DNA of 64,000 nt, from the NCBI RefSeq assembly GCF_964026435.1, contig NZ_OZ032147.1:62001-126000 (forward strand). Direction: 5' to 3'. The notes beneath the pieces were generated by a model that was not told the DNA's origin, made no database searches, and saw nothing but the letters and a program-made list of their open reading frames with translations. Source of the stretch: Rickettsia endosymbiont of Gonocerus acuteangulatus. Lineage in GTDB: Bacteria; Pseudomonadota; Alphaproteobacteria; Rickettsiales; Rickettsiaceae. Position 1 is the first letter of the stretch, and each line of letters begins with the position of its first letter. Shown here piece after piece: positions 1 through 64,000 of this stretch. Position numbers and translations under genes: made by a program.

Positions 1-89
1 ACAACTTTTTTCTTTAATTGCACTGCTCTAATTGCAGCAACATACCCGCCAGGTCCACCACCTATCACGGCTATATCATATTGTTCCAT
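1..89 (-). CDS. lpdA: Dihydrolipoamide dehydrogenase, N-terminal fragment cut by window edge
   Basis: Only the first 29 codons lie in the window. Read on the minus strand from the ATG at 89-87 they begin [19 protein letters not shown], the FAD-binding Rossmann motif GxGxxG of the pyridine nucleotide-disulphide oxidoreductases. Together with the following basic segment (IRAVQLKKK) this is how dihydrolipoamide dehydrogenases begin. That enzyme is the E3 subunit of the pyruvate and 2-oxoglutarate dehydrogenase complexes and reoxidises lipoamide with NAD+ in the cytoplasm. Other flavin disulphide reductases begin similarly, so the name rests on the fold signature and is not certain. Confidence 0.75.
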
Positions 90-162
90 GTTGTTCTTAT
101 TTTTGTTGGTTGGTTTTATTACTTACTGAATGTTAATTATAAGTGAAATACAGTAGACGAAG

Positions 163-270
163 TTTAATTTGGAAAAGAGCAAGAAGCCTCGGAATTTTTG
201 ACCGCAGCGTACACGCGAGTAAAGTGAGGATCAAAAATGAGAAGCGACGTAGCCAATTTTTCAAATTAAA
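163..270. repeat. Palindromic repeat element at the dps 3' end
   Basis: The outer arms TTTAATTTGGAAAA (from 163) and TTTTTCAAATTAAA (to 270) are inverted copies. The interior has further complementarity around a GGAATTTTTGACC / GGATCAAAAATG pair. The size and nested palindromy fit a Rickettsia palindromic element. Its right arm supplies the dps stop codon, so it may have replaced the natural end of that gene. Confidence 0.6.
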
Positions 271-697
271 TGAGTATACTGCTTTTCAGCATCCATCTAT
301 TTTTCTCGTGCACTTTAATCCGTCCAATAATCATATCGGCAGTTCCCTCGTCACCCTCTGATTGGGCTATTTTTAGACCTTTATATAAAGTATCTCTAAT
401 GATTTCCTGATCTTTTACAAGGCTTTTTAGCATTTCATTTGCAGAAGCATTAGGGTTTGACTCACTTATAGATGCTAGTTTTATTAAATTTGATAATGCC
501 GGAACTTTAGCATCTAAAGTTCTTATTCTTTCAGCTAGCTCATCTAGACTTTCTGCCAAATCTTCATATTGCCCTTCGAATAATAAATGCAGGCTTCTAA
601 ATTCAGCCCCTTCAACATTCCAATGATAATTTTGTGTTTTAAAATATAAGGCGTAGCTATCTGCTAAAACCTGTTCTAAAGCTTTTATTACTTGCAT
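266..697 (-). CDS. dps: Dps-family ferritin-like DNA-protection protein
   Basis: The product is 143 residues; Dps proteins are usually 150-165. Dps forms 12-subunit cages that oxidise and store iron and protect DNA from Fenton damage. The ferroxidase signature is visible: NYHWNVEG near residues 22-29, followed by FEGQYEDLAESLDELAERI with the acidic residues that bind iron across the dimer interface. The protein is all helical and has no signal peptide. The start at 697 is the first ATG and gives the canonical N-terminus. The stop lies inside a palindromic repeat, and the tail after WMLKS is short and unusual, so the last helix may have been trimmed by repeat insertion. It stands alone between lpdA and the ccmA cluster. 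Confidence 0.85.
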   Translation of the reverse strand: MQVIKALEQVLADSYALYFKTQNYHWNVEGAEFRSLHLLFEGQYEDLAESLDELAERIRTLDAKVPALSNLIKLASISESNPNASANEMLKSLVKDQEIIRDTLYKGLKIAQSEGDEGTADMIIGRIKVHEKNRWMLKSSILI

Positions 698-760
698 AGT
701 TATACTCCTATAAATAAAAAGTTATGAACTTTTTGACTTTATAGTATTTCATTTAATACT

Positions 761-1351
761 TCAAGTAAGTTGTAATATTTGTGCTGATTTAATATGATTT
801 TCGGTGTGAGAAGATAGAAGTACAATACCGCCACTATTTGCTTTCATGACAATTAAGTTATTTAGTAAATCTCTATTTTCTTTACTTAAATTAGTTTCAA
901 CTTCATCAAGCAACCATAGATCCGACTGGCAAGCAATAAGCCTTGCTAAAGCTACAACTTTCTGTAATCCACTGGATAAAGTATAGCATTTTTCATCTAA
1001 TAAGTCATATAATTTAAAATAATGAATGGCAGCATCTAAAGTTTCCACTGAATTATAAATCTCTGACCAAAATTTTAGATTTTCAAAAACAGTCATCTCA
1101 AGCTTTAGACCTGAATTATGACCAATATAAGTGCAATAAGGCTTAGCAATATTGTTAATATTAAGATTTCTGTAGAAAATATTACCGTTACTTGGCTGCA
1201 TAATGCCCGCTACCATGCGTAATAGCGAAGTTTTACCACAACCATTAGCTCCTTTTATATAAGTAATAGCAGAATCTAAAAAAGTAATACTTAAATTATC
1301 AAATAATTGTTTTTGATATATATTAAATTTTAATTGGTGAAATGATAGCAT
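761..1351 (-). CDS. ccmA: Heme exporter ATP-binding protein CcmA
   Basis: This 196-residue ABC ATPase is the cytoplasmic motor of the CcmABC complex, which releases holo-CcmE during cytochrome c maturation. It shows Walker [10 protein letters not shown] (about residues 33-41), the signature LSSGLQK, Walker [12 protein letters not shown] and a switch histidine in LLSSHTE. The length fits CcmA, which is shorter than most ABC subunits. Its start codon lies one base after the stop of a 57-codon gene, so it is probably translated from the same mRNA as the two small genes upstream. A ccmC gene is found separately at 51,868-52,557; ccmB is not in this window. Confidence 0.88.
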
Positions 1352-1352
1352 C

Positions 1353-1526
1353 TTAGTATAGCTCTAATAATACTATATCATGATTAGGATTATTTTCCAG
1401 AGATTGGCTTTCCCCGCTTATATCAGTTACGTTATTAGCAGAAGATGGCAAATTTTCATTTGCCATTTCTTCTACCGATAATAATTTAGAGAAAATTGTA
1501 GATAATATATTAGGTTTAGATTTCAT
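1353..1526 (-). CDS. Small hypothetical protein (57 aa) between an 81-aa gene and ccmA
   Basis: The reading frame runs from ATG at 1526 to TAA at 1353 and encodes 57 residues beginning [20 protein letters not shown]. The ATG overlaps the TGA of the upstream 81-codon gene as ATGA, and its own stop is one base before the ccmA start. Overlap and tight spacing on both sides argue for a translated member of a three-gene operon. The N-terminus is basic and amphipathic and the rest is polar and Asn/Ser-rich, with no recognised domain. It could also be the decayed remnant of a longer gene. I do not know its function. Confidence 0.5.
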
Positions 1527-1768
1527 GAGTTTAACTCAACTTCATCATTATCCCCAGCAAGTTCTGTATTATCCTTTTCTTGGCTGTTACCGATTCCTAA
1601 TTTTTCACGAGCATTTCTTAAAGCTTCTTTATGGTCAGATGCTTCTGGATTAACAACATGGCTTACATTTATCCCTGTTGCTTCATTAACATCTTGACCA
1701 ACTGCTCTACTTGCATCATCTAACTTCTCATTTACTTTTTTAGCTTCTTTTTCTGTTCTTTTTAACAT
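1523..1768 (-). CDS. Small charged hypothetical protein (81 aa) heading the ccmA cluster
   Basis: This is an 81-residue, highly charged protein with no membrane segment. It has a basic N-terminus (MLKRTEKEAKKVNEKLDD), a middle segment DVNEATGINVSHVVNPEAS and an acidic Glu/Asp/Asn tail. The heptad-like start suggests a helix. Its stop codon overlaps the next small gene (ATGA), and ccmA follows directly. No family is recognised. Operon position links it loosely to the ccmA transcript but does not show a role in cytochrome maturation. Confidence 0.5.
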   Translation of the reverse strand: MLKRTEKEAKKVNEKLDDASRAVGQDVNEATGINVSHVVNPEASDHKEALRNAREKLGIGNSQEKDNTELAGDNDEVELNS

Positions 1769-1825
1769 ATAGACCTCAATTTAAAGTTCTATAATTAGAG
1801 TAACACTTGAATCTTTTATAATCAA

Positions 1826-3310
1826 CTAGAAAAATTTAACTAACAAATTCTCTACCGACAAATGAAATACATTTAAAATAGAACTTGGCATTAGACCGAA
1901 ATAAATAATTAGTAATATTAAAGGGGAAATTGAGATTATTTCGTAACTATATAAATCTCTGAAATTAATGATTTCTTTATTAGTAACTTCGCCCAGCATA
2001 ACTTCTTTATATAGCTTCAGCATATAAACAGCACCAAGAATTATACCAAGAGCTGCTAAGAAAGTTGCTATTACATTTACCTTATAAATTCCAAGTAGGC
2101 TTAAAAACTCACCGATAAATCCGCTAGTTCCTGGCAAGCCAACAGAGCCAAGCATTGCAATCATAAAAAACGTGGCAAGCACCGGCATTTTACTTGCAAC
2201 ACCACCATATTTAGCTATCTCTTTAGTATGTAACCTTTCATATAAAGTGCCAACTATTAAGAATAAGCAGGAAGAGATTATACCATGGCTTAACATTTGG
2301 AATAATGCCCCGCTAATTCCGCTATCAGTAAAGCTAAAAATACCTATCGTAACATAACCCATATGAGCAATAGACGAATAAGCAATCATTTTCTTCATAT
2401 CTTTTTGAGCTAATGCGACAAGGGAGGCATCTATTATAGCAATAACACTAAGCCAAATTACATAAATTGCAAATTCTTGCGATGCGTTAGGTAGAAGTGG
2501 CAGTAATACCCTTAAAAAACCATAGCCACCAAGTTTTAGCAAAATACCAGCAAGAATAACTGAGCCGCTGGTAGGGGCTTGTACGTGAGCGTCAGGTAAC
2601 CATGTGTGAAACGGAATCATAGGAATTTTGATGGCAAAGGCGATAAAAATAGCCCACCATAAAATTTGCTGCACATGCAAAGGGAAATTATTAGTAAATT
2701 CGCCAATATTGCTTAAATCAAAGCTGTGAATCTTACTATAAATATATATTATCGATAATAAGAAAAATACCGAACCAAAGAAAGTATATAAGAAGAATTT
2801 AACAGCCGCATATATTCTATTCTCACCGCCCCATACTCCGATAATAATATACATTGGTACTAATATTACTTCGAAAAATAAGTAGAATAATAATAAATTT
2901 ATTGAGGTAAATGCCCCTATACAAAAGGATTCCATTAATAAAAAACATACCAAATATTCTTTAATATATTTTTTAACAGTAAATAAGCTCCCAATAATGC
3001 AAATAAGAGTGAGAAAGGAAGTTAAGCTTACGAAAAATATTGATATACCATCAATACCTACATGGAATTCAAGCCCAATTTTATCAAGCCAGCTATATCG
3101 TTCAACAAATTGATAAGCAGGGTTAGATGAATCAAATTCTATTAATATATATATAGTTGAGATAAATGTTAAAACACTACTCAGCACCGCAACATACATT
3201 GTATGTATTTGCTTATCGGGTTTTTTGCTTTGACTAATAAATAGCAAAATATATAGCACGCTTATTAGCGGCAAGAAGATAGTAATAGATATAATTGGTA
3301 ATTCTAACAT
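1826..3310 (-). CDS. nuoM: NADH-quinone oxidoreductase subunit M
   Basis: The product is 494 residues, the usual length for NuoM, and is almost entirely transmembrane. NuoM is one of the antiporter-like proton-pumping subunits of respiratory complex I. Family marks are LFYLFFEVILVPMYIIIGVWG (conserved Glu of helix 5), the discontinuous helix 7 region KIPMIPFHTWLPDAHVQAP with its conserved Lys, and DMKKMIAYSSIAHMGYV with the helix-12 region lysines. It is the last gene of a nuoJ-K-L-M run on the minus strand. It is separated from nuoL by 179 bp containing a strong palindromic repeat that could attenuate or terminate transcription. Confidence 0.95.
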   Translation of the reverse strand: MLELPIISITIFLPLISVLYILLFISQSKKPDKQIHTMYVAVLSSVLTFISTIYILIEFDSSNPAYQFVERYSWLDKIGLEFHVGIDGISIFFVSLTSFLTLICIIGSLFTVKKYIKEYLVCFLLMESFCIGAFTSINLLLFYLFFEVILVPMYIIIGVWGGENRIYAAVKFFLYTFFGSVFFLLSIIYIYSKIHSFDLSNIGEFTNNFPLHVQQILWWAIFIAFAIKIPMIPFHTWLPDAHVQAPTSGSVILAGILLKLGGYGFLRVLLPLLPNASQEFAIYVIWLSVIAIIDASLVALAQKDMKKMIAYSSIAHMGYVTIGIFSFTDSGISGALFQMLSHGIISSCLFLIVGTLYERLHTKEIAKYGGVASKMPVLATFFMIAMLGSVGLPGTSGFIGEFLSLLGIYKVNVIATFLAALGIILGAVYMLKLYKEVMLGEVTNKEIINFRDLYSYEIISISPLILLIIYFGLMPSSILNVFHLSVENLLVKFF

Positions 3311-3373
3311 TTTTTTAAGATTTTATAAGTTTTTTGTCATTCTTAGCAATGGCAATGGCTCATATGTTATTCT

Positions 3374-3480
3374 CGCTTAAGGCTTGCCCACGTGGATCGA
3401 AAAACGCCCTAAGGTAGTCATCTAGTTCATAAATCACGGGATGACAGGGGAAAATAATCCACGTGGGCAAGCCTTAAGCG
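3374..3480. repeat. Palindromic repeat with perfect 24-bp arms between nuoL and nuoM
   Basis: The arms at 3374-3397 and 3457-3480 are perfect inverted copies (core CTTAAGGCTTGCCCACGTGG). The spacer contains ATAAATCACGGGATGACAG, a motif shared with the repeats at 18,622, 60,553 and 63,236. RNA from either strand would fold into a long hairpin. Confidence 0.85.
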
Positions 3481-3489
3481 GTAATGACA

Positions 3490-5421
3490 CTACACTACAA
3501 CTAACCAAACAAAGTAACTAATTGTTACAACAACAAACAACACTATATATAAAGTATAATTAAAAACATATCCAGTTTGGGTTTTACCGGTTAAAGTACT
3601 AAAACAATTAACACTCCTTGCAAAACCATTCGGACCAAAACGATCAATTATTTTTTGATCACCAGAATAAAATAAACAAGCTAAGCAGTTAATAGGTTTT
3701 ACTATTAAGAAATTATATAGCTCATCAAAATAATATTTATTAGTTAATATTTTGGTAAAGTAATTATCTTTACTGGATTCCCGCCTACGCGGGAATGATA
3801 TAACAACATCTGATTTATATAAATAAATCCCTGCAACAATCCCTATTATTCCCACTATCATTGGTAATAATTTAATATGCAAAGGTGGATGAGTAATTAA
3901 TAGCTTATAAGCTTGTAAATTAAGTAAACTATCATGGAAATAACCATTTGATTTATCCATCGAAAGCAGATAATAACCAATCATCCCGCTAAAAAAGCTT
4001 CCTGCCACCAATAATGTAAGGGGATTATTCATTACTTTAGGTGGTTCATGAGCGTGTTCGAAAACATTTTTTTCTAGTCTAGTTTTGCCGTGGAATACCA
4101 ACATAATAATTTTCATTGAGTAAATAGCGGTAAGTATTGCAGCTAATATACCAAATATAAACATAAATGATCCGCTGCTATAAACCGCTTCCAAGATCGA
4201 ATCTTTTGAATAAAACCCTGCAAGCGGATAGATCCCTATTAACGCAAGCGAACCGATTAAAAAATTTCCATAAGTTATAGGCATCTTATTTCGCAGCTCA
4301 CCCATTTTAAATATATCCTGCTGATGAACTGCATGTATAACGCTGCCAGCTGATAAAAATAGTAATGCTTTAAAAAAGGCATGCGTTACTAAATGAAATA
4401 TACCACTATTATATGCTGATACTCCGCAAGCCATAAACATATAACCAAGCTGGCTACAAGTTGAATAGGCAATAATTTTTTTGATATCGTTTTGCATAAT
4501 GGCAATGCTTGCAGCAAAAAGGCAAGTAATACCGCCGATGATCGTGATGAATTGTAGCACCATAGGGCTGTATTCAAACAAATATGAACAGCGTGCTACT
4601 AAAAACACTCCTGCCGTTACCATAGTTGCTGCGTGAATCAGTGCAGATACAGGAGTAGGTCCTTCCATTGCATCAGAAAGCCATACATGCAAGCCTATCT
4701 GTGCCGATTTACCCATACAACCGATGAATAACAATAAGCAGGCAATATCAAGGATAGAAATTTCAAAATCAGCTAGCAATATTTTTGTATTAGCTAATTT
4801 TGGAGCAAGCAAAAATACATCCTCATAATTTGCTGAATGACAATAAAAAATAATCGTTATTACGCCTAAAATAAAGGCAAAATCTCCAACTCTATTTGCT
4901 ATAAAAGCTTTAATAGCTGCTTTATTTGCTGATTCTTTTGAGTACCAAAAACCAATTAATAAATACGAACAGACGCCAACTCCCTCCCAACCAAAAAATA
5001 ATTGTAAGAAATTATGCGCCGATACTAGCATTAGCATAAAGAAAGTAAACAATGACAGGAAAGATAAGAAACGTACTATCCCCTTATCTTCTTCTGCCAT
5101 ATAGCCGAGAGAATAAATATGCACGACGCTAGATACCCATGTGACGGCTATAAACATTATGCTTGTTAGCTGATCTATATAAATCGACCAATCTACCTTA
5201 AATTGGCTAACTTCAATCCATGGCAATAATTTTATATGGATTATATGCCCGTTTAATCCTGTGTGATTAAATATTATTAATGCAAATAATGCTGATAAAG
5301 ATAAAAACGATGTTGCAACTATAGACGCTAGTTTTTTATCTATTCTTCTTACAAATAATCCGTTTATTAAAGCGGAAGCAAGAGGTAATACAATAATCAT
5401 TATAGCAATACTTTGATACAT
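3490..5421 (-). CDS. nuoL: NADH-quinone oxidoreductase subunit L, carrying an in-frame repeat insertion
   Basis: This 643-residue multi-spanning protein is the distal antiporter-like proton pump of complex I, anchored by its long lateral helix. Signatures include [18 protein letters not shown] (conserved Glu), [37 protein letters not shown] and [18 protein letters not shown]. The first ATG at 5421 is 2 bp after the nuoK stop, indicating coupled translation. In the C-terminal third, near residues 537-550, the protein contains [12 protein letters not shown]. This is encoded by a palindromic repeat core (3771-3812) that has kept the frame open. It lies in the loop before the lateral-helix region, where an insertion could be tolerated. 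Confidence 0.95.
3771..3812. repeat. Palindromic repeat core inserted in frame within nuoL
   Basis: GGATTCCCGCCTACGCGGGAAT is a near-perfect palindrome, and the same core type recurs at the ends of the intergenic repeat 23,958-24,075. Read on the minus strand it gives the arginine-rich peptide FPRRRES inside NuoL. The host reading frame is not broken, which is the known behaviour of Rickettsia palindromic elements within genes. Confidence 0.75.
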
Positions 5422-5423
5422 CT

Positions 5424-5738
5424 TTATCCTCTCATCTGATTGATATCTGTGACTTCAATCGAGCCTTTATTACGGAAATATATCAGTAATATCGCAAGAC
5501 CAATAGAAGTTTCAGCAGCAGCTATAGTTAGAATTATAATGCTAAAAATCTGCCCTGATAATTCTTGCATATATACCGAGAAAGCAACAAAATTTATATT
5601 AACTGCAAGCAGCATTAGTTCAATCGACATTAATATATTGATAATATTTTTGCGGTGCATAAATAATCCAAGCATTCCGATAGTAAACACTAAACTGCTT
5701 AAGATCAAATAGTGATTAAGCCCTATATATTCATTCAT
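5424..5738 (-). CDS. nuoK: NADH-quinone oxidoreductase subunit K
   Basis: NuoK is a small three-helix membrane subunit of complex I in the proton-translocating chain. The 104-residue product shows the conserved glutamates in [18 protein letters not shown] and [19 protein letters not shown] chose the ATG giving [12 protein letters not shown], which matches the family length of about 100. An upstream in-frame ATG at 5753 would add MRISN but lies deeper inside nuoJ. The chosen start overlaps the nuoJ stop by 8 bp and the stop lies 2 bp before nuoL, so the four nuo genes are probably co-translated. Confidence 0.93.
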
Positions 5739-6348
5739 ATTTGATATTCTCAATTCCTTTATTTATAAGAGGCTTTGTCATTAATACAGCATTTTCCTTA
5801 TTATGCGAAAGTTGTTTTGTGATATTTTGACGCTTTACTCCGTCACGTTTTCTAAGAGTTAAGGTAATACAACCAATCATGGCAACAAATAAAATAAGCC
5901 CTGCGATTTGGAAAGGTATCATAAAATCAGTATATAATATTTTTCCTATTGCTTTAGTATTTGATACATCACTTGCTATGGCAAATGATAAATCAGAACT
6001 AAAATGAATATTTTTAGTACCAAGTAAAATAATCACTACTAAATCAGCAAACATAATCAAAGATACAAAAATGCTTAAGATAGGCTTTTCCTTTAGCTGA
6101 ATTATAGCTTTATTAAAATGCATATCCAGCATCATTATCAAAAATAAAAATAATACTGCTACTGCTCCGACATATATGACTATTAGCATCATTGCTAAAA
6201 ATTCTGCACCAAGCAATATCATAAGTCCAGAGCCGTTAATAAAGGCAAAAATTAACCATAATACTGAGTATACGGAATTTTTGCTCAAAACAACGCATAG
6301 ACTGCTAATTATGATTAATGTTGTAAATAAATAAAAAAATATTGGCAT
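5731..6348 (-). CDS. nuoJ: NADH-quinone oxidoreductase subunit J
   Basis: The product is 205 residues with five predicted membrane helices. NuoJ carries the pi-bulge helix that couples quinone reduction to proton pumping in complex I. The conserved segment [20 protein letters not shown] around residues 48-66 is diagnostic. The C-terminal ~35 residues after [10 protein letters not shown] are polar and probably cytoplasmic. It is the first gene of the nuoJ-K-L-M block here. Complex I genes upstream of nuoJ are not adjacent, because a palindromic repeat and a methyltransferase pseudogene precede it. Split nuo clusters are usual in Rickettsia. Confidence 0.93.
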
Positions 6349-6374
6349 GAGTTATTATATTATGTTTCCTCACA

Positions 6375-6460
6375 TCATTGCGAGGAGATGCATGGCATCG
6401 ACTCAGCAATCTTGTCAAATATCCTAAGATTGCCACGCTCCTTGCAGTCACTCGCAATGA
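6375..6460. repeat. Palindromic repeat upstream of nuoJ
   Basis: TCATTGCGAG at 6375 and CTCGCAATGA at 6451-6460 form the outer arms. The interior contains GATTGCCACGCTCCTTGCAG, which recurs in the repeats at 16,161 and, degraded, at 55,308. It belongs to the same dispersed family and encodes nothing. Confidence 0.75.
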
Positions 6461-6471
6461 CGGATTATATA

Positions 6472-8098
6472 TTAAACCAATAAAGCGTTAGCGGCAAACT
6501 TGTCAATCATTGGTATAAATAAGACCTCGAGTTCTTTACGTATCACTTCTTGATCTTCTATTTTTTGTCCGTCTTTGCTTAAATTTATTTCACCTTTTAC
6601 TACATGACCCATCACTGCGTCAATAATAGCTTTCTTATCATGCTTACCATCCATATATCTAATAGCAAGTTTTTCAAAGAAATTAACCCCTACTGGCTCA
6701 TGTTTTAAATTTGTAACCCACATATAAGGAGTATGGATTGCTTGATGTATCACAAGCTTTGTAGTTTTAGGCTTATCAAGCTCAGGTGTTTCTCTATGTT
6801 TCTGAGTAGTGATATTAATGTAACCTTGTAATACTAACTTCATTGCATTTTCTAAAAGCTCAGCTTTTATTTCATTTAATTTAGTACCATGTAGCTTTTT
6901 ATTAGCTTCCTCGGTTATTTTCTCAAAACTTAGAGGGTTATTAAGATGCTCACTAAAAGTATATAAAATAGCTTTCATGTAGGGTGAAGCAGTTGTTAAA
7001 TTACTATCTTTATTGCCGTTCAAAAAGAATGCTAAGCTTTCAGAAGCATTATTAAGATCAACCTCTTTAAGCGATTTTTCAGGAACGACGTTGAAGATCA
7101 TATTAAATTTCATTATGTCTTCGTTATTAATATTTCTGTTGATTTTTACATCATTATGACATAATAAAGTAGCTCTAAAACGACGATTTGTAATGAAATC
7201 CATATATTGTTCAGTTCTAACTATATCATTTACGACTTTATAACTGCTCTACTACTTTTTGCGGCATATTACCTAAATACATAGTAGAAAGGTTACAATC
7301 AGCTAAATATTGTAAATTATGCTTCCTTGCCTCTTCCATAAATTCATGGAAGTAAAACTGAGCATTTTCTTCTTCTAAATGATTATGAAGTAAATAATGA
7401 TCTGTTTGTTTCGATAATAATCCAGCTTCAGTTTTTAATACTTCAGCATAAGGTGTTTTTGAATTCTCTAAGCTATCCTTAACAAAATCTAATAGTAATC
7501 TAGACTGAGCTATTTTATCACGTACATTTGCAAATGAATTAGAATGATAAAGCATCATATCTCTAACTGTACAAACCATATTCCAACCAGGTAAAGTGTT
7601 ATAACTGATATATGCTATACCGTTTTTGCTTAGGTTTTTATTACATACATCAAAAATTTTATCTCTAACGTTTTTTGCTACCCAAGACATTACACCGTGA
7701 CAAATTATATAATCAAACTTATTCAAAGAATCATCAATATCAAGTATAGAACAATTATGAAATTCTATATTTTTCAGTCCAAGTTCTTTTACAGTTTTAT
7801 TTGCTTCGTCAATTTGTACTTTAGATAAATCAATACCAACAAAATGAGCTTTTGGATAAAGAACAGCATGAGGAATTAAATTACCACCAGCAGCACAACC
7901 TAACTCTAATATTTTTGCGGTTTCCACATTAGGGGCATCTACACCGAAAAGAGTCGCAAAAGTGCTTAAATGAAAAGGATTAGTAAAGAAATATGGATAG
8001 CTTTCATACGGCACTTCGTCATAAGTATTATGCTTTTCTTTCGTTGTTTTATCGTGACCATTAGGAAGATTTGAAGAATTACTAGCTTTTGAAGACAT
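6472..8098 (-). pseudogene. Protein-lysine methyltransferase (PKMT1-like, outer-membrane protein B modifier) split by one frameshift
   Basis: Two adjacent frames together make one methyltransferase of about 540 residues. The first (7238-8098) has the SAM-binding motif ILELGCAAGGN and the second (6472-7203) the C-terminal regulatory half. The first ends EQL-stop at 7238. A one-base shift there continues as YKVVNDIVRTEQYMDFITNR straight into the second frame with no other stop. That architecture (TYDEVPYESYPY, SAM domain, then RTEQYMDF and RRFR) is that of rickettsial PKMTs, which methylate lysines of OmpB. Position next to nuoJ matches PKMT1 as I recall it from R. prowazekii. Either the gene is inactive, two half-proteins are made, or the base difference is a sequencing error. 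Confidence 0.8.
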
Positions 8099-8147
8099 AT
8101 TTTTTCCTTATAAGTTAGATTAATTAGTACAGTTGCGATAATTAGCG

Positions 8148-8353
8148 TCATTACGAGGAGCGAAGCTTTGTTGCATGACTCGGTTTTTCCGTCATTGCGA
8201 GGAAATTACGAAGTAATTGACGAAGCAAAAAAGTATAAAAAATGCTAACTTATAGCATTTTTTATTATTTTTTCTGGATTGCCACACTCATTTCATTCGC
8301 ATAGCTCAGACAACTCTTGATCCTTGCAACAAAGCTTCGCTCCTTGCAATGAC
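8148..8353. repeat. Large palindromic repeat between the methyltransferase and the barrel protein
   Basis: The arms GTCATTACGAGGAGCGAAGC (from 8148) and GCTTCGCTCCTTGCAATGAC (to 8353) are inverted copies extended inward by TTTGTTGCA / TGCAACAAA. A smaller hairpin with T-runs sits in the centre. It fills the whole 286-bp space between the two genes. Confidence 0.75.
8237..8263. terminator. Bidirectional intrinsic terminator-like hairpin
   Basis: AAAAAATGCTA and TAGCATTTTTT form an 11-bp stem around a 5-base loop, with runs of T on both strands. It lies 120 bp past the stop of the barrel-protein gene on the minus strand, inside a palindromic repeat, and could end that transcript. Confidence 0.5.
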
Positions 8354-8384
8354 AAAGCTACCATATAAATATTTCACAGAATCT

Positions 8385-9116
8385 TTAAAATGGCAATCTA
8401 TAAGTAAATCCTATACCAAATTCTCCAACACCTATAGTTTTTTTAATAGGTTTTGCGGGTAAAAATTGTCCTGTTTTCATATCAAGTGTGTCATAATTAA
8501 TTCTCACCCGATATACTGTTTGTAATTTTGCAGTTAGATCTACACTAAAATTTGAAGAAAGAGATTTTGAAACTCCGAGTCCTGCTTGCCACGCAACACA
8601 ATTCTTATGTGTTTTTCTTACTTTAAAATAATCACTATTTATCACATCCCATTTTGAAGAGGTAGGCTTAACTTTTACCTGAGCTATACCACCACCTATT
8701 ATTACGAAAGGAGTAATACCATTCATCTCTTCTAAGTCATAAATAAGATTTAACATATATATGTTCGAAAATACTTTAGTATTCCCAGGAGTTTTAGGTA
8801 TAGTTAAACCATTGCTTAAATTTTGCGGCGGTAACACGTAATGCAGACGATGTTTAGGTTGATAAGTTGCCGAGAATTCGACAGATATTTGTGGATAAAT
8901 CGTATAACCGATTTTTCCGCTATACATACCTGCTCTTTTTAAAATAATTTCGGTATTAGAATGTTTATGGCGAAATTTACTAATAACAGGTTCAACTACG
9001 CCGCCTTCTCCTCCTATATAAAAGCCGGTTTGCTCGTTTATATTTTCTTCGGCAAAAACAGCATTAGTAGTAAAAATGGATAAAGCAACAGTAAATAATT
9101 GTAGTAATTTGATCAT
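8385..9116 (-). CDS. Outer-membrane beta-barrel surface protein
   Basis: The product is 243 residues. Residues 1-22 form a signal peptide (MIKLLQLFTVALSIFTTNAVFAEE, cleavage after VFA). The mature part alternates polar and hydrophobic residues in short strands, has a Gly-rich first strand (GFYIGGEGGVVEP) and ends GEFGIGFTYRLPF with a C-terminal Phe, as outer-membrane barrels do. This is the size and layout of eight-stranded opacity-protein/OmpA-type barrels used as surface antigens by Rickettsiales. No ligand can be inferred. It is a single gene on the minus strand followed by a palindromic repeat with a terminator-like hairpin. Confidence 0.7.
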   Translation of the reverse strand: MIKLLQLFTVALSIFTTNAVFAEENINEQTGFYIGGEGGVVEPVISKFRHKHSNTEIILKRAGMYSGKIGYTIYPQISVEFSATYQPKHRLHYVLPPQNLSNGLTIPKTPGNTKVFSNIYMLNLIYDLEEMNGITPFVIIGGGIAQVKVKPTSSKWDVINSDYFKVRKTHKNCVAWQAGLGVSKSLSSNFSVDLTAKLQTVYRVRINYDTLDMKTGQFLPAKPIKKTIGVGEFGIGFTYRLPF

Positions 9117-9174
9117 TATATTTATCTTGGAAAAATTTTTAAGGATATTATATCTTTAGCCTATTAGCGGTCAA

Positions 9175-10067
9175 CTATATTTTTCTAATTACAGAAGCAA
9201 ATATGCCTAATAGCAATAAAGTAATAGTAACAGTTAAAGAAATATAAGCTGGAATGGCTATATAATGATGAATAAATATTTTAATTCCGATAAATATTAA
9301 AATTAATGCTAAGGAATATTTGATATAGCTAAATCGTTCAACAATTTCTGCAAGACAGAAGAATAAAGCTCTAAGCCCTAAAATAGCAAAAATATTTGAG
9401 GTATAAATAATATAAGCATCATTAGTAATAGCAAATATAGCGGGTATACTATCTATGGCAAAGACTAAATCTATTGCTTCTATTAATATTAATGATATGA
9501 AAAGAGGAGTAACATATAGTTTTTTGTTACGTGTAACAAAGAATTTATCTCCCTCAAGGTTAGGTGTAACATTTAGATATTTTATTATTGACTTATAAAG
9601 ATAAGAATTTTGTATATCAAAGGTTTTGTGAGATACATAAAAAGTTTTCACGCCCGTAGCAATAAGTATCACGGCAAAAATATATAACAACCAAGAGAAT
9701 TTATTTATAAGAATAATCCCGCCATAATTATTACAGCCCTAAAAGGTATTACTCCGATTATGCCAAAGAATAAAACACGATGTTGATATTTTTGCGGAAT
9801 CTTAAAAAATTGGAAGATAATTGAGATAACTAAAGATATTATCAAGCGACATAGCCTTTTCAATTAGAAAGCAAGTATAATATTCACGTGTGCTATCTGC
9901 TCCCATATTATAATAAATATAAATGCCAAATAAGCAGGATATTATAAAATAGAAAAGGCTAAAGAGTAAGCTTTGCTTAAAGCTCATTACTTCATTTTTT
10001 TTATGTATAACCCTAAATCAAGTACTAATAAAGCAAAAATTATGGTGTAAAAAATAATCCAACTCAT
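9175..10067 (-). pseudogene. TerC-family membrane protein, broken by three frameshifts
   Basis: Conceptual translation across frame changes gives one TerC-like integral membrane protein of about 295 residues. It starts at 10,067 with [19 protein letters not shown]. It then needs a shift near 10,000 to read [12 protein letters not shown], a second near 9,803 in a T-run (LPIF to [13 protein letters not shown]), and a third near 9,710 to reach [13 protein letters not shown]. Family motifs are [16 protein letters not shown] and [15 protein letters not shown] with the acidic residues thought to bind metal. TerC proteins are linked to tellurium resistance and, in other bacteria, manganese export. 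With three shifts the gene is not functional as it stands. Confidence 0.8.
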
Positions 10068-10070
10068 AAC

Positions 10071-13000
10071 TTATCTCAGCATTTTATATTGCATATGATA
10101 ATATAATCCTCCACCATTCATAACTCTTAGCTGGAATTTTATAGTATTTTCTCCTTGTTTTAAATAAGGCTTGATATCAAGAGGTAAATTTTTAGCTTGT
10201 AACGCCATACCTTGATCATTACCGTTGTTACAATAAGCTTTTTGATCCAAAGAATCTTGAGAAGCTATAGGTGCACTGAGAATTTTTGTGCCGTTAACAT
10301 ATACAAGTGTACAATCATCATACCATAAATCTAGAATTTTAAAATAATCGATATCAGCCATAATAGCATCTAAAGTTACTTTAAATGTTATAGTAAATAA
10401 TTTACTACCATCTGGTTCATTTGATACATCTATAAAAGTTCTAGGATCACGAGGGAATGCGTCTACTCCAAGGCTAGGATCAGGTTGTAATGGTACAATA
10501 TTTAAAATAAAATCACCGATTTTTGTAGTAGGATCATAAGGAGTATTTACTAATTCCGTAGGAAAATTATTTTCAATAATTTCTATAGGCAGTCCTTTTG
10601 ATTCTCTACACCCAACATTTTGTCCTAAAGGTTCAAACTCGATAGTTTTATTATCAAAATTTGATAAACAATAACGCTGTAATGGTTTGCTTGGGTCTAT
10701 TTCTACCCAATTAGGAGGACATGTACCTTGTGCTAACTCTCCTATATCTGTTTCTGGCCATAATGCATTGCCGTGAATAGATTGTGGAGAAGTAATTGCA
10801 GAACAAACAGGAGCTAAAATAGGCGAACATAGATTTAATTCTCGCCAAGTTTTATCTCTTACATCTGAAACCTTAACATCATATGTTGGGTTACTATTAG
10901 AGTCAAATGTAACTTTGTAATATTGAGTAGCATCTAATATAGAACCTAAATTAGATGCAGGACTTATCCTATTTAAATAGTCTGTAGTTAAGACACACAC
11001 AGGAGTATTAGGGTTATCATTATTAACATAACAATTACTATTGTTAGCACAGCTATAAATAGTGATACCTTTCCCTGCACCTGATAAAGTTTCTACTTGA
11101 GAACAACCGCTTGTGCTTTCACATAAACTAAGATTTGCATAACTAGCAACTTTACTTTTAAATACGCTACAATCTACAGTATTTGGTTGATCTAATTTAG
11201 CAAGCACACAATTTATTTGTTGATTATTATTAGGATTACCAGGTGTTGTTGATGGTGGTGGTGGTACAGGACTACAATGCTGGAAATTCTTAGGCATTAA
11301 GCAGGTATGCGTTCCACCTTGTACATATTTACCATTTATATATTCCAAATATTTTAAATAGACTGCATTTGAGTTTGGATTACCATTATTGTCATAAGGC
11401 GGTATATTATCTTTATATACGCCGTGAATTGTTATCTGGTTTAATGCATTAGGACCTGAAAATGGCATAGCAATATATTTATCATCCGGATATTTTGGCG
11501 GATCTTTAGGGATAAATGCAACAGAGGAGCTATAATTATAACCAGCAAGCGTTACTACACTTTCTGTAGCAGTAGAATTAGGATCAGCAGCATATGATAA
11601 TGGGGTTACAAGTGTGCTAGTTTGATCTATAATATTACCCTTATCATCTATTACTTGCATAGAAGCAACGAATTGTGGAGTATAATAGCTATTACTTGGG
11701 CAAGTAATTCCCGAATATTGTTTTTCACATTCATAAGTAGCTAAACTATATGAATCACTTACTCTAGGCACACATCCTGCTAAACTACTCGATTCAAATA
11801 CACAGATATCTGCTGGATCTTGTATATCTGTTTTAGTATTACTAATAGAAGCATACAGACTTCTTGGGTTATCATTATTATCATTTAAAGTAAAGTTTTG
11901 CTGTATTGGCATTAAACTACTTGAATTTTGATTTTGCACTACAGGAAATTTTACGCTTACATCAACAAATTGACCTATATTAGCTCCCCATATTTTTTGA
12001 CAAGAAGTTGAGTTATTTGCTTCTGCAGTACCACAATCAGGTATATCGCTTATAAAATAATCACTAGGAGTTTCAAGGCTACCCATAACCTGCGAATATA
12101 CTATTCTAAAACCTTGATTACAACCATTAGCAGTAACATTGCAAGGTAATTTTATATTTGTATTAATGCAAGGAGCACCACTTGAAGAGCTACCGCAAGG
12201 TTTAATAAAATCTGTATAAGCAGTGGCTACGTGAGCACTACTTGCTGAAGTAAATGCCCCATTTATTTGTACACAAGTATTAAGATCAGGATTGGTACCG
12301 GTACAAATAGGTATAAGATTATTAAAGCTAACACGCACTGTATTATTAATAATATTATTTCTAACATTTGACACTACACAAGGTAAGACAGCTGAAGATT
12401 GATTAAAAGTCCCATCAGGATTTTTAACACTACATATATTATTAATGACTGCAGGAACACTTAGCTCGTTTAAACTTTTACAAAATGGTGGTGGATAAGG
12501 ACCTAAAGGTAATTGTACACAACCAAAAGAATAATCATCTACAGAACCATTTAAAGAACCAAAAGCTTCAATAATTGGTATTATTACAGCATTAGGAAAA
12601 AAATTAAATAGGTCACCTATGGCATTAAGTTGAGTTTGAAGTACTTTTATTATTTCTGAATCTTGGCTTATCATACCAAGAAGTTTAGAAAGTAAACTCG
12701 GTATATTTGCCCCGCCGAGTGTAGTAACTAAAAATTTTAATACTTGGGCAATTGGACTCAATTTAGTAGTTTTATGTAGTGGTTGACTATTAGGATTCCA
12801 ATCCAAAGCATCAGTATGTGCCCCTGAATCTGATACAAGGTTTACAAGCCCTGGATCACTATATGCACAAAGCTTAGGAGAAGAAATAGTAAGTATTTGT
12901 CCGTCTACCCCAACTATAGTATCATCACTATCGGTAAAACCAACTTTATTAAGATGAAATCCTGCAGTATATCCAGGATCAGCAGGGGAAGGATCAGAAT

Positions 13001-13487
13001 TTATTCCAGGAGGAGGTGGCATTGCAGGCACTGCAATTCTGGCACAAACTCTAGTTAGCGGTAAACCATAACCGGTTGGCCATAATACGCATTGTCCATT
13101 CCAGTTTAAATTAGCGTTCTGAGACCAACAAGCAGCAGCATTACAGCTTTGAATTCTAATAGTTATTTTAGGAGTAAAATAACTACTGTCTGGCGACTCT
13201 TGAGCACATCTATTTAATACAAAAGGTGTAAATCTACCAGGATAACCGAATTGTAATAAACAATTATCAGTATCACGACCATCACTTTTATTCCAAGGAG
13301 GACAATTTGCACCTGTTTTAAATGTATTTGTTATTTCATTTGGACCTTTATTCCAAGTTTCTGTTCTTACACTTTGCCCACAATTACAAGGATCAGTAAT
13401 ACAACCACCTATATCACCCCAAATACTGGCATGTGTATTAATTGAGCAAAATAGAAACAAAAAAAATAATAAATATTTTTTCAACAC
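10071..13487 (-). CDS. Large secreted Cys-rich protein (1138 aa) downstream of virB4, function unknown
   Basis: A signal peptide at residues 1-20 ([20 protein letters not shown]) is followed by roughly 1100 residues without a clear further membrane span, so the product is periplasmic or surface located. Cysteines are numerous throughout ([27 protein letters not shown]-type segments) and imply many disulphides. There are Pro-rich linkers, such as MPPPPG near residue 157 and [11 protein letters not shown] near residue 738. The C-terminal ~130 residues ([33 protein letters not shown]) look like a beta-sandwich carbohydrate-binding-like module. It stands 176 bp downstream of virB4 on the same strand, and the large periplasmic parts of rickettsial VirB6-like proteins are comparably Cys-rich. 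A link to type IV secretion is therefore plausible but is inference only. Confidence 0.6.
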
Positions 13488-13547
13488 TTTGAGTAATTGT
13501 TATAAAATAGTTGTTATATATTGTTACATAGTAGTCATATACCGCAG

Positions 13548-13658
13548 ATATTTTATGATTTGGAAGTCAAATAAGTGGTGAGCCTGCGGGAGCGTAGATA
13601 ACTACGTGAGCACAGGCGAATCCCGAAATTTGGCTTACCAAATCTTGAAATATCAAAG
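13548..13658. repeat. Palindromic repeat between virB4 and the large secreted protein gene
   Basis: ATATTTTATGATTTGGAAG and its inverted partner TTACCAAATCTTGAAATAT enclose an inner pair of AGCCTGCGGGAGCG-type sequence with CACAGGCGAATCCC. No start codon or reading frame of note lies inside. Confidence 0.6.
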
Positions 13659-13663
13659 GTAGA

Positions 13664-16096
13664 CTAGTCTACGTTTAATGCATCATATAGATAATTAATC
13701 CAATTATCTGGTGGTCCTTGGTATTTTTCTAGCACTTCTTTATAGATAGCCATTTCTTCCTTTTTACTTGATAAAATACGCACGACCCCAGTTAATGCTG
13801 CTATACTTAATTCTAAAGCTATAGATTCGTTATCTTTATTAATTAAAAACATTCTACTAGTAAGTATTAATTGTGATAACTTACGTATTTCTGAGTCTGT
13901 TAAACCTAAAATCTCGTCTAGATCTTCGATTTTCACATCAGACGGTAAAATAATTTTAGTATTAATTAACTCAAGCCATGCTTTTAAAGTGTATTTTGGA
14001 TATGCTTTAAGATAAATAAAATTAAAATTACCTACAAAGACCCCATTACTTTCATATAAATTATTAAAAATTAAGTTTATATTATCACTATAAATTTCAG
14101 GTTTATAGAGTTTATCAAAACTATCTGCAGCAAATATTTTAGGTTTAGTACCTACTAAGCTTAAATGGTAAGTAAGTGCATAAACTACACTAGCACAAAC
14201 ATTTTGGTGTTTTTTTAAGTTATTATTAAATTGTTCTAAATATTTTCTTTCACTTGGATAGAATTGCTTAGCAAAAGGCTCATCTGAAAGCTTATATAAA
14301 TTAAGACCGACAATATTGCTTTCATTAATATTAAAAACTGATTGATCAAATAAACCGCTATATAATTGTCCCTCAGTGAAACCTTTTAATTTATCTAATA
14401 TTGTACTACCACACTCTTCTTTAAAATCTTCCCATTTTAAGATGTCAGAAAAAATTCGCTTTTCCTTATCAATTGATAAAATTTTACTTCTGAGTTTCTC
14501 TAAAAAAGTTAGCTCTACTTCATTAAGCGGTGAAATATAATGACCACTTAACATTTTTAAAAATTCTAAAATGAAAGCTTGCGATTTTTCTGTATCATCT
14601 ACTAAAAATGGATTGATAATTTGTTTATCAACCTCTAACCATGTACCCTCTAATGCTTCGATAAAAATCTTAGAATCATTGCTATTAGAGATATAAATTA
14701 TTGTTGGATCATACTTAGTTGATTCTGAAATTAGAAAGTTCAATAATACTGTTTTACCAGTTTTTTCTGTACCAAAAATACAAGTATTACCCCTACCAGT
14801 TTTATCATGAAAATTCATAAAATAAGGAGTACCTCTTTCTGTTCTAAGTAGTGTTAATGCTCGTCCCCAAGAAGTATATTGGCTACCTAAAGGTGAGTTG
14901 TGCAAAGCAGCAAGAGATGCTATATGATCTGACAATAAAGGCGACATTCTTCGTATGAAAGCAAAATTAGCCGGTAATTGTGCCCAAAATGTTTGTTCTA
15001 TATTAAGGTCTTCTTTTACATGAACAATACCAAGTTTAAAAAGCTCTCTTGCAGCTTTTGCAACAGAAGCAGTAAGTTTATCTTCATCTTCTTCTATAAT
15101 AGCAATTGAAATTTGTTGATTACAAAACTCAAAAGAAGATTTATTATCATTAAGTTTATTAATCCCTTTATGCTCAATTAAGTTATTATCATTAGTAATT
15201 TTTAAAATATAATCCTGTCCCTTTAAAGCAGCAATCACTACTTTTTTATCAATAAAGTAAAATATCTCGGTTATTATTAATTCAAGCGGCAGCTGCAAAA
15301 ACTTATCAAGAGCTTCAGAAGGAGATTCTTGATATTCTTTGATAGATAATAAGGAAATAAATTTTTTATTTTGTTCCTGATTCGTGACTATCATTTTATC
15401 GCCACTAATCGTATAAGTACTTCTACCTATTGCACTTGATAAATCTATTATAGGTACTAAACAATCGCTATCGTTAATATTAGCTATTCGGTTATATAAA
15501 AATAAAGGTGCAGAAAATGTGTTTTCATTTTCAAATGTTATACCAAGCTTTTCTGCATCAAATTCATTTAAGTCATTCAAAATATTATTAGCAAGACTTT
15601 CTAGCTTCTGAACAGCAGACTCTAAATATTTATTTTCAAAGTCTACGATTAATTTAGTTGATAAAGAATTTATCAAGGAGCCAAAATTTTTAATTTTAAT
15701 CTTGGCAGAATCATGTACTATGGAAATATATAAAGTATTAACAAATTTATCATTCCAGTGATTTTTTCTCTGCCATAATGCATGGATGTTAGCAGGTAAT
15801 AATTTTTTATAAGGAGTAGGATCGTCTAAATTTTGTCTTTCTCTTATTGTATGCATCCAAAAAGCAAAATCATAACTATTTGTATGCTTTTTTACAGAAG
15901 CTCTAATTATTTCACGTAAATTTTGTATGTTATCGCTAATTTTTTCTGAACTGATACCATAAACTTTAATAATTTGTAGTAACTTACCATCCTTGGTAAG
16001 CAAAGTATGCTCATTATAGTGACATGCTATAGGTATAAAATTCGGAGCATTATAATTGTATATATCCTTATCAAACTTTCGTAAACCACTAAACAC
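13664..16096 (-). CDS. virB4: VirB4-type secretion ATPase, divergent second paralogue
   Basis: The 810-residue product has the layout of VirB4/CagE ATPases, which sit at the cytoplasmic base of P-type type IV secretion systems and energise assembly and transport. The N-terminal CagE domain (FIPIACHYNEHTLLTKDG) is followed by the ATPase domain with Walker A FGTEKTGKT at about residues 438-446. The expected Walker B acidic pair is absent: the equivalent strand reads KPKIFAADSFDKLYKP. The downstream TQS-type motif is not recognisable. Rickettsia carry two virB4 genes, and this one matches the divergent copy located next to serS and apart from the main vir cluster. It may be a structural or regulatory partner rather than a competent ATPase. 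The start at 16,096 is the first ATG. Confidence 0.88.
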   Translation of the reverse strand: MFSGLRKFDKDIYNYNAPNFIPIACHYNEHTLLTKDGKLLQIIKVYGISSEKISDNIQNLREIIRASVKKHTNSYDFAFWMHTIRERQNLDDPTPYKKLLPANIHALWQRKNHWNDKFVNTLYISIVHDSAKIKIKNFGSLINSLSTKLIVDFENKYLESAVQKLESLANNILNDLNEFDAEKLGITFENENTFSAPLFLYNRIANINDSDCLVPIIDLSSAIGRSTYTISGDKMIVTNQEQNKKFISLLSIKEYQESPSEALDKFLQLPLELIITEIFYFIDKKVVIAALKGQDYILKITNDNNLIEHKGINKLNDNKSSFEFCNQQISIAIIEEDEDKLTASVAKAARELFKLGIVHVKEDLNIEQTFWAQLPANFAFIRRMSPLLSDHIASLAALHNSPLGSQYTSWGRALTLLRTERGTPYFMNFHDKTGRGNTCIFGTEKTGKTVLLNFLISESTKYDPTIIYISNSNDSKIFIEALEGTWLEVDKQIINPFLVDDTEKSQAFILEFLKMLSGHYISPLNEVELTFLEKLRSKILSIDKEKRIFSDILKWEDFKEECGSTILDKLKGFTEGQLYSGLFDQSVFNINESNIVGLNLYKLSDEPFAKQFYPSERKYLEQFNNNLKKHQNVCASVVYALTYHLSLVGTKPKIFAADSFDKLYKPEIYSDNINLIFNNLYESNGVFVGNFNFIYLKAYPKYTLKAWLELINTKIILPSDVKIEDLDEILGLTDSEIRKLSQLILTSRMFLINKDNESIALELSIAALTGVVRILSSKKEEMAIYKEVLEKYQGPPDNWINYLYDALNVD

Positions 16097-16160
16097 AAAT
16101 AACCTTAATTTAAATTAATTTGTTGTCATCCCTTGAAGGCTTTGTTGCATGGGTTGAGAG

Positions 16161-16265
16161 CCGTCATTGCGAGAAGAAACTGAAAGTTTCGACTAAGCAC
16201 AATCTCAGAAACCATATGCTGTTTCATGAGATTGCCACGCTCCTCTTAGTCGCTCGCAATGACGG
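16161..16265. repeat. Palindromic repeat between serS and virB4
   Basis: CCGTCATTGCGAG at 16,161 and CTCGCAATGACGG at the other end form 13-bp inverted arms. Inner complementarity includes GAAACTGAAAGTTTC and GATTGCCACGCTCCT. It is the same family as the repeats at 6,375 and 8,148. The 304-bp gap between the genes holds little else. Confidence 0.8.
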
Positions 16266-16400
16266 GAAAAACGAGCCATGTAATGATGATCCAGTCACAG
16301 TATAACACCAAGCTATAATCGCAAACACTTACTGCAAAACTTTATCATGTAATAAACATTATTACAAAACTTTACCTAATTATTTACGTTTAATAAATGA

Positions 16401-17681
16401 TTATTCTTTATATACAGTGATTTTTTGTAACCCTCCCATGTAATTTACCAGAACATCCGGTACGGTTATTGAACCGTCTTCATTTTGATAATTTTCTAAA
16501 ATTGCAACCATAGTTCTACCAATTGGTAAGCCAGAAGCATTTAAGGTATGAACTAAAGTAGTATCATGACTACCAAATTCCTTATATCGTGCTTTCATTC
16601 TACGTGCTTGAAAATCACCACAATTAGAACAGCTAGCAATTTCACGATATTGTTTTTGTCCAGGAAGCCACACTTCTATATCATAAGTTTTTTGTGATGC
16701 AAATCCCATATCACCAGTACAAAGTAGCATAGTGCGATAAGGTAATTCCAGTTTTTGTAAGATAGTTTCTGAAGCATTAGTCATATATTCATGCTCATTT
16801 TTTGACTCTTCAGGTGTTGTAATAGATACAAGCTCTACTTTACCAAATTGATGCAATCTAATCATACCTCTAGTATCTCTGCCGTTGCTACCTGCTTCTG
16901 ATCTAAAGCATGGTGTATAAGCAACAAGTCTCATAGGTAATTTTTCACGAGGAATAATAGTATCGGCAACCATATTTACTAACGATACTTCTGCAGTTGG
17001 AATTAGCCTATAACCGTTTGTAGTTGCAAAAGATTCATCGGCAAATTTAGGTAACTGACCCGAATTATACATAGCATTATCTCGAACTAGCACTGGAGGC
17101 GACACTTCAAGAAAACCGAACTCTCCAGTATGAATATCAAGCATAAAATTGGCTAAAGCACGCTCTAATTTTGCTAAATCACCTTTTAATGTTACGAATC
17201 TAGCACCTGAAATTTTTGCCGTTTGCTCAAAATCCATTAGGTCTAGTTTTACACCTAGTTCAAAATGCTGTTTTTTATTTAGAACATTAAGGTCTACTTC
17301 TCCATGAGTACGAATTAATTTATTCATACTTTCATCAATACCATATGGCACTTCTTCATCGGGAATATTAGGAAGAGTATTTAATAGCTCATTTAGCTTA
17401 TTATTATTGTTTAAATCTTGTTCAAGTTCTTCTAGTTTTTCATTGATGTCCTTGACATCTCTTTGTAATCCCTCAAATTCCTCTCCGCTTTTAGGGTTCA
17501 TGTTACCTAAAATTTTTGACTTTACTTTACGTGCGTGCTGAAATTCTTGAATTAGATTAGTGATTTTTCTTTTTTTACCATCAAGCTCTTCGATTCTTTT
17601 TGCCATAGGTTCAATAAATCTCTGTCTAAGCTTTTCATCGAATAATTCTTGATTTTCTCTAATCCATTTAATATTTAGCAT
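16401..17681 (-). CDS. serS: Seryl-tRNA synthetase
   Basis: This 426-residue class II aminoacyl-tRNA synthetase charges tRNA-Ser. The N-terminal ~110 residues are a charged antiparallel coiled coil (tRNA-binding arm). The catalytic part has [12 protein letters not shown], motif 2 [20 protein letters not shown] (about residues 260-280) and motif 3 [16 protein letters not shown] near the C-terminus. Length is normal. The start codon overlaps the last 14 bases of tatC, so it is translated from a tatC-serS transcript. Confidence 0.96.
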
Positions 17682-18414
17682 TTATGACCTCGGTTTTTTC
17701 TATATAATTACATATTATTATTGAAATTTCATATAATAAAAGCAGCGGTATTGCAAGAGCAAACTGGCTTAATATATCTGGAGGAGTTAATATTCCTGCA
17801 ATAATAAAGTTAATAACTATCGCAAAGCGTCTTTTTTGCTTAAGCGTTTCTATTGTAATTATTTTTAATATATTTAATATTATTATAACAACTGGAAGTT
17901 GAAAGGCAACACCAAAAGCTATAATTAGATGAATAACTAGATTTAAATATTCACTAATCCTAGCTTCTAAAACTATCGGTACTATTAAATCACGCTTTTC
18001 AAAACTAAGAAAAAAATTCCAAGCTTTTGGCATTACGAAATAAAAAACGAAAATACTACCACACCAGAATAAAATAGGCGATATAAAAAGAATAAACGCA
18101 ATAATTTTTTTCTCATGATAGTATAATCCAGGACTAATGAATAAGTAACATTCTAAAGCAATTACTGGTATAATAATAGCGAAAGCTGCAAAAGCTGCAA
18201 GCTTAATATAAGTAAAGAATGCCTCGGTAAGTCCGGTATAAATTATATTTCGTAAATTATCTTTACTTAGTTTAGCAAGTGGCTCCAATAAGAAACTATA
18301 AATATTATCACTAAAATAATAGCAAATAGCAAATGCAATTATAAAAATAATAAATATTCTGGATAACCTTACTTTAACCTCTGATAAATGTTCTTGAAAA
18401 GAATATAATTTCAT
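17668..18414 (-). CDS. tatC: Sec-independent protein translocase TatC
   Basis: The product is 248 residues with six membrane helices. TatC recognises twin-arginine signal peptides and recruits TatA to export folded proteins. Diagnostic segments are [15 protein letters not shown] at the N-terminus (conserved Glu), the loop before [14 protein letters not shown], and [22 protein letters not shown] in the last third. It overlaps serS by 14 bp. A truncated antitoxin-like gene lies 18 bp upstream of its start. Confidence 0.95.
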
Positions 18415-18432
18415 AAATAAAAACTTCTGTTT

Positions 18433-18585
18433 CTATTTTTTTTTATAAATTACATCAACATCAGGTAATGAGATGTTATGTTTTTTTGCTTTTATGCCTT
18501 TTAATTTTCCTTTAGAATATAGAACAGCCTCTTGTATGCCTCTTAATATACTTTTTTCAGCTTGGTTAGATTTTTTATTATTCAT
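18433..18585 (-). pseudogene. Remnant of a HigA-like antitoxin, HTH domain lost
   Basis: About 50 residues starting MNNKKSNQAEKSILRGIQEA and ending LPDVDVIYKKK. HigA/XRE antitoxins have a leader of the form ILxGLxEAxxYxxGKxxG, then KxHxIxxPDVDVKxIR, directly before the helix-turn-helix. This gene has exactly that leader (LRGIQEAVLYSKGKLKG, KKHNISLPDVDV) and then stops where the HTH should begin. An in-frame ATG at 18,627 lies in a neighbouring palindromic repeat, so I prefer 18,585, which has a purine-rich stretch before it. No HigB toxin is adjacent. It is read as a truncated, non-DNA-binding relic. Confidence 0.55.
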
Positions 18586-18621
18586 TCTTTTTCTTTCCAA
18601 TATAATTAATTTTGTTTTCGA

Positions 18622-18745
18622 TGTCATCCCGTGGCTTGTCGACGGAATCCAGTAAAATAAACATAAATATAGTAAATTTTTAGAGCTAAAAGCTCGATTT
18701 TATCTCGCTTTATTCTGGATCTAGTTCCCAAGCCACGGGATGACA
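18622..18745. repeat. Palindromic repeat between the antitoxin remnant and the AmpG-like gene
   Basis: TGTCATCCCGTGGCTTG (18,622-18,638) and CAAGCCACGGGATGACA (18,729-18,745) are perfect 17-bp inverted arms. The centre includes AGAGCTAAAAGCTCGATTTT. The same outer motif recurs at 60,553 and 63,236. Confidence 0.85.
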
Positions 18746-18777
18746 CTGAAGACATTTTTCGATCCATGTAATAACAC

Positions 18778-20037
18778 TTATATTTTTTTATCATATACTT
18801 TAAAGAAGACCAGTATAAATAACATACTAAATAACGTATTACAAAAAAAGAATAAAGACCAAGAAAGATATTTTGCACAAATGCCACCAAGAGCAGCTAA
18901 AACAATACGACTAACCGAGCTAAAAGATGCTATAATAGAATATTGGGTAGCAACAAATTCACTATTACAGAGATTTGCAAAATATATAGAGATAATAGTT
19001 CCAGCAAAACCAATGCAAAAATTTTGCGTAGTAATAGTTATTATAAATATTTTTACGTTATATCCGACAATAGCAAGGATCATGAACATAAGAGGTGAAA
19101 GTAATTGAATAATGCCGCCGGTTAAAACACTGCGTAATATACCGATTTTTGTTGATAAAATTCCGCCTAACGCTCCTCCTACTATCATGATAAGCAATCC
19201 GTAAGCTTTGTAAATAAAAGCTATTTCATGAGTAGTAAAACTTAAATCTAATAACAAAGGTGAACTCATAGCCATAGGTATAGAATCAGCGGCTTTATAT
19301 AAAAAAACAAATAGCATGATTAACAATAAATGCCGTTGTTCGTTTTTCAAGGATATAATGCTGCTTTTAATAACTTCAAAATATTGTTTCAGATTTATTA
19401 AATCTTTTGTTCTATGAGATTGTTGTTTTTGTTTTGGTTCTTTAATGCATAAAACAATTATAGGTCCAAGAAGAGTAATGCAAATAGCCAATTTATAAAC
19501 AGTACTCCAATCAAAAATAACCGATATATATAAAGCACCGACGCTACCGAGTAACATCCCAAGCCGGAATCCTATACTGCCGAAAGTAAACACTAAAGAA
19601 AGTTCTTTTTGTGAATTAGGTCTCTCAATGCGGTATGCGTCAAGTACAATATCCTGAGTAGCCGCACAAAAAGAGATAATAAATAATATAGTGGCTGTAA
19701 TATATATATTATCACAAGGGCTAAAGCTTAAAAATCCGGTCATCGCTAAAATTAGGCATAGCTGTGATGCTATCACCCAGCCACGTCTTGCTCCAAATTT
19801 AGAACATAAAAAAGGGATAGAATATTTATCAATAAAGGGAGACCATACAACCTTTAAACAATAAGGAAAAGCAGCAAGCGATATTAAACCTATTATATCG
19901 GTTGTATATCTTGCTTCGGATAATTGGTACGGAACGGTAAAAAAAATTAAATTAAACGTGAAACCGGAAATCAGACCTAAGAGCAAAATCCCAAGTAAAT
20001 ATATTTTATCTATACTTATTTTCTTTATCAAAAACAT
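18778..20037 (-). CDS. ampG: AmpG-like major facilitator permease
   Basis: This 419-residue, 12-helix transporter of the AmpG branch imports GlcNAc-anhydro-muropeptides for murein recycling in enterobacteria; the substrate in Rickettsia is not established. Family segments are [20 protein letters not shown] in helix 1-2, [30 protein letters not shown] in helix 4-5 and [17 protein letters not shown]. Rickettsia encode several AmpG paralogues, so the symbol denotes family only. Its start is one base after the AsmA-like gene stop, which implies co-expression of the two envelope genes. Confidence 0.82.
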
Positions 20038-20038
20038 A

Positions 20039-22552
20039 TTATTTATATTGTATTTTTAAAGAATAAGGTGCAACTTTAGAAAATATCTTACCCACTACTG
20101 GTATTTTAGTTACAATACTACTAATGAAGAAAAATGATGGGATAACGTTACCTTTAATTTGAATTAATTTTTGGTTGGTATCAATATTACCTTTCATAGT
20201 AAAGTCAAAAAATGGTCCGTGTGCTTCTGCACTGGATAATGTAATTACATTTCCTTGATAACTAAATTTACCGTTCATATCTTCAAATGAAATATTCTTA
20301 TTATTGGTTATCGAGCTAAGAAGACCAGGCATTGAAACGAAAGAAACTAATCTTGTTAAAAAAGGAGTATCGGTTAAGGCAAAACGTGTTATATAGAATT
20401 TACCATCTAATATTGGTATTATATCGCCTTTTTTAACTTTGTATCTTCTAGTATTCAGGTTAATTTTAGCATAACCGTCTTGCATAGAACTATACATCCC
20501 AAGTCCTTTAAGTAATGCTCCAGCATTATCTGACTCAATTAACCATTGTTCATAGCTTTCTTGTGCAGTAAGAGACATTCTCACTTTTTCATTATTGGAA
20601 ATATTACTATTTAGAGAACCAGAAAAACAGCGTACTTTATCACATTTAATTGCTAAATCAAAGTTATCTAAAATTACATTATCTTTTAATAAAATTTTAT
20701 ATATGTTAGTTTTTAACACTACATTACGTGTGGAATCGCTATCTTTTTGTAAAAACTCCATCATATTAGAGTTTGAAAGATCTAGTACACTTCCATAAAT
20801 TTCAGTATTTAGATTATGACTATCTATGGTTATTTTTCCTCTTAATCTTGTATTTTTATGATTAATAGAAGACAGAGATATATTATAAATATCTTTCTTA
20901 GCTAAGATATTACCACTAATTTTTAAACTATCATCTCCTGACAGATTAAATTCGATATTCTTATCTGAGCCCTTATCACTTAATTTAGTATGGATATTTA
21001 AATTAGCTTTTTTACGCAACTGTTTGTGGATAGCTACTTTATCTATATAAAACTCTAAATTATCAAGGTTAGAATTAAGATCAATAGTTGTATTATTATT
21101 TTGCTTTTTATATTCAAAATCTAGAACAGCACTACCTGACATTAATTTTAATATGCCAAAACTTTTATTATTTGCTGTAATATTACTTTTTATTTTAAGC
21201 AGACAATTATTGTTTTCATCTACCATATCGTGGTCGTAAGTAAAATTACTTACATAGTTATTGATTTTACCCTTACCAGTAATATTTAATTGGTTATCTC
21301 TAAAAACACCTTTTGCCTCACCTTGTTGTAACAATATATTATTACTTAAAGTATTAAAATTTATATCAGTTAATGTTGAGGTAATATTATAGCTATTATC
21401 GATTTCAGAATTGATAGGAATTATTATCTCTATTATTGAATTGGCATTTCCTTTAATTCCTTTCAAATCAATATCTTCATTTTTAATATTTTGATATGCG
21501 TCCTTTCGGATAAAATCAACTAAATCACTAATTTCACCTTTAGCAGTAGCGTTAAAAACAAATTGTGACTTAATAGGTCCTTCCCATTTAAAAGTCATAA
21601 TACCATTAGATAGAACGCTGTTACCGCTATAAGCCTCGTTAATTAGGAATTTTACCTCTGCCCCTGACATAACTACATTAGTATCAACTTTAGTTAAAGC
21701 AGGTAAATCTTTATAATATTTATATTCAAAATTTGATATATGCAAATTTGCTTTTAAATTATCATCTTCTAAAATATTTTCTTTTAAAAATTTTCTATCT
21801 AGTTTAATGCTTAATTCGCCATTTTGAATGTGACCTTGTTTTATATGCTCTCGCAAATAGGATATCACAGGATTGTTAGGAATAATTTTTTCTACTGTTT
21901 GGTAAATTATCAGAGGAATATTTACTATATTGGCATTGGCATCTATGTTTTTATCGGTTACTTTACTGTTTAAAGATAAAGAAGCTTTGTTCCCAAAATT
22001 CAGATTACAATCAGCTATTTTAGGGTTATTTTTTGTATTGCTAGTTTTATAAACACATATAGCTTTTCCAAGCGGCAGCCCTGCCCCTTTTTCATCTGTT
22101 AAAATATCACTTTTTATTGAAGTTAGGTGTATGTTAGTTAAAATATTTCTTTGGAATATATTTAAGGAGTAATCACCATTTATTTGAGTATTTATAATTT
22201 CTTCCTTATTATTTGATATTACCGAAAATTGAGCTACATTAAAATATGCTTCTATTAATGAATTAGAAAATAGATTTTTGAAATTTAAAGTAATATCAAG
22301 GTCATTAATTTCCCCTTCAGCATTATCTATAAGATATAGAGAAATTTTATTAATTATTAAGTGATTTTCTTTAAAATTTAAGTCATCTATTACAGCTTTG
22401 ATATCATTCTTACTTAAATAAAATTCAATTACTCTTTTAAAAGGTTTATTCATATGTCCATGATTTGCACTATAAAAAATTAAATATGCAACTAGAAACA
22501 ATGCAGCAAAAGTTGTAAAAATACTAATAAAAGCTTTTTTGAGAAAATTCAT
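20039..22552 (-). CDS. AsmA/YhdP-like envelope protein
   Basis: The 837-residue product has one N-terminal membrane anchor ([20 protein letters not shown], residues ~8-27). It is followed by a long repetitive beta-rich periplasmic part and an AsmA-type C-terminal region. The C-terminus contains [20 protein letters not shown], then [20 protein letters not shown] and [15 protein letters not shown]. Such proteins form hydrophobic grooves bridging the periplasm and move phospholipids between the membranes in other Gram-negatives. Asn and Lys are abundant, reflecting the AT bias. It is immediately followed by the AmpG-like gene. Confidence 0.75.
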
Positions 22553-22594
22553 TCGAGTTTATAAATCGATTAAAAGATTACGCAAGTTTTAGAC

Positions 22595-22624
22595 TTGTAA
22601 TATTTGTTAAATATAAAGTATAAT
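22595..22624 (+). promoter_or_regulatory. Sigma-70 type promoter for ugd
   Basis: TTGTAA (22,595-22,600) and a perfect TATAAT (22,619-22,624) are spaced 18 bp apart. Transcription would begin near 22,631, about 15 bases before the ugd ATG, giving a very short leader. The divergent AsmA-like gene starts 43 bp to the left. Confidence 0.55.
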
Positions 22625-22646
22625 CTAGAAAAAATCATCAAAAATT

Positions 22647-23951
22647 ATGAATATTACATTTATTGGTAGCGGCTATGTGGGATTAGTTTCAGGTGTTATG
22701 ATGAACTATCTAGGTCATAATGTCACTTGTCTTGATAATGATGAAGCCAAAATCTCTAAGTTAAATAAGAAAATATTACCAATTTATGAAGCTAAACTTG
22801 ATAAATATTTTATGCAAGCTTTGGAACATGAAAGGTTAAAGTTTGCTAGCTTTTATAATGATGAACTTAAAAATACCGAAGCAGTATTTATAACAGTCGG
22901 TACACCCTCTAAAGAATCAGGCGAAGCCGATTTAAGTTATGTTTATGAGGCAATAGATAAAATTTCTCTACATATAAACAAAGATTGTTTAATAGTTATC
23001 AAATCAACTGTACCACCAAATAGTTGTAATAATATCATTAATTATTTAAAAGAAAAAGGCTTCTCATTTAATGTTGCATCAAATCCGGAATTTTTACGTG
23101 AAGGGAATGCTGTAGAAGATTTTTTATATCCTGATCGTATCGTGATTGGTGTAAATAATAAAGAATCAGAGGATATATTACGAAAGATTTATATGCCTTT
23201 AACGGATAATGGAGCAGAATTAGTAGTAACTGATTTAGTTACAGCAGAGCTTATTAAATATGGCTCAAATAGTTTTTTAGCTACTAAAATTGCTTTTATT
23301 AATGAGATGGCCAATTTATGCGAGAAAATTGGGGCTGAGATTAAAAATTTATCTAAAGGGATAGGGCTTGATAAAAGAATTGGAACAGCCTTTCTAAATG
23401 CTGGACCTGGATTTGGAGGCTCATGTTTTCCAAAAGATATCTTGGCATTAAATAGTATCATTAAGAATAATCACATAGATTCTAAAATTCTTGAAGCAGT
23501 GATTAGAAGTAATAAAGAGCGTCCGAGCCTGATGGTAGATAAGATAGCTACTTTATTAGATGAAGATTTAAAAGGTAAGAATATAGCAGTTTTAGGCTTA
23601 ACCTACAAAGCAGGTACCGACGATGTTAGAGCAAGTCCTGCAATTGAGATCATTAAAAATTTATTAGATAAAGGGGCGTACGTTAAGGCATTCGATCCCA
23701 TGGGTCTTGAAAATTCTCAAAAAACTTTTCAAAATGAAAATTTGTTATATCTAGATTCCGTAATCAAAGCTTGTGATTCTGCTGATGCTATAGTTATTAC
23801 CACCGAGTGGAGTGAATTTCAAGAACTTGATTGGCAGAAAATTTACAACTTGGTAAAATCACCTATAATGATTGATCTACGGAATATCTTAAAAGCTGAT
23901 AAAATGAAGAGCATTGGCTTTAAATATTATAAAGTAGGAAGTAAGATTTAG
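22647..23951 (+). CDS. ugd: UDP-glucose 6-dehydrogenase
   Basis: The 434-residue enzyme oxidises UDP-glucose to UDP-glucuronate with two NAD+, supplying surface polysaccharide precursors. It shows the N-terminal Rossmann motif ITFIGSGYVGLVSG, the substrate region SNPEFLREGNAVEDF, and the catalytic cysteine in GPGFGGSCFPKD near residue 259. The C-terminal UDP-binding domain has LGLTYKAGTDDVRASPA. Length is typical. A good promoter lies directly upstream. It is monocistronic, followed by a palindromic repeat. Confidence 0.95.
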   Translation: MNITFIGSGYVGLVSGVMMNYLGHNVTCLDNDEAKISKLNKKILPIYEAKLDKYFMQALEHERLKFASFYNDELKNTEAVFITVGTPSKESGEADLSYVYEAIDKISLHINKDCLIVIKSTVPPNSCNNIINYLKEKGFSFNVASNPEFLREGNAVEDFLYPDRIVIGVNNKESEDILRKIYMPLTDNGAELVVTDLVTAELIKYGSNSFLATKIAFINEMANLCEKIGAEIKNLSKGIGLDKRIGTAFLNAGPGFGGSCFPKDILALNSIIKNNHIDSKILEAVIRSNKERPSLMVDKIATLLDEDLKGKNIAVLGLTYKAGTDDVRASPAIEIIKNLLDKGAYVKAFDPMGLENSQKTFQNENLLYLDSVIKACDSADAIVITTEWSEFQELDWQKIYNLVKSPIMIDLRNILKADKMKSIGFKYYKVGSKI

Positions 23952-23957
23952 TGCTGA

Positions 23958-24075
23958 TGTCATTCCAGCATAGGCGGGAATCCGGCATAAAGCGAGATGA
24001 ATCGAGCTTTTAATCCTAAAGGATTTGCCGTATTTGTAATTTTTGCCTAGATTCCTGCTTCCGCAGGAATGACAT
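23958..24075. repeat. Palindromic repeat between ugd and dnaE
   Basis: TGTCATTCCAGCATAGGCGGGAAT and ATTCCTGCTTCCGCAGGAATGACA form the imperfect outer arms, and the centre contains AATCGAGCTTTTAATCC. Its outer core is the same type as the insertion inside nuoL at 3,771. Confidence 0.8.
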
Positions 24076-24117
24076 AGGACTCTACAACAAAACCCTACAC
24101 TTTAACACTAATTAAAA

Positions 24118-27100
24118 ATGCAAACTGAATTTATACATTTAAGAACGCAAAGTTCCTATTCTTTCTTAGCGAGTGCATTAACTACTGAAAAAATAGTGGA
24201 GCTTGCCTCTTCTTATAAAATGCCTGCTATTTGCTTAACAGATAAAGAAAATTTATTTGGATCGCTAGAGTTTGCTTTATATGCAATAAAGAAAGGTTTG
24301 CAGCCCATTCACGGAGTTATTTTAAACATACAATATGAAGCAAACGTTTTTGCAGAAATATTATTGATAGCTAAAGATGAAATTGGCTATAAAAATTTGC
24401 TTAAACTATCCAGTATCACCTTTACCACGAATGATCGTAAAATATGCAACCATATTACTTTTGAGAATTTAAAAGAATATCAAGAGGGATTAATAGCATT
24501 ATGTTGTTATACTGAGGGTATTATAGGGAAATGCTTGCTTGCTAATAAAGAAGAGCAAGCTGAAATGTTTGCACGAAACTTGCAAGAAATTTTTGGAGAT
24601 CGTTTCTACTTTGAAATTATGAGGCACGATCTACCGGAAGAGCAACTTATTGAAGATAATTATATTAAAATAGCATCAAAATTAAATATTCCGCTTGTTG
24701 CTACTAATAAAGTATTATTCAGCAAAAAAAGCATGCATGATGCACATGATGTATTATTATGTATTTCTGCCGGTGTTACTAAAGAATATCCTGATCGTAA
24801 AACAGTTAGCGAGAATTGTTATTTTAAATCAGCAAAAGAAATGATAGAGCTTTTTGCCGATCTACCTAGTGCTATCGAAAATACAGTAAATTTAACACAG
24901 CGTTGTTATTTTGCTGCCCATACAAACCCTCCAATGCTTCCTAATTTTGCTACTAAAGATATTAGTGAAACTGATTTAATTAGAAAAGAAGCAAAAGACG
25001 GGTTACTTGCAAGACTTGATACAAAATTCAAATCTGAAAATATTTCCATAGAAGATCAAGAAAATATTAAAACTGAGTATTTTGCTCGCCTTGATTATGA
25101 GCTAAATATTATATGCAGTATGAATTTTGCTGGTTATTTTTTGATCGTATCCGACTTTATAAAATGGAGTAAAAATCAAGGTATTTTAGTAGGACCAGGC
25201 AGAGGCTCAGGAGCAGGATCAGTTGTTGCTTGGAGCCTACTTATTACTGATCTTGACCCTATTAAATTTGGTCTATTATTTGAAAGATTTTTAAATCCAG
25301 ATCGTATTTCAATGCCTGACTTCGATATTGATTTTTGTCAGGAAAGACGAGAAGAAGTTATTAATTATGTACGTTCTAAATATGGTAATAATAGAGTAGG
25401 ACAAATTATAACTTTCGGTAAAATGCAGGCAAAAGCGGTAATTAAGGATGTAGCACGAGTACTAAGCCTGCCCTATAAATTTGCGGATTATTTAACTGAA
25501 TTAGTGCCGTTTAGTGCAGTTAATCCCGTCACTCTTGAGCAGGCAATACGAGAAGTGCCAGAGCTTGCAAATGCTGCTAAAGGTAACGGATTATATAATT
25601 TAGAGGGTGAGCTAGAATTAATTAAATTAGTACTTGATACCTCATTAATTCTTGAAGGGCTGCATCGCCACTCGTCAACACATGCAGCAGGAATCGTAAT
25701 AGCTGGTACTGATTTAGTTGATATAGTACCTGTCTACAAAGATGCTAACTCCGATATGCTAGTAGTCGGCTACTCTATGAAATATTGCGAGCTTGCGGGT
25801 TTAATTAAGTTCGATTTTCTTGGGCTGCAAACTTTAACTGTTATTACCAATTGTAAGAAATTGTTAAAAAAACAAAATATAGAAATAGATTTTAACGATA
25901 TGACATTTGATGATGAAAAAACTTATCAAATGTTATGTAAAGGTAAAGGAGTCGGCGTATTCCAGTTTGAAAGTGTTGGGATGAAAGATGCACTTAGACG
26001 TCTTAAACCCGACTCCATACATGATTTGATAGCTCTTGGTGCGTTATATCGCCCTGGACCTATGGAAAATATTCCAACCTATATAGCTTGTAAGCATAAA
26101 TTACAGCAGCCTGATTATTTGCATGAGTTATTAAAGCCTATCTTAGAAGAAACTTATGGAGTAGTGATATATCAAGAACAAGTTCAAAGAATTGCTCAAG
26201 TTTTAGCTGGTTATACGCTAGGAGCTGCTGATTTGCTTCGTAGAGCCATGGGTAAAAAAATTAAAGCTGAGATGGAACAGCAAGAAGAAATTTTTGTTAA
26301 AGGTGCAATAGCTAATAATATTTCTGAGGCTCAAGCTAAATCTATTTTCGCCACTGTTGCTAAATTTGCTGGTTATGGTTTTAACAAGGCCCATGCCGCA
26401 GCTTACGGGGCTATTTCATATCAAACAGCATATCTTAAAGCTAATTATCCAGCAGAATTCGTAGTTGCATGCTTAAATCTTGAACTAAATAATCACGATA
26501 AAATTAATTTATTTCTACAAGAAGCAAAAGATAATAACATAAAAATTATTGCACCGAATATTAATATTTCTGATGGATATTTTAGTATTTTAGAGCATTC
26601 CATAGTGTTTGCACTTGGAGCTATAAAAGGAGTCACACCGAATTTTGGTAAGCTAGTAACAGATGAAAGAAATGCAAGAGGTGCTTTTAAATCGATCATT
26701 GATTTTATTGAGAGATTACCACCAAAAGCTATCAACAGTAAATTACTTGAAAATCTAATTAAAGCTGGCTGTTTTGATGAATTACATGATAATAGATTGC
26801 AGTTATTTTCAAGCATTTCTAAGCTTCTTGCATATTCGGTTTCTTACCATGAAGAGCAGGCATCTAATCAATTTAGTTTAATTAAAGTCTCTAGCTTAAG
26901 CAAAGAAATATTAGTTTCAAGCGATTACGCTGATAAAAATACTTTAGCTTTTTATGAATTTGAAGCTATGGGGCTATTTATCTCAAATCACCCGCTAACA
27001 GAATATAAAGAAATATTTAATCGTCTAAATATCTTAAGCTCAGCTGATTTACATAATAATTTGCCTGATGGTACTAATAGAGTAATGATTGCTGGTGTAA

Positions 27101-27558
27101 TACAAAAGAAAGATTCTCGTATGTCAGCAAGAGGTAGGTTTGTTACCTTAGTGCTTTCTGATCCTGAAAATATATTTGAGTTAAGTATTTTTAGCGAAGA
27201 GGTTTTAAAAGATTACGTACATCTACTTGACGTTAAAAGTTTAGTAGTTGTTAATTGCGATATCATTAAAGATGAAGGCGGTATTAAAATCACTGCTAAA
27301 AGCTTTTCATCAATTGAGAATGCAACTAGCAATCAGCAATTTGATTTACAGCTTTATCCTAAAAATGATGTAGAATTAGAGCAAATAATAACATTACTTG
27401 CAAATCGTATAAATAACGACGAGCATAGTAATACTACAGCTACAATATATTTATCAAGAAAATCAGTAAAAAATTTTGTAGCAAAAATTACATTGCCAGA
27501 AAAGTTCTTTTTAAGAGGGCAAGATTTTGAGATTCTTAGTCTTTATCAAAATACTTAA
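24118..27558 (+). CDS. dnaE: DNA polymerase III alpha subunit
   Basis: This 1146-residue replicative polymerase is close to the usual 1160-1180. It begins with a PHP domain ([13 protein letters not shown]; first metal motif partly altered). The polymerase palm has [16 protein letters not shown] near residue 358 and the catalytic aspartates in [16 protein letters not shown] near residues 400-402. The fingers region has [10 protein letters not shown] and [11 protein letters not shown], then helix-hairpin-helix and an OB-fold ([20 protein letters not shown]) toward the C-terminus. It makes DNA at the replication fork together with the sliding clamp. It marks the left border of the mobile island; its 3' end is followed at once by an Rpn fragment and an IS630. 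Confidence 0.96.
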
Positions 27559-27571
27559 ATATATAGTGATT

Positions 27572-27717
27572 TTATCTTTCTAAATCTTCTTTAGATAATT
27601 CTGTAATTTTTATAACAGCATCTAATGGTATGCCTTCTTTTAGCATTTTTTTAGCCATAATAGCTTTTGCTTCTTCTCTTGCTTCTTCCTTTCCTTGTTG
27701 CATCCAATGGTGAGCTA
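27572..27717 (-). pseudogene. Rpn-type nuclease/transposase, C-terminal fragment truncated by IS630
   Basis: The last ~48 residues (HHWMQQGKEEAREEAKAIMA, then KKMLKEGIPLDAVIKITELS and KEDLER) match the charged coiled tail and small terminal helix pair of Rpn family recombination-promoting nucleases. The upstream part is missing because an IS630 end starts at 27,718. A different Rpn N-terminal piece is found at 48,948. Confidence 0.65.
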
Positions 27718-28404
27718 TATAGCATAAGTCATTAAGGTACTGACAGAGCGAGAGTATCATGTTATAGTAAGCAAATATTAACAAGCATGTAAAGAGATAT
27801 GGCACGAGCATATGCAATAGAACTAAGACTAAGAGTTATAAAAGCTGTAGAAGCAGGGATACGAATAAGTAAGGTAAGTAAATTATTTAATGTAAGTCGT
27901 GATACTATATATAAATGGAAAAAATTAAAAGATAAGCAAGGTACTTTAGAAGCAGCAACTGGTTATCAGAAAGGACATAGTCATAAGATAAAAGATTCAG
28001 AATCTTTTAAAGAATTTTTTAAAGCTAATATGATAAAACATCAAAGGAGTTAGCAAAGCAATGGGGTAATATTGCATCTGTAACTATTTGAAGACAAATC
28101 AGAAAACTTGGCTATAGCTATAAAAAAACTCATTTTCATCTGAAAAGAGATATTAAATTAAGAAATGAATTTATAGCAAAGATACAAACCATCACAAAAG
28201 ACAAATTAGTATATTTTGATGAATCTAGAATAGAGGATAATGCTTGCAAAGAGTATGGATGGAGCATTATAGGACAAAGGTGTTATGGAGAAAAGGTGTA
28301 TCAACATAAATTTAGAATAAGTATGATAGCTGGTCTTTGTAATGGTAATCTTATTGCTCCTGTAATATTTGAAGGTAATTGTAATACAGAGGTCTTTAAA
28401 ACTT
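27718..28404 (+). mobile_element. IS630-family copy A, 3' part lost to an IS4-like element
   Basis: The left end TATAGCATAAGTCATTAAGG matches the other two IS630 copies (33,970 and 49,619). The element is cut at 28,404, where an IS4-like copy starts after ACTT. The transposase gene (27,799 onward, plus strand) encodes MARAYAIELRLRVIKAVEAG and the HTH, but a lost A after codon 76 frameshifts it. A TTG-AAG context also introduces a TGA within the second frame. It is inactive. Confidence 0.85.
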
Positions 28405-29467
28405 CAAAACTTACGCTATGTTTGGTTCTAAATATCGTAAAGATGGAGAACGCAGCTGTTGTTGCATATAGTCATCTAAAAGCCCTAACTTTATTTGGTA
28501 AACCGTTTTACCGATTGTATTTGCAGTCCTTTTGAGAAATGCCCAAACTAAAAATGCCCAACTAATATGATTACGTTGAATACGCTGTTTCCTGCATTGA
28601 CAACGTTCTATCCCAGTAAGTTGCTTAATTTCTCTGTGCATGCTCTCAATTACCCATCGAAAGCCACACTCATCTTGTGCAGCTTTAGAAGATTTGTGAG
28701 TTTTGTTATTGGTAACAACATACTCAACTCTGTTGGTAGAAACAGTAAATTTAAACAAATTAACATGCTTATTTTTAGCAAAGCCTTTTATATGAATCTC
28801 TACTCCATGCCTGATCTCTTCATCTGAAAATGTCAACTCTTTTACAGCTTTATAAGGTTTAGAATCGTGTGTTTTACTAACGTTTCTATTGGCTTTAATA
28901 GGGGCATAATAATATTTCCCCAGAGAGTCAACATGTTGCATAATTTTGTGTGTAGAATACCATGTGTCAAAAAAAGTACTGTTTGAAAAGGAATCCTTGC
29001 TATAAACAGCATTATTTAACATGTTTAATAGGTGTTCTAGTTTTGTTGCTCCATCATGATCAGGTGCAAAAATTCGATAATCTATTACCCAAAACTTATT
29101 AATATCAGGGTTATAATATACCAGACTCACTACTCCTATACCTTTAGTAACTCTACCTGTAGCTCCACTGTACTGCGATCTTGCAATTTCTATTTGCTTC
29201 GTATTCCTTTTATTTAAAACCGTATCATCAAATATTGTATATCCATTAGATGAAAAAATAACATCATTCTTGATGTGTTCCCATAACAAAACTACATTTC
29301 TTTGCATGTTCAGCGTAGTAGGTTAAACTATAATTCTTTTGGCTAACTATTAAAAATTGACAATAATCTGTCCTATTAATTGGTATTGCTTGCAACTTTA
29401 TCCTCTTTGACATGTTTAATTATTTTTACAATAATTTATCACTTTTTTACTCATAGCGTAAGTTTTG
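28405..29467 (-). mobile_element. IS4-like element copy 1, decayed
   Basis: Ends are CAAAACTTACGCTATG (28,405) and its inverted copy (to 29,467). The transposase lies on the minus strand from 29,413 to 28,411. Compared with the intact 349-codon copy at 30,819 it has lost about 47 bp net near codon 45 and has a local frame disturbance around the second catalytic Asp (KDSFSNSTFFDTWYS). Left flank is IS630 sequence ending ACTT; right flank is an IS21 end (TCAG), so the flanks do not match. Confidence 0.85.
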
Positions 29468-29550
29468 TCAGATAATTTTTTTATGATACTGTATCAATTT
29501 TCAGCCGTTGCATATTAAAAATCTGTATCATTTTTCGACCGCTGTTGACA
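29468..29550. mobile_element. Solo terminal fragment of the IS21-family element
   Basis: Eighty-three bases, TCAGATAATTTTTTTATG to CGACCGCTGTTGACA, are the reverse complement of the left end of the intact IS21 copy at 36,412. They lie between the IS4-like copy 1 and a 5'-truncated plasmid gene. This is the scar of a mostly deleted IS21. Confidence 0.8.
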
Positions 29551-29551
29551 A

Positions 29552-29974
29552 AATGAGAGACAAATAGCAACTTTAAGTGTGCAATTAGAAGCAGTATATG
29601 GCATTAATGGGTATTATGTGCAGGAAGTAGGAGAAGAAATGCTACCACAAAAAACAAAAACATTTGATATTGATCCTAATGGCAAATCTATTGGAGACCT
29701 AGGATCAACTAGGGAATCAGAAGCAAAAGCAGAAGAGACAGCATGGCATCAAATTAGAAAAGGTGTGAGGGAGGAGCTGGGTGATCATATTGACCAAGCT
29801 TGGTTTGCAAAAGCAGAAGTTGCCGAGTGTAAGGAAACCAAAACCTTGACATTAACAATGCCAACAAGATTTATGGCTGATTGGATTAGGAATAACTATT
29901 ATCATGTGATAAGACGAGTGGCTGGTAGTGTTGGGATGAATAGTGTGGAGTATACACTAAATGTTAAAAACTAA
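29552..29974 (+). CDS. Plasmid-type protein with DnaA N-terminal-like domain, 5' truncated
   Basis: The frame is open from the IS21 scar at 29,552; the first usable start is GTG at 29,579 (131 codons). After a linker (TKTFDIDPNGKSIGD) the C-terminal ~90 residues resemble the DnaA N-terminal domain: AWHQIRKGVREELGDHIDQA, WFAKAEVAECKETKTLTL and PTRFMADWIRNNYYHVI. Proteins with this domain at the C-terminus are encoded on rickettsial plasmids and are thought to act in replication. The upstream part, probably coiled coil (QIATLSVQLEAVYG), has been removed. The last seven codons fall in the left copy of the inverted duplication shared with the region before parA. Confidence 0.7.
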   Translation, partial: NERQIATLSVQLEAVYGINGYYVQEVGEEMLPQKTKTFDIDPNGKSIGDLGSTRESEAKAEETAWHQIRKGVREELGDHIDQAWFAKAEVAECKETKTLTLTMPTRFMADWIRNNYYHVIRRVAGSVGMNSVEYTLNVKN

Positions 29975-30339
29975 TTTTGCTATATCAAAATATAACACGT
30001 TAATAATAATTATACTGCATAAAAAATAATTATTCAATCATATATATTAATTCATAAAATCATCATTCATTTTTCATAAAAAATAATTATTACCTCATAA
30101 GTATGAATTATTCTTGACTTAAGTTTTAAGCTTATATAATTATTAGTTATATGAGATGTAGTAATAGAGAACAAAGAAGGAGATTATTACAGAAAAGAAA
30201 AAACCGATAGATGCTCATCCTAGCCAAAGTTTGAGCATATACCGGTCAATGAAACAACCCATAAATCAATATGAGGTCATATATGAATATATCACACTAT
30301 CCTTGTGATGGCAATAATGGTAGAGTATTAGCTGATCAT
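29956..30339 (+). repeat. Left copy of a ~380-bp inverted duplication (autotransporter 5' region)
   Basis: This segment is nearly identical to the reverse complement of 43,004-43,380. It starts inside the last codons of the DnaA-domain gene and ends at codon 19 of an autotransporter 5' fragment. It carries the AT-rich block with two copies of CATAAAAAATAATTATT. Small indels, such as the TATTAGTTA stretch near 30,145, distinguish the copies. Confidence 0.9.
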
Positions 30340-30354
30340 TTGTGTGATTTATAG
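30283..30354 (+). pseudogene. Autotransporter 5' fragment (23 codons)
   Basis: MNISHYPCDGNNGRVLADH is identical to the start of the large autotransporter at 43,060. The frame then runs into foreign sequence and stops after LCDL. The foreign part (30,340-30,374) is the inverted start of the small gene at 31,971. It is a recombination relic that fixes the ATG used by the full-length gene. Confidence 0.85.
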
Positions 30355-30411
30355 ACATAGTTATAATAAGGATGTAAGCTCAAATGTAATTTAGTTATAA
30401 AAAATACCAAA

Positions 30412-30764
30412 ATGGACTCTAAGATTAAAATATGTTTGAGTTGGGTTAAATTATATTAAGAGTCAGGTAATGCAGGGAAAGTGTGTAGTTATTATGGTAT
30501 TTCAAGATTCACCTTACGTAAATGGTATAAACGTTATGAGTTATTGGGTATTGAGGAGCTGCATTCTTTAAGCAGGAAACCGCATACATTTCCTTTTCAG
30601 AAATTAAATGATATATCAGAGCAACAAATACTAGTGTTACGACAAGAGAGGAAATTAGGAGCAAGACGTATTCAGAATGAACTAAAACGTTTACATAACA
30701 TTTCGTTTTCTACGGCTACTATACATAAAGTCCTGCAGAAACATAATCTTGGTAAGATAAACTT
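30412..30764 (+). pseudogene. Transposase N-terminal HTH remnant (IS481/IS3-like)
   Basis: The frame from ATG 30,412 has an in-frame TAA at codon 16 and then continues CSYYGISRFTLRKWYKRYEL, RKPHTFPFQKLND, RRIQNELKRLHNISFSTATI and HKVLQKHNLGKI. That is the double-HTH N-terminal region of integrase-core transposases that read LGARRIQNEL before the DDE domain. An IS4-like element at 30,765 removes the rest. Confidence 0.65.
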
Positions 30765-31874
30765 CAAAACTTACGCTATGAGTAAAAAAGTGATAAATTA
30801 TTGTAAAAATAATTAAACATGTCAAAGAGGATAAAGTTGCAAGCAATACCAATTAATAGGACAGATTATTGTCAATTTTTAATAGTTAGCCAAAAGAATT
30901 ATAGTTTAACCTACTACGCTGAACATGCAAAGAAATGTAGTCATGATGTTATTAATAGATTTTTAAGGAATGAAAAATATACACCTTCTTTGTTATGGGA
31001 ACACATCAAGAATGATGTTATTTTTTCATCTAATGGATATACAATATTTGATGATACGGTTTTAAATAAAAGGAATACGAAGCAAATAGAAATTGCAAGA
31101 TCGCAGTACAGTGGAGCTACAGGTAGAGTTACTAAAGGTATAGGAGTAGTGAGTCTGGTATATTATAACCCTGATATTAATAAGTTTTGGGTAATAGATT
31201 ATCGAATTTTTGCACCTGATCATGATGGAGCAACAAAACTAGAACACCTATTAAACATGTTAAATAATGCTGTTTATAGCAAGAAGATTCCTTTTCAAAC
31301 AGTACTTTTTGACACATGGTATTCTACACACAAAATTATGCAACATGTTGACTCTCTGGGGAAATATTATTATGCCCCTATTAAAGCCAATAGAAACGTT
31401 AGTAAAACACACGATTCTAAACCTTATAAAGCTGTAAAAGAGTTGACATTTTCAGATGAAGAGATCAGGCATGGAGTAGAGATTCATATAAAAGGCTTTG
31501 CTAAAAATAAGCATGTTAATTTGTTTAAATTTACTGTTTCTACCAACAGAGTTGAGTATGTTGTTACCAATAACAAAACTCACAAATCTTCTAAAGCTGC
31601 ACAAGATGAGTGTGGCTTTCGATGGGTAATTGAGAGCATGCACAGAGAAATTAAGCAACTTACTGGGATAGAACGTTGTCAATGCAGGAAACAGCGTATT
31701 CAACGTAATCATATTAGTTGGGCATTTTTAGTTTGGGCATTTCTCAAAAGGACTGCAAATACAATCGGTAAAACGGTTTACCAAATAAAGTTAGGGCTTT
31801 TAGATGACTATATGCAACAACAGCTGCGTTCTCCATCTTTACGATATTTAGAACCAAACATAGCGTAAGTTTTG
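30765..31874 (+). mobile_element. IS4-like element copy 2, intact, 1110 bp, 4-bp target duplication
   Basis: Terminal inverted repeats are CAAAACTTACGCTATG and CATAGCGTAAGTTTTG. The flanking ACTT is present on both sides (30,761-30,764 and 31,875-31,878), a clean 4-bp duplication. One transposase gene fills the element. The ISfinder family cannot be fixed by eye: the protein is a DDE enzyme of the IS4 superfamily, but a 4-bp duplication is more like IS701. Confidence 0.88.
30819..31868 (+). CDS. DDE transposase of the IS4-like element, intact
   Basis: The 349-residue transposase has catalytic acidic residues probably in IFDDTVLNK (about residue 76), TVLFDTWYST (about 165) and WVIESMHREIKQL (about 267). 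A basic region CQCRKQRIQRNHISWAFLVW follows the Glu, as in IS4-superfamily enzymes. The start ATG lies 54 bp inside the left end and the stop overlaps the right inverted repeat. Two further copies occur: one decayed (28,411) and one nearly identical (56,043). Confidence 0.88.
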   Translation: MSKRIKLQAIPINRTDYCQFLIVSQKNYSLTYYAEHAKKCSHDVINRFLRNEKYTPSLLWEHIKNDVIFSSNGYTIFDDTVLNKRNTKQIEIARSQYSGATGRVTKGIGVVSLVYYNPDINKFWVIDYRIFAPDHDGATKLEHLLNMLNNAVYSKKIPFQTVLFDTWYSTHKIMQHVDSLGKYYYAPIKANRNVSKTHDSKPYKAVKELTFSDEEIRHGVEIHIKGFAKNKHVNLFKFTVSTNRVEYVVTNNKTHKSSKAAQDECGFRWVIESMHREIKQLTGIERCQCRKQRIQRNHISWAFLVWAFLKRTANTIGKTVYQIKLGLLDDYMQQQLRSPSLRYLEPNIA

Positions 31875-31970
31875 ACTTAATAATAAAGAACTAAGAAACA
31901 TTATTAAGCTTAAAAAGGAATCATCTATGATTAATTAGTCACGAATTAAACAGACATCCTTATTGTAACT

Positions 31971-32186
31971 ATGTCTATAAATCTCACAGATCATTTTCCA
32001 AATTTACACAAAGCTTTAGCTAGTGCTGCTTCTAGGAACGCTAGCAACGCTTGTGCATTGCCACAAAAACCTCATTCACAAAAAAGTACAAAATCCAAAG
32101 CTGAATCTAAAGCTGCAAGATTAGCTAATATATCGCATGACCATAATAACCAATCCTTATCAGAATCAGGACCAGTGTTAAGGTAG
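31971..32186 (+). CDS. Small plasmid-type hypothetical protein (71 aa)
   Basis: Starts MSINLTDHFPNLHKALASAA and continues as a low-complexity Ala/Ser/Lys-rich segment (SQKSTKSKAESKAARLANIS). There is no membrane segment and no known domain. A 35-bp piece of its start region is found inverted at 30,340-30,374 fused to the autotransporter fragment, which shows that the start region existed before the rearrangement. It could be the head of a longer protein that has been lost. Confidence 0.4.
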   Translation: MSINLTDHFPNLHKALASAASRNASNACALPQKPHSQKSTKSKAESKAARLANISHDHNNQSLSESGPVLR

Positions 32187-32205
32187 CTGTGATGAGCCGC
32201 CACAT

Positions 32206-32757
32206 TTAAACAGGGAATTCTTTTATCTTTTTTTCATACTCTGGTTGGCAGTCTACGAGTGATAATTTTGAATATATTTCAAGCGATTGACGACTCTCAT
32301 GCCCTGAATAAGGTTGAATCAATGCATCATCTACACCTTTTTTCTTCATCCATGTAAAAAGAATAATGTCGTAATTTATGTGGTGATATTGAGTTCTCAA
32401 TACCTGCTTCTTTTGTATAGTTCATTAATATTTTTCTAATACTTCGATCAGAATAAGGTTTCTTCCAACTAGATTCAAATAGGTAAATTGTCTTATTTTT
32501 CTTCACATTTTCTATGTGTACAGCCAATACTTCTGTAAATGCATTAGGAAACGGAACTATTCTACCTTTATTACCCTTTCCTTGGTTAATTCTAATTTGA
32601 CAACTATCTAAATCTATATCTGATATTTTTATTTTTACCAATTCCGATACTCGTACCCCAGTATAAAGTAACGTCTTAATAATTACTACATGCTTCATAT
32701 TTCTTGATTTCCAAACAGCCTTATAATACTTACCAATCTCTTCTTCTGGTTGGCACA
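32206..32757 (-). pseudogene. Tyrosine recombinase (XerC/D-like integrase), 5' truncated and frameshifted
   Basis: Two frames make the catalytic domain. The upstream one holds TLLYTGVRVSELVKIKISDI (first Arg), KGNKGRIVPFP and SPHKLRHY (His-x-x-Arg). After a one-frame shift near 32,370 the other holds [20 protein letters not shown] with GH and the Tyr nucleophile (IYSKL). The N-terminal arm is missing because an IS5 element borders it at 32,758. Such recombinases resolve or integrate plasmids and conjugative elements. The stop is at 32,206. It is inactive as it stands. Confidence 0.8.
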
Positions 32758-33887
32758 GGCTTTGTTCGGAAGGGTATCTGTTGGTCTTTTTTAGACGTAA
32801 TTATCCTATTTTGACTGTGACACATTTACCGAATGAATTCCATAAATTTATAATATTGGTAATAACAATTGCTTCACGTTTTTGTGATGATATTTTTTTA
32901 GTTAATAGAGATGAACCAATACATCTCTTAATTCTTGAAATTTGAGCTTCAATTCGTGCCCTAATTCCATAACAGTATTTTTTATAAAATGCATAAATGT
33001 TACTTTCTTACTAATATAACTTACAACCTTATCATGCCATATGGTGTTATCTTGACCATATATCTTAGCATTACGTGGGGGAGGCATTACTGGCGTAATA
33101 CCGCAATTACTTAATTTCTCAACTCCTTCAATACTATAGTAAGCACCATCAGCAATTACTCTATCTACCGATATATTCTCTGGTATTAAGGACTCTAGCA
33201 TCTCTATATCAGCAGTATAGCAATCAGTAATCTCAACATCATGAATATTCATTGCAGGATCTATAGAAATATGCATTTTCTGCCATGGCTTATTCTTACA
33301 GACTTTATTGTATTTTGTTTCATACCAGTTACTAGCTGTATTAAATCTAAGACCTGTGCTATCTAGTATCAGAGATATAGCTTCGCCATTCTTGATACGC
33401 ACAGCAAGTTTATTGCAAAACTGTTTGACCTCTAATGGTATCTGTGAAAATAAATCACATAGATGACCAAAACTTGGTACTGGAATCTCAAGACCCTTGC
33501 CCCGCCATAGATCCTCAAAGTAACCTGTTATTTGACGCTGCCCGAAATCAAATAAACGATATAATGTATAAATTAGTTGTATATATGGTACTTGGTATGT
33601 CGTTGTCCTCCCAGATTCTCCCTCTACGTAAGGTTGTGTATTAATGAACAAAGACTCTAAATCACCTTCAGGGAAATACAGGCTGACCATCCCTCTTTTT
33701 CTTAAACTATCGTTATATTGTGACCAATTGGTTATTTTATATCTCGGCTTATCTATTTTTCTTGGCAAACCTGTTTTTGTTCTTTCTTTGTATGGCATTT
33801 TTAATTTATAACTTATCTATTCCAGAATATTATATGGTATTCTCTACATACTACCCTTCCTTTTTTATTACCCTTCCGAACAAAGCC
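32758..33887 (-). mobile_element. IS5-family element with frameshifted transposase
   Basis: Ends GGCTTTGTTCGGAAGGGTA (32,758) and its inverted partner (to 33,887) bound about 1130 bp. The transposase reads on the minus strand from 33,798 (MPYKERTKTGLPRKIDKPRY, LILDSTGLRF, DRVIADGAYYS). It shifts frame near 33,000, after WHDKVVSYISKK. The restored frame reads YKKYCYGIRARIEAQISRIK and ends at 32,801. No convincing target duplication is visible. Confidence 0.82.
32801..33798 (-). pseudogene. IS5-family transposase, one frameshift
   Basis: DDE transposase with D in LILDSTG, D in VIADGAYYS and, after the frame change, the basic RARIEAQISRIKR segment carrying the catalytic Glu (Y-x2-R-x3-E: YGIRARIE). 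The shift near 33,000 replaces this Glu-bearing end with FMHFIKNTVMELGHELK in the open frame, so the enzyme from this copy should be dead. Confidence 0.8.
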
Positions 33888-33967
33888 ACTACTAACCTCG
33901 TATCTATAACTTTATAGACCAGTCTATAACCCACCGTGCGAAGTTTAATTTTATAACAATTCGGCAT
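33888..33967 (-). pseudogene. RelE-family toxin fragment
   Basis: About 26 codons, PNCYKIKLRTVGYRLVYKVI then DTRLVV, match the core strands of RelE/StbE toxins (CYKIKLRxxGYRLVYxVxD). An IS630 end cuts the N-terminal side at about 33,970 and an IS5 end cuts the C-terminal side at 33,887. No RelB antitoxin is visible next to it. Confidence 0.65.
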
Positions 33968-33969
33968 AG

Positions 33970-34933
33970 TATAGCATAAGTCATTAAGGTACTGACAGAG
34001 CGAGAGTATCATGTTATAGTAAGCAAATATTAACAAGCATGTAAAGAGATATGGCACGAGCATATGCAATAGAACTAAGACTAAGAGTTATAAAAGCTGT
34101 AGAAGCAGGGATACGAATAAGTAAGGTAAGTAAATTATTTAATGTAAGTCGTGATACTATATATAAATGGAAAAAATTAAAAGATAAGCAAGGTACTTTA
34201 GAAGCAGCAACTGGTTATCAGAAAGGACATAGTCATAAGATAAAAGATTCAGAATCTTTTAAAGAATTTTTTAAAGCTAATATGAATAAAACATCAAAGG
34301 AGTTAGCAAAGCAATGGGGTAATATTGCATCTGTAACTATTTTAAGACAAATCAGAAAACTTGGCTATAGCTATAAAAAAACTCATTTTCATCCGAAAAG
34401 AGATATTAAATTAAGAAATGAATTTATAGCAAAGATACAAACCATCACAAAAGACAAATTAGTATATCTTGATGAATCTGGAATAGAGGATAATGCTTGC
34501 AAAGAGTATGGATGGAGCATTATAGGACAAAGGTGTTATGGAGAAAAGGTGTATCAACATAAATTTAGAATAAGTATGATAGCTGGTCTTTGTAATGGTA
34601 ATCTTATTGCTCCTGTAATATTTGAAGGTAATTGTAATACAGAGGTCTTTAAAACTTATATTAGGGATGTATTAATTACAGAATTACAACCTGGGCAAAC
34701 CGTTATTATGGATAACATTAATTTTCATAAAAATTCTAAAGTTAAAGAGTTAATTGAATCCATTGGTTGTACCATATTGTATTTATCAACTTACTCTCCT
34801 GATTTAAATCCTATAGAGCATTACTGGTTTAAGATAAAAAATGAAATTAGGAAAGTTGTAGGAGATTTTGAAACATTTTATGATGCTGTTTTTAATACTA
34901 TTAAATTGTCAGTATCTTAATGATTTATGCTAT
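33970..34933 (+). mobile_element. IS630-family copy B, intact
   Basis: The left end TATAGCATAAGTCATTAAGG and the right end, TTAATGATTTATGCTATA, are inverted repeats of about 27 bp with a few mismatches. TA at both borders fits the TA target of IS630. Left flank is a RelE fragment and right flank a TraC fragment. Confidence 0.88.
34051..34920 (+). CDS. IS630-family transposase, intact
   Basis: The 289-residue transposase has an N-terminal HTH (RISKVSKLFNVSRDTIYKWK), a winged second HTH (LRQIRKLGYSYKKTHFHPKR) and a DDE domain. The acidic residues lie in LVYLDESGIED, TVIMDNINFHK and SPDLNPIEHYWFKIKNEI, giving the D-D-E of the IS630/mariner group. This is the only undamaged copy of three in the window and could drive movement of the others in trans. 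Confidence 0.9.
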   Translation: MARAYAIELRLRVIKAVEAGIRISKVSKLFNVSRDTIYKWKKLKDKQGTLEAATGYQKGHSHKIKDSESFKEFFKANMNKTSKELAKQWGNIASVTILRQIRKLGYSYKKTHFHPKRDIKLRNEFIAKIQTITKDKLVYLDESGIEDNACKEYGWSIIGQRCYGEKVYQHKFRISMIAGLCNGNLIAPVIFEGNCNTEVFKTYIRDVLITELQPGQTVIMDNINFHKNSKVKELIESIGCTILYLSTYSPDLNPIEHYWFKIKNEIRKVVGDFETFYDAVFNTIKLSVS

Positions 34934-35381
34934 ATGTACAATCATAATTTGCACTATTACAGCTAATAACTCAGGTACGCTTCTTAAGTGGTCAGTTTCA
35001 ATAACTACGATATCTTTCTTCAGTGATAAGCCAGCTTTGCCGCTAAAGAAACTTCCATATTGACCATCTCTTGTAAATGGAAATAACATATTGCCAAGCT
35101 CTTTTGCGTACTCCTCGTCTCTGTTGCTTAGCCACTGTGTGCTATATCAGTGATTTCTGCTTTTGAGCTTTTTTTTGCCATACCTCAATTACAGCTCGCT
35201 GTAGCATTGGTTGCTGCAAATCATTAGTACCAGATTTTGGAGCTGCCATAGTCCCAACTATTGACGGGAAACTCGCTAAAAAATCTGCTCTTGCCTCCTT
35301 GTAATCGTAATTGCGGTAATTGCTCATACCTGCAATCTCTAACCATGCTATATCTCTTGCTTCTCTTACTAATCTGTACAT
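34934..35381 (-). pseudogene. traC: F-type conjugation ATPase TraC, internal fragment with frameshifts
   Basis: Reading from 35,381 gives ARADFLASFPSIVGTMAAPK, DLQQPMLQRAVIEVWQKKAQ. Then, after a lost A near 35,155 and a 2-bp insertion near 35,120, it gives WLSNRDEEYAKELGNMLFPF, GQYGSFFSGKAGLSLKKDIV and LRSVPELLAVIVQIMIVH. This is the C-terminal half of TraC (VirB4 relative of F-type systems), as found in Rickettsiales conjugative elements. IS630 copy B cuts the far end. The gene is non-functional but proves past presence of a tra cluster. Confidence 0.75.
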
Positions 35382-35405
35382 ATATTCCTCTTGAATTTTT
35401 ATTTA

Positions 35406-35516
35406 CAAAACTTACGCTATGTTTGATATAATTCCTATAAATTAAAGGATATTATAAAGTGATGCACTGTAAAAACATAGCTTTGTAGTAAGGGTTTTTA
35501 GCATATTTGCTATAAC
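35406..35516. repeat. MITE carrying IS4-like termini, split by an IS21 insertion
   Basis: Left portion starting CAAAACTTACGCTATGTTTG; its right 22 bp are at 39,865-39,886 ending GTAAGTTTTG. Joined across the IS21 it is a ~126-bp element like those at 51,675 and 55,730. TTTA flanks both sides, a possible 4-bp duplication. There is no coding capacity. Confidence 0.82.
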
Positions 35517-36497
35517 TGTCATTGCTAAAATAAAAGGGACCAGTAAATTGCACGAAAAAGGGACCAGAGAAGTTGGTGTGACCTAATAAGGTTAATGTGC
35601 AATATTCACTAGATAATTAAGCAAGTAAATATCTAGTGATACAATGATAAGAATAAATATGTATACAACAATTATCACCCTTTATAAACAAGGCAATAGT
35701 CAAAGGAATATTGCCAAACTAACAAGAACAGACCGCAAAACAGTACGAAAAATAATAAACCGCTATGTAGAGGCTGGTACAGAATCCCCAGCAATCTATG
35801 AACGATCTTCAGTTTTGGATTTTTGGCACGAAAAAATAATTGAGTTATTAGAAAAAAATCTGAGTTACATAAGAATTTTTGAGGAGTTAAAAAATCAAGG
35901 TTATACAAGCAGTTATACTTCTTTGACCCGTTATATCAAAAAATATAAAATTAAGGATAACAGTTGCATTCGTTTTCATACTTTAGCAGGAGAGGAAGCA
36001 CAAGTAGATTTTGGTGACATAGGCTTACAGTATAATTCTAAAGGGCGTAGAGTTAAAGCATATGTATTTAATATGCGTTTAAGCTATAGTCGCCTTGATT
36101 ATTATGAAGTAGTGTTTGATCAAAGTTGTCAAACATGGATTCAATGTCATATCAATGCATTTAATTATTTTGCTGGTAGTCCAAAAGTAATAAAACTTGA
36201 TAATCTTAAAGCTGGAGTAGTAGATGCCAATTTTTATGAGCCAGTATATCAGAAGGAATATAAGTGCTTAGCCGATCATTATGGAATTTTACTTTCTCCT
36301 TGTCGAGTGTATCAACCTCAAGAAAAAGGCAAAGTTGAGTCGGGAATAAAATACGTTAAAAATAATTTTTTTGCTGGTCGTAAATTTGATAGATATGAAG
36401 AATTAACAAATTGTCAACAGCGGTCGAAAAATGATACAGATTTTTAATATGCAACGGCTGAAAATTGATACAGTATCATAAAAAAATTATCTGATAT

Positions 36498-38323
<1,826 letters not shown>

Positions 38324-39042
38324 TATTCATTACCTCCTTATTCAGAAGATATTACTTTAATACTGTATCAATTTTTATCCGTTGCTCTGTATCATTTTAC
38401 TTCCGTTGCTAACAAATGGTCTTGCAAATTGGTTAAATAAGGCCAATAGCCGAATACATGGTACTACTAAGAGAATACCTAGAGAACTGTTTGAGCAAGA
38501 GGAAAGAAGTAGTTTGATTCCTTTACCATTAGAAACTTTTGATTTGTCATCTTGGCATAATCGAAAAGTAGCAAAAGATTGTCATATTACCATAGATAAT
38601 AATTATTACTCTGTACCAGCAAAATATATATACAGTGAGGTAATGGTACAATTGTCCCCAAAACTTGTTCAAATATTTTCTATACAAAATGATTTAATAG
38701 CAAGACACGTTAGAACAGAGGGCAAGGGGATATTTACCACTAATCCGTCTCATTATGCTAAATACAAACGTCTATGCCCAGGTTTTATAGAATATAGTGA
38801 ACATTATCAACAACAAATGCAGCAGATAGGGAATAATTGCAGTTTATTATTAGAATCATTACAACAAACAAGAGTGAATGATTGGCAACGTTGTGCACGA
38901 GGTATCATTTCTTTACGTAAGGTTTACAATGATGACTTAATAGATAAAGCCTGTCATAGAGCACTACATTATGGTATAAGTTCTTACTCTAAAATTAAGA
39001 ATATTTTAAATAGTAATGCAGTAAACTTACCATTACCAGAGT

Positions 39043-39798
39043 TTGGAGGTAATAATGCAGAACTTATTTAATGACCTACGAAGCTTTAGATTATCAGGTA
39101 TAGTCAATAGTTTAAATGAAAGGATTATTTATGCTCAAAATAATAAACTAGGATTTAAAGAATTTCTATCACTATTATGTGAAGATGAAAAATCTAACCG
39201 TAAGGATAATAATTACCGTCGCCGTAAAAGTGCTGCTAAATTGCCGGTAACTAAAAATTTAGAAGACTTTGATTTTAATTTCCAACCAAGTGTTGATGCC
39301 AAAGTAATAAGTGATTTATCAACTTGTGATTATATTAATACTAAGGGAAATGTAATATTCATAGGTGATTCAGGAACTGGGAAAACTCATCTTGCCATTG
39401 GGCTAGCATTAAAAGCTTTAACACGAGAATACTCTGTATATTTTACTACGGTATCGGATATGCTTTATAATTTACATATTGCAAGAGCAGATAATAGTTA
39501 TCACAAAAAGGTTAAATTACTCCTATCGTTTGATTTATTAATTCTTGATGAGCTCGGGTTTAAGCAATTGCCAAAACATTCAGTAGAAGACTTTTTTAAT
39601 ATTATTGCTAAACGATATGAAAATAAATCTACCATTATTACCACAAACAAGGATTTTGAAAAATGGAATGAAATATTTGCTGATGAAGTATTAACTCATG
39701 CAATTATTGATCGAGTGGTACATCATGCTCATATACTAAACATAAAAGGTAAAAGTTATCGTATTAATAACTATAAATCTGGAGGTAATATGGCATAA
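39043..39798 (+). CDS. istB: IS21 helper ATPase IstB of element 1
   Basis: The 251-residue AAA+ ATPase has Walker A FIGDSGTGKTHLAIGLALKA (about residues 106-125), Walker B LLILDELGFKQL, sensor TIITTNKDFEKW and the terminal IIDRVVHHAHILNIKGKSYR block. It overlaps istA by 29 bp. A likelier start is the ATG at 39,055 (MQNLFNDLRS), preceded by TTTGGAGGT. The gene is intact although its istA is broken. Confidence 0.88.
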   Translation: MEVIMQNLFNDLRSFRLSGIVNSLNERIIYAQNNKLGFKEFLSLLCEDEKSNRKDNNYRRRKSAAKLPVTKNLEDFDFNFQPSVDAKVISDLSTCDYINTKGNVIFIGDSGTGKTHLAIGLALKALTREYSVYFTTVSDMLYNLHIARADNSYHKKVKLLLSFDLLILDELGFKQLPKHSVEDFFNIIAKRYENKSTIITTNKDFEKWNEIFADEVLTHAIIDRVVHHAHILNIKGKSYRINNYKSGGNMA

Positions 39799-39937
39799 AA
39801 ATTTTTAAATATAGTGGTTCCTTTTTCGTGCAATTTACTGGTCCCTTTTTAATTGACAATGACACTATAACATAGCGTAAGTTTTGTTTATTTAATTTTT
39901 TAAATGCTTTCTAAATTTTCTAAAGTTCTTTTCGTCT

Positions 39938-42900
39938 TTAAAGACTAACCTTTAACTTTAATACTCCTTGGTGAGACTTAAATCGCTTCTGCCTTGTATG
40001 ATCGTATAGTAGCCCTAATTTGATGTTCTGATGGCTTGCGATCAATCCAATGCCAGCATTAAAACTTGTCTTTTGGTGCTGCGGATTAATGTACGTGGTA
40101 CTAGCACCTATCTCTTGAGCTACTCCGCCATTACCTTGATATGTTAAATGATACGGACTATGCCCTCCTCTGCTTCCTATTCTTCTCTCTACCGAAAAAT
40201 GTGCAGTAGGTGTTAGTATGGTATTAGATAGTATGATGTTAGACGTACCACTCGCATTTAGTTTAATAGGAGCAAATATTACTCTGCTGCCTATTTCGCC
40301 GCTCATGGCTTGGTAGCTCTTCTTTCCTCGCTCTATAGACAGGTTGCTTCCTATTTGCTCTTGGTAACATTTTGCTTTCTCATACTCGTACTTAAAGCCA
40401 ATATGAGGTATTAATGTTATATTTTGTGGTAATGCTATTTTGTAGTGCAAGTGCGACTCAAGGCTCAATAGTTTTGAATGTGCTTTGTCACCTTTGCTAT
40501 ATCCTGCTGAACCTATAGCTGAGAGGCTGATATTACGGCTTACTGGACTCAAGCCGTATAGACTAAGTATTTGAGTATCATATCTAGTAGCTCTGCTCAC
40601 ACTCTTGCCGCTGCTGCTTAAATCATTTGACTCGCCTTGATCTTGATATTTAACACGACTACTAAACTTGCTAAAACTCGCACCAACAAGCTGGTCATTT
40701 TCAAGGTTAATGTCTGCTCCTATAGTACCTCCAGCTATTTTAGTACTGTAGCCACCTGCACCTGCTGCTTCCCCTTTTTGCTTAGATGATGCCAATGTGC
40801 CACTACTCCATATACTATAGCCGTGGGGTTTTTCAGCTGCATCATCGGCTTCATCATCACCCGCAGCTACTGCAGCAGTTACTATATCTCTTGCAAATAT
40901 ATGGTGTTTGATATGGTGACTTGCTATTTTGCTTGCCTGACGTGCTTGAGTGCTGCTTGATGCTATTGTAGATGCTTTTTTAAGTAGCTCTTCTTTGTCC
41001 ATAGAGGTATCCTGTACGTAGTGTTCGTTGCTAGGTGCAGCATCTGCTTCAGTAATAGAGTTTTGAATACCGTCTTCTGATACTGTAGCAAGTTTATCTA
41101 GCTCTGCTAGTTCCTCTTCTATTGGAGGCGGAGGAAATGGTAAATCGTCATCCTCAATGATATCAGACGCTATACCCATCTTCTTTAACTCCTCTGCAGT
41201 TGGCGGGGGTGGAAATGGTAAATCCTCATCATCTTTTTCAGATATATTTTCCTCTCTATTCACCTCTATTACTGGGTATGGTGGTAGTGGTAGCCTCTCT
41301 TGCTCCTGTTCTAATACGTCGTAGCCTATTGTTTGAGTGGTATTGATGCCATTAGCATTAGGTATCATACTCTCCCCCATTAATGCTAATTCTGCTTCCG
41401 TTGGTGGTGGCAATGTTAAAGCTGCATCATCGTTATCTATGACTAATTCATTATTTTTTGACTCACACTCAGAAGTAAATGTATTACCTATCTCAGTATC
41501 AGGATCTTGATATGCTAAGCCTAATCTTGATTTTGCAATAGTAGCGTATTGCTCTTCTAATAAGGCTTTGTTCTTTGCTATTGCTGATTTATTGCTTGCG
41601 ATAGTTTGTCTTGCTTCCTCAGATGCTGATAGTTTTATTAAATACACAGCATCTACCTCCTTTTCTTTTGAATTAATCGTTCCAGCTTCTAACTCATCAT
41701 CTATTTCTTCTTCTATCTCCATTGCTGCTTTTTTACTGCTTAATGTCTTATACAACTTATCTTTCAACTTATCTTGAGCCGTAAGTTTCGCTAAAATCTC
41801 AGCAGAACTTGACTTTGCTTTATAATGATTGTTCGGCATTAATGGCTCTTTATACTGATATCCTACTATCTTAGGTAAATCTTGTGTTGGACCTGGTGTT
41901 GATGACTTAGTAGTATCAGAACCATTAAAAGTATTTACTGGTTCTGTGTTTGTTGTGCCATTTGATAATTCCGGCGTTACTCTTGTGGTAACATCTTCTA
42001 TGGCGTCATCCTCCCACTCAGCATCATTCTCACTAAAATTAGATAGACTCGATGTATCTTCTTCATTTCTTGCAAGAAAATGATACGGTATTGTTACACT
42101 CGCTCCTCCTATCTCTATTTTGACTTGATTTTGACTTGATGCATCATTAGCTATGCTAGGCGTGGTTGGAATGCTGCAGCCTGACTCTAAAGAGTGTTCT
42201 AATGAAGTATCTGATATCGTATCATCTGATAATGTATTGTATGCACTATCTCCATCTTGTACTCGGTCTAATACTTCTATTGCTTTTTTCTCCTCGTTAG
42301 TAAAATTAAATGATTGTGATGAATCATCATAACTAGGTGCTGATGCTAAGTATTCTAGTAGTGGGGCAGATGGCAGTTCCTCTGCAAGTGGCACTGATAG
42401 TGATAGATCAGTTTGGGATAAGCCATGATCATATATGCTTGAGTGTAAATCTTGTATTAGAGTATCATCCCTTGGCTTAGAATATACAGTCTCCTCAACC
42501 CAATCTTTTGTTACAAGATTGTCTTGAGGCGTGAAATATATACTATCTCTGCTGAGAGTATCAGATCCATCTACTCCAAAATTAAATGATGTGTTGACAT
42601 TATTAAAGTTATTATCGGCTTGTTCCTCGGGGTCATTGTTATATAGATCTTGTAACTTTTCAATTGGCTTTTCTTGAGCTTTAGGAGCAGTACTACTGCT
42701 ATTAAATCCTAATATATTACTAAAATGGTTCAATGGGTTTTTGAACTTAAACCGTCTTGAGGTGTTGTTATGGCTTCCATTAGGCTCAGTATTAGGTGAT
42801 TGTACAGTAACTTCTTGAGATTCTACGCTAGGATGTGCTTTAGCATCTAATGTTGCTGTGAGCAACATAGCCGATAATAGGCTTGCAGATACTATGCGTA

Positions 42901-43060
42901 ATATTCTGCTTATTGATCCGCTGTACTTTCTGCTATAGTAACTCTCGCTTTTACTACTAGGTAAAAAGTAGTTAGGTTGTAGGTGTTTTGATTGGTTTGA
43001 TCCATGATCAGCTAATACTCTACCATTATTGCCATCACAAGGATAGTGTGATATATTCAT
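39938..43060 (-). CDS. Autotransporter with proline-rich repeats, Sca12-like (plasmid-type)
   Basis: The product is about 1040 residues. I prefer the ATG at 43,060 (MNISHYPCDG), because GAGGT lies 8 bases before it and the duplicate fragment at 30,283 conserves it; an in-frame ATG at 43,072 adds four residues. An extended signal region ends SASLLSAMLLTATLDAKAHP. The passenger is acidic, Ser/Asn-rich and has repeats of the form LPFPPPPTAEELKKMGI, LPFPPPPIEEELAELDK and LTLPPPTEAELALMG. The last ~270 residues are an autotransporter barrel (GYSIWSSGTLASSKQKG to LGLLYDHTRQKRF). Among Rickettsia surface-cell-antigen proteins, position beside plasmid parA recalls Sca12. Probable role: surface exposure and host contact. 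It is divergent from parA. Confidence 0.8.
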   Translation of the reverse strand: MNISHYPCDGNNGRVLADHGSNQSKHLQPNYFLPSSKSESYYSRKYSGSISRILRIVSASLLSAMLLTATLDAKAHPSVESQEVTVQSPNTEPNGSHNNTSRRFKFKNPLNHFSNILGFNSSSTAPKAQEKPIEKLQDLYNNDPEEQADNNFNNVNTSFNFGVDGSDTLSRDSIYFTPQDNLVTKDWVEETVYSKPRDDTLIQDLHSSIYDHGLSQTDLSLSVPLAEELPSAPLLEYLASAPSYDDSSQSFNFTNEEKKAIEVLDRVQDGDSAYNTLSDDTISDTSLEHSLESGCSIPTTPSIANDASSQNQVKIEIGGASVTIPYHFLARNEEDTSSLSNFSENDAEWEDDAIEDVTTRVTPELSNGTTNTEPVNTFNGSDTTKSSTPGPTQDLPKIVGYQYKEPLMPNNHYKAKSSSAEILAKLTAQDKLKDKLYKTLSSKKAAMEIEEEIDDELEAGTINSKEKEVDAVYLIKLSASEEARQTIASNKSAIAKNKALLEEQYATIAKSRLGLAYQDPDTEIGNTFTSECESKNNELVIDNDDAALTLPPPTEAELALMGESMIPNANGINTTQTIGYDVLEQEQERLPLPPYPVIEVNREENISEKDDEDLPFPPPPTAEELKKMGIASDIIEDDDLPFPPPPIEEELAELDKLATVSEDGIQNSITEADAAPSNEHYVQDTSMDKEELLKKASTIASSSTQARQASKIASHHIKHHIFARDIVTAAVAAGDDEADDAAEKPHGYSIWSSGTLASSKQKGEAAGAGGYSTKIAGGTIGADINLENDQLVGASFSKFSSRVKYQDQGESNDLSSSGKSVSRATRYDTQILSLYGLSPVSRNISLSAIGSAGYSKGDKAHSKLLSLESHLHYKIALPQNITLIPHIGFKYEYEKAKCYQEQIGSNLSIERGKKSYQAMSGEIGSRVIFAPIKLNASGTSNIILSNTILTPTAHFSVERRIGSRGGHSPYHLTYQGNGGVAQEIGASTTYINPQHQKTSFNAGIGLIASHQNIKLGLLYDHTRQKRFKSHQGVLKLKVSL

Positions 43061-43380
43061 ATATGACCTCATATTGATTTATGGGTTGTTTCATTGACTG
43101 GTATATGCTCAAACTTTGGCTAGGACGAGCATCTATCGGTTTTTTCTTTTCTGTAATAATCTCCTTCTTTGTTCTCTATTACTACATCTCATATATTATA
43201 TAAGCTTAAAACTTTAAGTCAAGAATAATTCATACTTATGAGGTAATAATTATTTTTTATGAAAAATGAATGATGATTTTATGAATTAATATATATGATT
43301 GAATAATTATTTTTTATGCAGTATAATTATTATTAACGTGTTATATTTTGATATAGCAAAATTAGTTTTTAACATTTAGT
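43004..43380 (-). repeat. Right copy of the ~380-bp inverted duplication
   Basis: Reverse complement of 29,956-30,339 with a few indels. It spans the first 19 codons of the autotransporter gene and almost all of the divergent intergenic region up to 12 bp before the parA ATG. Beyond 43,380 and below 43,004 the two copies diverge abruptly. Confidence 0.9.
43245..43318. promoter_or_regulatory. AT-rich direct repeats upstream of parA (possible partition or replication site)
   Basis: AATAATTATTTTTTATG occurs at 43,245-43,261 and 43,302-43,318, start-to-start 57 bp. Between them are further near-matches (TGATGATTTTATGAATTAAT). The region is divergent between the autotransporter and parA and nearly pure A/T. 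Such repeats before parA may be the operator or centromere bound by the small partner protein; this is inference from position. Confidence 0.4.
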
Positions 43381-43391
43381 AAAAAATTTTT

Positions 43392-44027
43392 ATGATTGTA
43401 ATTATAGGAAGTAATAAAGGTGGTACAGGTAAAACAACTACTGCCACTAATATTGCATTAGCACTTGCATATAGCAATTATGATGTGTGTTTAGTAGATG
43501 CTGATTTTCAAAGATCCGCGTCACGTTGGCATCAAGATCGCCAAGAAGCAAAACTTATGCCATCAATTACTTTGATAGAGAAATATGATAATATTTCGAC
43601 TACTTTAGAAGAATTAAACAAAAAATTTAATTACATTATTGTTGACGTGGCTGGACGTAATAGTAGGGAAATGATTACAGGATTCAGTGTTGCTGACGTA
43701 CTAATATCTCCTCATCAAGCTAGTCAATTAGATTTAGATACTATAGTTGAATTACAAGAACAAATCATAAGAGTAAAAGATATTAACCCCAAATTGTCAT
43801 CTTACATATTACACACTATGGCTAGCACGAACCCAACTGTAAGAACAAATGAGAGAAAAGAATTTTTTGATTATCTTAGTGATTTCCCTCAACTAAAACT
43901 ATTAAATACATGTTGTTATTACCGAAAAATATATAGAGATGTGATGCCTTTAGGGAAGGCAGTAATAGAATATAACAATTTACAAGCTAAAAATGAAATA
44001 CTAGAATTAATTAAAGAAGTGTTCTGA
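43392..44027 (+). CDS. parA: Plasmid partition ATPase ParA
   Basis: The 211-residue ParA/MinD-type ATPase has the deviant Walker A NKGGTGKTTTATNIAL at residues 8-23, switch I region CLVDADFQRSASRWHQ, and Walker B NYIIVDVAGR. The short length without an N-terminal HTH fits type Ib plasmid ParA (ParF-like), whose DNA-binding partner is a small ribbon-helix-helix protein. It segregates low-copy plasmids by ATP-driven movement on the nucleoid. The partner gene starts 2 bp after the stop. The island thus has a complete partition pair. Confidence 0.9.
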   Translation: MIVIIGSNKGGTGKTTTATNIALALAYSNYDVCLVDADFQRSASRWHQDRQEAKLMPSITLIEKYDNISTTLEELNKKFNYIIVDVAGRNSREMITGFSVADVLISPHQASQLDLDTIVELQEQIIRVKDINPKLSSYILHTMASTNPTVRTNERKEFFDYLSDFPQLKLLNTCCYYRKIYRDVMPLGKAVIEYNNLQAKNEILELIKEVF

Positions 44028-44029
44028 TT

Positions 44030-44278
44030 ATGGCATTTAAAAAACGTCCATTGCAGATTTCTCAACAAAAGATTGAGAATTTAGCAAAAGAATTAGCAGA
44101 TAAACCTTATGGTTATGCAAAAGAAGAGGACTCTCTTGTTCGTACTACAATTTCACTTCCTTCTTCTGTTTTATTCAAATTAGAGGAACTCTCTAGACAT
44201 AATAAAAGGACAAAGAGCTCATTAAAATCCGTTAGTGCCATCATACGTGATTATATTGCGAAATCTTTAAATATTTAA
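44030..44278 (+). CDS. Small partition partner, ribbon-helix-helix-like (ParB/ParG type)
   Basis: The product is 82 residues. The basic N-terminal tail (MAFKKRPLQISQQKI) is followed by a C-terminal ~45-residue segment RTTISLPSSVLFKLEELSRH and KSVSAIIRDYIAKSL. This is the beta-helix-helix pattern of ribbon-helix-helix DNA-binding proteins. Immediate position after a type Ib parA (2 bp apart) makes it the likely centromere-binding partner and autorepressor. The name is inferred from fold pattern and position; there is no strong family motif. Confidence 0.65.
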   Translation: MAFKKRPLQISQQKIENLAKELADKPYGYAKEEDSLVRTTISLPSSVLFKLEELSRHNKRTKSSLKSVSAIIRDYIAKSLNI

Positions 44279-44280
44279 TT

Positions 44281-44783
44281 ATGGAACATGATGTATATAA
44301 CAGCTCTGCAGTTAATAAGTTGCTCGGAATATTTTAGATTTAGGTGTACGCGACATTGCATTATTATTACATGTTAGTAAAACTACAATTAGCAAAGTAG
44401 AACTCAACAAAACTCGTGATTTTTTACTAAAACATAATGCTGCACTTGTTCATTTTTTCTCTTGTAATAATATCTATTTTCCTAATCCATTTAGTATTCA
44501 ATACAAACCACAAAATATAATTAATATAAACACAGAGAGTACACTAACTAGATTCCAGTTAAAAGGTGCAAGATGCATTCTCAATATTAGTCAATCCGAT
44601 CTTGCTAAAGTACTAAATATAAATAGATCAGTAATAATTGAGGCTGAAAAGTACCAAAATGAGCAACGCTTAACACTTTTTGGCAAACAGAAAGAACTCG
44701 AGATTATACAATTTTTTAATGACAATAATATTGTACTATATGATCATTTGTCCTTGTTTTTTAGAAAAAGAGTAGACAAATGA
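44281..44783 (+). pseudogene. Plasmid HTH protein with one frameshift
   Basis: ATG at 44,281, 3 bp after the partner gene, encodes MEHDVYNSSAVNKLLGIF and a stop. A shift near 44,325 (NKLLG to NILDLG) continues as VRDIALLLHVSKTTISKVEL, an HTH. It then runs through FQLKGARCILNISQSDLAKV, a second HTH, to the stop at 44,783 (FFRKRVDK). Two HTH units suggest a transcription or copy-number regulator of the par/rep region. It may be inactive or the shift may be a sequencing error. Confidence 0.55.
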
Positions 44784-44837
44784 TTTTTGTTGTGATAGGC
44801 TCTACTTCGTGAGCTTATTTTGCAGAACAAACAAAGG

Positions 44838-44906
44838 GTTAAGTCCTAGAATTAAAATACCCCAAGACTTAACAACTTATAAAAGCTTTCGCAGGGCTTT
44901 ATAAGT
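44838..44906 (+). promoter_or_regulatory. Tandem hairpins before the leader/rep genes
   Basis: GTTAAGTC (44,838-44,845) pairs with GACTTAAC (44,866-44,873). Next to it ACTTATAAAAGC (44,875) pairs with GCTTTATAAGT (to 44,906), followed by a T-rich tract (ATTTTTTTATAAAA). They could be a terminator of the par operon, an attenuator, or the target of an antisense RNA controlling rep. The 191 bp from 44,784 to 44,974 hold nothing else recognisable. Confidence 0.5.
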
Positions 44907-44974
44907 TTATTAGTATATTTTTTTATAAAAAAGTCAAGGATTTCAGGTACTTAGCTCCATAAAAGGAGCATAAA

Positions 44975-45112
44975 ATGCAATTATTTTATCCACTTGGATT
45001 ACCAAGTTATAATATTGGTATACATGGGTTCCATGATACCACTAAGAATCAATCACAATCATACATCCCAATAACTGGATATGTCTTATTCTCATATATT
45101 ATCATGCTCTAG
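44975..45112 (+). CDS. 45-codon leader ORF overlapping the candidate rep gene
   Basis: ATG at 44,975 follows AAAAGGAGCATAAA, the best ribosome-binding site in the par/rep region. The peptide MQLFYPLGLPSYNIGIHGFH...LFSYIIML has no known match and ends at 45,112, 32 bases inside the next gene in another frame. The next gene's own start has a poor ribosome site. The arrangement is what translational coupling of a replication gene to a leader peptide looks like; expression is unproven. Confidence 0.45.
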   Translation: MQLFYPLGLPSYNIGIHGFHDTTKNQSQSYIPITGYVLFSYIIML

Positions 45113-46364
45113 GTTATCTACTCTTGAGAAGATGTATTATATCTTAGCTGATTCTCTTATCTGTATTAACTCTTCTAAAGGACGTAATAGATCTGTATCT
45201 CTTTCCGCTAAAAGCTGGGCAGAGCGACTTGCTTGTTCTAAATTTGAAGTATTTATATTGCAGAAATCCCTAGAGGATAAGGGATATTTCATTATCTACA
45301 AAGAGAAAAATGACAAAGGACAAAATAATCGTAATACTATTACTGCTACTATTCCTAATGATGTTTTTAATGATCTTAAATATGAACCTGATAGATTCAA
45401 TTTAAGGTGTGATGATAATATAGAGACTAAAGGTACTGATCATTCTCAGTCAGATAATATTGATTCTATAGATAAAACATTTATACCTACCTTAGAAGGT
45501 AAGAGACAACATCTTGCAAAAACTAAGATGTTTATTAGAGTACCTTATCAGTTCTTAAAAGAATTAAATTCTAATTGTAACATTTCTGCAACAGCTAAGA
45601 TTGTGTTATTATATTTTTTTACGAAGATTTATAAATCTTCTGTTAGTAAATATGATCATGGCTGTTCTGGTAGTAGATACGATTATGACAACGCTGTTGA
45701 TTATTTAACACAAAATTCAAATTCTATTGTAATTTCTTATCAAGAATTACAACAAGAACTTAAATTACATAGGAATAGTCTTACTAAGGCATTAAAGACT
45801 CTAGAAGCAGCTAATCTTATCAATAGAGATCAGATAGTTATAAAAAGTGATGATTATTATAACAGCAGAGCTGATAAATCATTATGGAGAATATCACTGC
45901 TTAATGTTCCCTTCATAACTAATCCTAATGATCAGCATGTACAAGAAGGGCAGGAAGAATGCACTGATCTAAAAGCTGCAGTAATTAGCGATCACACTAA
46001 GGTGGAATATAACAATAATCAAGCCTTGTGGAATTCCTTTGCAGAAAAGAGATGCACTAAATATGACCCTCCTTGCACTGATTCTGGTCAATTATATAAT
46101 AAAGACTTTATATTAAATTTAGTCTTTAATGATATTGCGTCTTTGATAAATTATATAGAATATAATGCTGACACTATGATAAAGGAGTCTGCACCATTTT
46201 TAGCTCAAATTGGCAGCAGAGCAAAAACCGAATTAAAAGAAATATGGGAAGAGAAAGTAAAAAGTAATCCTACCAATATTGTAGAATATAAATTTTCACA
46301 AATAGAAAATAATTTATCTGAATTTAATCTCTTTTGGGTATATTCCCCGCCGCTTGCGGCGTAA
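45081..46364 (+). CDS. Candidate plasmid replication initiator, winged-helix type, 3' end disrupted by IS200
   Basis: The open frame is 427 codons. The N-terminal part has a helix-turn-helix-like segment (SLSAKSWAERLACSKFEVFI, LQKSLEDKGYFIIYKEKND). A second lies near residues 165-255 (YQFLKELNSNCNISATAKIV, YQELQQELKLHRNSLTKALK, TLEAANLINRDQIV). Two winged-helix domains in tandem are the design of many iteron-plasmid Rep proteins. Position after parA, the small partner and a HTH gene supports that. The last ten codons are IS200 sequence. Skipping the element, the frame resumes at 46,854 as TIIQKMKLGQWASILLSY and stops at 46,940. No catalytic motif is recognised, so replication function is inferred. 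Confidence 0.5.
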   Translation: MSYSHILSCSRLSTLEKMYYILADSLICINSSKGRNRSVSLSAKSWAERLACSKFEVFILQKSLEDKGYFIIYKEKNDKGQNNRNTITATIPNDVFNDLKYEPDRFNLRCDDNIETKGTDHSQSDNIDSIDKTFIPTLEGKRQHLAKTKMFIRVPYQFLKELNSNCNISATAKIVLLYFFTKIYKSSVSKYDHGCSGSRYDYDNAVDYLTQNSNSIVISYQELQQELKLHRNSLTKALKTLEAANLINRDQIVIKSDDYYNSRADKSLWRISLLNVPFITNPNDQHVQEGQEECTDLKAAVISDHTKVEYNNNQALWNSFAEKRCTKYDPPCTDSGQLYNKDFILNLVFNDIASLINYIEYNADTMIKESAPFLAQIGSRAKTELKEIWEEKVKSNPTNIVEYKFSQIENNLSEFNLFWVYSPPLAA

Positions 46365-46853
46365 TATGGCGGAATGAGCAAATATATACATAAAAGTCAT
46401 AATGTTATGGTACTGCTGTATCACATGGTATTTCCAGCAAAATATCGCCGAGCAGTGTTTGACGTATCAGTTGATCAAGTATTACGAGAAATATGTTTAG
46501 AGATAGAAAAGAGATATCAAATAAAATTTTTAGAAATAGGGGTTGATGAAGATCATGTCCATTTTTTGGTACAATCTGTACCAACCTATAGCGTAACAAA
46601 AATAGTAACAACAATTAAAAGTGTTACAGCTCGTCAAATATTTAGACAGTGTCCACAGGTAAAGAAACAATTATGGGGTGGAGAATTTTGGACTGATGGA
46701 TATTTTACGAGTACGGTAGGTAAGCATGGAAATGAGAATATGATAGGAAAATACGTAAAAAACCAAGGCAAGGAATATCAGAAACTGCATGAGGATCATC
46801 AGCTAGCTTTCTTCTAAAATACCCCGCTGCTTGCGGCGGGGATTACTTTTATT
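46326..46853 (+). mobile_element. IS200-type element copy 1
   Basis: About 528 bp from AATCTCTTTTGGGTATA to GGGGATTACTTTTATT. The left end folds at CCGCCGCTTGCGGCG and the right at CCCCGCTGCTTGCGGCGGGG, the imperfect palindromes that single-strand Y1 transposases recognise. There is no target duplication. It lies in the 3' end of the candidate rep gene. Confidence 0.9.
46374..46817 (+). CDS. tnpA: IS200-type Y1 transposase TnpA
   Basis: The 147-residue HUH single-strand transposase has the HUH histidines at residues 61 and 63 (DEDHVHFLVQSVP), the catalytic Tyr127 and the helix partner Gln131 in IGKYVKNQGKE. It cuts and rejoins single-stranded DNA at the end hairpins. There is no tnpB companion, so it is an IS200 rather than IS605 layout. 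It differs from copy 4 (58,560) at very few residues. Confidence 0.92.
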   Translation: MSKYIHKSHNVMVLLYHMVFPAKYRRAVFDVSVDQVLREICLEIEKRYQIKFLEIGVDEDHVHFLVQSVPTYSVTKIVTTIKSVTARQIFRQCPQVKKQLWGGEFWTDGYFTSTVGKHGNENMIGKYVKNQGKEYQKLHEDHQLAFF

Positions 46854-47057
46854 ACTATAATTCAAAAAATGAAGCTAGGGCAATGGGCTAGTATTCTATT
46901 ATCTTATATTTCAATTAATCCTTGGTCTTTATATTTTTAAAAGCTTTCTTGGTCAGGTGAACAAAGAGGAATTAATCATTTTTGTAATAAGGAATATTAT
47001 AAAAAAGAATGTGAGAAAAAAAATATTCCTTGTGAAGAACAAGATTTAAATCATTTT

Positions 47058-47546
47058 ATGTTATTGCTATTATATAAAATGTGTAAGCTTAATGATAAAA
47101 ATATCCGTACTTTAAAAAAGGAAATTAATGATAAGAGAGAGAAACATGGAAGTATGGAAATAGTCATAGATGAACTGGTTGAATCTCAATCGCCTTATGA
47201 AAAAAATATTCGTAATTTTGCAAAAAAGAATAAAGATATAATTGAACTAGCAAGAACTGAGGCTCCTCAATTATTTGTTACAGAGCATAATATTGATTTA
47301 TGTATTAAAGATGAAGAGCGTAGAAAGGATGCAAAAGAAATATTAAAATTAAAATCTTCAGAACAGTTTGTTGAAAATTGCTTAAAAAGAGTATGCCCTA
47401 AGTTAGATGAGTATAGAAAGGCTCAAGCTGAAAAAGCTAAACTTAATATAAAATATGAACCAATAGGTATTGATTTGATGACTTTTGAGATACTTAAGCA
47501 TACTGATGAGCATAATGATGTCTTATTAGGTGCTGCAAAAGGATGA
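47058..47546 (+). CDS. Hypothetical protein paired with DUF2748 gene, probably 5' truncated
   Basis: 162 codons from the first ATG, but the frame is open back to 46,941 (KLSWSGEQRGINHFCNKEYY, KECEKKNIPCEEQDLNHF). No ribosome site precedes 47,058, so the real gene was probably longer. The protein is soluble and charged (Lys/Glu 30%), mostly helical, with coiled-coil-like stretches (NDKNIRTLKKEINDKREKHG). It ends 4 bp inside the next gene (ATGA overlap), hence the two are co-translated and may interact. No family is recognised. Confidence 0.55.
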   Translation: MLLLLYKMCKLNDKNIRTLKKEINDKREKHGSMEIVIDELVESQSPYEKNIRNFAKKNKDIIELARTEAPQLFVTEHNIDLCIKDEERRKDAKEILKLKSSEQFVENCLKRVCPKLDEYRKAQAEKAKLNIKYEPIGIDLMTFEILKHTDEHNDVLLGAAKG

Positions 47547-48865
47547 GTACTATATACCATATTCTTGATCATGTTCCTGCTATTTATAAAGAGGATATAG
47601 AAATAGAGTATGAGAACTTAGCAATGCAGATAATTAAGTCGGGAAAGCTAAGAATAGATACCGATGATTGTTGCAATTTTGCAAGATTTAGTGACCCTGC
47701 TTTTAATATTAGTATGATGGTTAGCAAAGAAGAGCTAACAGAACCACATTTAATCCCTGAAACTACAAAACTTTTCCAAAATCTATATAGAAATTCTGCT
47801 ACCGATCAAAAAATAAAATCTGTCTTTGATAATCTAAAAAAACAAATCCATAAACTACAGCCAGTCAAAAAAGAAGTAATGGAAATGTTAGCCCGTATTT
47901 TTGTACAATCTACTCACCCGATCGTCATAAAATGGCTACTTCTTGATAAAACAGAGATATTTATAACCTACTCCCATAATATCGGCGATATGATGGATAT
48001 GGTTAACTGGCAGAAAGTAGGCGGTAATAGTGGAATGCAAAGCACTAATGGCAAAGATGTAGCTATTTTTGTTTCATGCGGCGGTAATCCTTTCGCCGAA
48101 AATAGTAAGGATCACCCTATGTATGGTGGTGGTTTTGCTGCTGTTGCAAGACTTCAGATTATAGCAGCTCAAGAACTTGGGCATTTTGCTGATATAAAAA
48201 GGGACAATAAAGGCAGGCAAATCACCCGCCATTCAGCTAATTTTTCTGGCACTAAAGCAACAGATAAAGCACGTATTGCTCGTAAAAAAGATATAGAACA
48301 TTGCCGTAATTTACTGCATAAATTGCTTAAAGCAGGAATGAAAAAGCAGCTAGATTATGAGACAAAGCTTAAATTTTATCATGCTAATAAAGTAAGAGGT
48401 TTAAAAATTCTAGCAATAAATTTCATGATTTTTATATATAAATTTAAGCTTTTAAGATATAGCAATAAACATGGTTTAGTTTTTGTCAGGAAATTTAAAT
48501 CAGATAAATATATGGCATTAATGATTGATGCTATGTTTAAAGATATGCAAGCTAATTTATCACCATCAGCTGATGTATATAAAAATAAAAATCCTGAAAT
48601 TGAAGAGGCAGTAGCCTGCATTGAAGCACTAGCACGAGTACCTCAGCAGGCAATAAAGTGGGGGTATCTCACAACAAAGGAAACTATGCATGAGCTTTAT
48701 AAAATATATTATAATGAAGTTATCCCGTCATTAATCACTAGCTATGATGCAGTAACAGGTGAAAACTATAAACGTAGTTTGAAAAAAGCTAAAATTAGCT
48801 TATTAGCTAAAATAAATATTTTTAACAAGAAAAAATTAGTACTAAAACCAGTCAGAGAATTATAA
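47543..48865 (+). CDS. DUF2748-like rickettsial protein of unknown function
   Basis: The 440-residue soluble protein has one possible membrane-associated segment (LKILAINFMIFIYKFKLLRY, about residues 287-306). A conserved-looking core has IFVSCGGNPFAENSKDHPMY, GGGFAAVARLQIIAAQELGH and FADIKRDNKGRQITRHSANF. The AQELGHFAD segment resembles the zinc site of metallopeptidases (xExxH) without the first His; further His/Asp residues lie nearby. I recognise it as the Rickettsiales-specific DUF2748 type; activity is unknown. Its start overlaps the upstream gene by 4 bp. It precedes an Rpn gene broken by IS630. Confidence 0.6.
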   Translation: MSTIYHILDHVPAIYKEDIEIEYENLAMQIIKSGKLRIDTDDCCNFARFSDPAFNISMMVSKEELTEPHLIPETTKLFQNLYRNSATDQKIKSVFDNLKKQIHKLQPVKKEVMEMLARIFVQSTHPIVIKWLLLDKTEIFITYSHNIGDMMDMVNWQKVGGNSGMQSTNGKDVAIFVSCGGNPFAENSKDHPMYGGGFAAVARLQIIAAQELGHFADIKRDNKGRQITRHSANFSGTKATDKARIARKKDIEHCRNLLHKLLKAGMKKQLDYETKLKFYHANKVRGLKILAINFMIFIYKFKLLRYSNKHGLVFVRKFKSDKYMALMIDAMFKDMQANLSPSADVYKNKNPEIEEAVACIEALARVPQQAIKWGYLTTKETMHELYKIYYNEVIPSLITSYDAVTGENYKRSLKKAKISLLAKINIFNKKKLVLKPVREL

Positions 48866-48947
48866 TTTGTTGTAATAAAAAATTTAATCTTTAATTGAAA
48901 TAATTGTAATAATGGTATATTTATAGTGCAACATATCATTATTACTT

Positions 48948-49618
48948 ATGTCCCAGAAACCTAAACACGACGAAATTATCCGAAGTGCATTTGAAAATCC
49001 AATAGTTGCCAAAGAATTTTTTCAAATGCCCTTACCTCCCCATATACAAAATTTGATTTCCTTTGAAAAGCTGAAAATGGAAAAAGATAGTTTTGTAGAT
49101 AAAAAACTTAAGAAATCTATAGTAGATATTCTATTTTCTGCTAAGTTTGGAGATAGAAAAGGTTACTTGTTTCTGTTGCTCGAACATCAAAGCACATCTA
49201 AATATAATATGGCTTTGCGGCTATTTAAATATATGTTTAAAATTGCTGAATACCATAAGAAAGCAACAAAAAGTAAAAAGTTCCCTTTCATATATCCTTT
49301 GATATTTTATAACGGAGTGCAAAAATATAATGCTCCACGAAATCTATGGGAATTATTTGAAAACAGTGAATTAGTAAAAGCTACATGGACTAATGACTAT
49401 CAATTAATTAATGTACATGATATTCCTGATATAGAACTAAAAAAACAAGCTTGGTCAGGAATTTTACAGTTTTTCATGAAGCATATTCATGAACGTGATT
49501 TATTAAAAAGGTGGGAAGAAGTAGCTGATCTTTTACCTAAATTCGCTAAAATAGATATTGGTGTTGATTATATAGAACTAATTTTATGCTACACTTTGAC
49601 CAAGATTAAGCAAGATGA
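48948..49618 (+). pseudogene. Rpn-family recombination-promoting nuclease, N-terminal part cut by IS630
   Basis: About 223 codons remain. The opening KHDEIIRSAFENPIVAKEFF, then DILFSAKFGDRKGYLFLLLE and HQSTSKYNMALRLFKYM form the PD-(D/E)XK nuclease core with the D and E-x-Q motif (LLEHQS). PLIFYNGVQKYNAPRNLWEL is the conserved Rpn YNG block. An IS630 end at 49,619 stops the frame after KQDD; the C-terminal ~80 residues of the family are absent. Rpn proteins are transposase-like nucleases that stimulate RecA-independent recombination. Confidence 0.8.
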
Positions 49619-50582
49619 TATAGCATAAATCATTAAGATACTGACAATTTAATAGTATTAAAAACAGCATCATAAAATGTTTCAAAATCTCCTACAACTT
49701 TCCTAATTTCATTTTTTATCTTAAACCAGTAATGCTCTATAGGATTTAAATCAGGAGAGTAAGTTGGTAAATACAATATGGTACAACCAACGGATTCAAT
49801 GAACTCTTTAACTTTAGAATTTTTATGAAAATTAATGTTATCCATAATAACGGTTTGCCCAGGTTGTAATTCTGTAATTAATACATCCCTAATATAAGTT
49901 TTAAAGACCTCTGTATTACAATTACCTTCAAATACAGGAGCAATAAGATTACCATTACAAAGACCAGCTATCATACTTATTCTAAATTTATGTTGATACA
50001 CCTTTTCTCCATAACACCTTTGTCCTATAATGCTCCATCCATACTCTTTGCAAGCATTATCCTCTATTCCAGATTCATCAAGATATACTAATTTGTCTTT
50101 TGTGATGGTTTGTATCTTTGCTATAAATTCATTTCTTAATTTAATATCTCTTTTCGGATGAAAATGAGTTTTGTTTATAGCTATAGCCAAGTTTTCTGAT
50201 TTGTCTTAAAATAGTTACAGATGCAATATTACCCCATTGCTTTGCTAACTCCTTTGATGTTTTATTCATATTAGCTTTAAAAAATTCTTTAAAAGATTCT
50301 GAATCTTTTATCTTATGACTATGTCCTTTCTGATAACCAGTTGCTGCTTCTAAAGTACCTTGCTTATCTTTTAATTTTTTCCATTTATATATAGTATCAC
50401 GACTTACATTAAATAATTTACTTACCTTACTTATTCGTATCCCTGCTTCTACAGCTTTTATAACTCTTAGTCTTAGTTCTATTGCATATGCTCGTGCCAT
50501 ATCTCTTTACATGCTTGTTAATATTTGCTTACTATAACATGATACTCTCGCTCTGTCAGTACCTTAATGACTTATGCTATAT
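49619..50582 (-). mobile_element. IS630-family copy C, decayed transposase
   Basis: Ends ATAGCATAAATCATTAAGAT (left) and the inverted CATAAGTCATTAAGG end (right, to 50,582) match copy B in reverse. The transposase (50,500 to 49,633) is split by a base change in the AAAAAAA run (SYKQNSFSS against SYKKTHFHP) and lacks one Ile codon (LIAPVFEG). Inserted in an Rpn gene. Confidence 0.88.
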
Positions 50583-50602
50583 AAAAATGTCAAATAAATT
50601 TA

Positions 50603-51131
50603 AATCTCTTTTGGGTATATTCCCCGCCGCTTGCGGCGTAATATGGCGGAATGAGCAAATATATACATAAAAGTCATAATGTTACGGTACTGCTGTATCA
50701 CATGGTATTTCCAGCAAAATATCGCCGAGCAGTGTTTGACGTATCAGTTGATCAAGTATTACGAGAAATATGTTTAGAGATAGAAAAGAGATATCAAATA
50801 AAATTTTTTAGAAATAGGGGTTGATGAAGATCATGTCCATTTTTTGGTACAATCTGTACCAACCTATAGCGTAACAAAAATAGTAACAACAATTAAAAGT
50901 GTTACAGCTCGTCAAATATTTAGACAGTGTCCACAGGTAAAGAAACAATTATGGGGTGGAGAATTTTGGACTGATGGATATTTTACGAGTACGGTAGGTA
51001 AGCATGGAAATGAGAATATGATAGGAAAATACGTAAAAAACCAAGGCAAGGAATATCAGAAACTGCATGAGGATCATCAGCTAGCTTTCTTCTAAAATAC
51101 CCCGCTGCTTGCGGCGGGGATTACTTTTATT
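50603..51131 (+). mobile_element. IS200-type element copy 2, transposase frameshifted
   Basis: Same ends as copy 1. The transposase starts at 50,651 but has an extra T in the run before codon 53 (AAATTTTTTTAG instead of AAATTTTTAG). This separates the N-terminal part from the HUH-containing part (50,844-51,095). It lies 20 bp past IS630 copy C. Confidence 0.88.
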
Positions 51132-51500
51132 TGAGGGTTGACTAATTAATAATTTTATCTATAGTTTACTTATCTAATAGTATTTGAACTCTACTATTAA
51201 TATAAACTAACTCCAAGTATACGCTTTATGCTGGGAATCTGCTATTATAATTATTTTTAAAATAAGAAGTATAGCGGAAGTCGTTATATTAATGGCTGAG
51301 CTTAATTCCCAGCACCTTATTCCTATTGTTTATTCAATTACATTTTGCTTGAATTTTTAAGTAAAGCCTACAAAGATATTAGTGTTAAGTTCAATTTATT
51401 AGAAGTATAGTGACCCTAAGTGGTAAATTAATATAGTGTCCTTATGAAGATTTTAAGGTTTTTAGTTTTTCTAAAAGATAGCACACATTTGGAAAGATTG

Positions 51501-51674
51501 TTATTCCAATAATTTTAATTCTTTAGCTTTAATAATAGAGCTATTATTTTTTCGAGCATTTGCTTTTATCTTTTTTATTTTCTTTTCCCAATTAATATAA
51601 TAATAAGTTTTAAAACAATAAGCAGAAAATTCTAAGAATCTGTTTTCATCTTTTGTTAATTCAATTAATTTTAT
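51501..51674 (-). pseudogene. C-terminal gene fragment bordering the MITE
   Basis: Read from the MITE edge at 51,674 the minus strand encodes about 57 codons: IKLIELTKDENRFLEFSAYC, FKTYYYINWEKKIKKIKANA, RKNNSSIIKAKELKLLE, then stop at 51,501. It has no start and the head was removed at the MITE. No family is recognised. From 51,132 to 51,500 I see only AT-rich sequence with an imperfect repeat (TGCTGGGAATC / ATTCCCAGCACC), no gene. Confidence 0.35.
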
Positions 51675-51799
51675 CAAAACTTACGCTATGTTTGATATAA
51701 TGCCCATGAATTAAGGGATATTATGAAGTGCTTCACTATAAAACATTGCTGTGTAATAAGAGTTTTTAGCATATTTGCTATAACATAGCGTAAGTTTTG
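51675..51799. repeat. MITE with IS4-like termini, complete (125 bp)
   Basis: Starts CAAAACTTACGCTATGTTTG and ends CATAGCGTAAGTTTTG, the exact termini of the 1110-bp IS4-like element, with no gene between. TTTAT flanks both sides. It is almost identical to the copy at 55,730-55,853 and closely similar to the split copy at 35,406. Confidence 0.88.
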
Positions 51800-51867
51800 T
51801 TTATATAAGCCAAGTTGGCAATTATGCAATAATTGGCAACTTGAGTTAGCGTAGGTCATTTTTTTTA

Positions 51868-52557
51868 TCAGCTTTTAATTTTGTTGATTAATATAGAGGT
51901 TCTTAAAAATAATATTAACAAAAAATATAATATAAAACTTACAAACATTATAATTAAAGGTTTTAGCATTGATGAGTGGATGGTTGGTGATCCTAATCTT
52001 AAAACGCTAGCTGGCTGGTGCAGGCTATACCAGAGATTTACCGAAAATTTTATTATTGGTATGTTAATAAGCCCAATAAGAGCAATAATAGAAGCAGGAT
52101 TTTGTGCTTTTCTTATATCTTCTGCACTATTAACTATTATAATGTAGCTTAAATATAGCAAGAATAATATTAACATTGAAGTAAGCCGTGCATCCCATAC
52201 CCACCATACTCCCCATATAGGTTTTCCCCATATACTGCCCGTTACTAAGCTAATTAGAGTGAAAGTAGCCCCGATATAGCTAGCAGCTACTGCAAGCAAA
52301 TATGACATAGTAGTTTTCCATACTAAATAGCTGAAGCTACAGGCTGCCATAAATACATAAATAGCGAGTGCCATCCAAGAGGCAGGCACATGAACATACA
52401 TAATACGTACGAATTCGCCTTGTTGATAGTCAGGCGGGGAAACTACCAGCCCTAAATAAAGACCAATAGCCGATGTTAAAAAAGTCAATATTGCCAATAT
52501 AGGAATTACTATTTTTGACAATTTATCAAAATAATGAGGATTTAGTAATTTAAACAT
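51868..52557 (-). CDS. ccmC: Heme exporter protein CcmC
   Basis: The 229-residue protein has six membrane helices. CcmC delivers heme to CcmE during cytochrome c maturation. The tryptophan-rich WWD motif is clear (IWGVWWVWDARLTSM near residue 115-126), and the periplasmic histidines lie in YVHVPASWMA (about residue 55) and SLHQPASVLR (about residue 180). The gene faces away from polA, leaving 132 bp of shared upstream region. It is the first backbone gene to the right of the mobile island, and its 3' end is 68 bp from a MITE. Confidence 0.95.
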   Translation of the reverse strand: MFKLLNPHYFDKLSKIVIPILAILTFLTSAIGLYLGLVVSPPDYQQGEFVRIMYVHVPASWMALAIYVFMAACSFSYLVWKTTMSYLLAVAASYIGATFTLISLVTGSIWGKPIWGVWWVWDARLTSMLILFLLYLSYIIIVNSAEDIRKAQNPASIIALIGLINIPIIKFSVNLWYSLHQPASVLRLGSPTIHSSMLKPLIIMFVSFILYFLLILFLRTSILINKIKS

Positions 52558-52689
52558 AATGCATTTCTGCTAAAAAGTAATTATACAGAATATAGCAGAG
52601 ATTAAAAAAAAGAGGAGTAAAATTCTTAAATTGAAATCACTGTTTTAATTCATTATTATATTATAATTTATCTTTAATCCTCGTACAAA

Positions 52690-55305
52690 ATGACCAAGAA
52701 AAATACTTTACTATTAATAGACGGGTATGGATTTGTTTTCAGAGCGTATTATGCCCAACAGCCTTTAACCTCACCAAAAGGTGAGCCTGTAGGGGCTCTT
52801 TACGGCTTTACCTCAATGCTGCTAAAGCTACTTAATGACTTTAAGCCGAAGCATGCAGCAGTAGTATTTGACAGTGGCGGTAAAAATTTCCGTCATGAAA
52901 TTTATCCTGAATATAAAGCTAATCGTCCACCACCGCCTGAAGATTTGATTGCACAACTGCCATTAGTGCGTGATGTTGCAAGAAATTTAAACTTCCCAAT
53001 TTTAGAAAAAAATGGCTTTGAAGCTGATGATATCATAGCAACTTTTGCTGCTAAAACTGCTTCTATTGGGGAAGAAGTAGTAGTCATATCTTCTGATAAA
53101 GATTTACTGCAATTAATGAATGACAATATAAAAATATATGACCCGCTAAAAGCCAAATATATTACAGAAGATAATGTTGTTGAAAAATTCGGCGTTACTT
53201 CTGATAAATTACGTGAGGTGATGGCTTTAATCGGCGATAAGTCGGATAATATCCCTGGTGTGCCGTCAATAGGACCGAAAACCGCAAGCAGCCTTATTAC
53301 ACAATTTGGTACAGTTGAGAATATCTTTAATTCCCTAGAGCAAGTTTCAAGCATAAAACAACGTGAGACGCTACAAAACTCAAAAGAAGCTGCTCTAATT
53401 TCATGGCAGTTAATTGGGTTGGATTATAATGTTGACATGGATTTCAAGCTAGATGCCTTGGAATGGTCGCCACCTGATCATAATAAATTAACAGAATTTC
53501 TACATGAATATGGCTTTAAATCTTTATATAAAAGAGCAGAGAATTTATTTGACATTAAAATTAGTGAACATAAAGAAGTAATAGAAGAAAAAACCATAGA
53601 GATAAAAGAGATTAGTAATAAAGCCGAGCTTGAAGCTTTCGCTGGAAAGGCTAAAAAAGCAGGGATATTTGGCATATATATATTGCAGAATAAAGGAGCT
53701 AATATTGCGTTTATTATATCCCTAAGGAGTCAAGCTTATATTATTAAAATCTCAAATGAGGCTAATAATCTTTTTTCTTACAATTCTAAGGCTGATAATG
53801 AATGGTTTACAGATATTATTTTTAATTTACTAACTGACCAGTCAATAAAGAAAATAACTTATTTACTAAAACCTCTGCTGAAATTTTATGCTAGTAGGGC
53901 AGAGCAAATTAAAGCAATTGAAGATTTAGAGCTAATGAATTATGCACTGTCTGCAGGCTTACCGCAAAAGAATTTATTTGAAGCTGTAGAAAAAGAAGCA
54001 ACAATAGAAGAAGCGGCAAAAATAGTAGCTAATTTTACCGATCTTTATCAGCAAACTATATTAGAGCTTAAGGATAACAAGGCTTTTAGAATTTATAAAG
54101 AAATCGATTTGCCTGTTTGCTTTGTAATAGATAAAATGGAAAAAGCCGGCATAAAGGTAGATGCGAATTATTTGAATCAATTATCTAGCGAATTTGGAGC
54201 AGAAATATTAAAGCTTGAGGAAGAAATTTTTGCTTTAAGCGGTGCGAAGTTTAATATTGGTTCACCAAAACAATTAGGCGAAATTTTATTTGAAAAGATG
54301 CAATTACCTTTCGGTAAAACTTCTGCTAAAGCAAGCTCCTATTCAACGGGTGCTGAGATACTCGAAAAGCTTAGCGAGCAAGGTTATCCTATCGCTGATT
54401 TATTGCTAAGATGGCGTCAGCTTACTAAACTAAAAAATACCTATACTGATAGTCTGCCAAAGCAAATAGATAATATAACTCGCCGGATTCATACAACTTT
54501 CTTGCAAACTTCCACCACTACAGGCAGGCTTAGCTCGCAAGAGCCTAATTTGCAAAATGTACCGATTAGGTCAGAGGAGGGGAATAAAATCAGGCAAGTT
54601 TTTATTGCAGAGCAAGGCTATAAATTAATATCAGCGGATTACTCGCAAATAGAGCTTAGAATATTAAGCCATATTGCGGATATAAAGGCTTTAAAACAAG
54701 CATTTATTAATAAAGATGATATACATACCCAAACTGCTTGCCAGATCTTCAATTTACAAAAAGAGGAGTTAACTAGTGAACATAGACGTAAAGCAAAAGC
54801 TATAAATTTTGGCATTATTTACGGGATAAGTGCTTTTGGGCTTGCAAAGCAGCTAAATGTTAGTAATAGCGAAGCTGCTGAATATATCAAAAAATATTTT
54901 GCTGAATATAAGGGCGTACAGGAATATATGGAAGCGACTAAGAGCTTTGCTCAAGCAAACGGATATGTTACTGATTTCTTCGGACGTAAATGTTTTGTGC
55001 CGCTAATTAATGATAAAAGGCTCAAGCAATTTGCTGAGCGTGCCGCTATTAATGCACCGATTCAAGGAACTAATGCCGATATAATCAAAATAGCGATGAC
55101 CCTACTTGATAGAGAAATAGAGAAGCGTAAACTTAAAACTAGATTAGTGTTGCAAATTCACGATGAGTTACTATTTGAAACACCAATAGATGAAGTAGAA
55201 ACGATAATGCCGATTATCAAGCAAATTATGGAGAATTCTACCAATATGGATGTACCAATTATTACTGAAATTAGAGCAGGTAATAATTGGATGGAAATAC
55301 ATTAG
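52690..55305 (+). CDS. polA: DNA polymerase I
   Basis: The 871-residue polymerase has an N-terminal 5' nuclease ([51 protein letters not shown]). The middle 3'-5' exonuclease region is degenerate: the expected DxE pair is replaced at GIFGIYILQ (about residue 327). The polymerase domain has motif [17 protein letters not shown] (about 649), motif [16 protein letters not shown] and motif [10 protein letters not shown] (about 822). It fills gaps and removes primers, probably without proofreading. Confidence 0.96.
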
Positions 55306-55307
55306 GT

Positions 55308-55385
55308 ATAGTACAGGACAATCTCAGGAATGTTGTATTACCTCAGGTTGCCACGCTCTTTACAGTCTAGTAGCTCATGACAATA
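55308..55385. repeat. Degenerate palindromic repeat after polA
   Basis: CAATCTCAGGAATGTTGTATTACCTCAGGTTGCCACGCTC retains the inner part of the repeat family at 6,375 and 16,161 (ATTGCCACGCTC and TGACAATAA). The outer arms are worn. Confidence 0.4.
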
Positions 55386-55387
55386 AA

Positions 55388-55729
55388 CTATAAATCTCTT
55401 TCAATTATATCTACACTCTCTTCATGATTATGATCGTTCACAACTAAATCAGTGAAAGAAGAGACTTCAAAATTTTTAGAAATTTCTATTTTATGATTAT
55501 CAGCTATTTTTATTTTTTCTAAACTTGCTTTAAAATCTTCGAATTTAAAATCCTTACGTTTATAGTTAATGTAAGCTTTTTTACTTGTTAAGGTGTGTAT
55601 TATTTCTAAGCTTAAATCCTTAAGATCGTTAAATGTAAAATACTTAATCCTATAGCACATAAGTGCCGAATTCGATGTTAGAGCTTTCATTTTGTTTTCA
55701 TCTATGTTTTTAAGATCATCAAATGTACC
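55388..55729 (-). CDS. Repeat-containing hypothetical protein, 5' truncated by a MITE
   Basis: The frame is open to the MITE border (TFDDLKNIDENKMKALTSNS); the first ATG is at 55,690. The remaining ~113 residues consist of imperfect units of the form FxxLKxLSxExxxxLTS (YFTFNDLKDLSLEIIHTLTS, DFKFEDFKASLEKIKIADNH), as in rickettsial leucine/phenylalanine repeat proteins. It ends with an acidic tail. No function can be assigned. Confidence 0.45.
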   Translation of the reverse strand, partial: GTFDDLKNIDENKMKALTSNSALMCYRIKYFTFNDLKDLSLEIIHTLTSKKAYINYKRKDFKFEDFKASLEKIKIADNHKIEISKNFEVSSFTDLVVNDHNHEESVDIIERDL

Positions 55730-55853
55730 AAAACTTACGCTATGTTTGATATAATGCCCATGAATTAAGGGATATTATGAAGTGCTTCACTATAAAACAT
55801 TGCTGTGTAATAAGAGTTTTTAGCATATTTGCTATAACATAGCGTAAGTTTTG
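55730..55853. repeat. MITE with IS4-like termini, copy 3
   Basis: Same 124-125-bp sequence as at 51,675. Its left side interrupts the repeat-protein gene. Its right side abuts an internal fragment of the related IS transposase, so no target duplication survives. Confidence 0.85.
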
Positions 55854-55988
55854 TCGATAATCTATTACCCAAAACTTATTAATATCAGGGTTATAATATA
55901 CCAGACTCACTACTCCTATACCTTTAGTAACTCTACCTGTAGCTCCACTGTACTGCGATCTTGCAATTTCTATTTGCTTCGTATTCCT
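55854..55988 (-). mobile_element. Internal fragment of the IS4-like transposase gene
   Basis: 135 bp matching the minus-strand transposase of copy 1 (RNTKQIEIARSQYSGATGRV to NKFWVIDYR). It is enclosed between a MITE and the full IS4-like copy 3, with neither IS end present. It marks a nested insertion or a recombination event. Confidence 0.8.
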
Positions 55989-57098
55989 CAAAACTTACGC
56001 TATGAGTAAAAAAGTGATAAATTATTGTAAAAATAATTAAACATGTCAAAGAGGATAAAGTTGCAAGCAATACCAATTAATAGGACAGATTATTGTCAAT
56101 TTTTAATAATTAGCCAAAAGAATTATAGTTTAACCTACTACGCTGAACATGCAAAGAAATGTAGTCATGATGTTATTAATAGATTTTTAAGGAATGAAAA
56201 ATATACACCTTCTTTGTTATGGGAACACATCAAGAATGATGTTATTTTTTCATCTAATGGATATACAATATTTGATGATACGGTTTTAAATAAAAGGAAT
56301 ACGAAGCAAATAGAAATTGTAAGATCGCAGTACAGTAGAACTACAGGTAGAGTTACTAAAGGTATAGGAGTAGTGAGTCTGGTATATTATAACCCTGATA
56401 TTAATAAGTTTTGGGTAATAGATTATCGAATTTTTGCACCTGATCATGATGGAGCAACAAAACTAGAACACCTATTAAACATGTTAAATAATGCTGTTTA
56501 TAGCAAGAAGATTCCTTTTCAAACAGTACTTTTTGACACATGGTATTCTACACACAAAATTATGCAACATGTTGACTCTCTGGGGAAATATTATTATGCC
56601 CCTATTAAAGCCAATAGAAACGTTAGTAAAACGCACGATTCTAAACCTTATAAAGCTGTAAAAGAGTTGACATTTTCAGATGAAGAGATCAGGCATGGAG
56701 TAGAGATTCATATAAAAGGCTTTGCTAAAAATAAGCATGTTAATTTGTTTAAATTTACTGTTTCTACCAACAGAGTTGAGTATGTTGTTACCAATAACAA
56801 AACTCACAAATCTTCTAAAGCTGCACAAGATGAGTGTGGCTTTCGATGGGTAATTGAGAGCATGCACAGAGAAATTAAGCAACTTACTGGGATAGAACGT
56901 TGTCAATGCAGGAAACAGCGTATTCAACGTAATCATATTAGTTGGGCATTTTTAGTTTGGGCATTTCTCAAAAGGACTGCAAATACAATCGGTAAAACGG
57001 TTTACCAAATAAAGTTAGGGCTTTTAGATGACTATATGCAACAACAGCTGCGTTCTCCATCTTTACGATATTTAGAACCAAACATAGCGTAAGTTTTG
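55989..57098 (+). mobile_element. IS4-like element copy 3, full length
   Basis: 1110 bp between CAAAACTTACGCTATG and CATAGCGTAAGTTTTG, as copy 2. The flanks differ (TCCT left, TCTC right), because the left side is IS fragment sequence. Confidence 0.88.
56043..57092 (+). CDS. DDE transposase of IS4-like copy 3, intact
   Basis: 349 residues. It differs from the copy at 30,819 by a handful of substitutions, including EIVRSQYSRTTGRV against EIARSQYSGATGRV and SQKN preceded by ILIIS. Acidic catalytic segments IFDDTVLNK, TVLFDTWYST and WVIESMHREIKQL are unchanged. It is probably functional. Confidence 0.88.
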   Translation: MSKRIKLQAIPINRTDYCQFLIISQKNYSLTYYAEHAKKCSHDVINRFLRNEKYTPSLLWEHIKNDVIFSSNGYTIFDDTVLNKRNTKQIEIVRSQYSRTTGRVTKGIGVVSLVYYNPDINKFWVIDYRIFAPDHDGATKLEHLLNMLNNAVYSKKIPFQTVLFDTWYSTHKIMQHVDSLGKYYYAPIKANRNVSKTHDSKPYKAVKELTFSDEEIRHGVEIHIKGFAKNKHVNLFKFTVSTNRVEYVVTNNKTHKSSKAAQDECGFRWVIESMHREIKQLTGIERCQCRKQRIQRNHISWAFLVWAFLKRTANTIGKTVYQIKLGLLDDYMQQQLRSPSLRYLEPNIA

Positions 57099-57213
57099 TC
57101 TCTTTATTTTTTATAATGTGATCACTGTTTGTTAAGTTTAGCTCTTCACCGCTAGCTAACTTGATTTGAAAACAATAGACAAAATTCTCTAGCTTCGTAA
57201 TTTTAACTCTTTA
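57099..57213 (-). pseudogene. Fragment of a GTA/phage DUF2163-like gene
   Basis: On the minus strand one frame reads VKITKLENFVYCFQIKLASG and EELNLTNSDHIIKN. This has the FCYxxxIxLxxGxxLxLTxxD opening of DUF2163 tail-assembly proteins encoded in alphaproteobacterial gene-transfer-agent clusters. It is bounded by the IS4-like copy 3 and IS200 copy 3. Only about 35 codons remain. Confidence 0.45.
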
Positions 57214-57740
57214 AATAAAAGTAATCCCCGCCGCAAGCAGCGGGGTATTTTAGAAGAAAGCTAGCTGATGATCCTCATGCAGTTTCTGATATTCCTTGCC
57301 TTGGTTTTTACGTATTTTCCTATCATATTCTCATTTCCATGCTTACCTACCGTACTCGTAAAATATCCATCAGTCCAAAATTCTCCACCCCATAATTGTT
57401 TCTTTACCTGTGGACACTGTCTAAATATTTGACGAGCTGTAACACTTTTAATTGTTGTTACTATTTTTGTTACGCTATAGGTTGGTACAGATTGTACCAA
57501 AAAATGGACATGATCTTCATCAACCCCTATTTCTAAAAATTTTATTTGATATCTCTTTTCTATCTCTAAACATATTTCTCGTAATACTTGATCAACTGAT
57601 ACGTCAAACACTGCTCGGCGATATTTTGCTGGAAATACCATGTGATACAGCAGTACCGTAACATTATGACTTTTATGTATATATTTGCTCATTCCGCCAT
57701 ATTACGCCGCAAGCGGCGGGGAATATACCCAAAAGAGATT
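57214..57740 (-). mobile_element. IS200-type element copy 3
   Basis: Same ends as the other copies, reversed. The transposase (57,692 to 57,261) lacks one A in the AAAAAA run after codon 128. The C-terminus changes from YVKNQGKE to YVKTKARN and Gln131 is lost, probably inactivating it although the HUH and Tyr remain. Confidence 0.88.
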
Positions 57741-57791
57741 AAAATACTCATAATGCTACCTATGTTATGAATTTTAGTGCATCTTTAAATA

Positions 57792-58511
57792 TCAATCTTG
57801 GATTTGAGAAGGGTTGGTATATAAGTAAATAGTTTTTGGTACATCTACGCTATATTCAGTACTATAATAAGAATACTTTTTAATTAGCTTAACATTTTCA
57901 TTAAAATTGAAAGGTTCTTTTGTAATATCTACTGGTCTAAAATTCCCTAACTGTATATCTCTAGTAAATTCTTCTTGTATTGCATCATTAGTTATTAAAG
58001 CGTATTTAAAATTTGGCAAAACTGTGTCTAAGAATTTTTGAATTTTAGCATTTGGCCAATGTATAAACACATCTTTAACTATTAATAAATCTCCTGACAA
58101 TAAACTCAGGTCTTCAACTTTATCAAAATCATCTACTTTATAAAATCTTACATTATCCTTAGCAAATAACTTTTTGTTATTTTCTATAACACTTTTTACT
58201 ACATCAAGACCTATATAAACTTTATCGTTTGGAATATCTATTAATTCCATTATTTGAAAGTCTCCACAACCGTAATCAACAATAGTATGAAATTTTGGAT
58301 CATAGAAATATTCTTGTAAAATTTTCCTATATTCCTCTGTATATTCTTTATAAGAACCAGTTCCAGAACCTTTTTTCCATATCTGATTATCATATATATG
58401 CGTAAAAATTTTTTCATCATTTTTGTCTAATTCTAAATCTGCTCCTTGTACTTCTTTTGGATTTTGTAAAATAACTAACAAATAACTAACATAAAAATAT
58501 AAATAATATTG
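57792..58511 (-). CDS. SAM-dependent methyltransferase, 5' end cut by IS200
   Basis: About 240 codons remain up to the IS200 border at 58,511; the longer open frame to 58,610 is IS sequence. The SAM-binding motif is FHTIVDYGCGDFQIMELIDI, followed by KVYIGLDVVKSVIENNKKLF (acidic loop) and LLIVKDVFIHWPNAKIQKFL. The remaining N-terminus (YFYVSYLLVILQNPKEVQGA) is hydrophobic and could be the tail of a signal peptide, suggesting an exported or membrane-bound enzyme. No native ATG is left, and the substrate is unknown. Confidence 0.6.
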   Translation of the reverse strand, partial: QYYLYFYVSYLLVILQNPKEVQGADLELDKNDEKIFTHIYDNQIWKKGSGTGSYKEYTEEYRKILQEYFYDPKFHTIVDYGCGDFQIMELIDIPNDKVYIGLDVVKSVIENNKKLFAKDNVRFYKVDDFDKVEDLSLLSGDLLIVKDVFIHWPNAKIQKFLDTVLPNFKYALITNDAIQEEFTRDIQLGNFRPVDITKEPFNFNENVKLIKKYSYYSTEYSVDVPKTIYLYTNPSQIQD

Positions 58512-59039
58512 AATCTCTTTTGGGTATATTCCCCGCCGCTTGCGGCGTAATATGGCGGAATGAGCAAATATATACATAAAAGTCATAATGTTACGGTACT
58601 GCTGTATCACATGGTATTTCCAGCAAAATATCGCCGAGCAGTGTTTGACGTATCAGTTGATCAAGTATTACGAGAAATATGTTTAGAGATAGAAAAGAGA
58701 TATCAAATAAAATTTTTAGAAATAGGGGTTGATGAAGATCATGTCCATTTTTTGGTACAATCTGTACCAACCTATAGCGTAACAAAAATAGTAACAACAA
58801 TTAAAAGTGTTACAGCTCGTCAAATATTTAGACAGTGTTCACAGGTAAAGAAACAATTATGGGGTGGAGAATTTTGGACTGATGGATATTTTACGAGTAC
58901 GGTAGGTAAGCATGGAAATGAGAATATGATAGGAAAATACGTAAAAAACCAAGGCAAGGAATATCAGAAACTGCATGAGGATCATCAGCTAGCTTTCTTC
59001 TAAAATACCCCGCTGCTTGCGGCGGGGATTACTTTTATT
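58512..59039 (+). mobile_element. IS200-type element copy 4
   Basis: 528 bp with the same end hairpins as copy 1. It separates the methyltransferase gene from a GTA capsid relic. Confidence 0.9.
58560..59003 (+). CDS. tnpA: IS200-type Y1 transposase TnpA, intact
   Basis: 147 residues with HUH (DEDHVHFLV), Tyr127 and Gln131 (YVKNQ) intact. It differs from copy 1 by single residues (Val for Met at position 12, and CSQVKK for CPQVKK). With copy 1 it could mobilise the damaged copies. Confidence 0.92.
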   Translation: MSKYIHKSHNVTVLLYHMVFPAKYRRAVFDVSVDQVLREICLEIEKRYQIKFLEIGVDEDHVHFLVQSVPTYSVTKIVTTIKSVTARQIFRQCSQVKKQLWGGEFWTDGYFTSTVGKHGNENMIGKYVKNQGKEYQKLHEDHQLAFF

Positions 59040-59222
59040 ATATCAAGAGCGTTTGTAGAAATTGTTTCAATTGAAGCAAGTTGCCTCATAGGCGATCTGG
59101 CATTTACTTCTATAATAATACTAATGATACAGGGTTTGTAATATTAAAAATCCGCCTGCTTCAGCACCGCTATTTAAAGATGATTTTTGGGTAAAGCTAT
59201 TTTCCTCACCTTTACGTACATA
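59040..59222 (-). pseudogene. GTA/HK97 major capsid protein, N-terminal relic
   Basis: Across frame changes the minus strand reads RKGEENSFTQKSSLNSGAEA, GGFLI, QTLYH and then RSPMRQLASIETISTNALDI. That is the entry of the HK97-type capsid fold (LNSGxxAxGGFLxPxxL, SPMRQLAxxxTISxxALEI) in gene-transfer agents. It follows the prohead protease on the same strand, the canonical order. IS200 copy 4 ends it at 59,039. Confidence 0.6.
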
Positions 59223-59223
59223 A

Positions 59224-59832
59224 TTAATAATTAATAAAAGCTGTTTTTTGTTCTTGGTCTTCGATATTTATATTATTTGGTCTTTCTAAAATATTTTGGA
59301 TATTATGGACTTTTTCTTGTAATTCAGTGATTTGATTCGAATATTCTGCACTAATCTCAACTTCTTGTCCTTTAGTGATATATAAAATCTTAGCACTTTG
59401 ATTAGCAGGAAAAGTAACAATACTTATTTCTAACAGATCAGCTTCGGTAATTACTCTTTGTTTTGCATCATTAAAAACCGAGTTTTTTATATAAAATCTG
59501 ATAGATAAACCATCTATTGCACCCTGTTTTATTAACTCTATCGCTTCACGACCAGCTTTAACCTTATTATTTATCACTGCCTCCATTTTTAAACCGTGAT
59601 CATCTTCCACAAGATGACTAATAATTCCGATTGGTTTTTTACTATCATGCTGCCAAAGGAATTTTATATTTTGATGAACGACATTTGCAAAAGCCCCTTT
59701 AACTATTAAATCATTATGATGATCAGCGATATTATAGACACTTGCATAGCCATTAATTACTACTTCACTATTAGTTAAGGATTTTATTTCTATATTGTCA
59801 AAAGTTTGATTGCTGTAGATTATTTTTTTCAT
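59224..59832 (-). CDS. HK97-type prohead protease (GTA-like)
   Basis: The 202-residue protease resembles those of HK97-like phages and alphaproteobacterial gene-transfer agents; it trims the capsid scaffold. Motifs are NGYASVYNIADHHNDLIVKG, VHQNIKFLWQHDSKKPIG with the catalytic His, and IKQGAIDGLSIRFYI with the Ser, then LLEISIVTFPANQSAKI. The C-terminal 45 residues are coiled and charged. The frame is intact although its partner capsid gene is ruined. The upstream 190 bp (59,833-60,022) contain a short open tail (SIKSCSSEAKNTITEKMLAL) but no gene I can name. Confidence 0.8.
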   Translation of the reverse strand: MKKIIYSNQTFDNIEIKSLTNSEVVINGYASVYNIADHHNDLIVKGAFANVVHQNIKFLWQHDSKKPIGIISHLVEDDHGLKMEAVINNKVKAGREAIELIKQGAIDGLSIRFYIKNSVFNDAKQRVITEADLLEISIVTFPANQSAKILYITKGQEVEISAEYSNQITELQEKVHNIQNILERPNNINIEDQEQKTAFINY

Positions 59833-60022
59833 ATATTTTTACCTATTCTTTATTGTCACCCTATGGCTTGTATCTGCTAGGTCTATTAAAAGTTGTAGTT
59901 CTGAAGCTAAAAATACTATAACTGAAAAAATGTTAGCACTAAGAGCTGATATAAAAATAAAATAATTTTTGACTATTCAATAAACCTTCTTTATTATTTC
60001 CCACAAGTAAACTTTCAAATAA

Positions 60023-60544
60023 ATGCCGGTTATGAACAAAAATATAAAACTATTTTTTGCAGCAATCTTTATCGTATTCAGTGTAGGAAATAATATTATT
60101 TTGGCTGACGATTATCCCAAAAGCAAACAAGAGCAGAAATGGGATGAAGTAGGTTCAATAGCTGGGGAAGAAGAACTAGTTTTTAGGCCAGGTAGAATTA
60201 AAAATGAATCTACTAAAGCAGTGGGTTGCTCAATTAATAAATATCTATGGCAAGCATCAATAAACACTCTAAGTTTTATTCCTCTTGCATCAGCTGACTC
60301 AAATGGTGGTGTGATCATTACAGAATGGTATAGCCCTCCCGCTACACCCAATTTCCGTTTTAAAATAAATATATTTATTAAGGATGATGTGATACATCCT
60401 GACGCAATTGAAGTAAAAGTATTTGAAGAAGTGTTGAAGAATAAACAATGGGTAATGAATGAAAATACTTCAAATCTCGCTATCACACTTGAAGACAAAA
60501 TTCTAAGAAGAGCAAGGGAAATATATATTAATAGTGCGAAATGA
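60023..60544 (+). CDS. DUF3576-type exported protein upstream of leuS
   Basis: 173 residues; the ATG at 60,032 (MNKNIKLFFAAIFIVF) probably is the real start, giving a clean signal peptide ending VGNNIILA. The mature part has the family blocks LWQASINTLSFIPLASADSN, GGVIITEWY and the terminal LRRARE. Alphaproteobacteria often carry DUF3576 genes directly before leuS, as here. Predicted periplasmic; the function is unknown but the leuS-lptE neighbourhood of other bacteria suggests an envelope role. Confidence 0.75.
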   Translation: MPVMNKNIKLFFAAIFIVFSVGNNIILADDYPKSKQEQKWDEVGSIAGEEELVFRPGRIKNESTKAVGCSINKYLWQASINTLSFIPLASADSNGGVIITEWYSPPATPNFRFKINIFIKDDVIHPDAIEVKVFEEVLKNKQWVMNENTSNLAITLEDKILRRAREIYINSAK

Positions 60545-60552
60545 TATGTCAT

Positions 60553-60660
60553 TCCCACACCTGTCATCCCGTGATTTATGAACTAGAGCCAGTTAAAAAT
60601 ACTAATAAAATTAGTATTTTTTATTATTTTCTGGATCTAGTTCCCAAGCAACTAGATGAC
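60553..60660. repeat. Palindromic repeat between DUF3576 gene and leuS
   Basis: CTGTCATCCCGTGATTTATGAACTAG and CTAGTTCCCAAGCAACTAGATGACA form imperfect outer arms around a perfect inner hairpin. It is the same family as 18,622. Confidence 0.75.
60598..60618 (+). terminator. Terminator-like hairpin after the DUF3576 gene
   Basis: AATACTAAT and ATTAGTATT pair across a 3-base loop, followed by TTTTTATTATTTT. It is the core of the palindromic repeat and 54 bp past the stop. It may limit read-through into leuS. Confidence 0.5.
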
Positions 60661-60718
60661 ACCGAGGCGTTTTTCGATCCACACAGAATGACATACATAC
60701 CAAAAGAAATAAAAAAAC

Positions 60719-63214
60719 ATGAATATCGAACAGAAATGGCAACAGATTTGGCAAAAAGAAAAAGCCTTTGAAGTATCAAACGAAAGTAGCAAACCTAAAT
60801 ATTACGTTTTAGAGATGCTACCTTATCCATCCGGTAAAATTCACGTAGGTCACGTACGTAATTACTCTATAGGTGATGTAGTTGCTAGATTCATGACTAT
60901 GCAAGGCTTTAACGTACTTCATCCTATGGGCTGGGACTCTTTCGGCTTACCGGCAGAAAATGCAGCAATAAAAAACAATTCTCACCCAAAAGAGTGGACT
61001 TATTCGAATATCGAGAATATGAAAAAGCAGCTGAAATCGATGGGCTTTTCCTATGATTGGTCTAGAGAGATAAATAGTTGCGATCCTGATTATTATAAAC
61101 ATGAGCAAAAATTCTTCCTAGAGCTTTATGAAAGAAATCTTGCTTATCAAAAAGATTCTCTTGTTAACTGGGATCCAGTTGATAATACTGTACTTGCAAA
61201 CGAACAGGTTGTTGATGGGCGTGGTTGGCGTTCAGGTGCGATAGTTGAAAAGCGTTATTTAAAGCAATGGTTCTTAAAAATCATGAATTATGCTGAAGAG
61301 TTATTGAATGAGATTTCAAATTTAATGGAGTGGCCTGAAGCAGTACGCTCTATGCAAGAAAAATGGATCGGTAAATCTGTAGGTGCTAACTTTCGTTTTA
61401 AAATTAAAGATAATGAAGATTCTATAGAGGTTTTCTCAACTAAGCCTGAAACTATCTTTGGAGCTAGCTTTATAGGTATTGCTTTTAACCATCCAATAAT
61501 AGAAAAATTAGTTTCTAAAACTCCTGCAATAGAAAATTTTATCGCTAAATGCTCTAATATAACCGGCTCTGCTGAACTTGACAAAGCTGAGAAAGAGGGA
61601 ATATTTACAGGGTTGTATGTTATTCATCCTTTTGACTCAAATATAACTTTACCTGTTGTTATTACTAATTTCGTGTTGATGGATTACGGCACAGGTGCAG
61701 TTTTTGGCTGCCCTGCTCATGATCAGCGTGACCATGAGTTAGCTGTTAAAATGAATTTACCTATAAAGCAGGTAATTGAAGCAGATACTGATGTGCAGAA
61801 AGCTGCTTATACTGAAGATGGAATAATTATTAATTCTGGTTTTCTAAACGGCTTATCTACTAATGAAGCTAAGCAAAGAGTCATAGAAGAATTTGAGAAA
61901 TTAAGCATAGGCAAACGCACAATAAATTATCGCCTGAAAGATTGGGGGATCTCAAGACAACGTTTTTGGGGCTGTCCTATCCCTATAATTCATTGTGATT
62001 CTTGCGGTTTAGTACCTGTACCTGACTCGGATTTACCGGTTACGCTACCTGATTACGTGAAATTTGATGGTCACGGCAACCCTTTAGACAATCACCCAAC
62101 TTGGAAGCATGTTCACTGCCCGAAATGTAGCAAGCCTGCTATTCGTGAAACTGATACTTTTGATACATTCTTTGAATCTTCTTGGTATTTCACAAGATAT
62201 TGTAATAGCCAAGCTCTAGAAATAAGCGATAAAAAAGCTTGCGATTATTGGTTGCCGGTTGATAAATATATTGGTGGCATTGAACACGCCGTAATGCATT
62301 TATTATATGCAAGATTCTTTACCAAAGTAATGAACGAGCAAAATTATGTTAGCGTCCGTGAACCTTTTAAAGGATTATTCACGCAAGGTATGGTACTGCA
62401 CGCTACTTATAAAGACGAGCATAATAATTGGCTATATCCTGAGGAAGTAATTAAAAAAGGTAATGAATTTTTCCATAAAGAAAATGGCAGTTTGGTTACA
62501 CAAGGTCGCATCGAGAAAATGAGTAAATCCAAAAAGAACCTCATTGATCTTGAAACTATGCAACAGCAATATGGTGCAGATGCAATAAGATTTTTCGTAT
62601 TATCTGACAGCCCACCGGAAAAAGATTTAGAATGGTCAGCAAGCGGTATTGAGGGGAGTGCACGTTTTATCAATAAGCTTGAACAGATGCAAGAAGCGAT
62701 AATAAAGCTTTCAGATAATGACAATACTAATAAAGAATTAAAGAGGTTAATTCATTTTACCATCAAACATGTTACTGAGGATATAAAACATTTTGCTTTA
62801 AATAGAGCAATAGCACGTATGCGTGAGCTTTTTAATGCTATATCGAGCGAGATAAATAAAGAAGAAATTGACGTGCAGAACGCAAAACACGGCTTTAATG
62901 TACTAATTCAGCTATTATATCCCTTCATCCCGCATATTACAGAAGAAATTTGGCAAAAGCTTGGTCACAAAACATTTTTATATAATGTGGCATTTCCTAC
63001 TTTTAATGAATCGATGCTAGAGCTAGATACATATGTTATGGCAGTTCAGGTTAATGGTAAGCTTCGTGATACTTATGAGTTTAATACATCCGCAAGTGAA
63101 GATGAAATAAAGCAAATTGCTATTAACTTACCGAAAGTTCAAAAATTTTTAGAAGGCAAAGAGCCTAAAAAAATTATCCTTGTTCCTAAAAAGATCATAA
63201 ATATTATTTGTTGA
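60719..63214 (+). CDS. leuS: Leucyl-tRNA synthetase
   Basis: This 831-residue class I synthetase charges tRNA-Leu and edits misactivated amino acids. It shows the HIGH-type motif in PYPSGKIHVGHVRNYS (about residue 41), the CP1 editing domain (STKPETIFGASFIGIAFNHP and GTGAVFGCPAHDQRDHE) and a zinc-ribbon-like CPKCSKP segment. The KMSKS loop is at about residues 600-604 (EKMSKSKKN), with an anticodon-binding helical domain at the end. The length is slightly below the E. coli enzyme. The start at 60,719 gives the canonical MNIEQKWQQIWQKEK. Confidence 0.96.
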   Translation: MNIEQKWQQIWQKEKAFEVSNESSKPKYYVLEMLPYPSGKIHVGHVRNYSIGDVVARFMTMQGFNVLHPMGWDSFGLPAENAAIKNNSHPKEWTYSNIENMKKQLKSMGFSYDWSREINSCDPDYYKHEQKFFLELYERNLAYQKDSLVNWDPVDNTVLANEQVVDGRGWRSGAIVEKRYLKQWFLKIMNYAEELLNEISNLMEWPEAVRSMQEKWIGKSVGANFRFKIKDNEDSIEVFSTKPETIFGASFIGIAFNHPIIEKLVSKTPAIENFIAKCSNITGSAELDKAEKEGIFTGLYVIHPFDSNITLPVVITNFVLMDYGTGAVFGCPAHDQRDHELAVKMNLPIKQVIEADTDVQKAAYTEDGIIINSGFLNGLSTNEAKQRVIEEFEKLSIGKRTINYRLKDWGISRQRFWGCPIPIIHCDSCGLVPVPDSDLPVTLPDYVKFDGHGNPLDNHPTWKHVHCPKCSKPAIRETDTFDTFFESSWYFTRYCNSQALEISDKKACDYWLPVDKYIGGIEHAVMHLLYARFFTKVMNEQNYVSVREPFKGLFTQGMVLHATYKDEHNNWLYPEEVIKKGNEFFHKENGSLVTQGRIEKMSKSKKNLIDLETMQQQYGADAIRFFVLSDSPPEKDLEWSASGIEGSARFINKLEQMQEAIIKLSDNDNTNKELKRLIHFTIKHVTEDIKHFALNRAIARMRELFNAISSEINKEEIDVQNAKHGFNVLIQLLYPFIPHITEEIWQKLGHKTFLYNVAFPTFNESMLELDTYVMAVQVNGKLRDTYEFNTSASEDEIKQIAINLPKVQKFLEGKEPKKIILVPKKIINIIC

Positions 63215-63235
63215 AGATTCTCATCACGCAACTCC

Positions 63236-63314
63236 TGTCATCCCGTGACTTGATCACGGGATCTTATATTACATTATGTGTCCTGAGATCCCGTGGACAA
63301 ACCATGAGATGACA
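63236..63314. repeat. Palindromic repeat between leuS and ntrX
   Basis: TGTCATCCCGTGACTTGATC and its partner GATGACA-ended arm enclose GATCACGGGATC / GAGATCCCGTGG. From 63,315 to 63,463 the sequence is AT-rich promoter-like DNA without a gene. Confidence 0.7.
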
Positions 63315-63463
63315 TCTTATAATAACCTAACAAATTGTCATATTTTACCTAAATATTAAACTATCCATAAACATTGTGACAAAAATGTTATAAAAAAATG
63401 TTGCTTTCTTTTAAATTCGGCATTAACGTATATATTTATATCAATATTTTAGGGTAAGTCATA

Positions 63464-64000
63464 ATGTCATCGATAGATGTTTTAATAGTAGACGATGAAG
63501 ACGATATAAGGGATCTATGTGCTGCAATTTTGAAAGATGAGGGTTTCAGTCCTAAAGTTGCAGCTAATAGTACACAAGCTCTTAAAATACTTTCTGAAAA
63601 ACCGGTATCTGCGGTAGTACTTGATATTTGGCTTCAAGGGAGCGAGATGGATGGTCTTGGTATCTTAGAGGTAATTAAAAAACACTATCCTTTAATGCCG
63701 GTAATAATTATTAGTGGTCATGGTACAATAGAGACAGCAGTAAATGCTATAAAAATGGGAGCTTACGACTATTTAGAAAAACCCTTTAATAATAATAAAT
63801 TAGTTATTTTACTCAAAAGAGCTTGTGAAGTTACAAAGCTAAAACGTGAGAATATAGATTTAAAATCAAAAGTTATAGATAAAACTGAATTAGTAGGCAA
63901 CTCTACTATTACTTTAAAATATAAAGCAGAAATAGATAAAGCGGCAAGCTCCAGCAGCCGTATTATGATTCATGGTAAAGTAGGTAGTGGTAAAGAGTTA
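63464..64000 (+). CDS. ntrX: NtrC/NtrX-type response regulator, N-terminal part
   Basis: 179 codons lie in the window. A receiver domain (residues 1-120) has the acidic pocket [12 protein letters not shown], phospho-acceptor Asp in [14 protein letters not shown], the Thr/Ser switch [13 protein letters not shown] and Lys in DYLEKPFNN. It is followed by a linker and the start of the sigma-54 AAA+ domain ([17 protein letters not shown], Walker A). This is the layout of NtrX, partner of the membrane kinase NtrY in alphaproteobacteria. AGGG lies at the right distance before the ATG. The C-terminal HTH is outside the window. Confidence 0.88.

Follow-up and report, generated by a model that had tools for sequence, protein, structure and literature searches.

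A plasmid relic in the chromosome of a bellii-group Rickettsia, fused inside rep to a chromosomal gene

We identified a captured and now decaying plasmid in the 1.98 Mb single-contig chromosome of a bellii-group Rickettsia (genome completeness 99.99%), of which a 64-kb stretch, hereafter the window, was analysed. The capture, proposed in the initial annotation, is borne out by gene order, by DNA identity to plasmids and by a fusion point of rep with the chromosome, which all agree. The plasmid rep is present as two pieces, the gene order is permuted, and the first half of the chromosomal gene to which rep is fused was not found in the genome. These are probably the remains of a circular Rep/ParA/Sca12-type plasmid (nearest among those compared, pRF of R. 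felis) that recombined into an old chromosomal gene and was then shredded by insertion sequences (IS).

Chromosomal setting and borders

The 24.2 kb between dnaE and ccmC are approximately 32% plasmid-derived, 50% insertion sequence and 13% backbone, using borders set by hand. The chromosomal features are as follows.

24118-27558, + strand: dnaE, backbone, left chromosomal flank; matches in 36 of 38 genomes, 97-98% in the closest relatives
27575-27719, - strand: C-terminal piece of rpn (Transposase_31 family nuclease), backbone neighbour of dnaE; tblastn match to residues 243-310 of G003 rpn; collinear with dnaE in G003 and G020
46118-47546, + strand: old chromosomal gene (707 aa in G014), C-terminal part from residue ~403; interrupted by an IS200 at 46329-46847; 81-86% protein and 90-96% DNA identity; no Pfam family
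47543-48865, + strand: DUF2748 gene, ancient backbone; PF10871 1.2e-228; in 21 of 23 genomes
48948-49628, + strand: N-terminal piece of rpn; 87% to residues 1-232 of G003 rpn; PF04754 1.5e-51
51868-55305: ccmC (- strand) and polA (+ strand), backbone, right flank; also adjacent in G003, G019 and G020, not in G014

Plasmid-derived sequence spans 29552-46117 and stops there, rather than extending to 51.8 kb as first supposed; the sequence from 46.1 to 49.6 kb is old chromosome. DUF2748, the gene preceding it and rpn are ancient chromosomal loci, a status that would have spoken against capture had it extended to the island as a whole; rep, parA and sca12 are not such loci. The rpn gene, previously listed among the plasmid relics, belongs to the backbone and is split between 27575-27719 and 48948-49628. 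Joined end to end, its two pieces leave a gap of 65 bp, each stops at its own TA site, and rpn is present twice in G014, so that two separate insertions are possible; a simple IS630 inversion that split one rpn is likewise a possible reading of the sequence.

The flanking genes dnaE and ccmC, which the initial annotation took to be old neighbours, do not lie within 40 kb of each other in any of 15 genomes with a single chromosome contig (gap 41.6-283 kb), and are on different contigs in 7 other genomes of the genus search. We additionally found dnaE and polA 0.25-4.5 kb apart and convergent in 13 of 20 loci examined, and not within 20 kb of each other in the three bellii-group genomes among those 20 loci. 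The orientation of polA in the window is opposite to that convergent arrangement. Base composition did not separate plasmid from backbone.

Plasmid genes and their order

Plasmid comparisons were made against small contigs of other Rickettsia genomes. In a named plasmid collection no Rickettsia plasmid was found among the matches listed (2 of 2, 5 of 5 and 40 of 4760 records), where near records may be missing, and in a scan of named genomes 1 of 80 loci came from the genus Rickettsia (R. tamurae AT-1). The plasmid-type features of the island are as follows.

29552-29974, + strand: C-terminal part of plasmid Rep (DnaA_N domain), approximately residues 610-763 of 774; tblastn 51%, 2e-38; PF11638 7.3e-15
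29956-30339, + strand: second copy of the sca12-parA intergenic region and sca12 start, adjoining the rep end as in pRF (17188-16865); inverted repeats I8 and I10 with 43004-43380
31991-32186, + strand: continuation of the second sca12 start (plasmid relic); tblastn 74.5% to pRF 16862-16710
32206-32757, - strand: tyrosine recombinase relic of plasmid type, in two frames; Phage_integrase 1.1e-24; 69% DNA identity to G008:C2 7891-7341
35142-35381, - strand: possible TraC (F-type) fragment; TIGR02746 E 1.7e-4 over 40 residues
39938-43072, - strand: Sca12-type autotransporter, open frame, 1044 aa; autotransporter beta-domain 7.4e-14
43073-43391: sca12-parA intergenic region with two 35-nt direct repeats 57 bp apart, also in pRF and G009; candidate operator or centromere
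43392-44027, + strand: parA, open, 211 aa; 95.4% DNA identity to pRF, with 25 synonymous and 4 nonsynonymous codon differences
44030-44278, + strand: ribbon-helix-helix (RHH) partner of parA, open, 82 aa; RHH_1 4.3e-4, 20.6 bits against a cut-off of 20.5; 88% (69 residues) to pRF, 91% to G009
44288-44780, + strand: plasmid helix-turn-helix (HTH) gene, frame broken near the start; 90% to a 164-aa gene of G009, in two frames
44975-46117, + strand: plasmid Rep, N-terminal portion with winged helix; reading frame interrupted at residue 38/39, the two frames matching Rep of pRF-delta at 92% and 72%

The order rep, sca12, parA, RHH gene, HTH gene matches R. felis pRF except that it is opened within rep: taking 39939-46117 first and 29555-32142 next, the island is collinear with pRF from 23672 down to 16715. 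It shares with pRF (G002:C2, 62,829 bp) and pRF-delta (G002:C3, 39,263 bp) a Rep with a DnaA_N end, ParA (98%) and the RHH partner, and with the R. felis plasmids an autotransporter divergent from parA and a repeated sca12 start behind rep, in identical order. Unlike these plasmids, the island is chromosomal and opened inside rep, its rep and HTH gene are broken, and no tra cluster was recognised.

The winged-helix candidate rep and the DnaA-domain plasmid gene of the initial annotation are both present, not as separate genes but as the two ends of one rep. In pRF-delta a single Rep carries both domains (MarR-like at residues 254-285, DnaA_N at 695-754); here residues 1 to ~394 are encoded at 44975-46117 and residues ~610-763 at 29555-29941, 15 kb apart, with approximately 630 bp between them missing relative to pRF. 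A rep fragment at 764 kb was rejected as the missing middle, its end being clearly unlike the plasmids and the continuation of the island rep. Judged from its sequence, rep is dead, being frameshifted, cut and without its middle, and the island probably has no replication function at present. Since rep is broken and the sequence lies within the chromosomal contig, with neither an intact rep nor a circular molecule, we class the island as a plasmid relic and not as a plasmid.

The rest of the supposed par/rep core is in better condition: parA and the RHH gene beside it, and next to rep, are both open, confirming the presence of parA with its partner. The best NCBIfam match of parA is a ParA partition model (4.6e-35; 121 bits, below the cut-off of 180). 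Its protein is 98% identical to that of pRF and 97% to that of G009:C111, and only 2 of 22 other genomes have a full-length match that close. Its branch-specific changes (6 synonymous, 2 nonsynonymous) are too few to judge selection. The ATPase and DNA-binding partner genes, together with the repeat-bearing upstream site (a candidate centromere), make up the genes of a partition system. This pair might still be expressed; a promoter scan performed no better than chance (13 found, 13.2 expected).

The autotransporter, also previously recognised as plasmid-type, has a beta-domain and lies in plasmid order. It matches its pRF counterpart at both ends (residues 1-94, 65%; residues 640-1044, 55%), with the middle unmatched. 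We name it Sca12 because of the pRF match and of usage in excerpts of PMC4750851; in the NCBIfam library its only matches are Sca2 and rOmpA, both scoring under the cut-off. At fourfold sites, divergence from R. felis amounts to 0.42-0.46 in three backbone genes, and that from pRF to 0.15-0.25 in parA, RHH and rep, indicating that the plasmid moved between lineages. The end part of sca12 is more diverged from pRF than parA is (fourfold 0.36, 73.6% DNA identity) which, with its unmatched middle, points to a plasmid mosaic.

The integrase relic noted earlier is confirmed as a tyrosine recombinase with a plasmid relative in G008:C2. The TraC relic stands only as the 40-residue match listed above, which has no Pfam match and no match in the plasmid DNA compared.

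The junction and the target gene

The right end of the island preserves a joint between plasmid and chromosome; the left junction is not preserved.

46109-46118: plasmid-chromosome junction; 8-9 bp common to both sides, no IS; plasmid similarity stops at 46117/46118, chromosomal similarity runs from 46109

Similarity to plasmids ends at 46117 or 46118 in 8 of the 9 plasmid contigs compared, the ninth (G013:C26) having been compared only up to its rep start, and chromosomal similarity starts at 46109 in both G003 and G014. In the near relative G014 the target gene is an open, uninterrupted 707-aa frame, representing the empty site. In the genome studied, neither residues 1-402 of the target gene nor a true phaB/fabG could be found; the other old flank, clpB with the gene after it, is found at 302-307 kb, where it is interrupted by a copy of the same DDE IS as at the left plasmid border. 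The G003 version of the target gene carries its own frame break close to the joint, its first frame ending at L039:16216 where the joint corresponds to ~16212-16221, so that this position may be prone to decay or the gene may be dispensable.

Rep and target are not alike outside the joint (best blastp E 0.9), and homologous recombination was therefore rejected. Since the two share only 8-9 bp there, illegitimate (microhomology) integration is likeliest; 8/9 matching bases occur at 80 and 70 per 200,000 random position pairs for two Reps, uncorrected for the choice of offset.

Insertion sequences

Between dnaE and ccmC we counted 12 IS copies or remnants, where nine or more had been estimated, and two MITE-like elements. 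These include the IS200 within the target gene and the following.

27716-28403, + strand: IS630-family copy, 5' part only; repeats D1, I3; HTH_Tnp_IS630 1e-10
28404-29467, - strand: DDE insertion sequence, high copy in the genome; repeats I1, I5, I9
29468-29551: terminal 84 bp of an IS21-family element, directly next to rep; identical (100%) to the reverse complement of 36411-36494; plasmid matches begin at 29551-29555
30338-31990, + strand: mobile-element copy with 41-bp inverted ends (I14) and a DDE IS inside at 30765-31875; HTH_32 for the ORF at 30481; a copy without the DDE IS at 707 kb
32758-33891, - strand: DDE transposase IS, also on pRF and G005 plasmid DNA; PF01609 2.3e-13; 87-92% DNA identity to plasmids
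33970-34935, + strand: IS630-family copy; repeats D1, D3, I2; DDE_3 4.2e-40, HTH_Tnp_IS630 9.4e-14
35517-39866, + strand: IS21-family element with a second one of that family inside it (36411 to ~38409); IstB and rve domains; terminal repeats I13, I15
49618-50583, - strand: IS630-family copy, frame broken; repeats I2, I4, I6; two ORFs
50600-51131, + strand: IS200-family copy, frame broken; repeats D2, D4; ORF 50844-51095

The interval 27500-29500 has 105 matches in the genome, many of them the DDE IS of 28404-29467, of which a further copy lies at 30819-31868 (DDE_Tnp_1 8.1e-12).

Mode of capture

The preferred sequence of events begins with the entry into this lineage of a circular rickettsial plasmid with DnaA-like Rep, ParA and Sca12; we infer a single circle. 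Its integration site would have been the old gene flanked by a phaB/fabG-like gene on one side and by DUF2748 on the other. Recombination within rep, most likely by microhomology joining, would have opened the plasmid so that each end carried part of rep. Later IS activity would have parted the left end from its chromosomal flank, deleted the central portion of rep together with the target gene's first half, and carried the block, along with DUF2748 and half of rpn, to its place between dnaE and ccmC. Half of the stretch consists of IS, which permits many routes to the same end state and counts against this explanation; the mosaic nature of the plasmid and the frame break of the target gene in G003 also weigh against it.

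The left piece (28399-31988) has a near-exact duplicate at 707 kb and a partial one at 916 kb, so that a separate IS-borne arrival is possible, and other rep fragments are scattered at 612, 764, 818, 1418 and 1670 kb. Both observations fit a piecemeal capture, in which IS-bounded plasmid fragments (sca12-parA-RHH-HTH-rep N on the right, rep C and the second sca12 start on the left) would have been copied in at separate times and met by chance. We consider this unlikely, as the N-terminal part of rep has one close match in the genome, the two blocks jointly follow a single plasmid region from which just ~630 bp are missing, and no IS lies at the right junction. The absence of any repeat of at least 40 bases at that junction, in a repeat search of the window, additionally tells against a misjoin of a plasmid contig to the chromosome during assembly. 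This would be favoured by the half-repeat nature of the region, yet both junction genes are decayed and the first half of the target was not found elsewhere in a near-complete single-contig genome, leaving an artefact with the slimmest chance of the readings weighed here.

The recombinase relic within the block might suggest site-specific integration by the plasmid's own enzyme, which is highly improbable given that the recombinase is distant from the junction, which is within rep, that no tRNA occurs in the 64-kb window, and that inspection by eye found no attachment-like repeat at the junction. The same relic and the one weak TraC fragment would also fit a decayed integrative conjugative element of RAGE type, such elements being mobile DNA with tra genes in Rickettsiales genomes (PMC10732058 and PMC6300072). 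The island ORFs scanned contain no further recognisable tra gene, RAGE insert at tRNA genes and the window has no tRNA, and the core is rep-parA-RHH-sca12 in plasmid order, making a RAGE slightly more improbable still than site-specific integration.

Relation to other integrated plasmids

The kind of event described here is already known, and is rarely this legible. Clusters of plasmid genes in the chromosomes of R. prowazekii and R. raoultii, which like the island place plasmid genes inside the chromosome, have been read as disrupted integrated plasmids (excerpts of PMC4750851 and PMC8907221). No joint is described in those excerpts, whereas here both joint and disrupted target are visible, in a lineage of the bellii group. 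R. bellii itself was suggested, as a hypothesis from gene content, to have taken plasmids into its chromosome (excerpts of PMC1800911); the same idea applies within the same group, and the joint is now seen in a relative of R. bellii. Where these reports, in the portions cited, infer integration from gene content, here the joint itself survives inside rep. The chromosomal gene to which rep is joined is known and a relative retains the empty site, which makes the mode of capture testable. In the literature searched we found no published description of this genome, and none occurs in the excerpts of PMC13375240 (which reports a bellii-group Rickettsia of 3.25 Mb), PMC11288687 and PMC9098888.

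Plasmid pieces elsewhere in the chromosome

A second rep-parA-autotransporter module is located at 1.418-1.424 Mb. Such scattered pieces of several plasmid types among many IS bear on how insect Rickettsia genomes grow. The repeat region upstream of parA occurs at four places on the contig (~92.0-92.3, 105.0-105.4, 707.5-707.9 and 916.3-916.6 kb), and its 24-bp core is found four times in the genome, once with a mismatch and otherwise exactly (0 times for the reversed control). It is conceivable, and very unlikely, that the captured ParA and RHH proteins are still made and bind this region at all four places. Together with the 1.418-1.424 Mb module, this would give the chromosome two plasmid-type partition systems, one of them with dispersed sites, in addition to the ParA family proteins of its own. 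The open parA pair offers a concrete case in which to test whether partition genes captured from a plasmid remain active.

Probable integration of plasmid DNA into a chromosomal gene

We identified a joint between a plasmid rep and an old chromosomal gene (the target gene) at window 46109-46118. Plasmid similarity ends at 46117 or 46118 in eight of the nine plasmid contigs compared (the ninth, G013:C26, was fetched only up to the start of its rep), and chromosomal similarity begins at 46109 in G003 and Rickettsia bellii RML369-C (G014), the two bellii-group chromosomes in which the target gene has a close counterpart. The motif TATA(T/G)TAAA is common to both sides of the joint, with 9/9 bases shared between the R. 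felis plasmid pRF and G014, 8/9 between the plasmid side of the window and G014, and lower counts with the G001 and G005 plasmids; 8/9 matches arose at random position pairs 80 and 70 times per 200,000 for two Reps, uncorrected for the choice of offset. There is no IS at the joint.

The target gene of G014 is an open 707-aa frame, with DUF2748 on one side and a phaB/fabG-like short-chain dehydrogenase gene on the other. If the joint were a misassembly, target residues 1-402 and the true phaB/fabG should remain somewhere; the former were absent from this genome in a whole-genome search and a true phaB/fabG was not found in it (best match 44%), which disfavours a misjoined assembly. The contig is single, 1,983,518 bp long and 99.99% complete, and the window covers its bases 62001-126000.

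Plasmid gene order

The winged-helix candidate rep and DnaA-domain gene listed separately in the initial annotation are two parts of one Rep gene. The Rep of the R. felis plasmid pRF-delta (774 aa, with MarR-like and DnaA_N domains) matches the window in two places: residues 1-409 fall at 44975-46172, where the frame breaks at 38/39 and the final residues already lie in chromosomal DNA, and residues 610-763 fall at 29555-29941. Read in the order 39939-46117 and then 29555-32142, the window is collinear with pRF from 23672 to 16715, with approximately 630 bp of rep absent and the middle of sca12 unmatched. Features around rep are:

39938-43072, sca12, on the other side of rep, with parA, an RHH gene and a helix-turn-helix gene
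29956-30339 and 31991-32186, second sca12 start, after rep in plasmid order
32206-32757, recombinase relic, nearest to G008:C2 among fetched plasmid DNA

A repeated sca12 start also lies behind rep in pRF, indicating that this repeat is an old plasmid structure. The TraC relic gave only a weak match, and none in fetched plasmid DNA.

The left plasmid end (~29552) is cut by an 84-bp IS21-family end, beyond which come a DDE IS and an incomplete IS630 copy. clpB and the gene next to it, which formed the old upstream flank, lie at 302-307 kb of the contig, cut there by a copy of the same DDE IS. Thus, the left joint is gone, and was likely lost through IS recombination. The left block (window 28399-31988, comprising the DDE IS, IS21 end, rep end and second sca12 start) is near-identical at 705.9-708.4 kb (G000:C1:705863-708384; L202:7864-10385 in the fetched locus), where the second DDE IS, which interrupts the window copy, is missing, leaving an empty site for that IS; a partial copy at 914.8-916.8 kb has the second DDE IS. 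Copies elsewhere weaken the reading that one circular plasmid integrated at the target gene, which we therefore consider likely rather than nearly certain.

Functional state of the captured genes

Rep cannot be intact, given its frame break, missing middle and fused end, and the helix-turn-helix gene is broken. The fusion of rep to chromosomal sequence is open and in frame for 427 aa (window 45081-46364), and this predicted frame could yield a truncated winged-helix protein. The parA and RHH genes are open and retain their upstream repeats: a pair of 35-nt direct repeats at a 57-bp spacing (window 43227-43318; also L202:9468-9851 and L110:8316-8642, in two fetched loci), common to pRF and G009, with one 57-bp unit missing in both the 916-kb copy and the second pRF copy. 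Compared with pRF and G009, parA has changed on this lineage at 6 synonymous and 2 nonsynonymous codons, with 7 further undecided, too few to separate selection from drift. It is possible that the captured parA and RHH genes form a putative second active partition system.

Timing of the probable capture

The dnaE sequence places this genome with G003, G014 and G020 (98% over residues 1 to 824-825) and G019 (97%), and fourfold-site divergence from G014 is 0.12-0.13 at two backbone genes. Fourfold-site difference from pRF is 0.15-0.25 (parA, RHH, rep), compared with 0.42-0.46 from R. felis at three backbone genes; the plasmid genes being less diverged than the backbone, the plasmid has passed between lineages. 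The target gene is free of plasmid DNA in both G003 and G014, thus the capture probably postdates the split from them. The G003 copy, although uninterrupted by a plasmid, carries a frame break of its own (L039:16175-16240), its first frame stopping at L039:16216, near the mapped position of the joint.

Clusters of plasmid genes in the chromosomes of R. prowazekii and R. raoultii have been described by El Karkouri and colleagues (PMC4750851, PMC8907221), and Gillespie and colleagues proposed the same for R. bellii (PMC1800911). The kind of event is therefore already known, and what is new here is the anatomy of the capture; among the matches listed in our literature searches, some of which gave only part of their hits, none dealt with this genome or with the joint.

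Right border and backbone neighbourhoods

The plasmid-derived block had been drawn as far as 51.8 kb, but window 46118-49622 is backbone (the rest of the target gene, DUF2748 and an N-terminal rpn piece) apart from an IS200 copy, and is 92.6-92.8% identical in DNA to G003 and G014 over 2.6-2.8 kb. DUF2748 is present in 21 of the 23 genomes of the genus, and was not found in the 88% complete draft G019. The C-terminal rpn piece adjoins dnaE in the window, as in G003. DUF2748, rpn and dnaE form one cluster in G003 (L039:17049-19386), and in G014 one rpn copy goes with DUF2748 and another with dnaE; thus rpn may have acted as a recombination point.

Nor are dnaE and ccmC old neighbours, as had been supposed: they lie 41.6-283 kb apart in all 15 genomes with one chromosome contig, treated as circles. 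Convergent dnaE and polA stand 0.25-4.5 kb apart at 13 of 20 loci, with the three bellii-group loci among the other seven. G014 lacks the ccmC-polA adjacency of G003, G019 and G020. The dnaE gene (window 24118-27558) matches in one piece; in G003, G014, G020 and many other Rickettsia an in-frame insert, probably a palindromic element, interrupts the match near residue 824/825.

Other plasmid pieces in the chromosome

A full-length Rep search gave 13 matches in the genome, including, in addition to those already described, matches at 612, 764, 818, 1418 and 1670 kb, among which are the following on the contig (G000:C1):

612582-613142, rep fragment
764135-764469, rep fragment
817866-818441, rep fragment
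1670232-1670462, rep fragment
1418179-1423830 (L109:10180-15831), second plasmid-type module: Rep-like protein (244 aa), ParA (213 aa), HTH protein (157 aa) and autotransporter (825 aa)

The Rep-like protein of the second module has no Pfam match. Its ParA is only 42% identical to its nearest relative among fetched plasmid DNA (G021:C2), suggesting that the module probably derives from a different plasmid type. The module is flanked by acpS and by an HD-domain (relA/spoT-like) fragment, with gyrB, a murA-like gene and rpoZ nearby.
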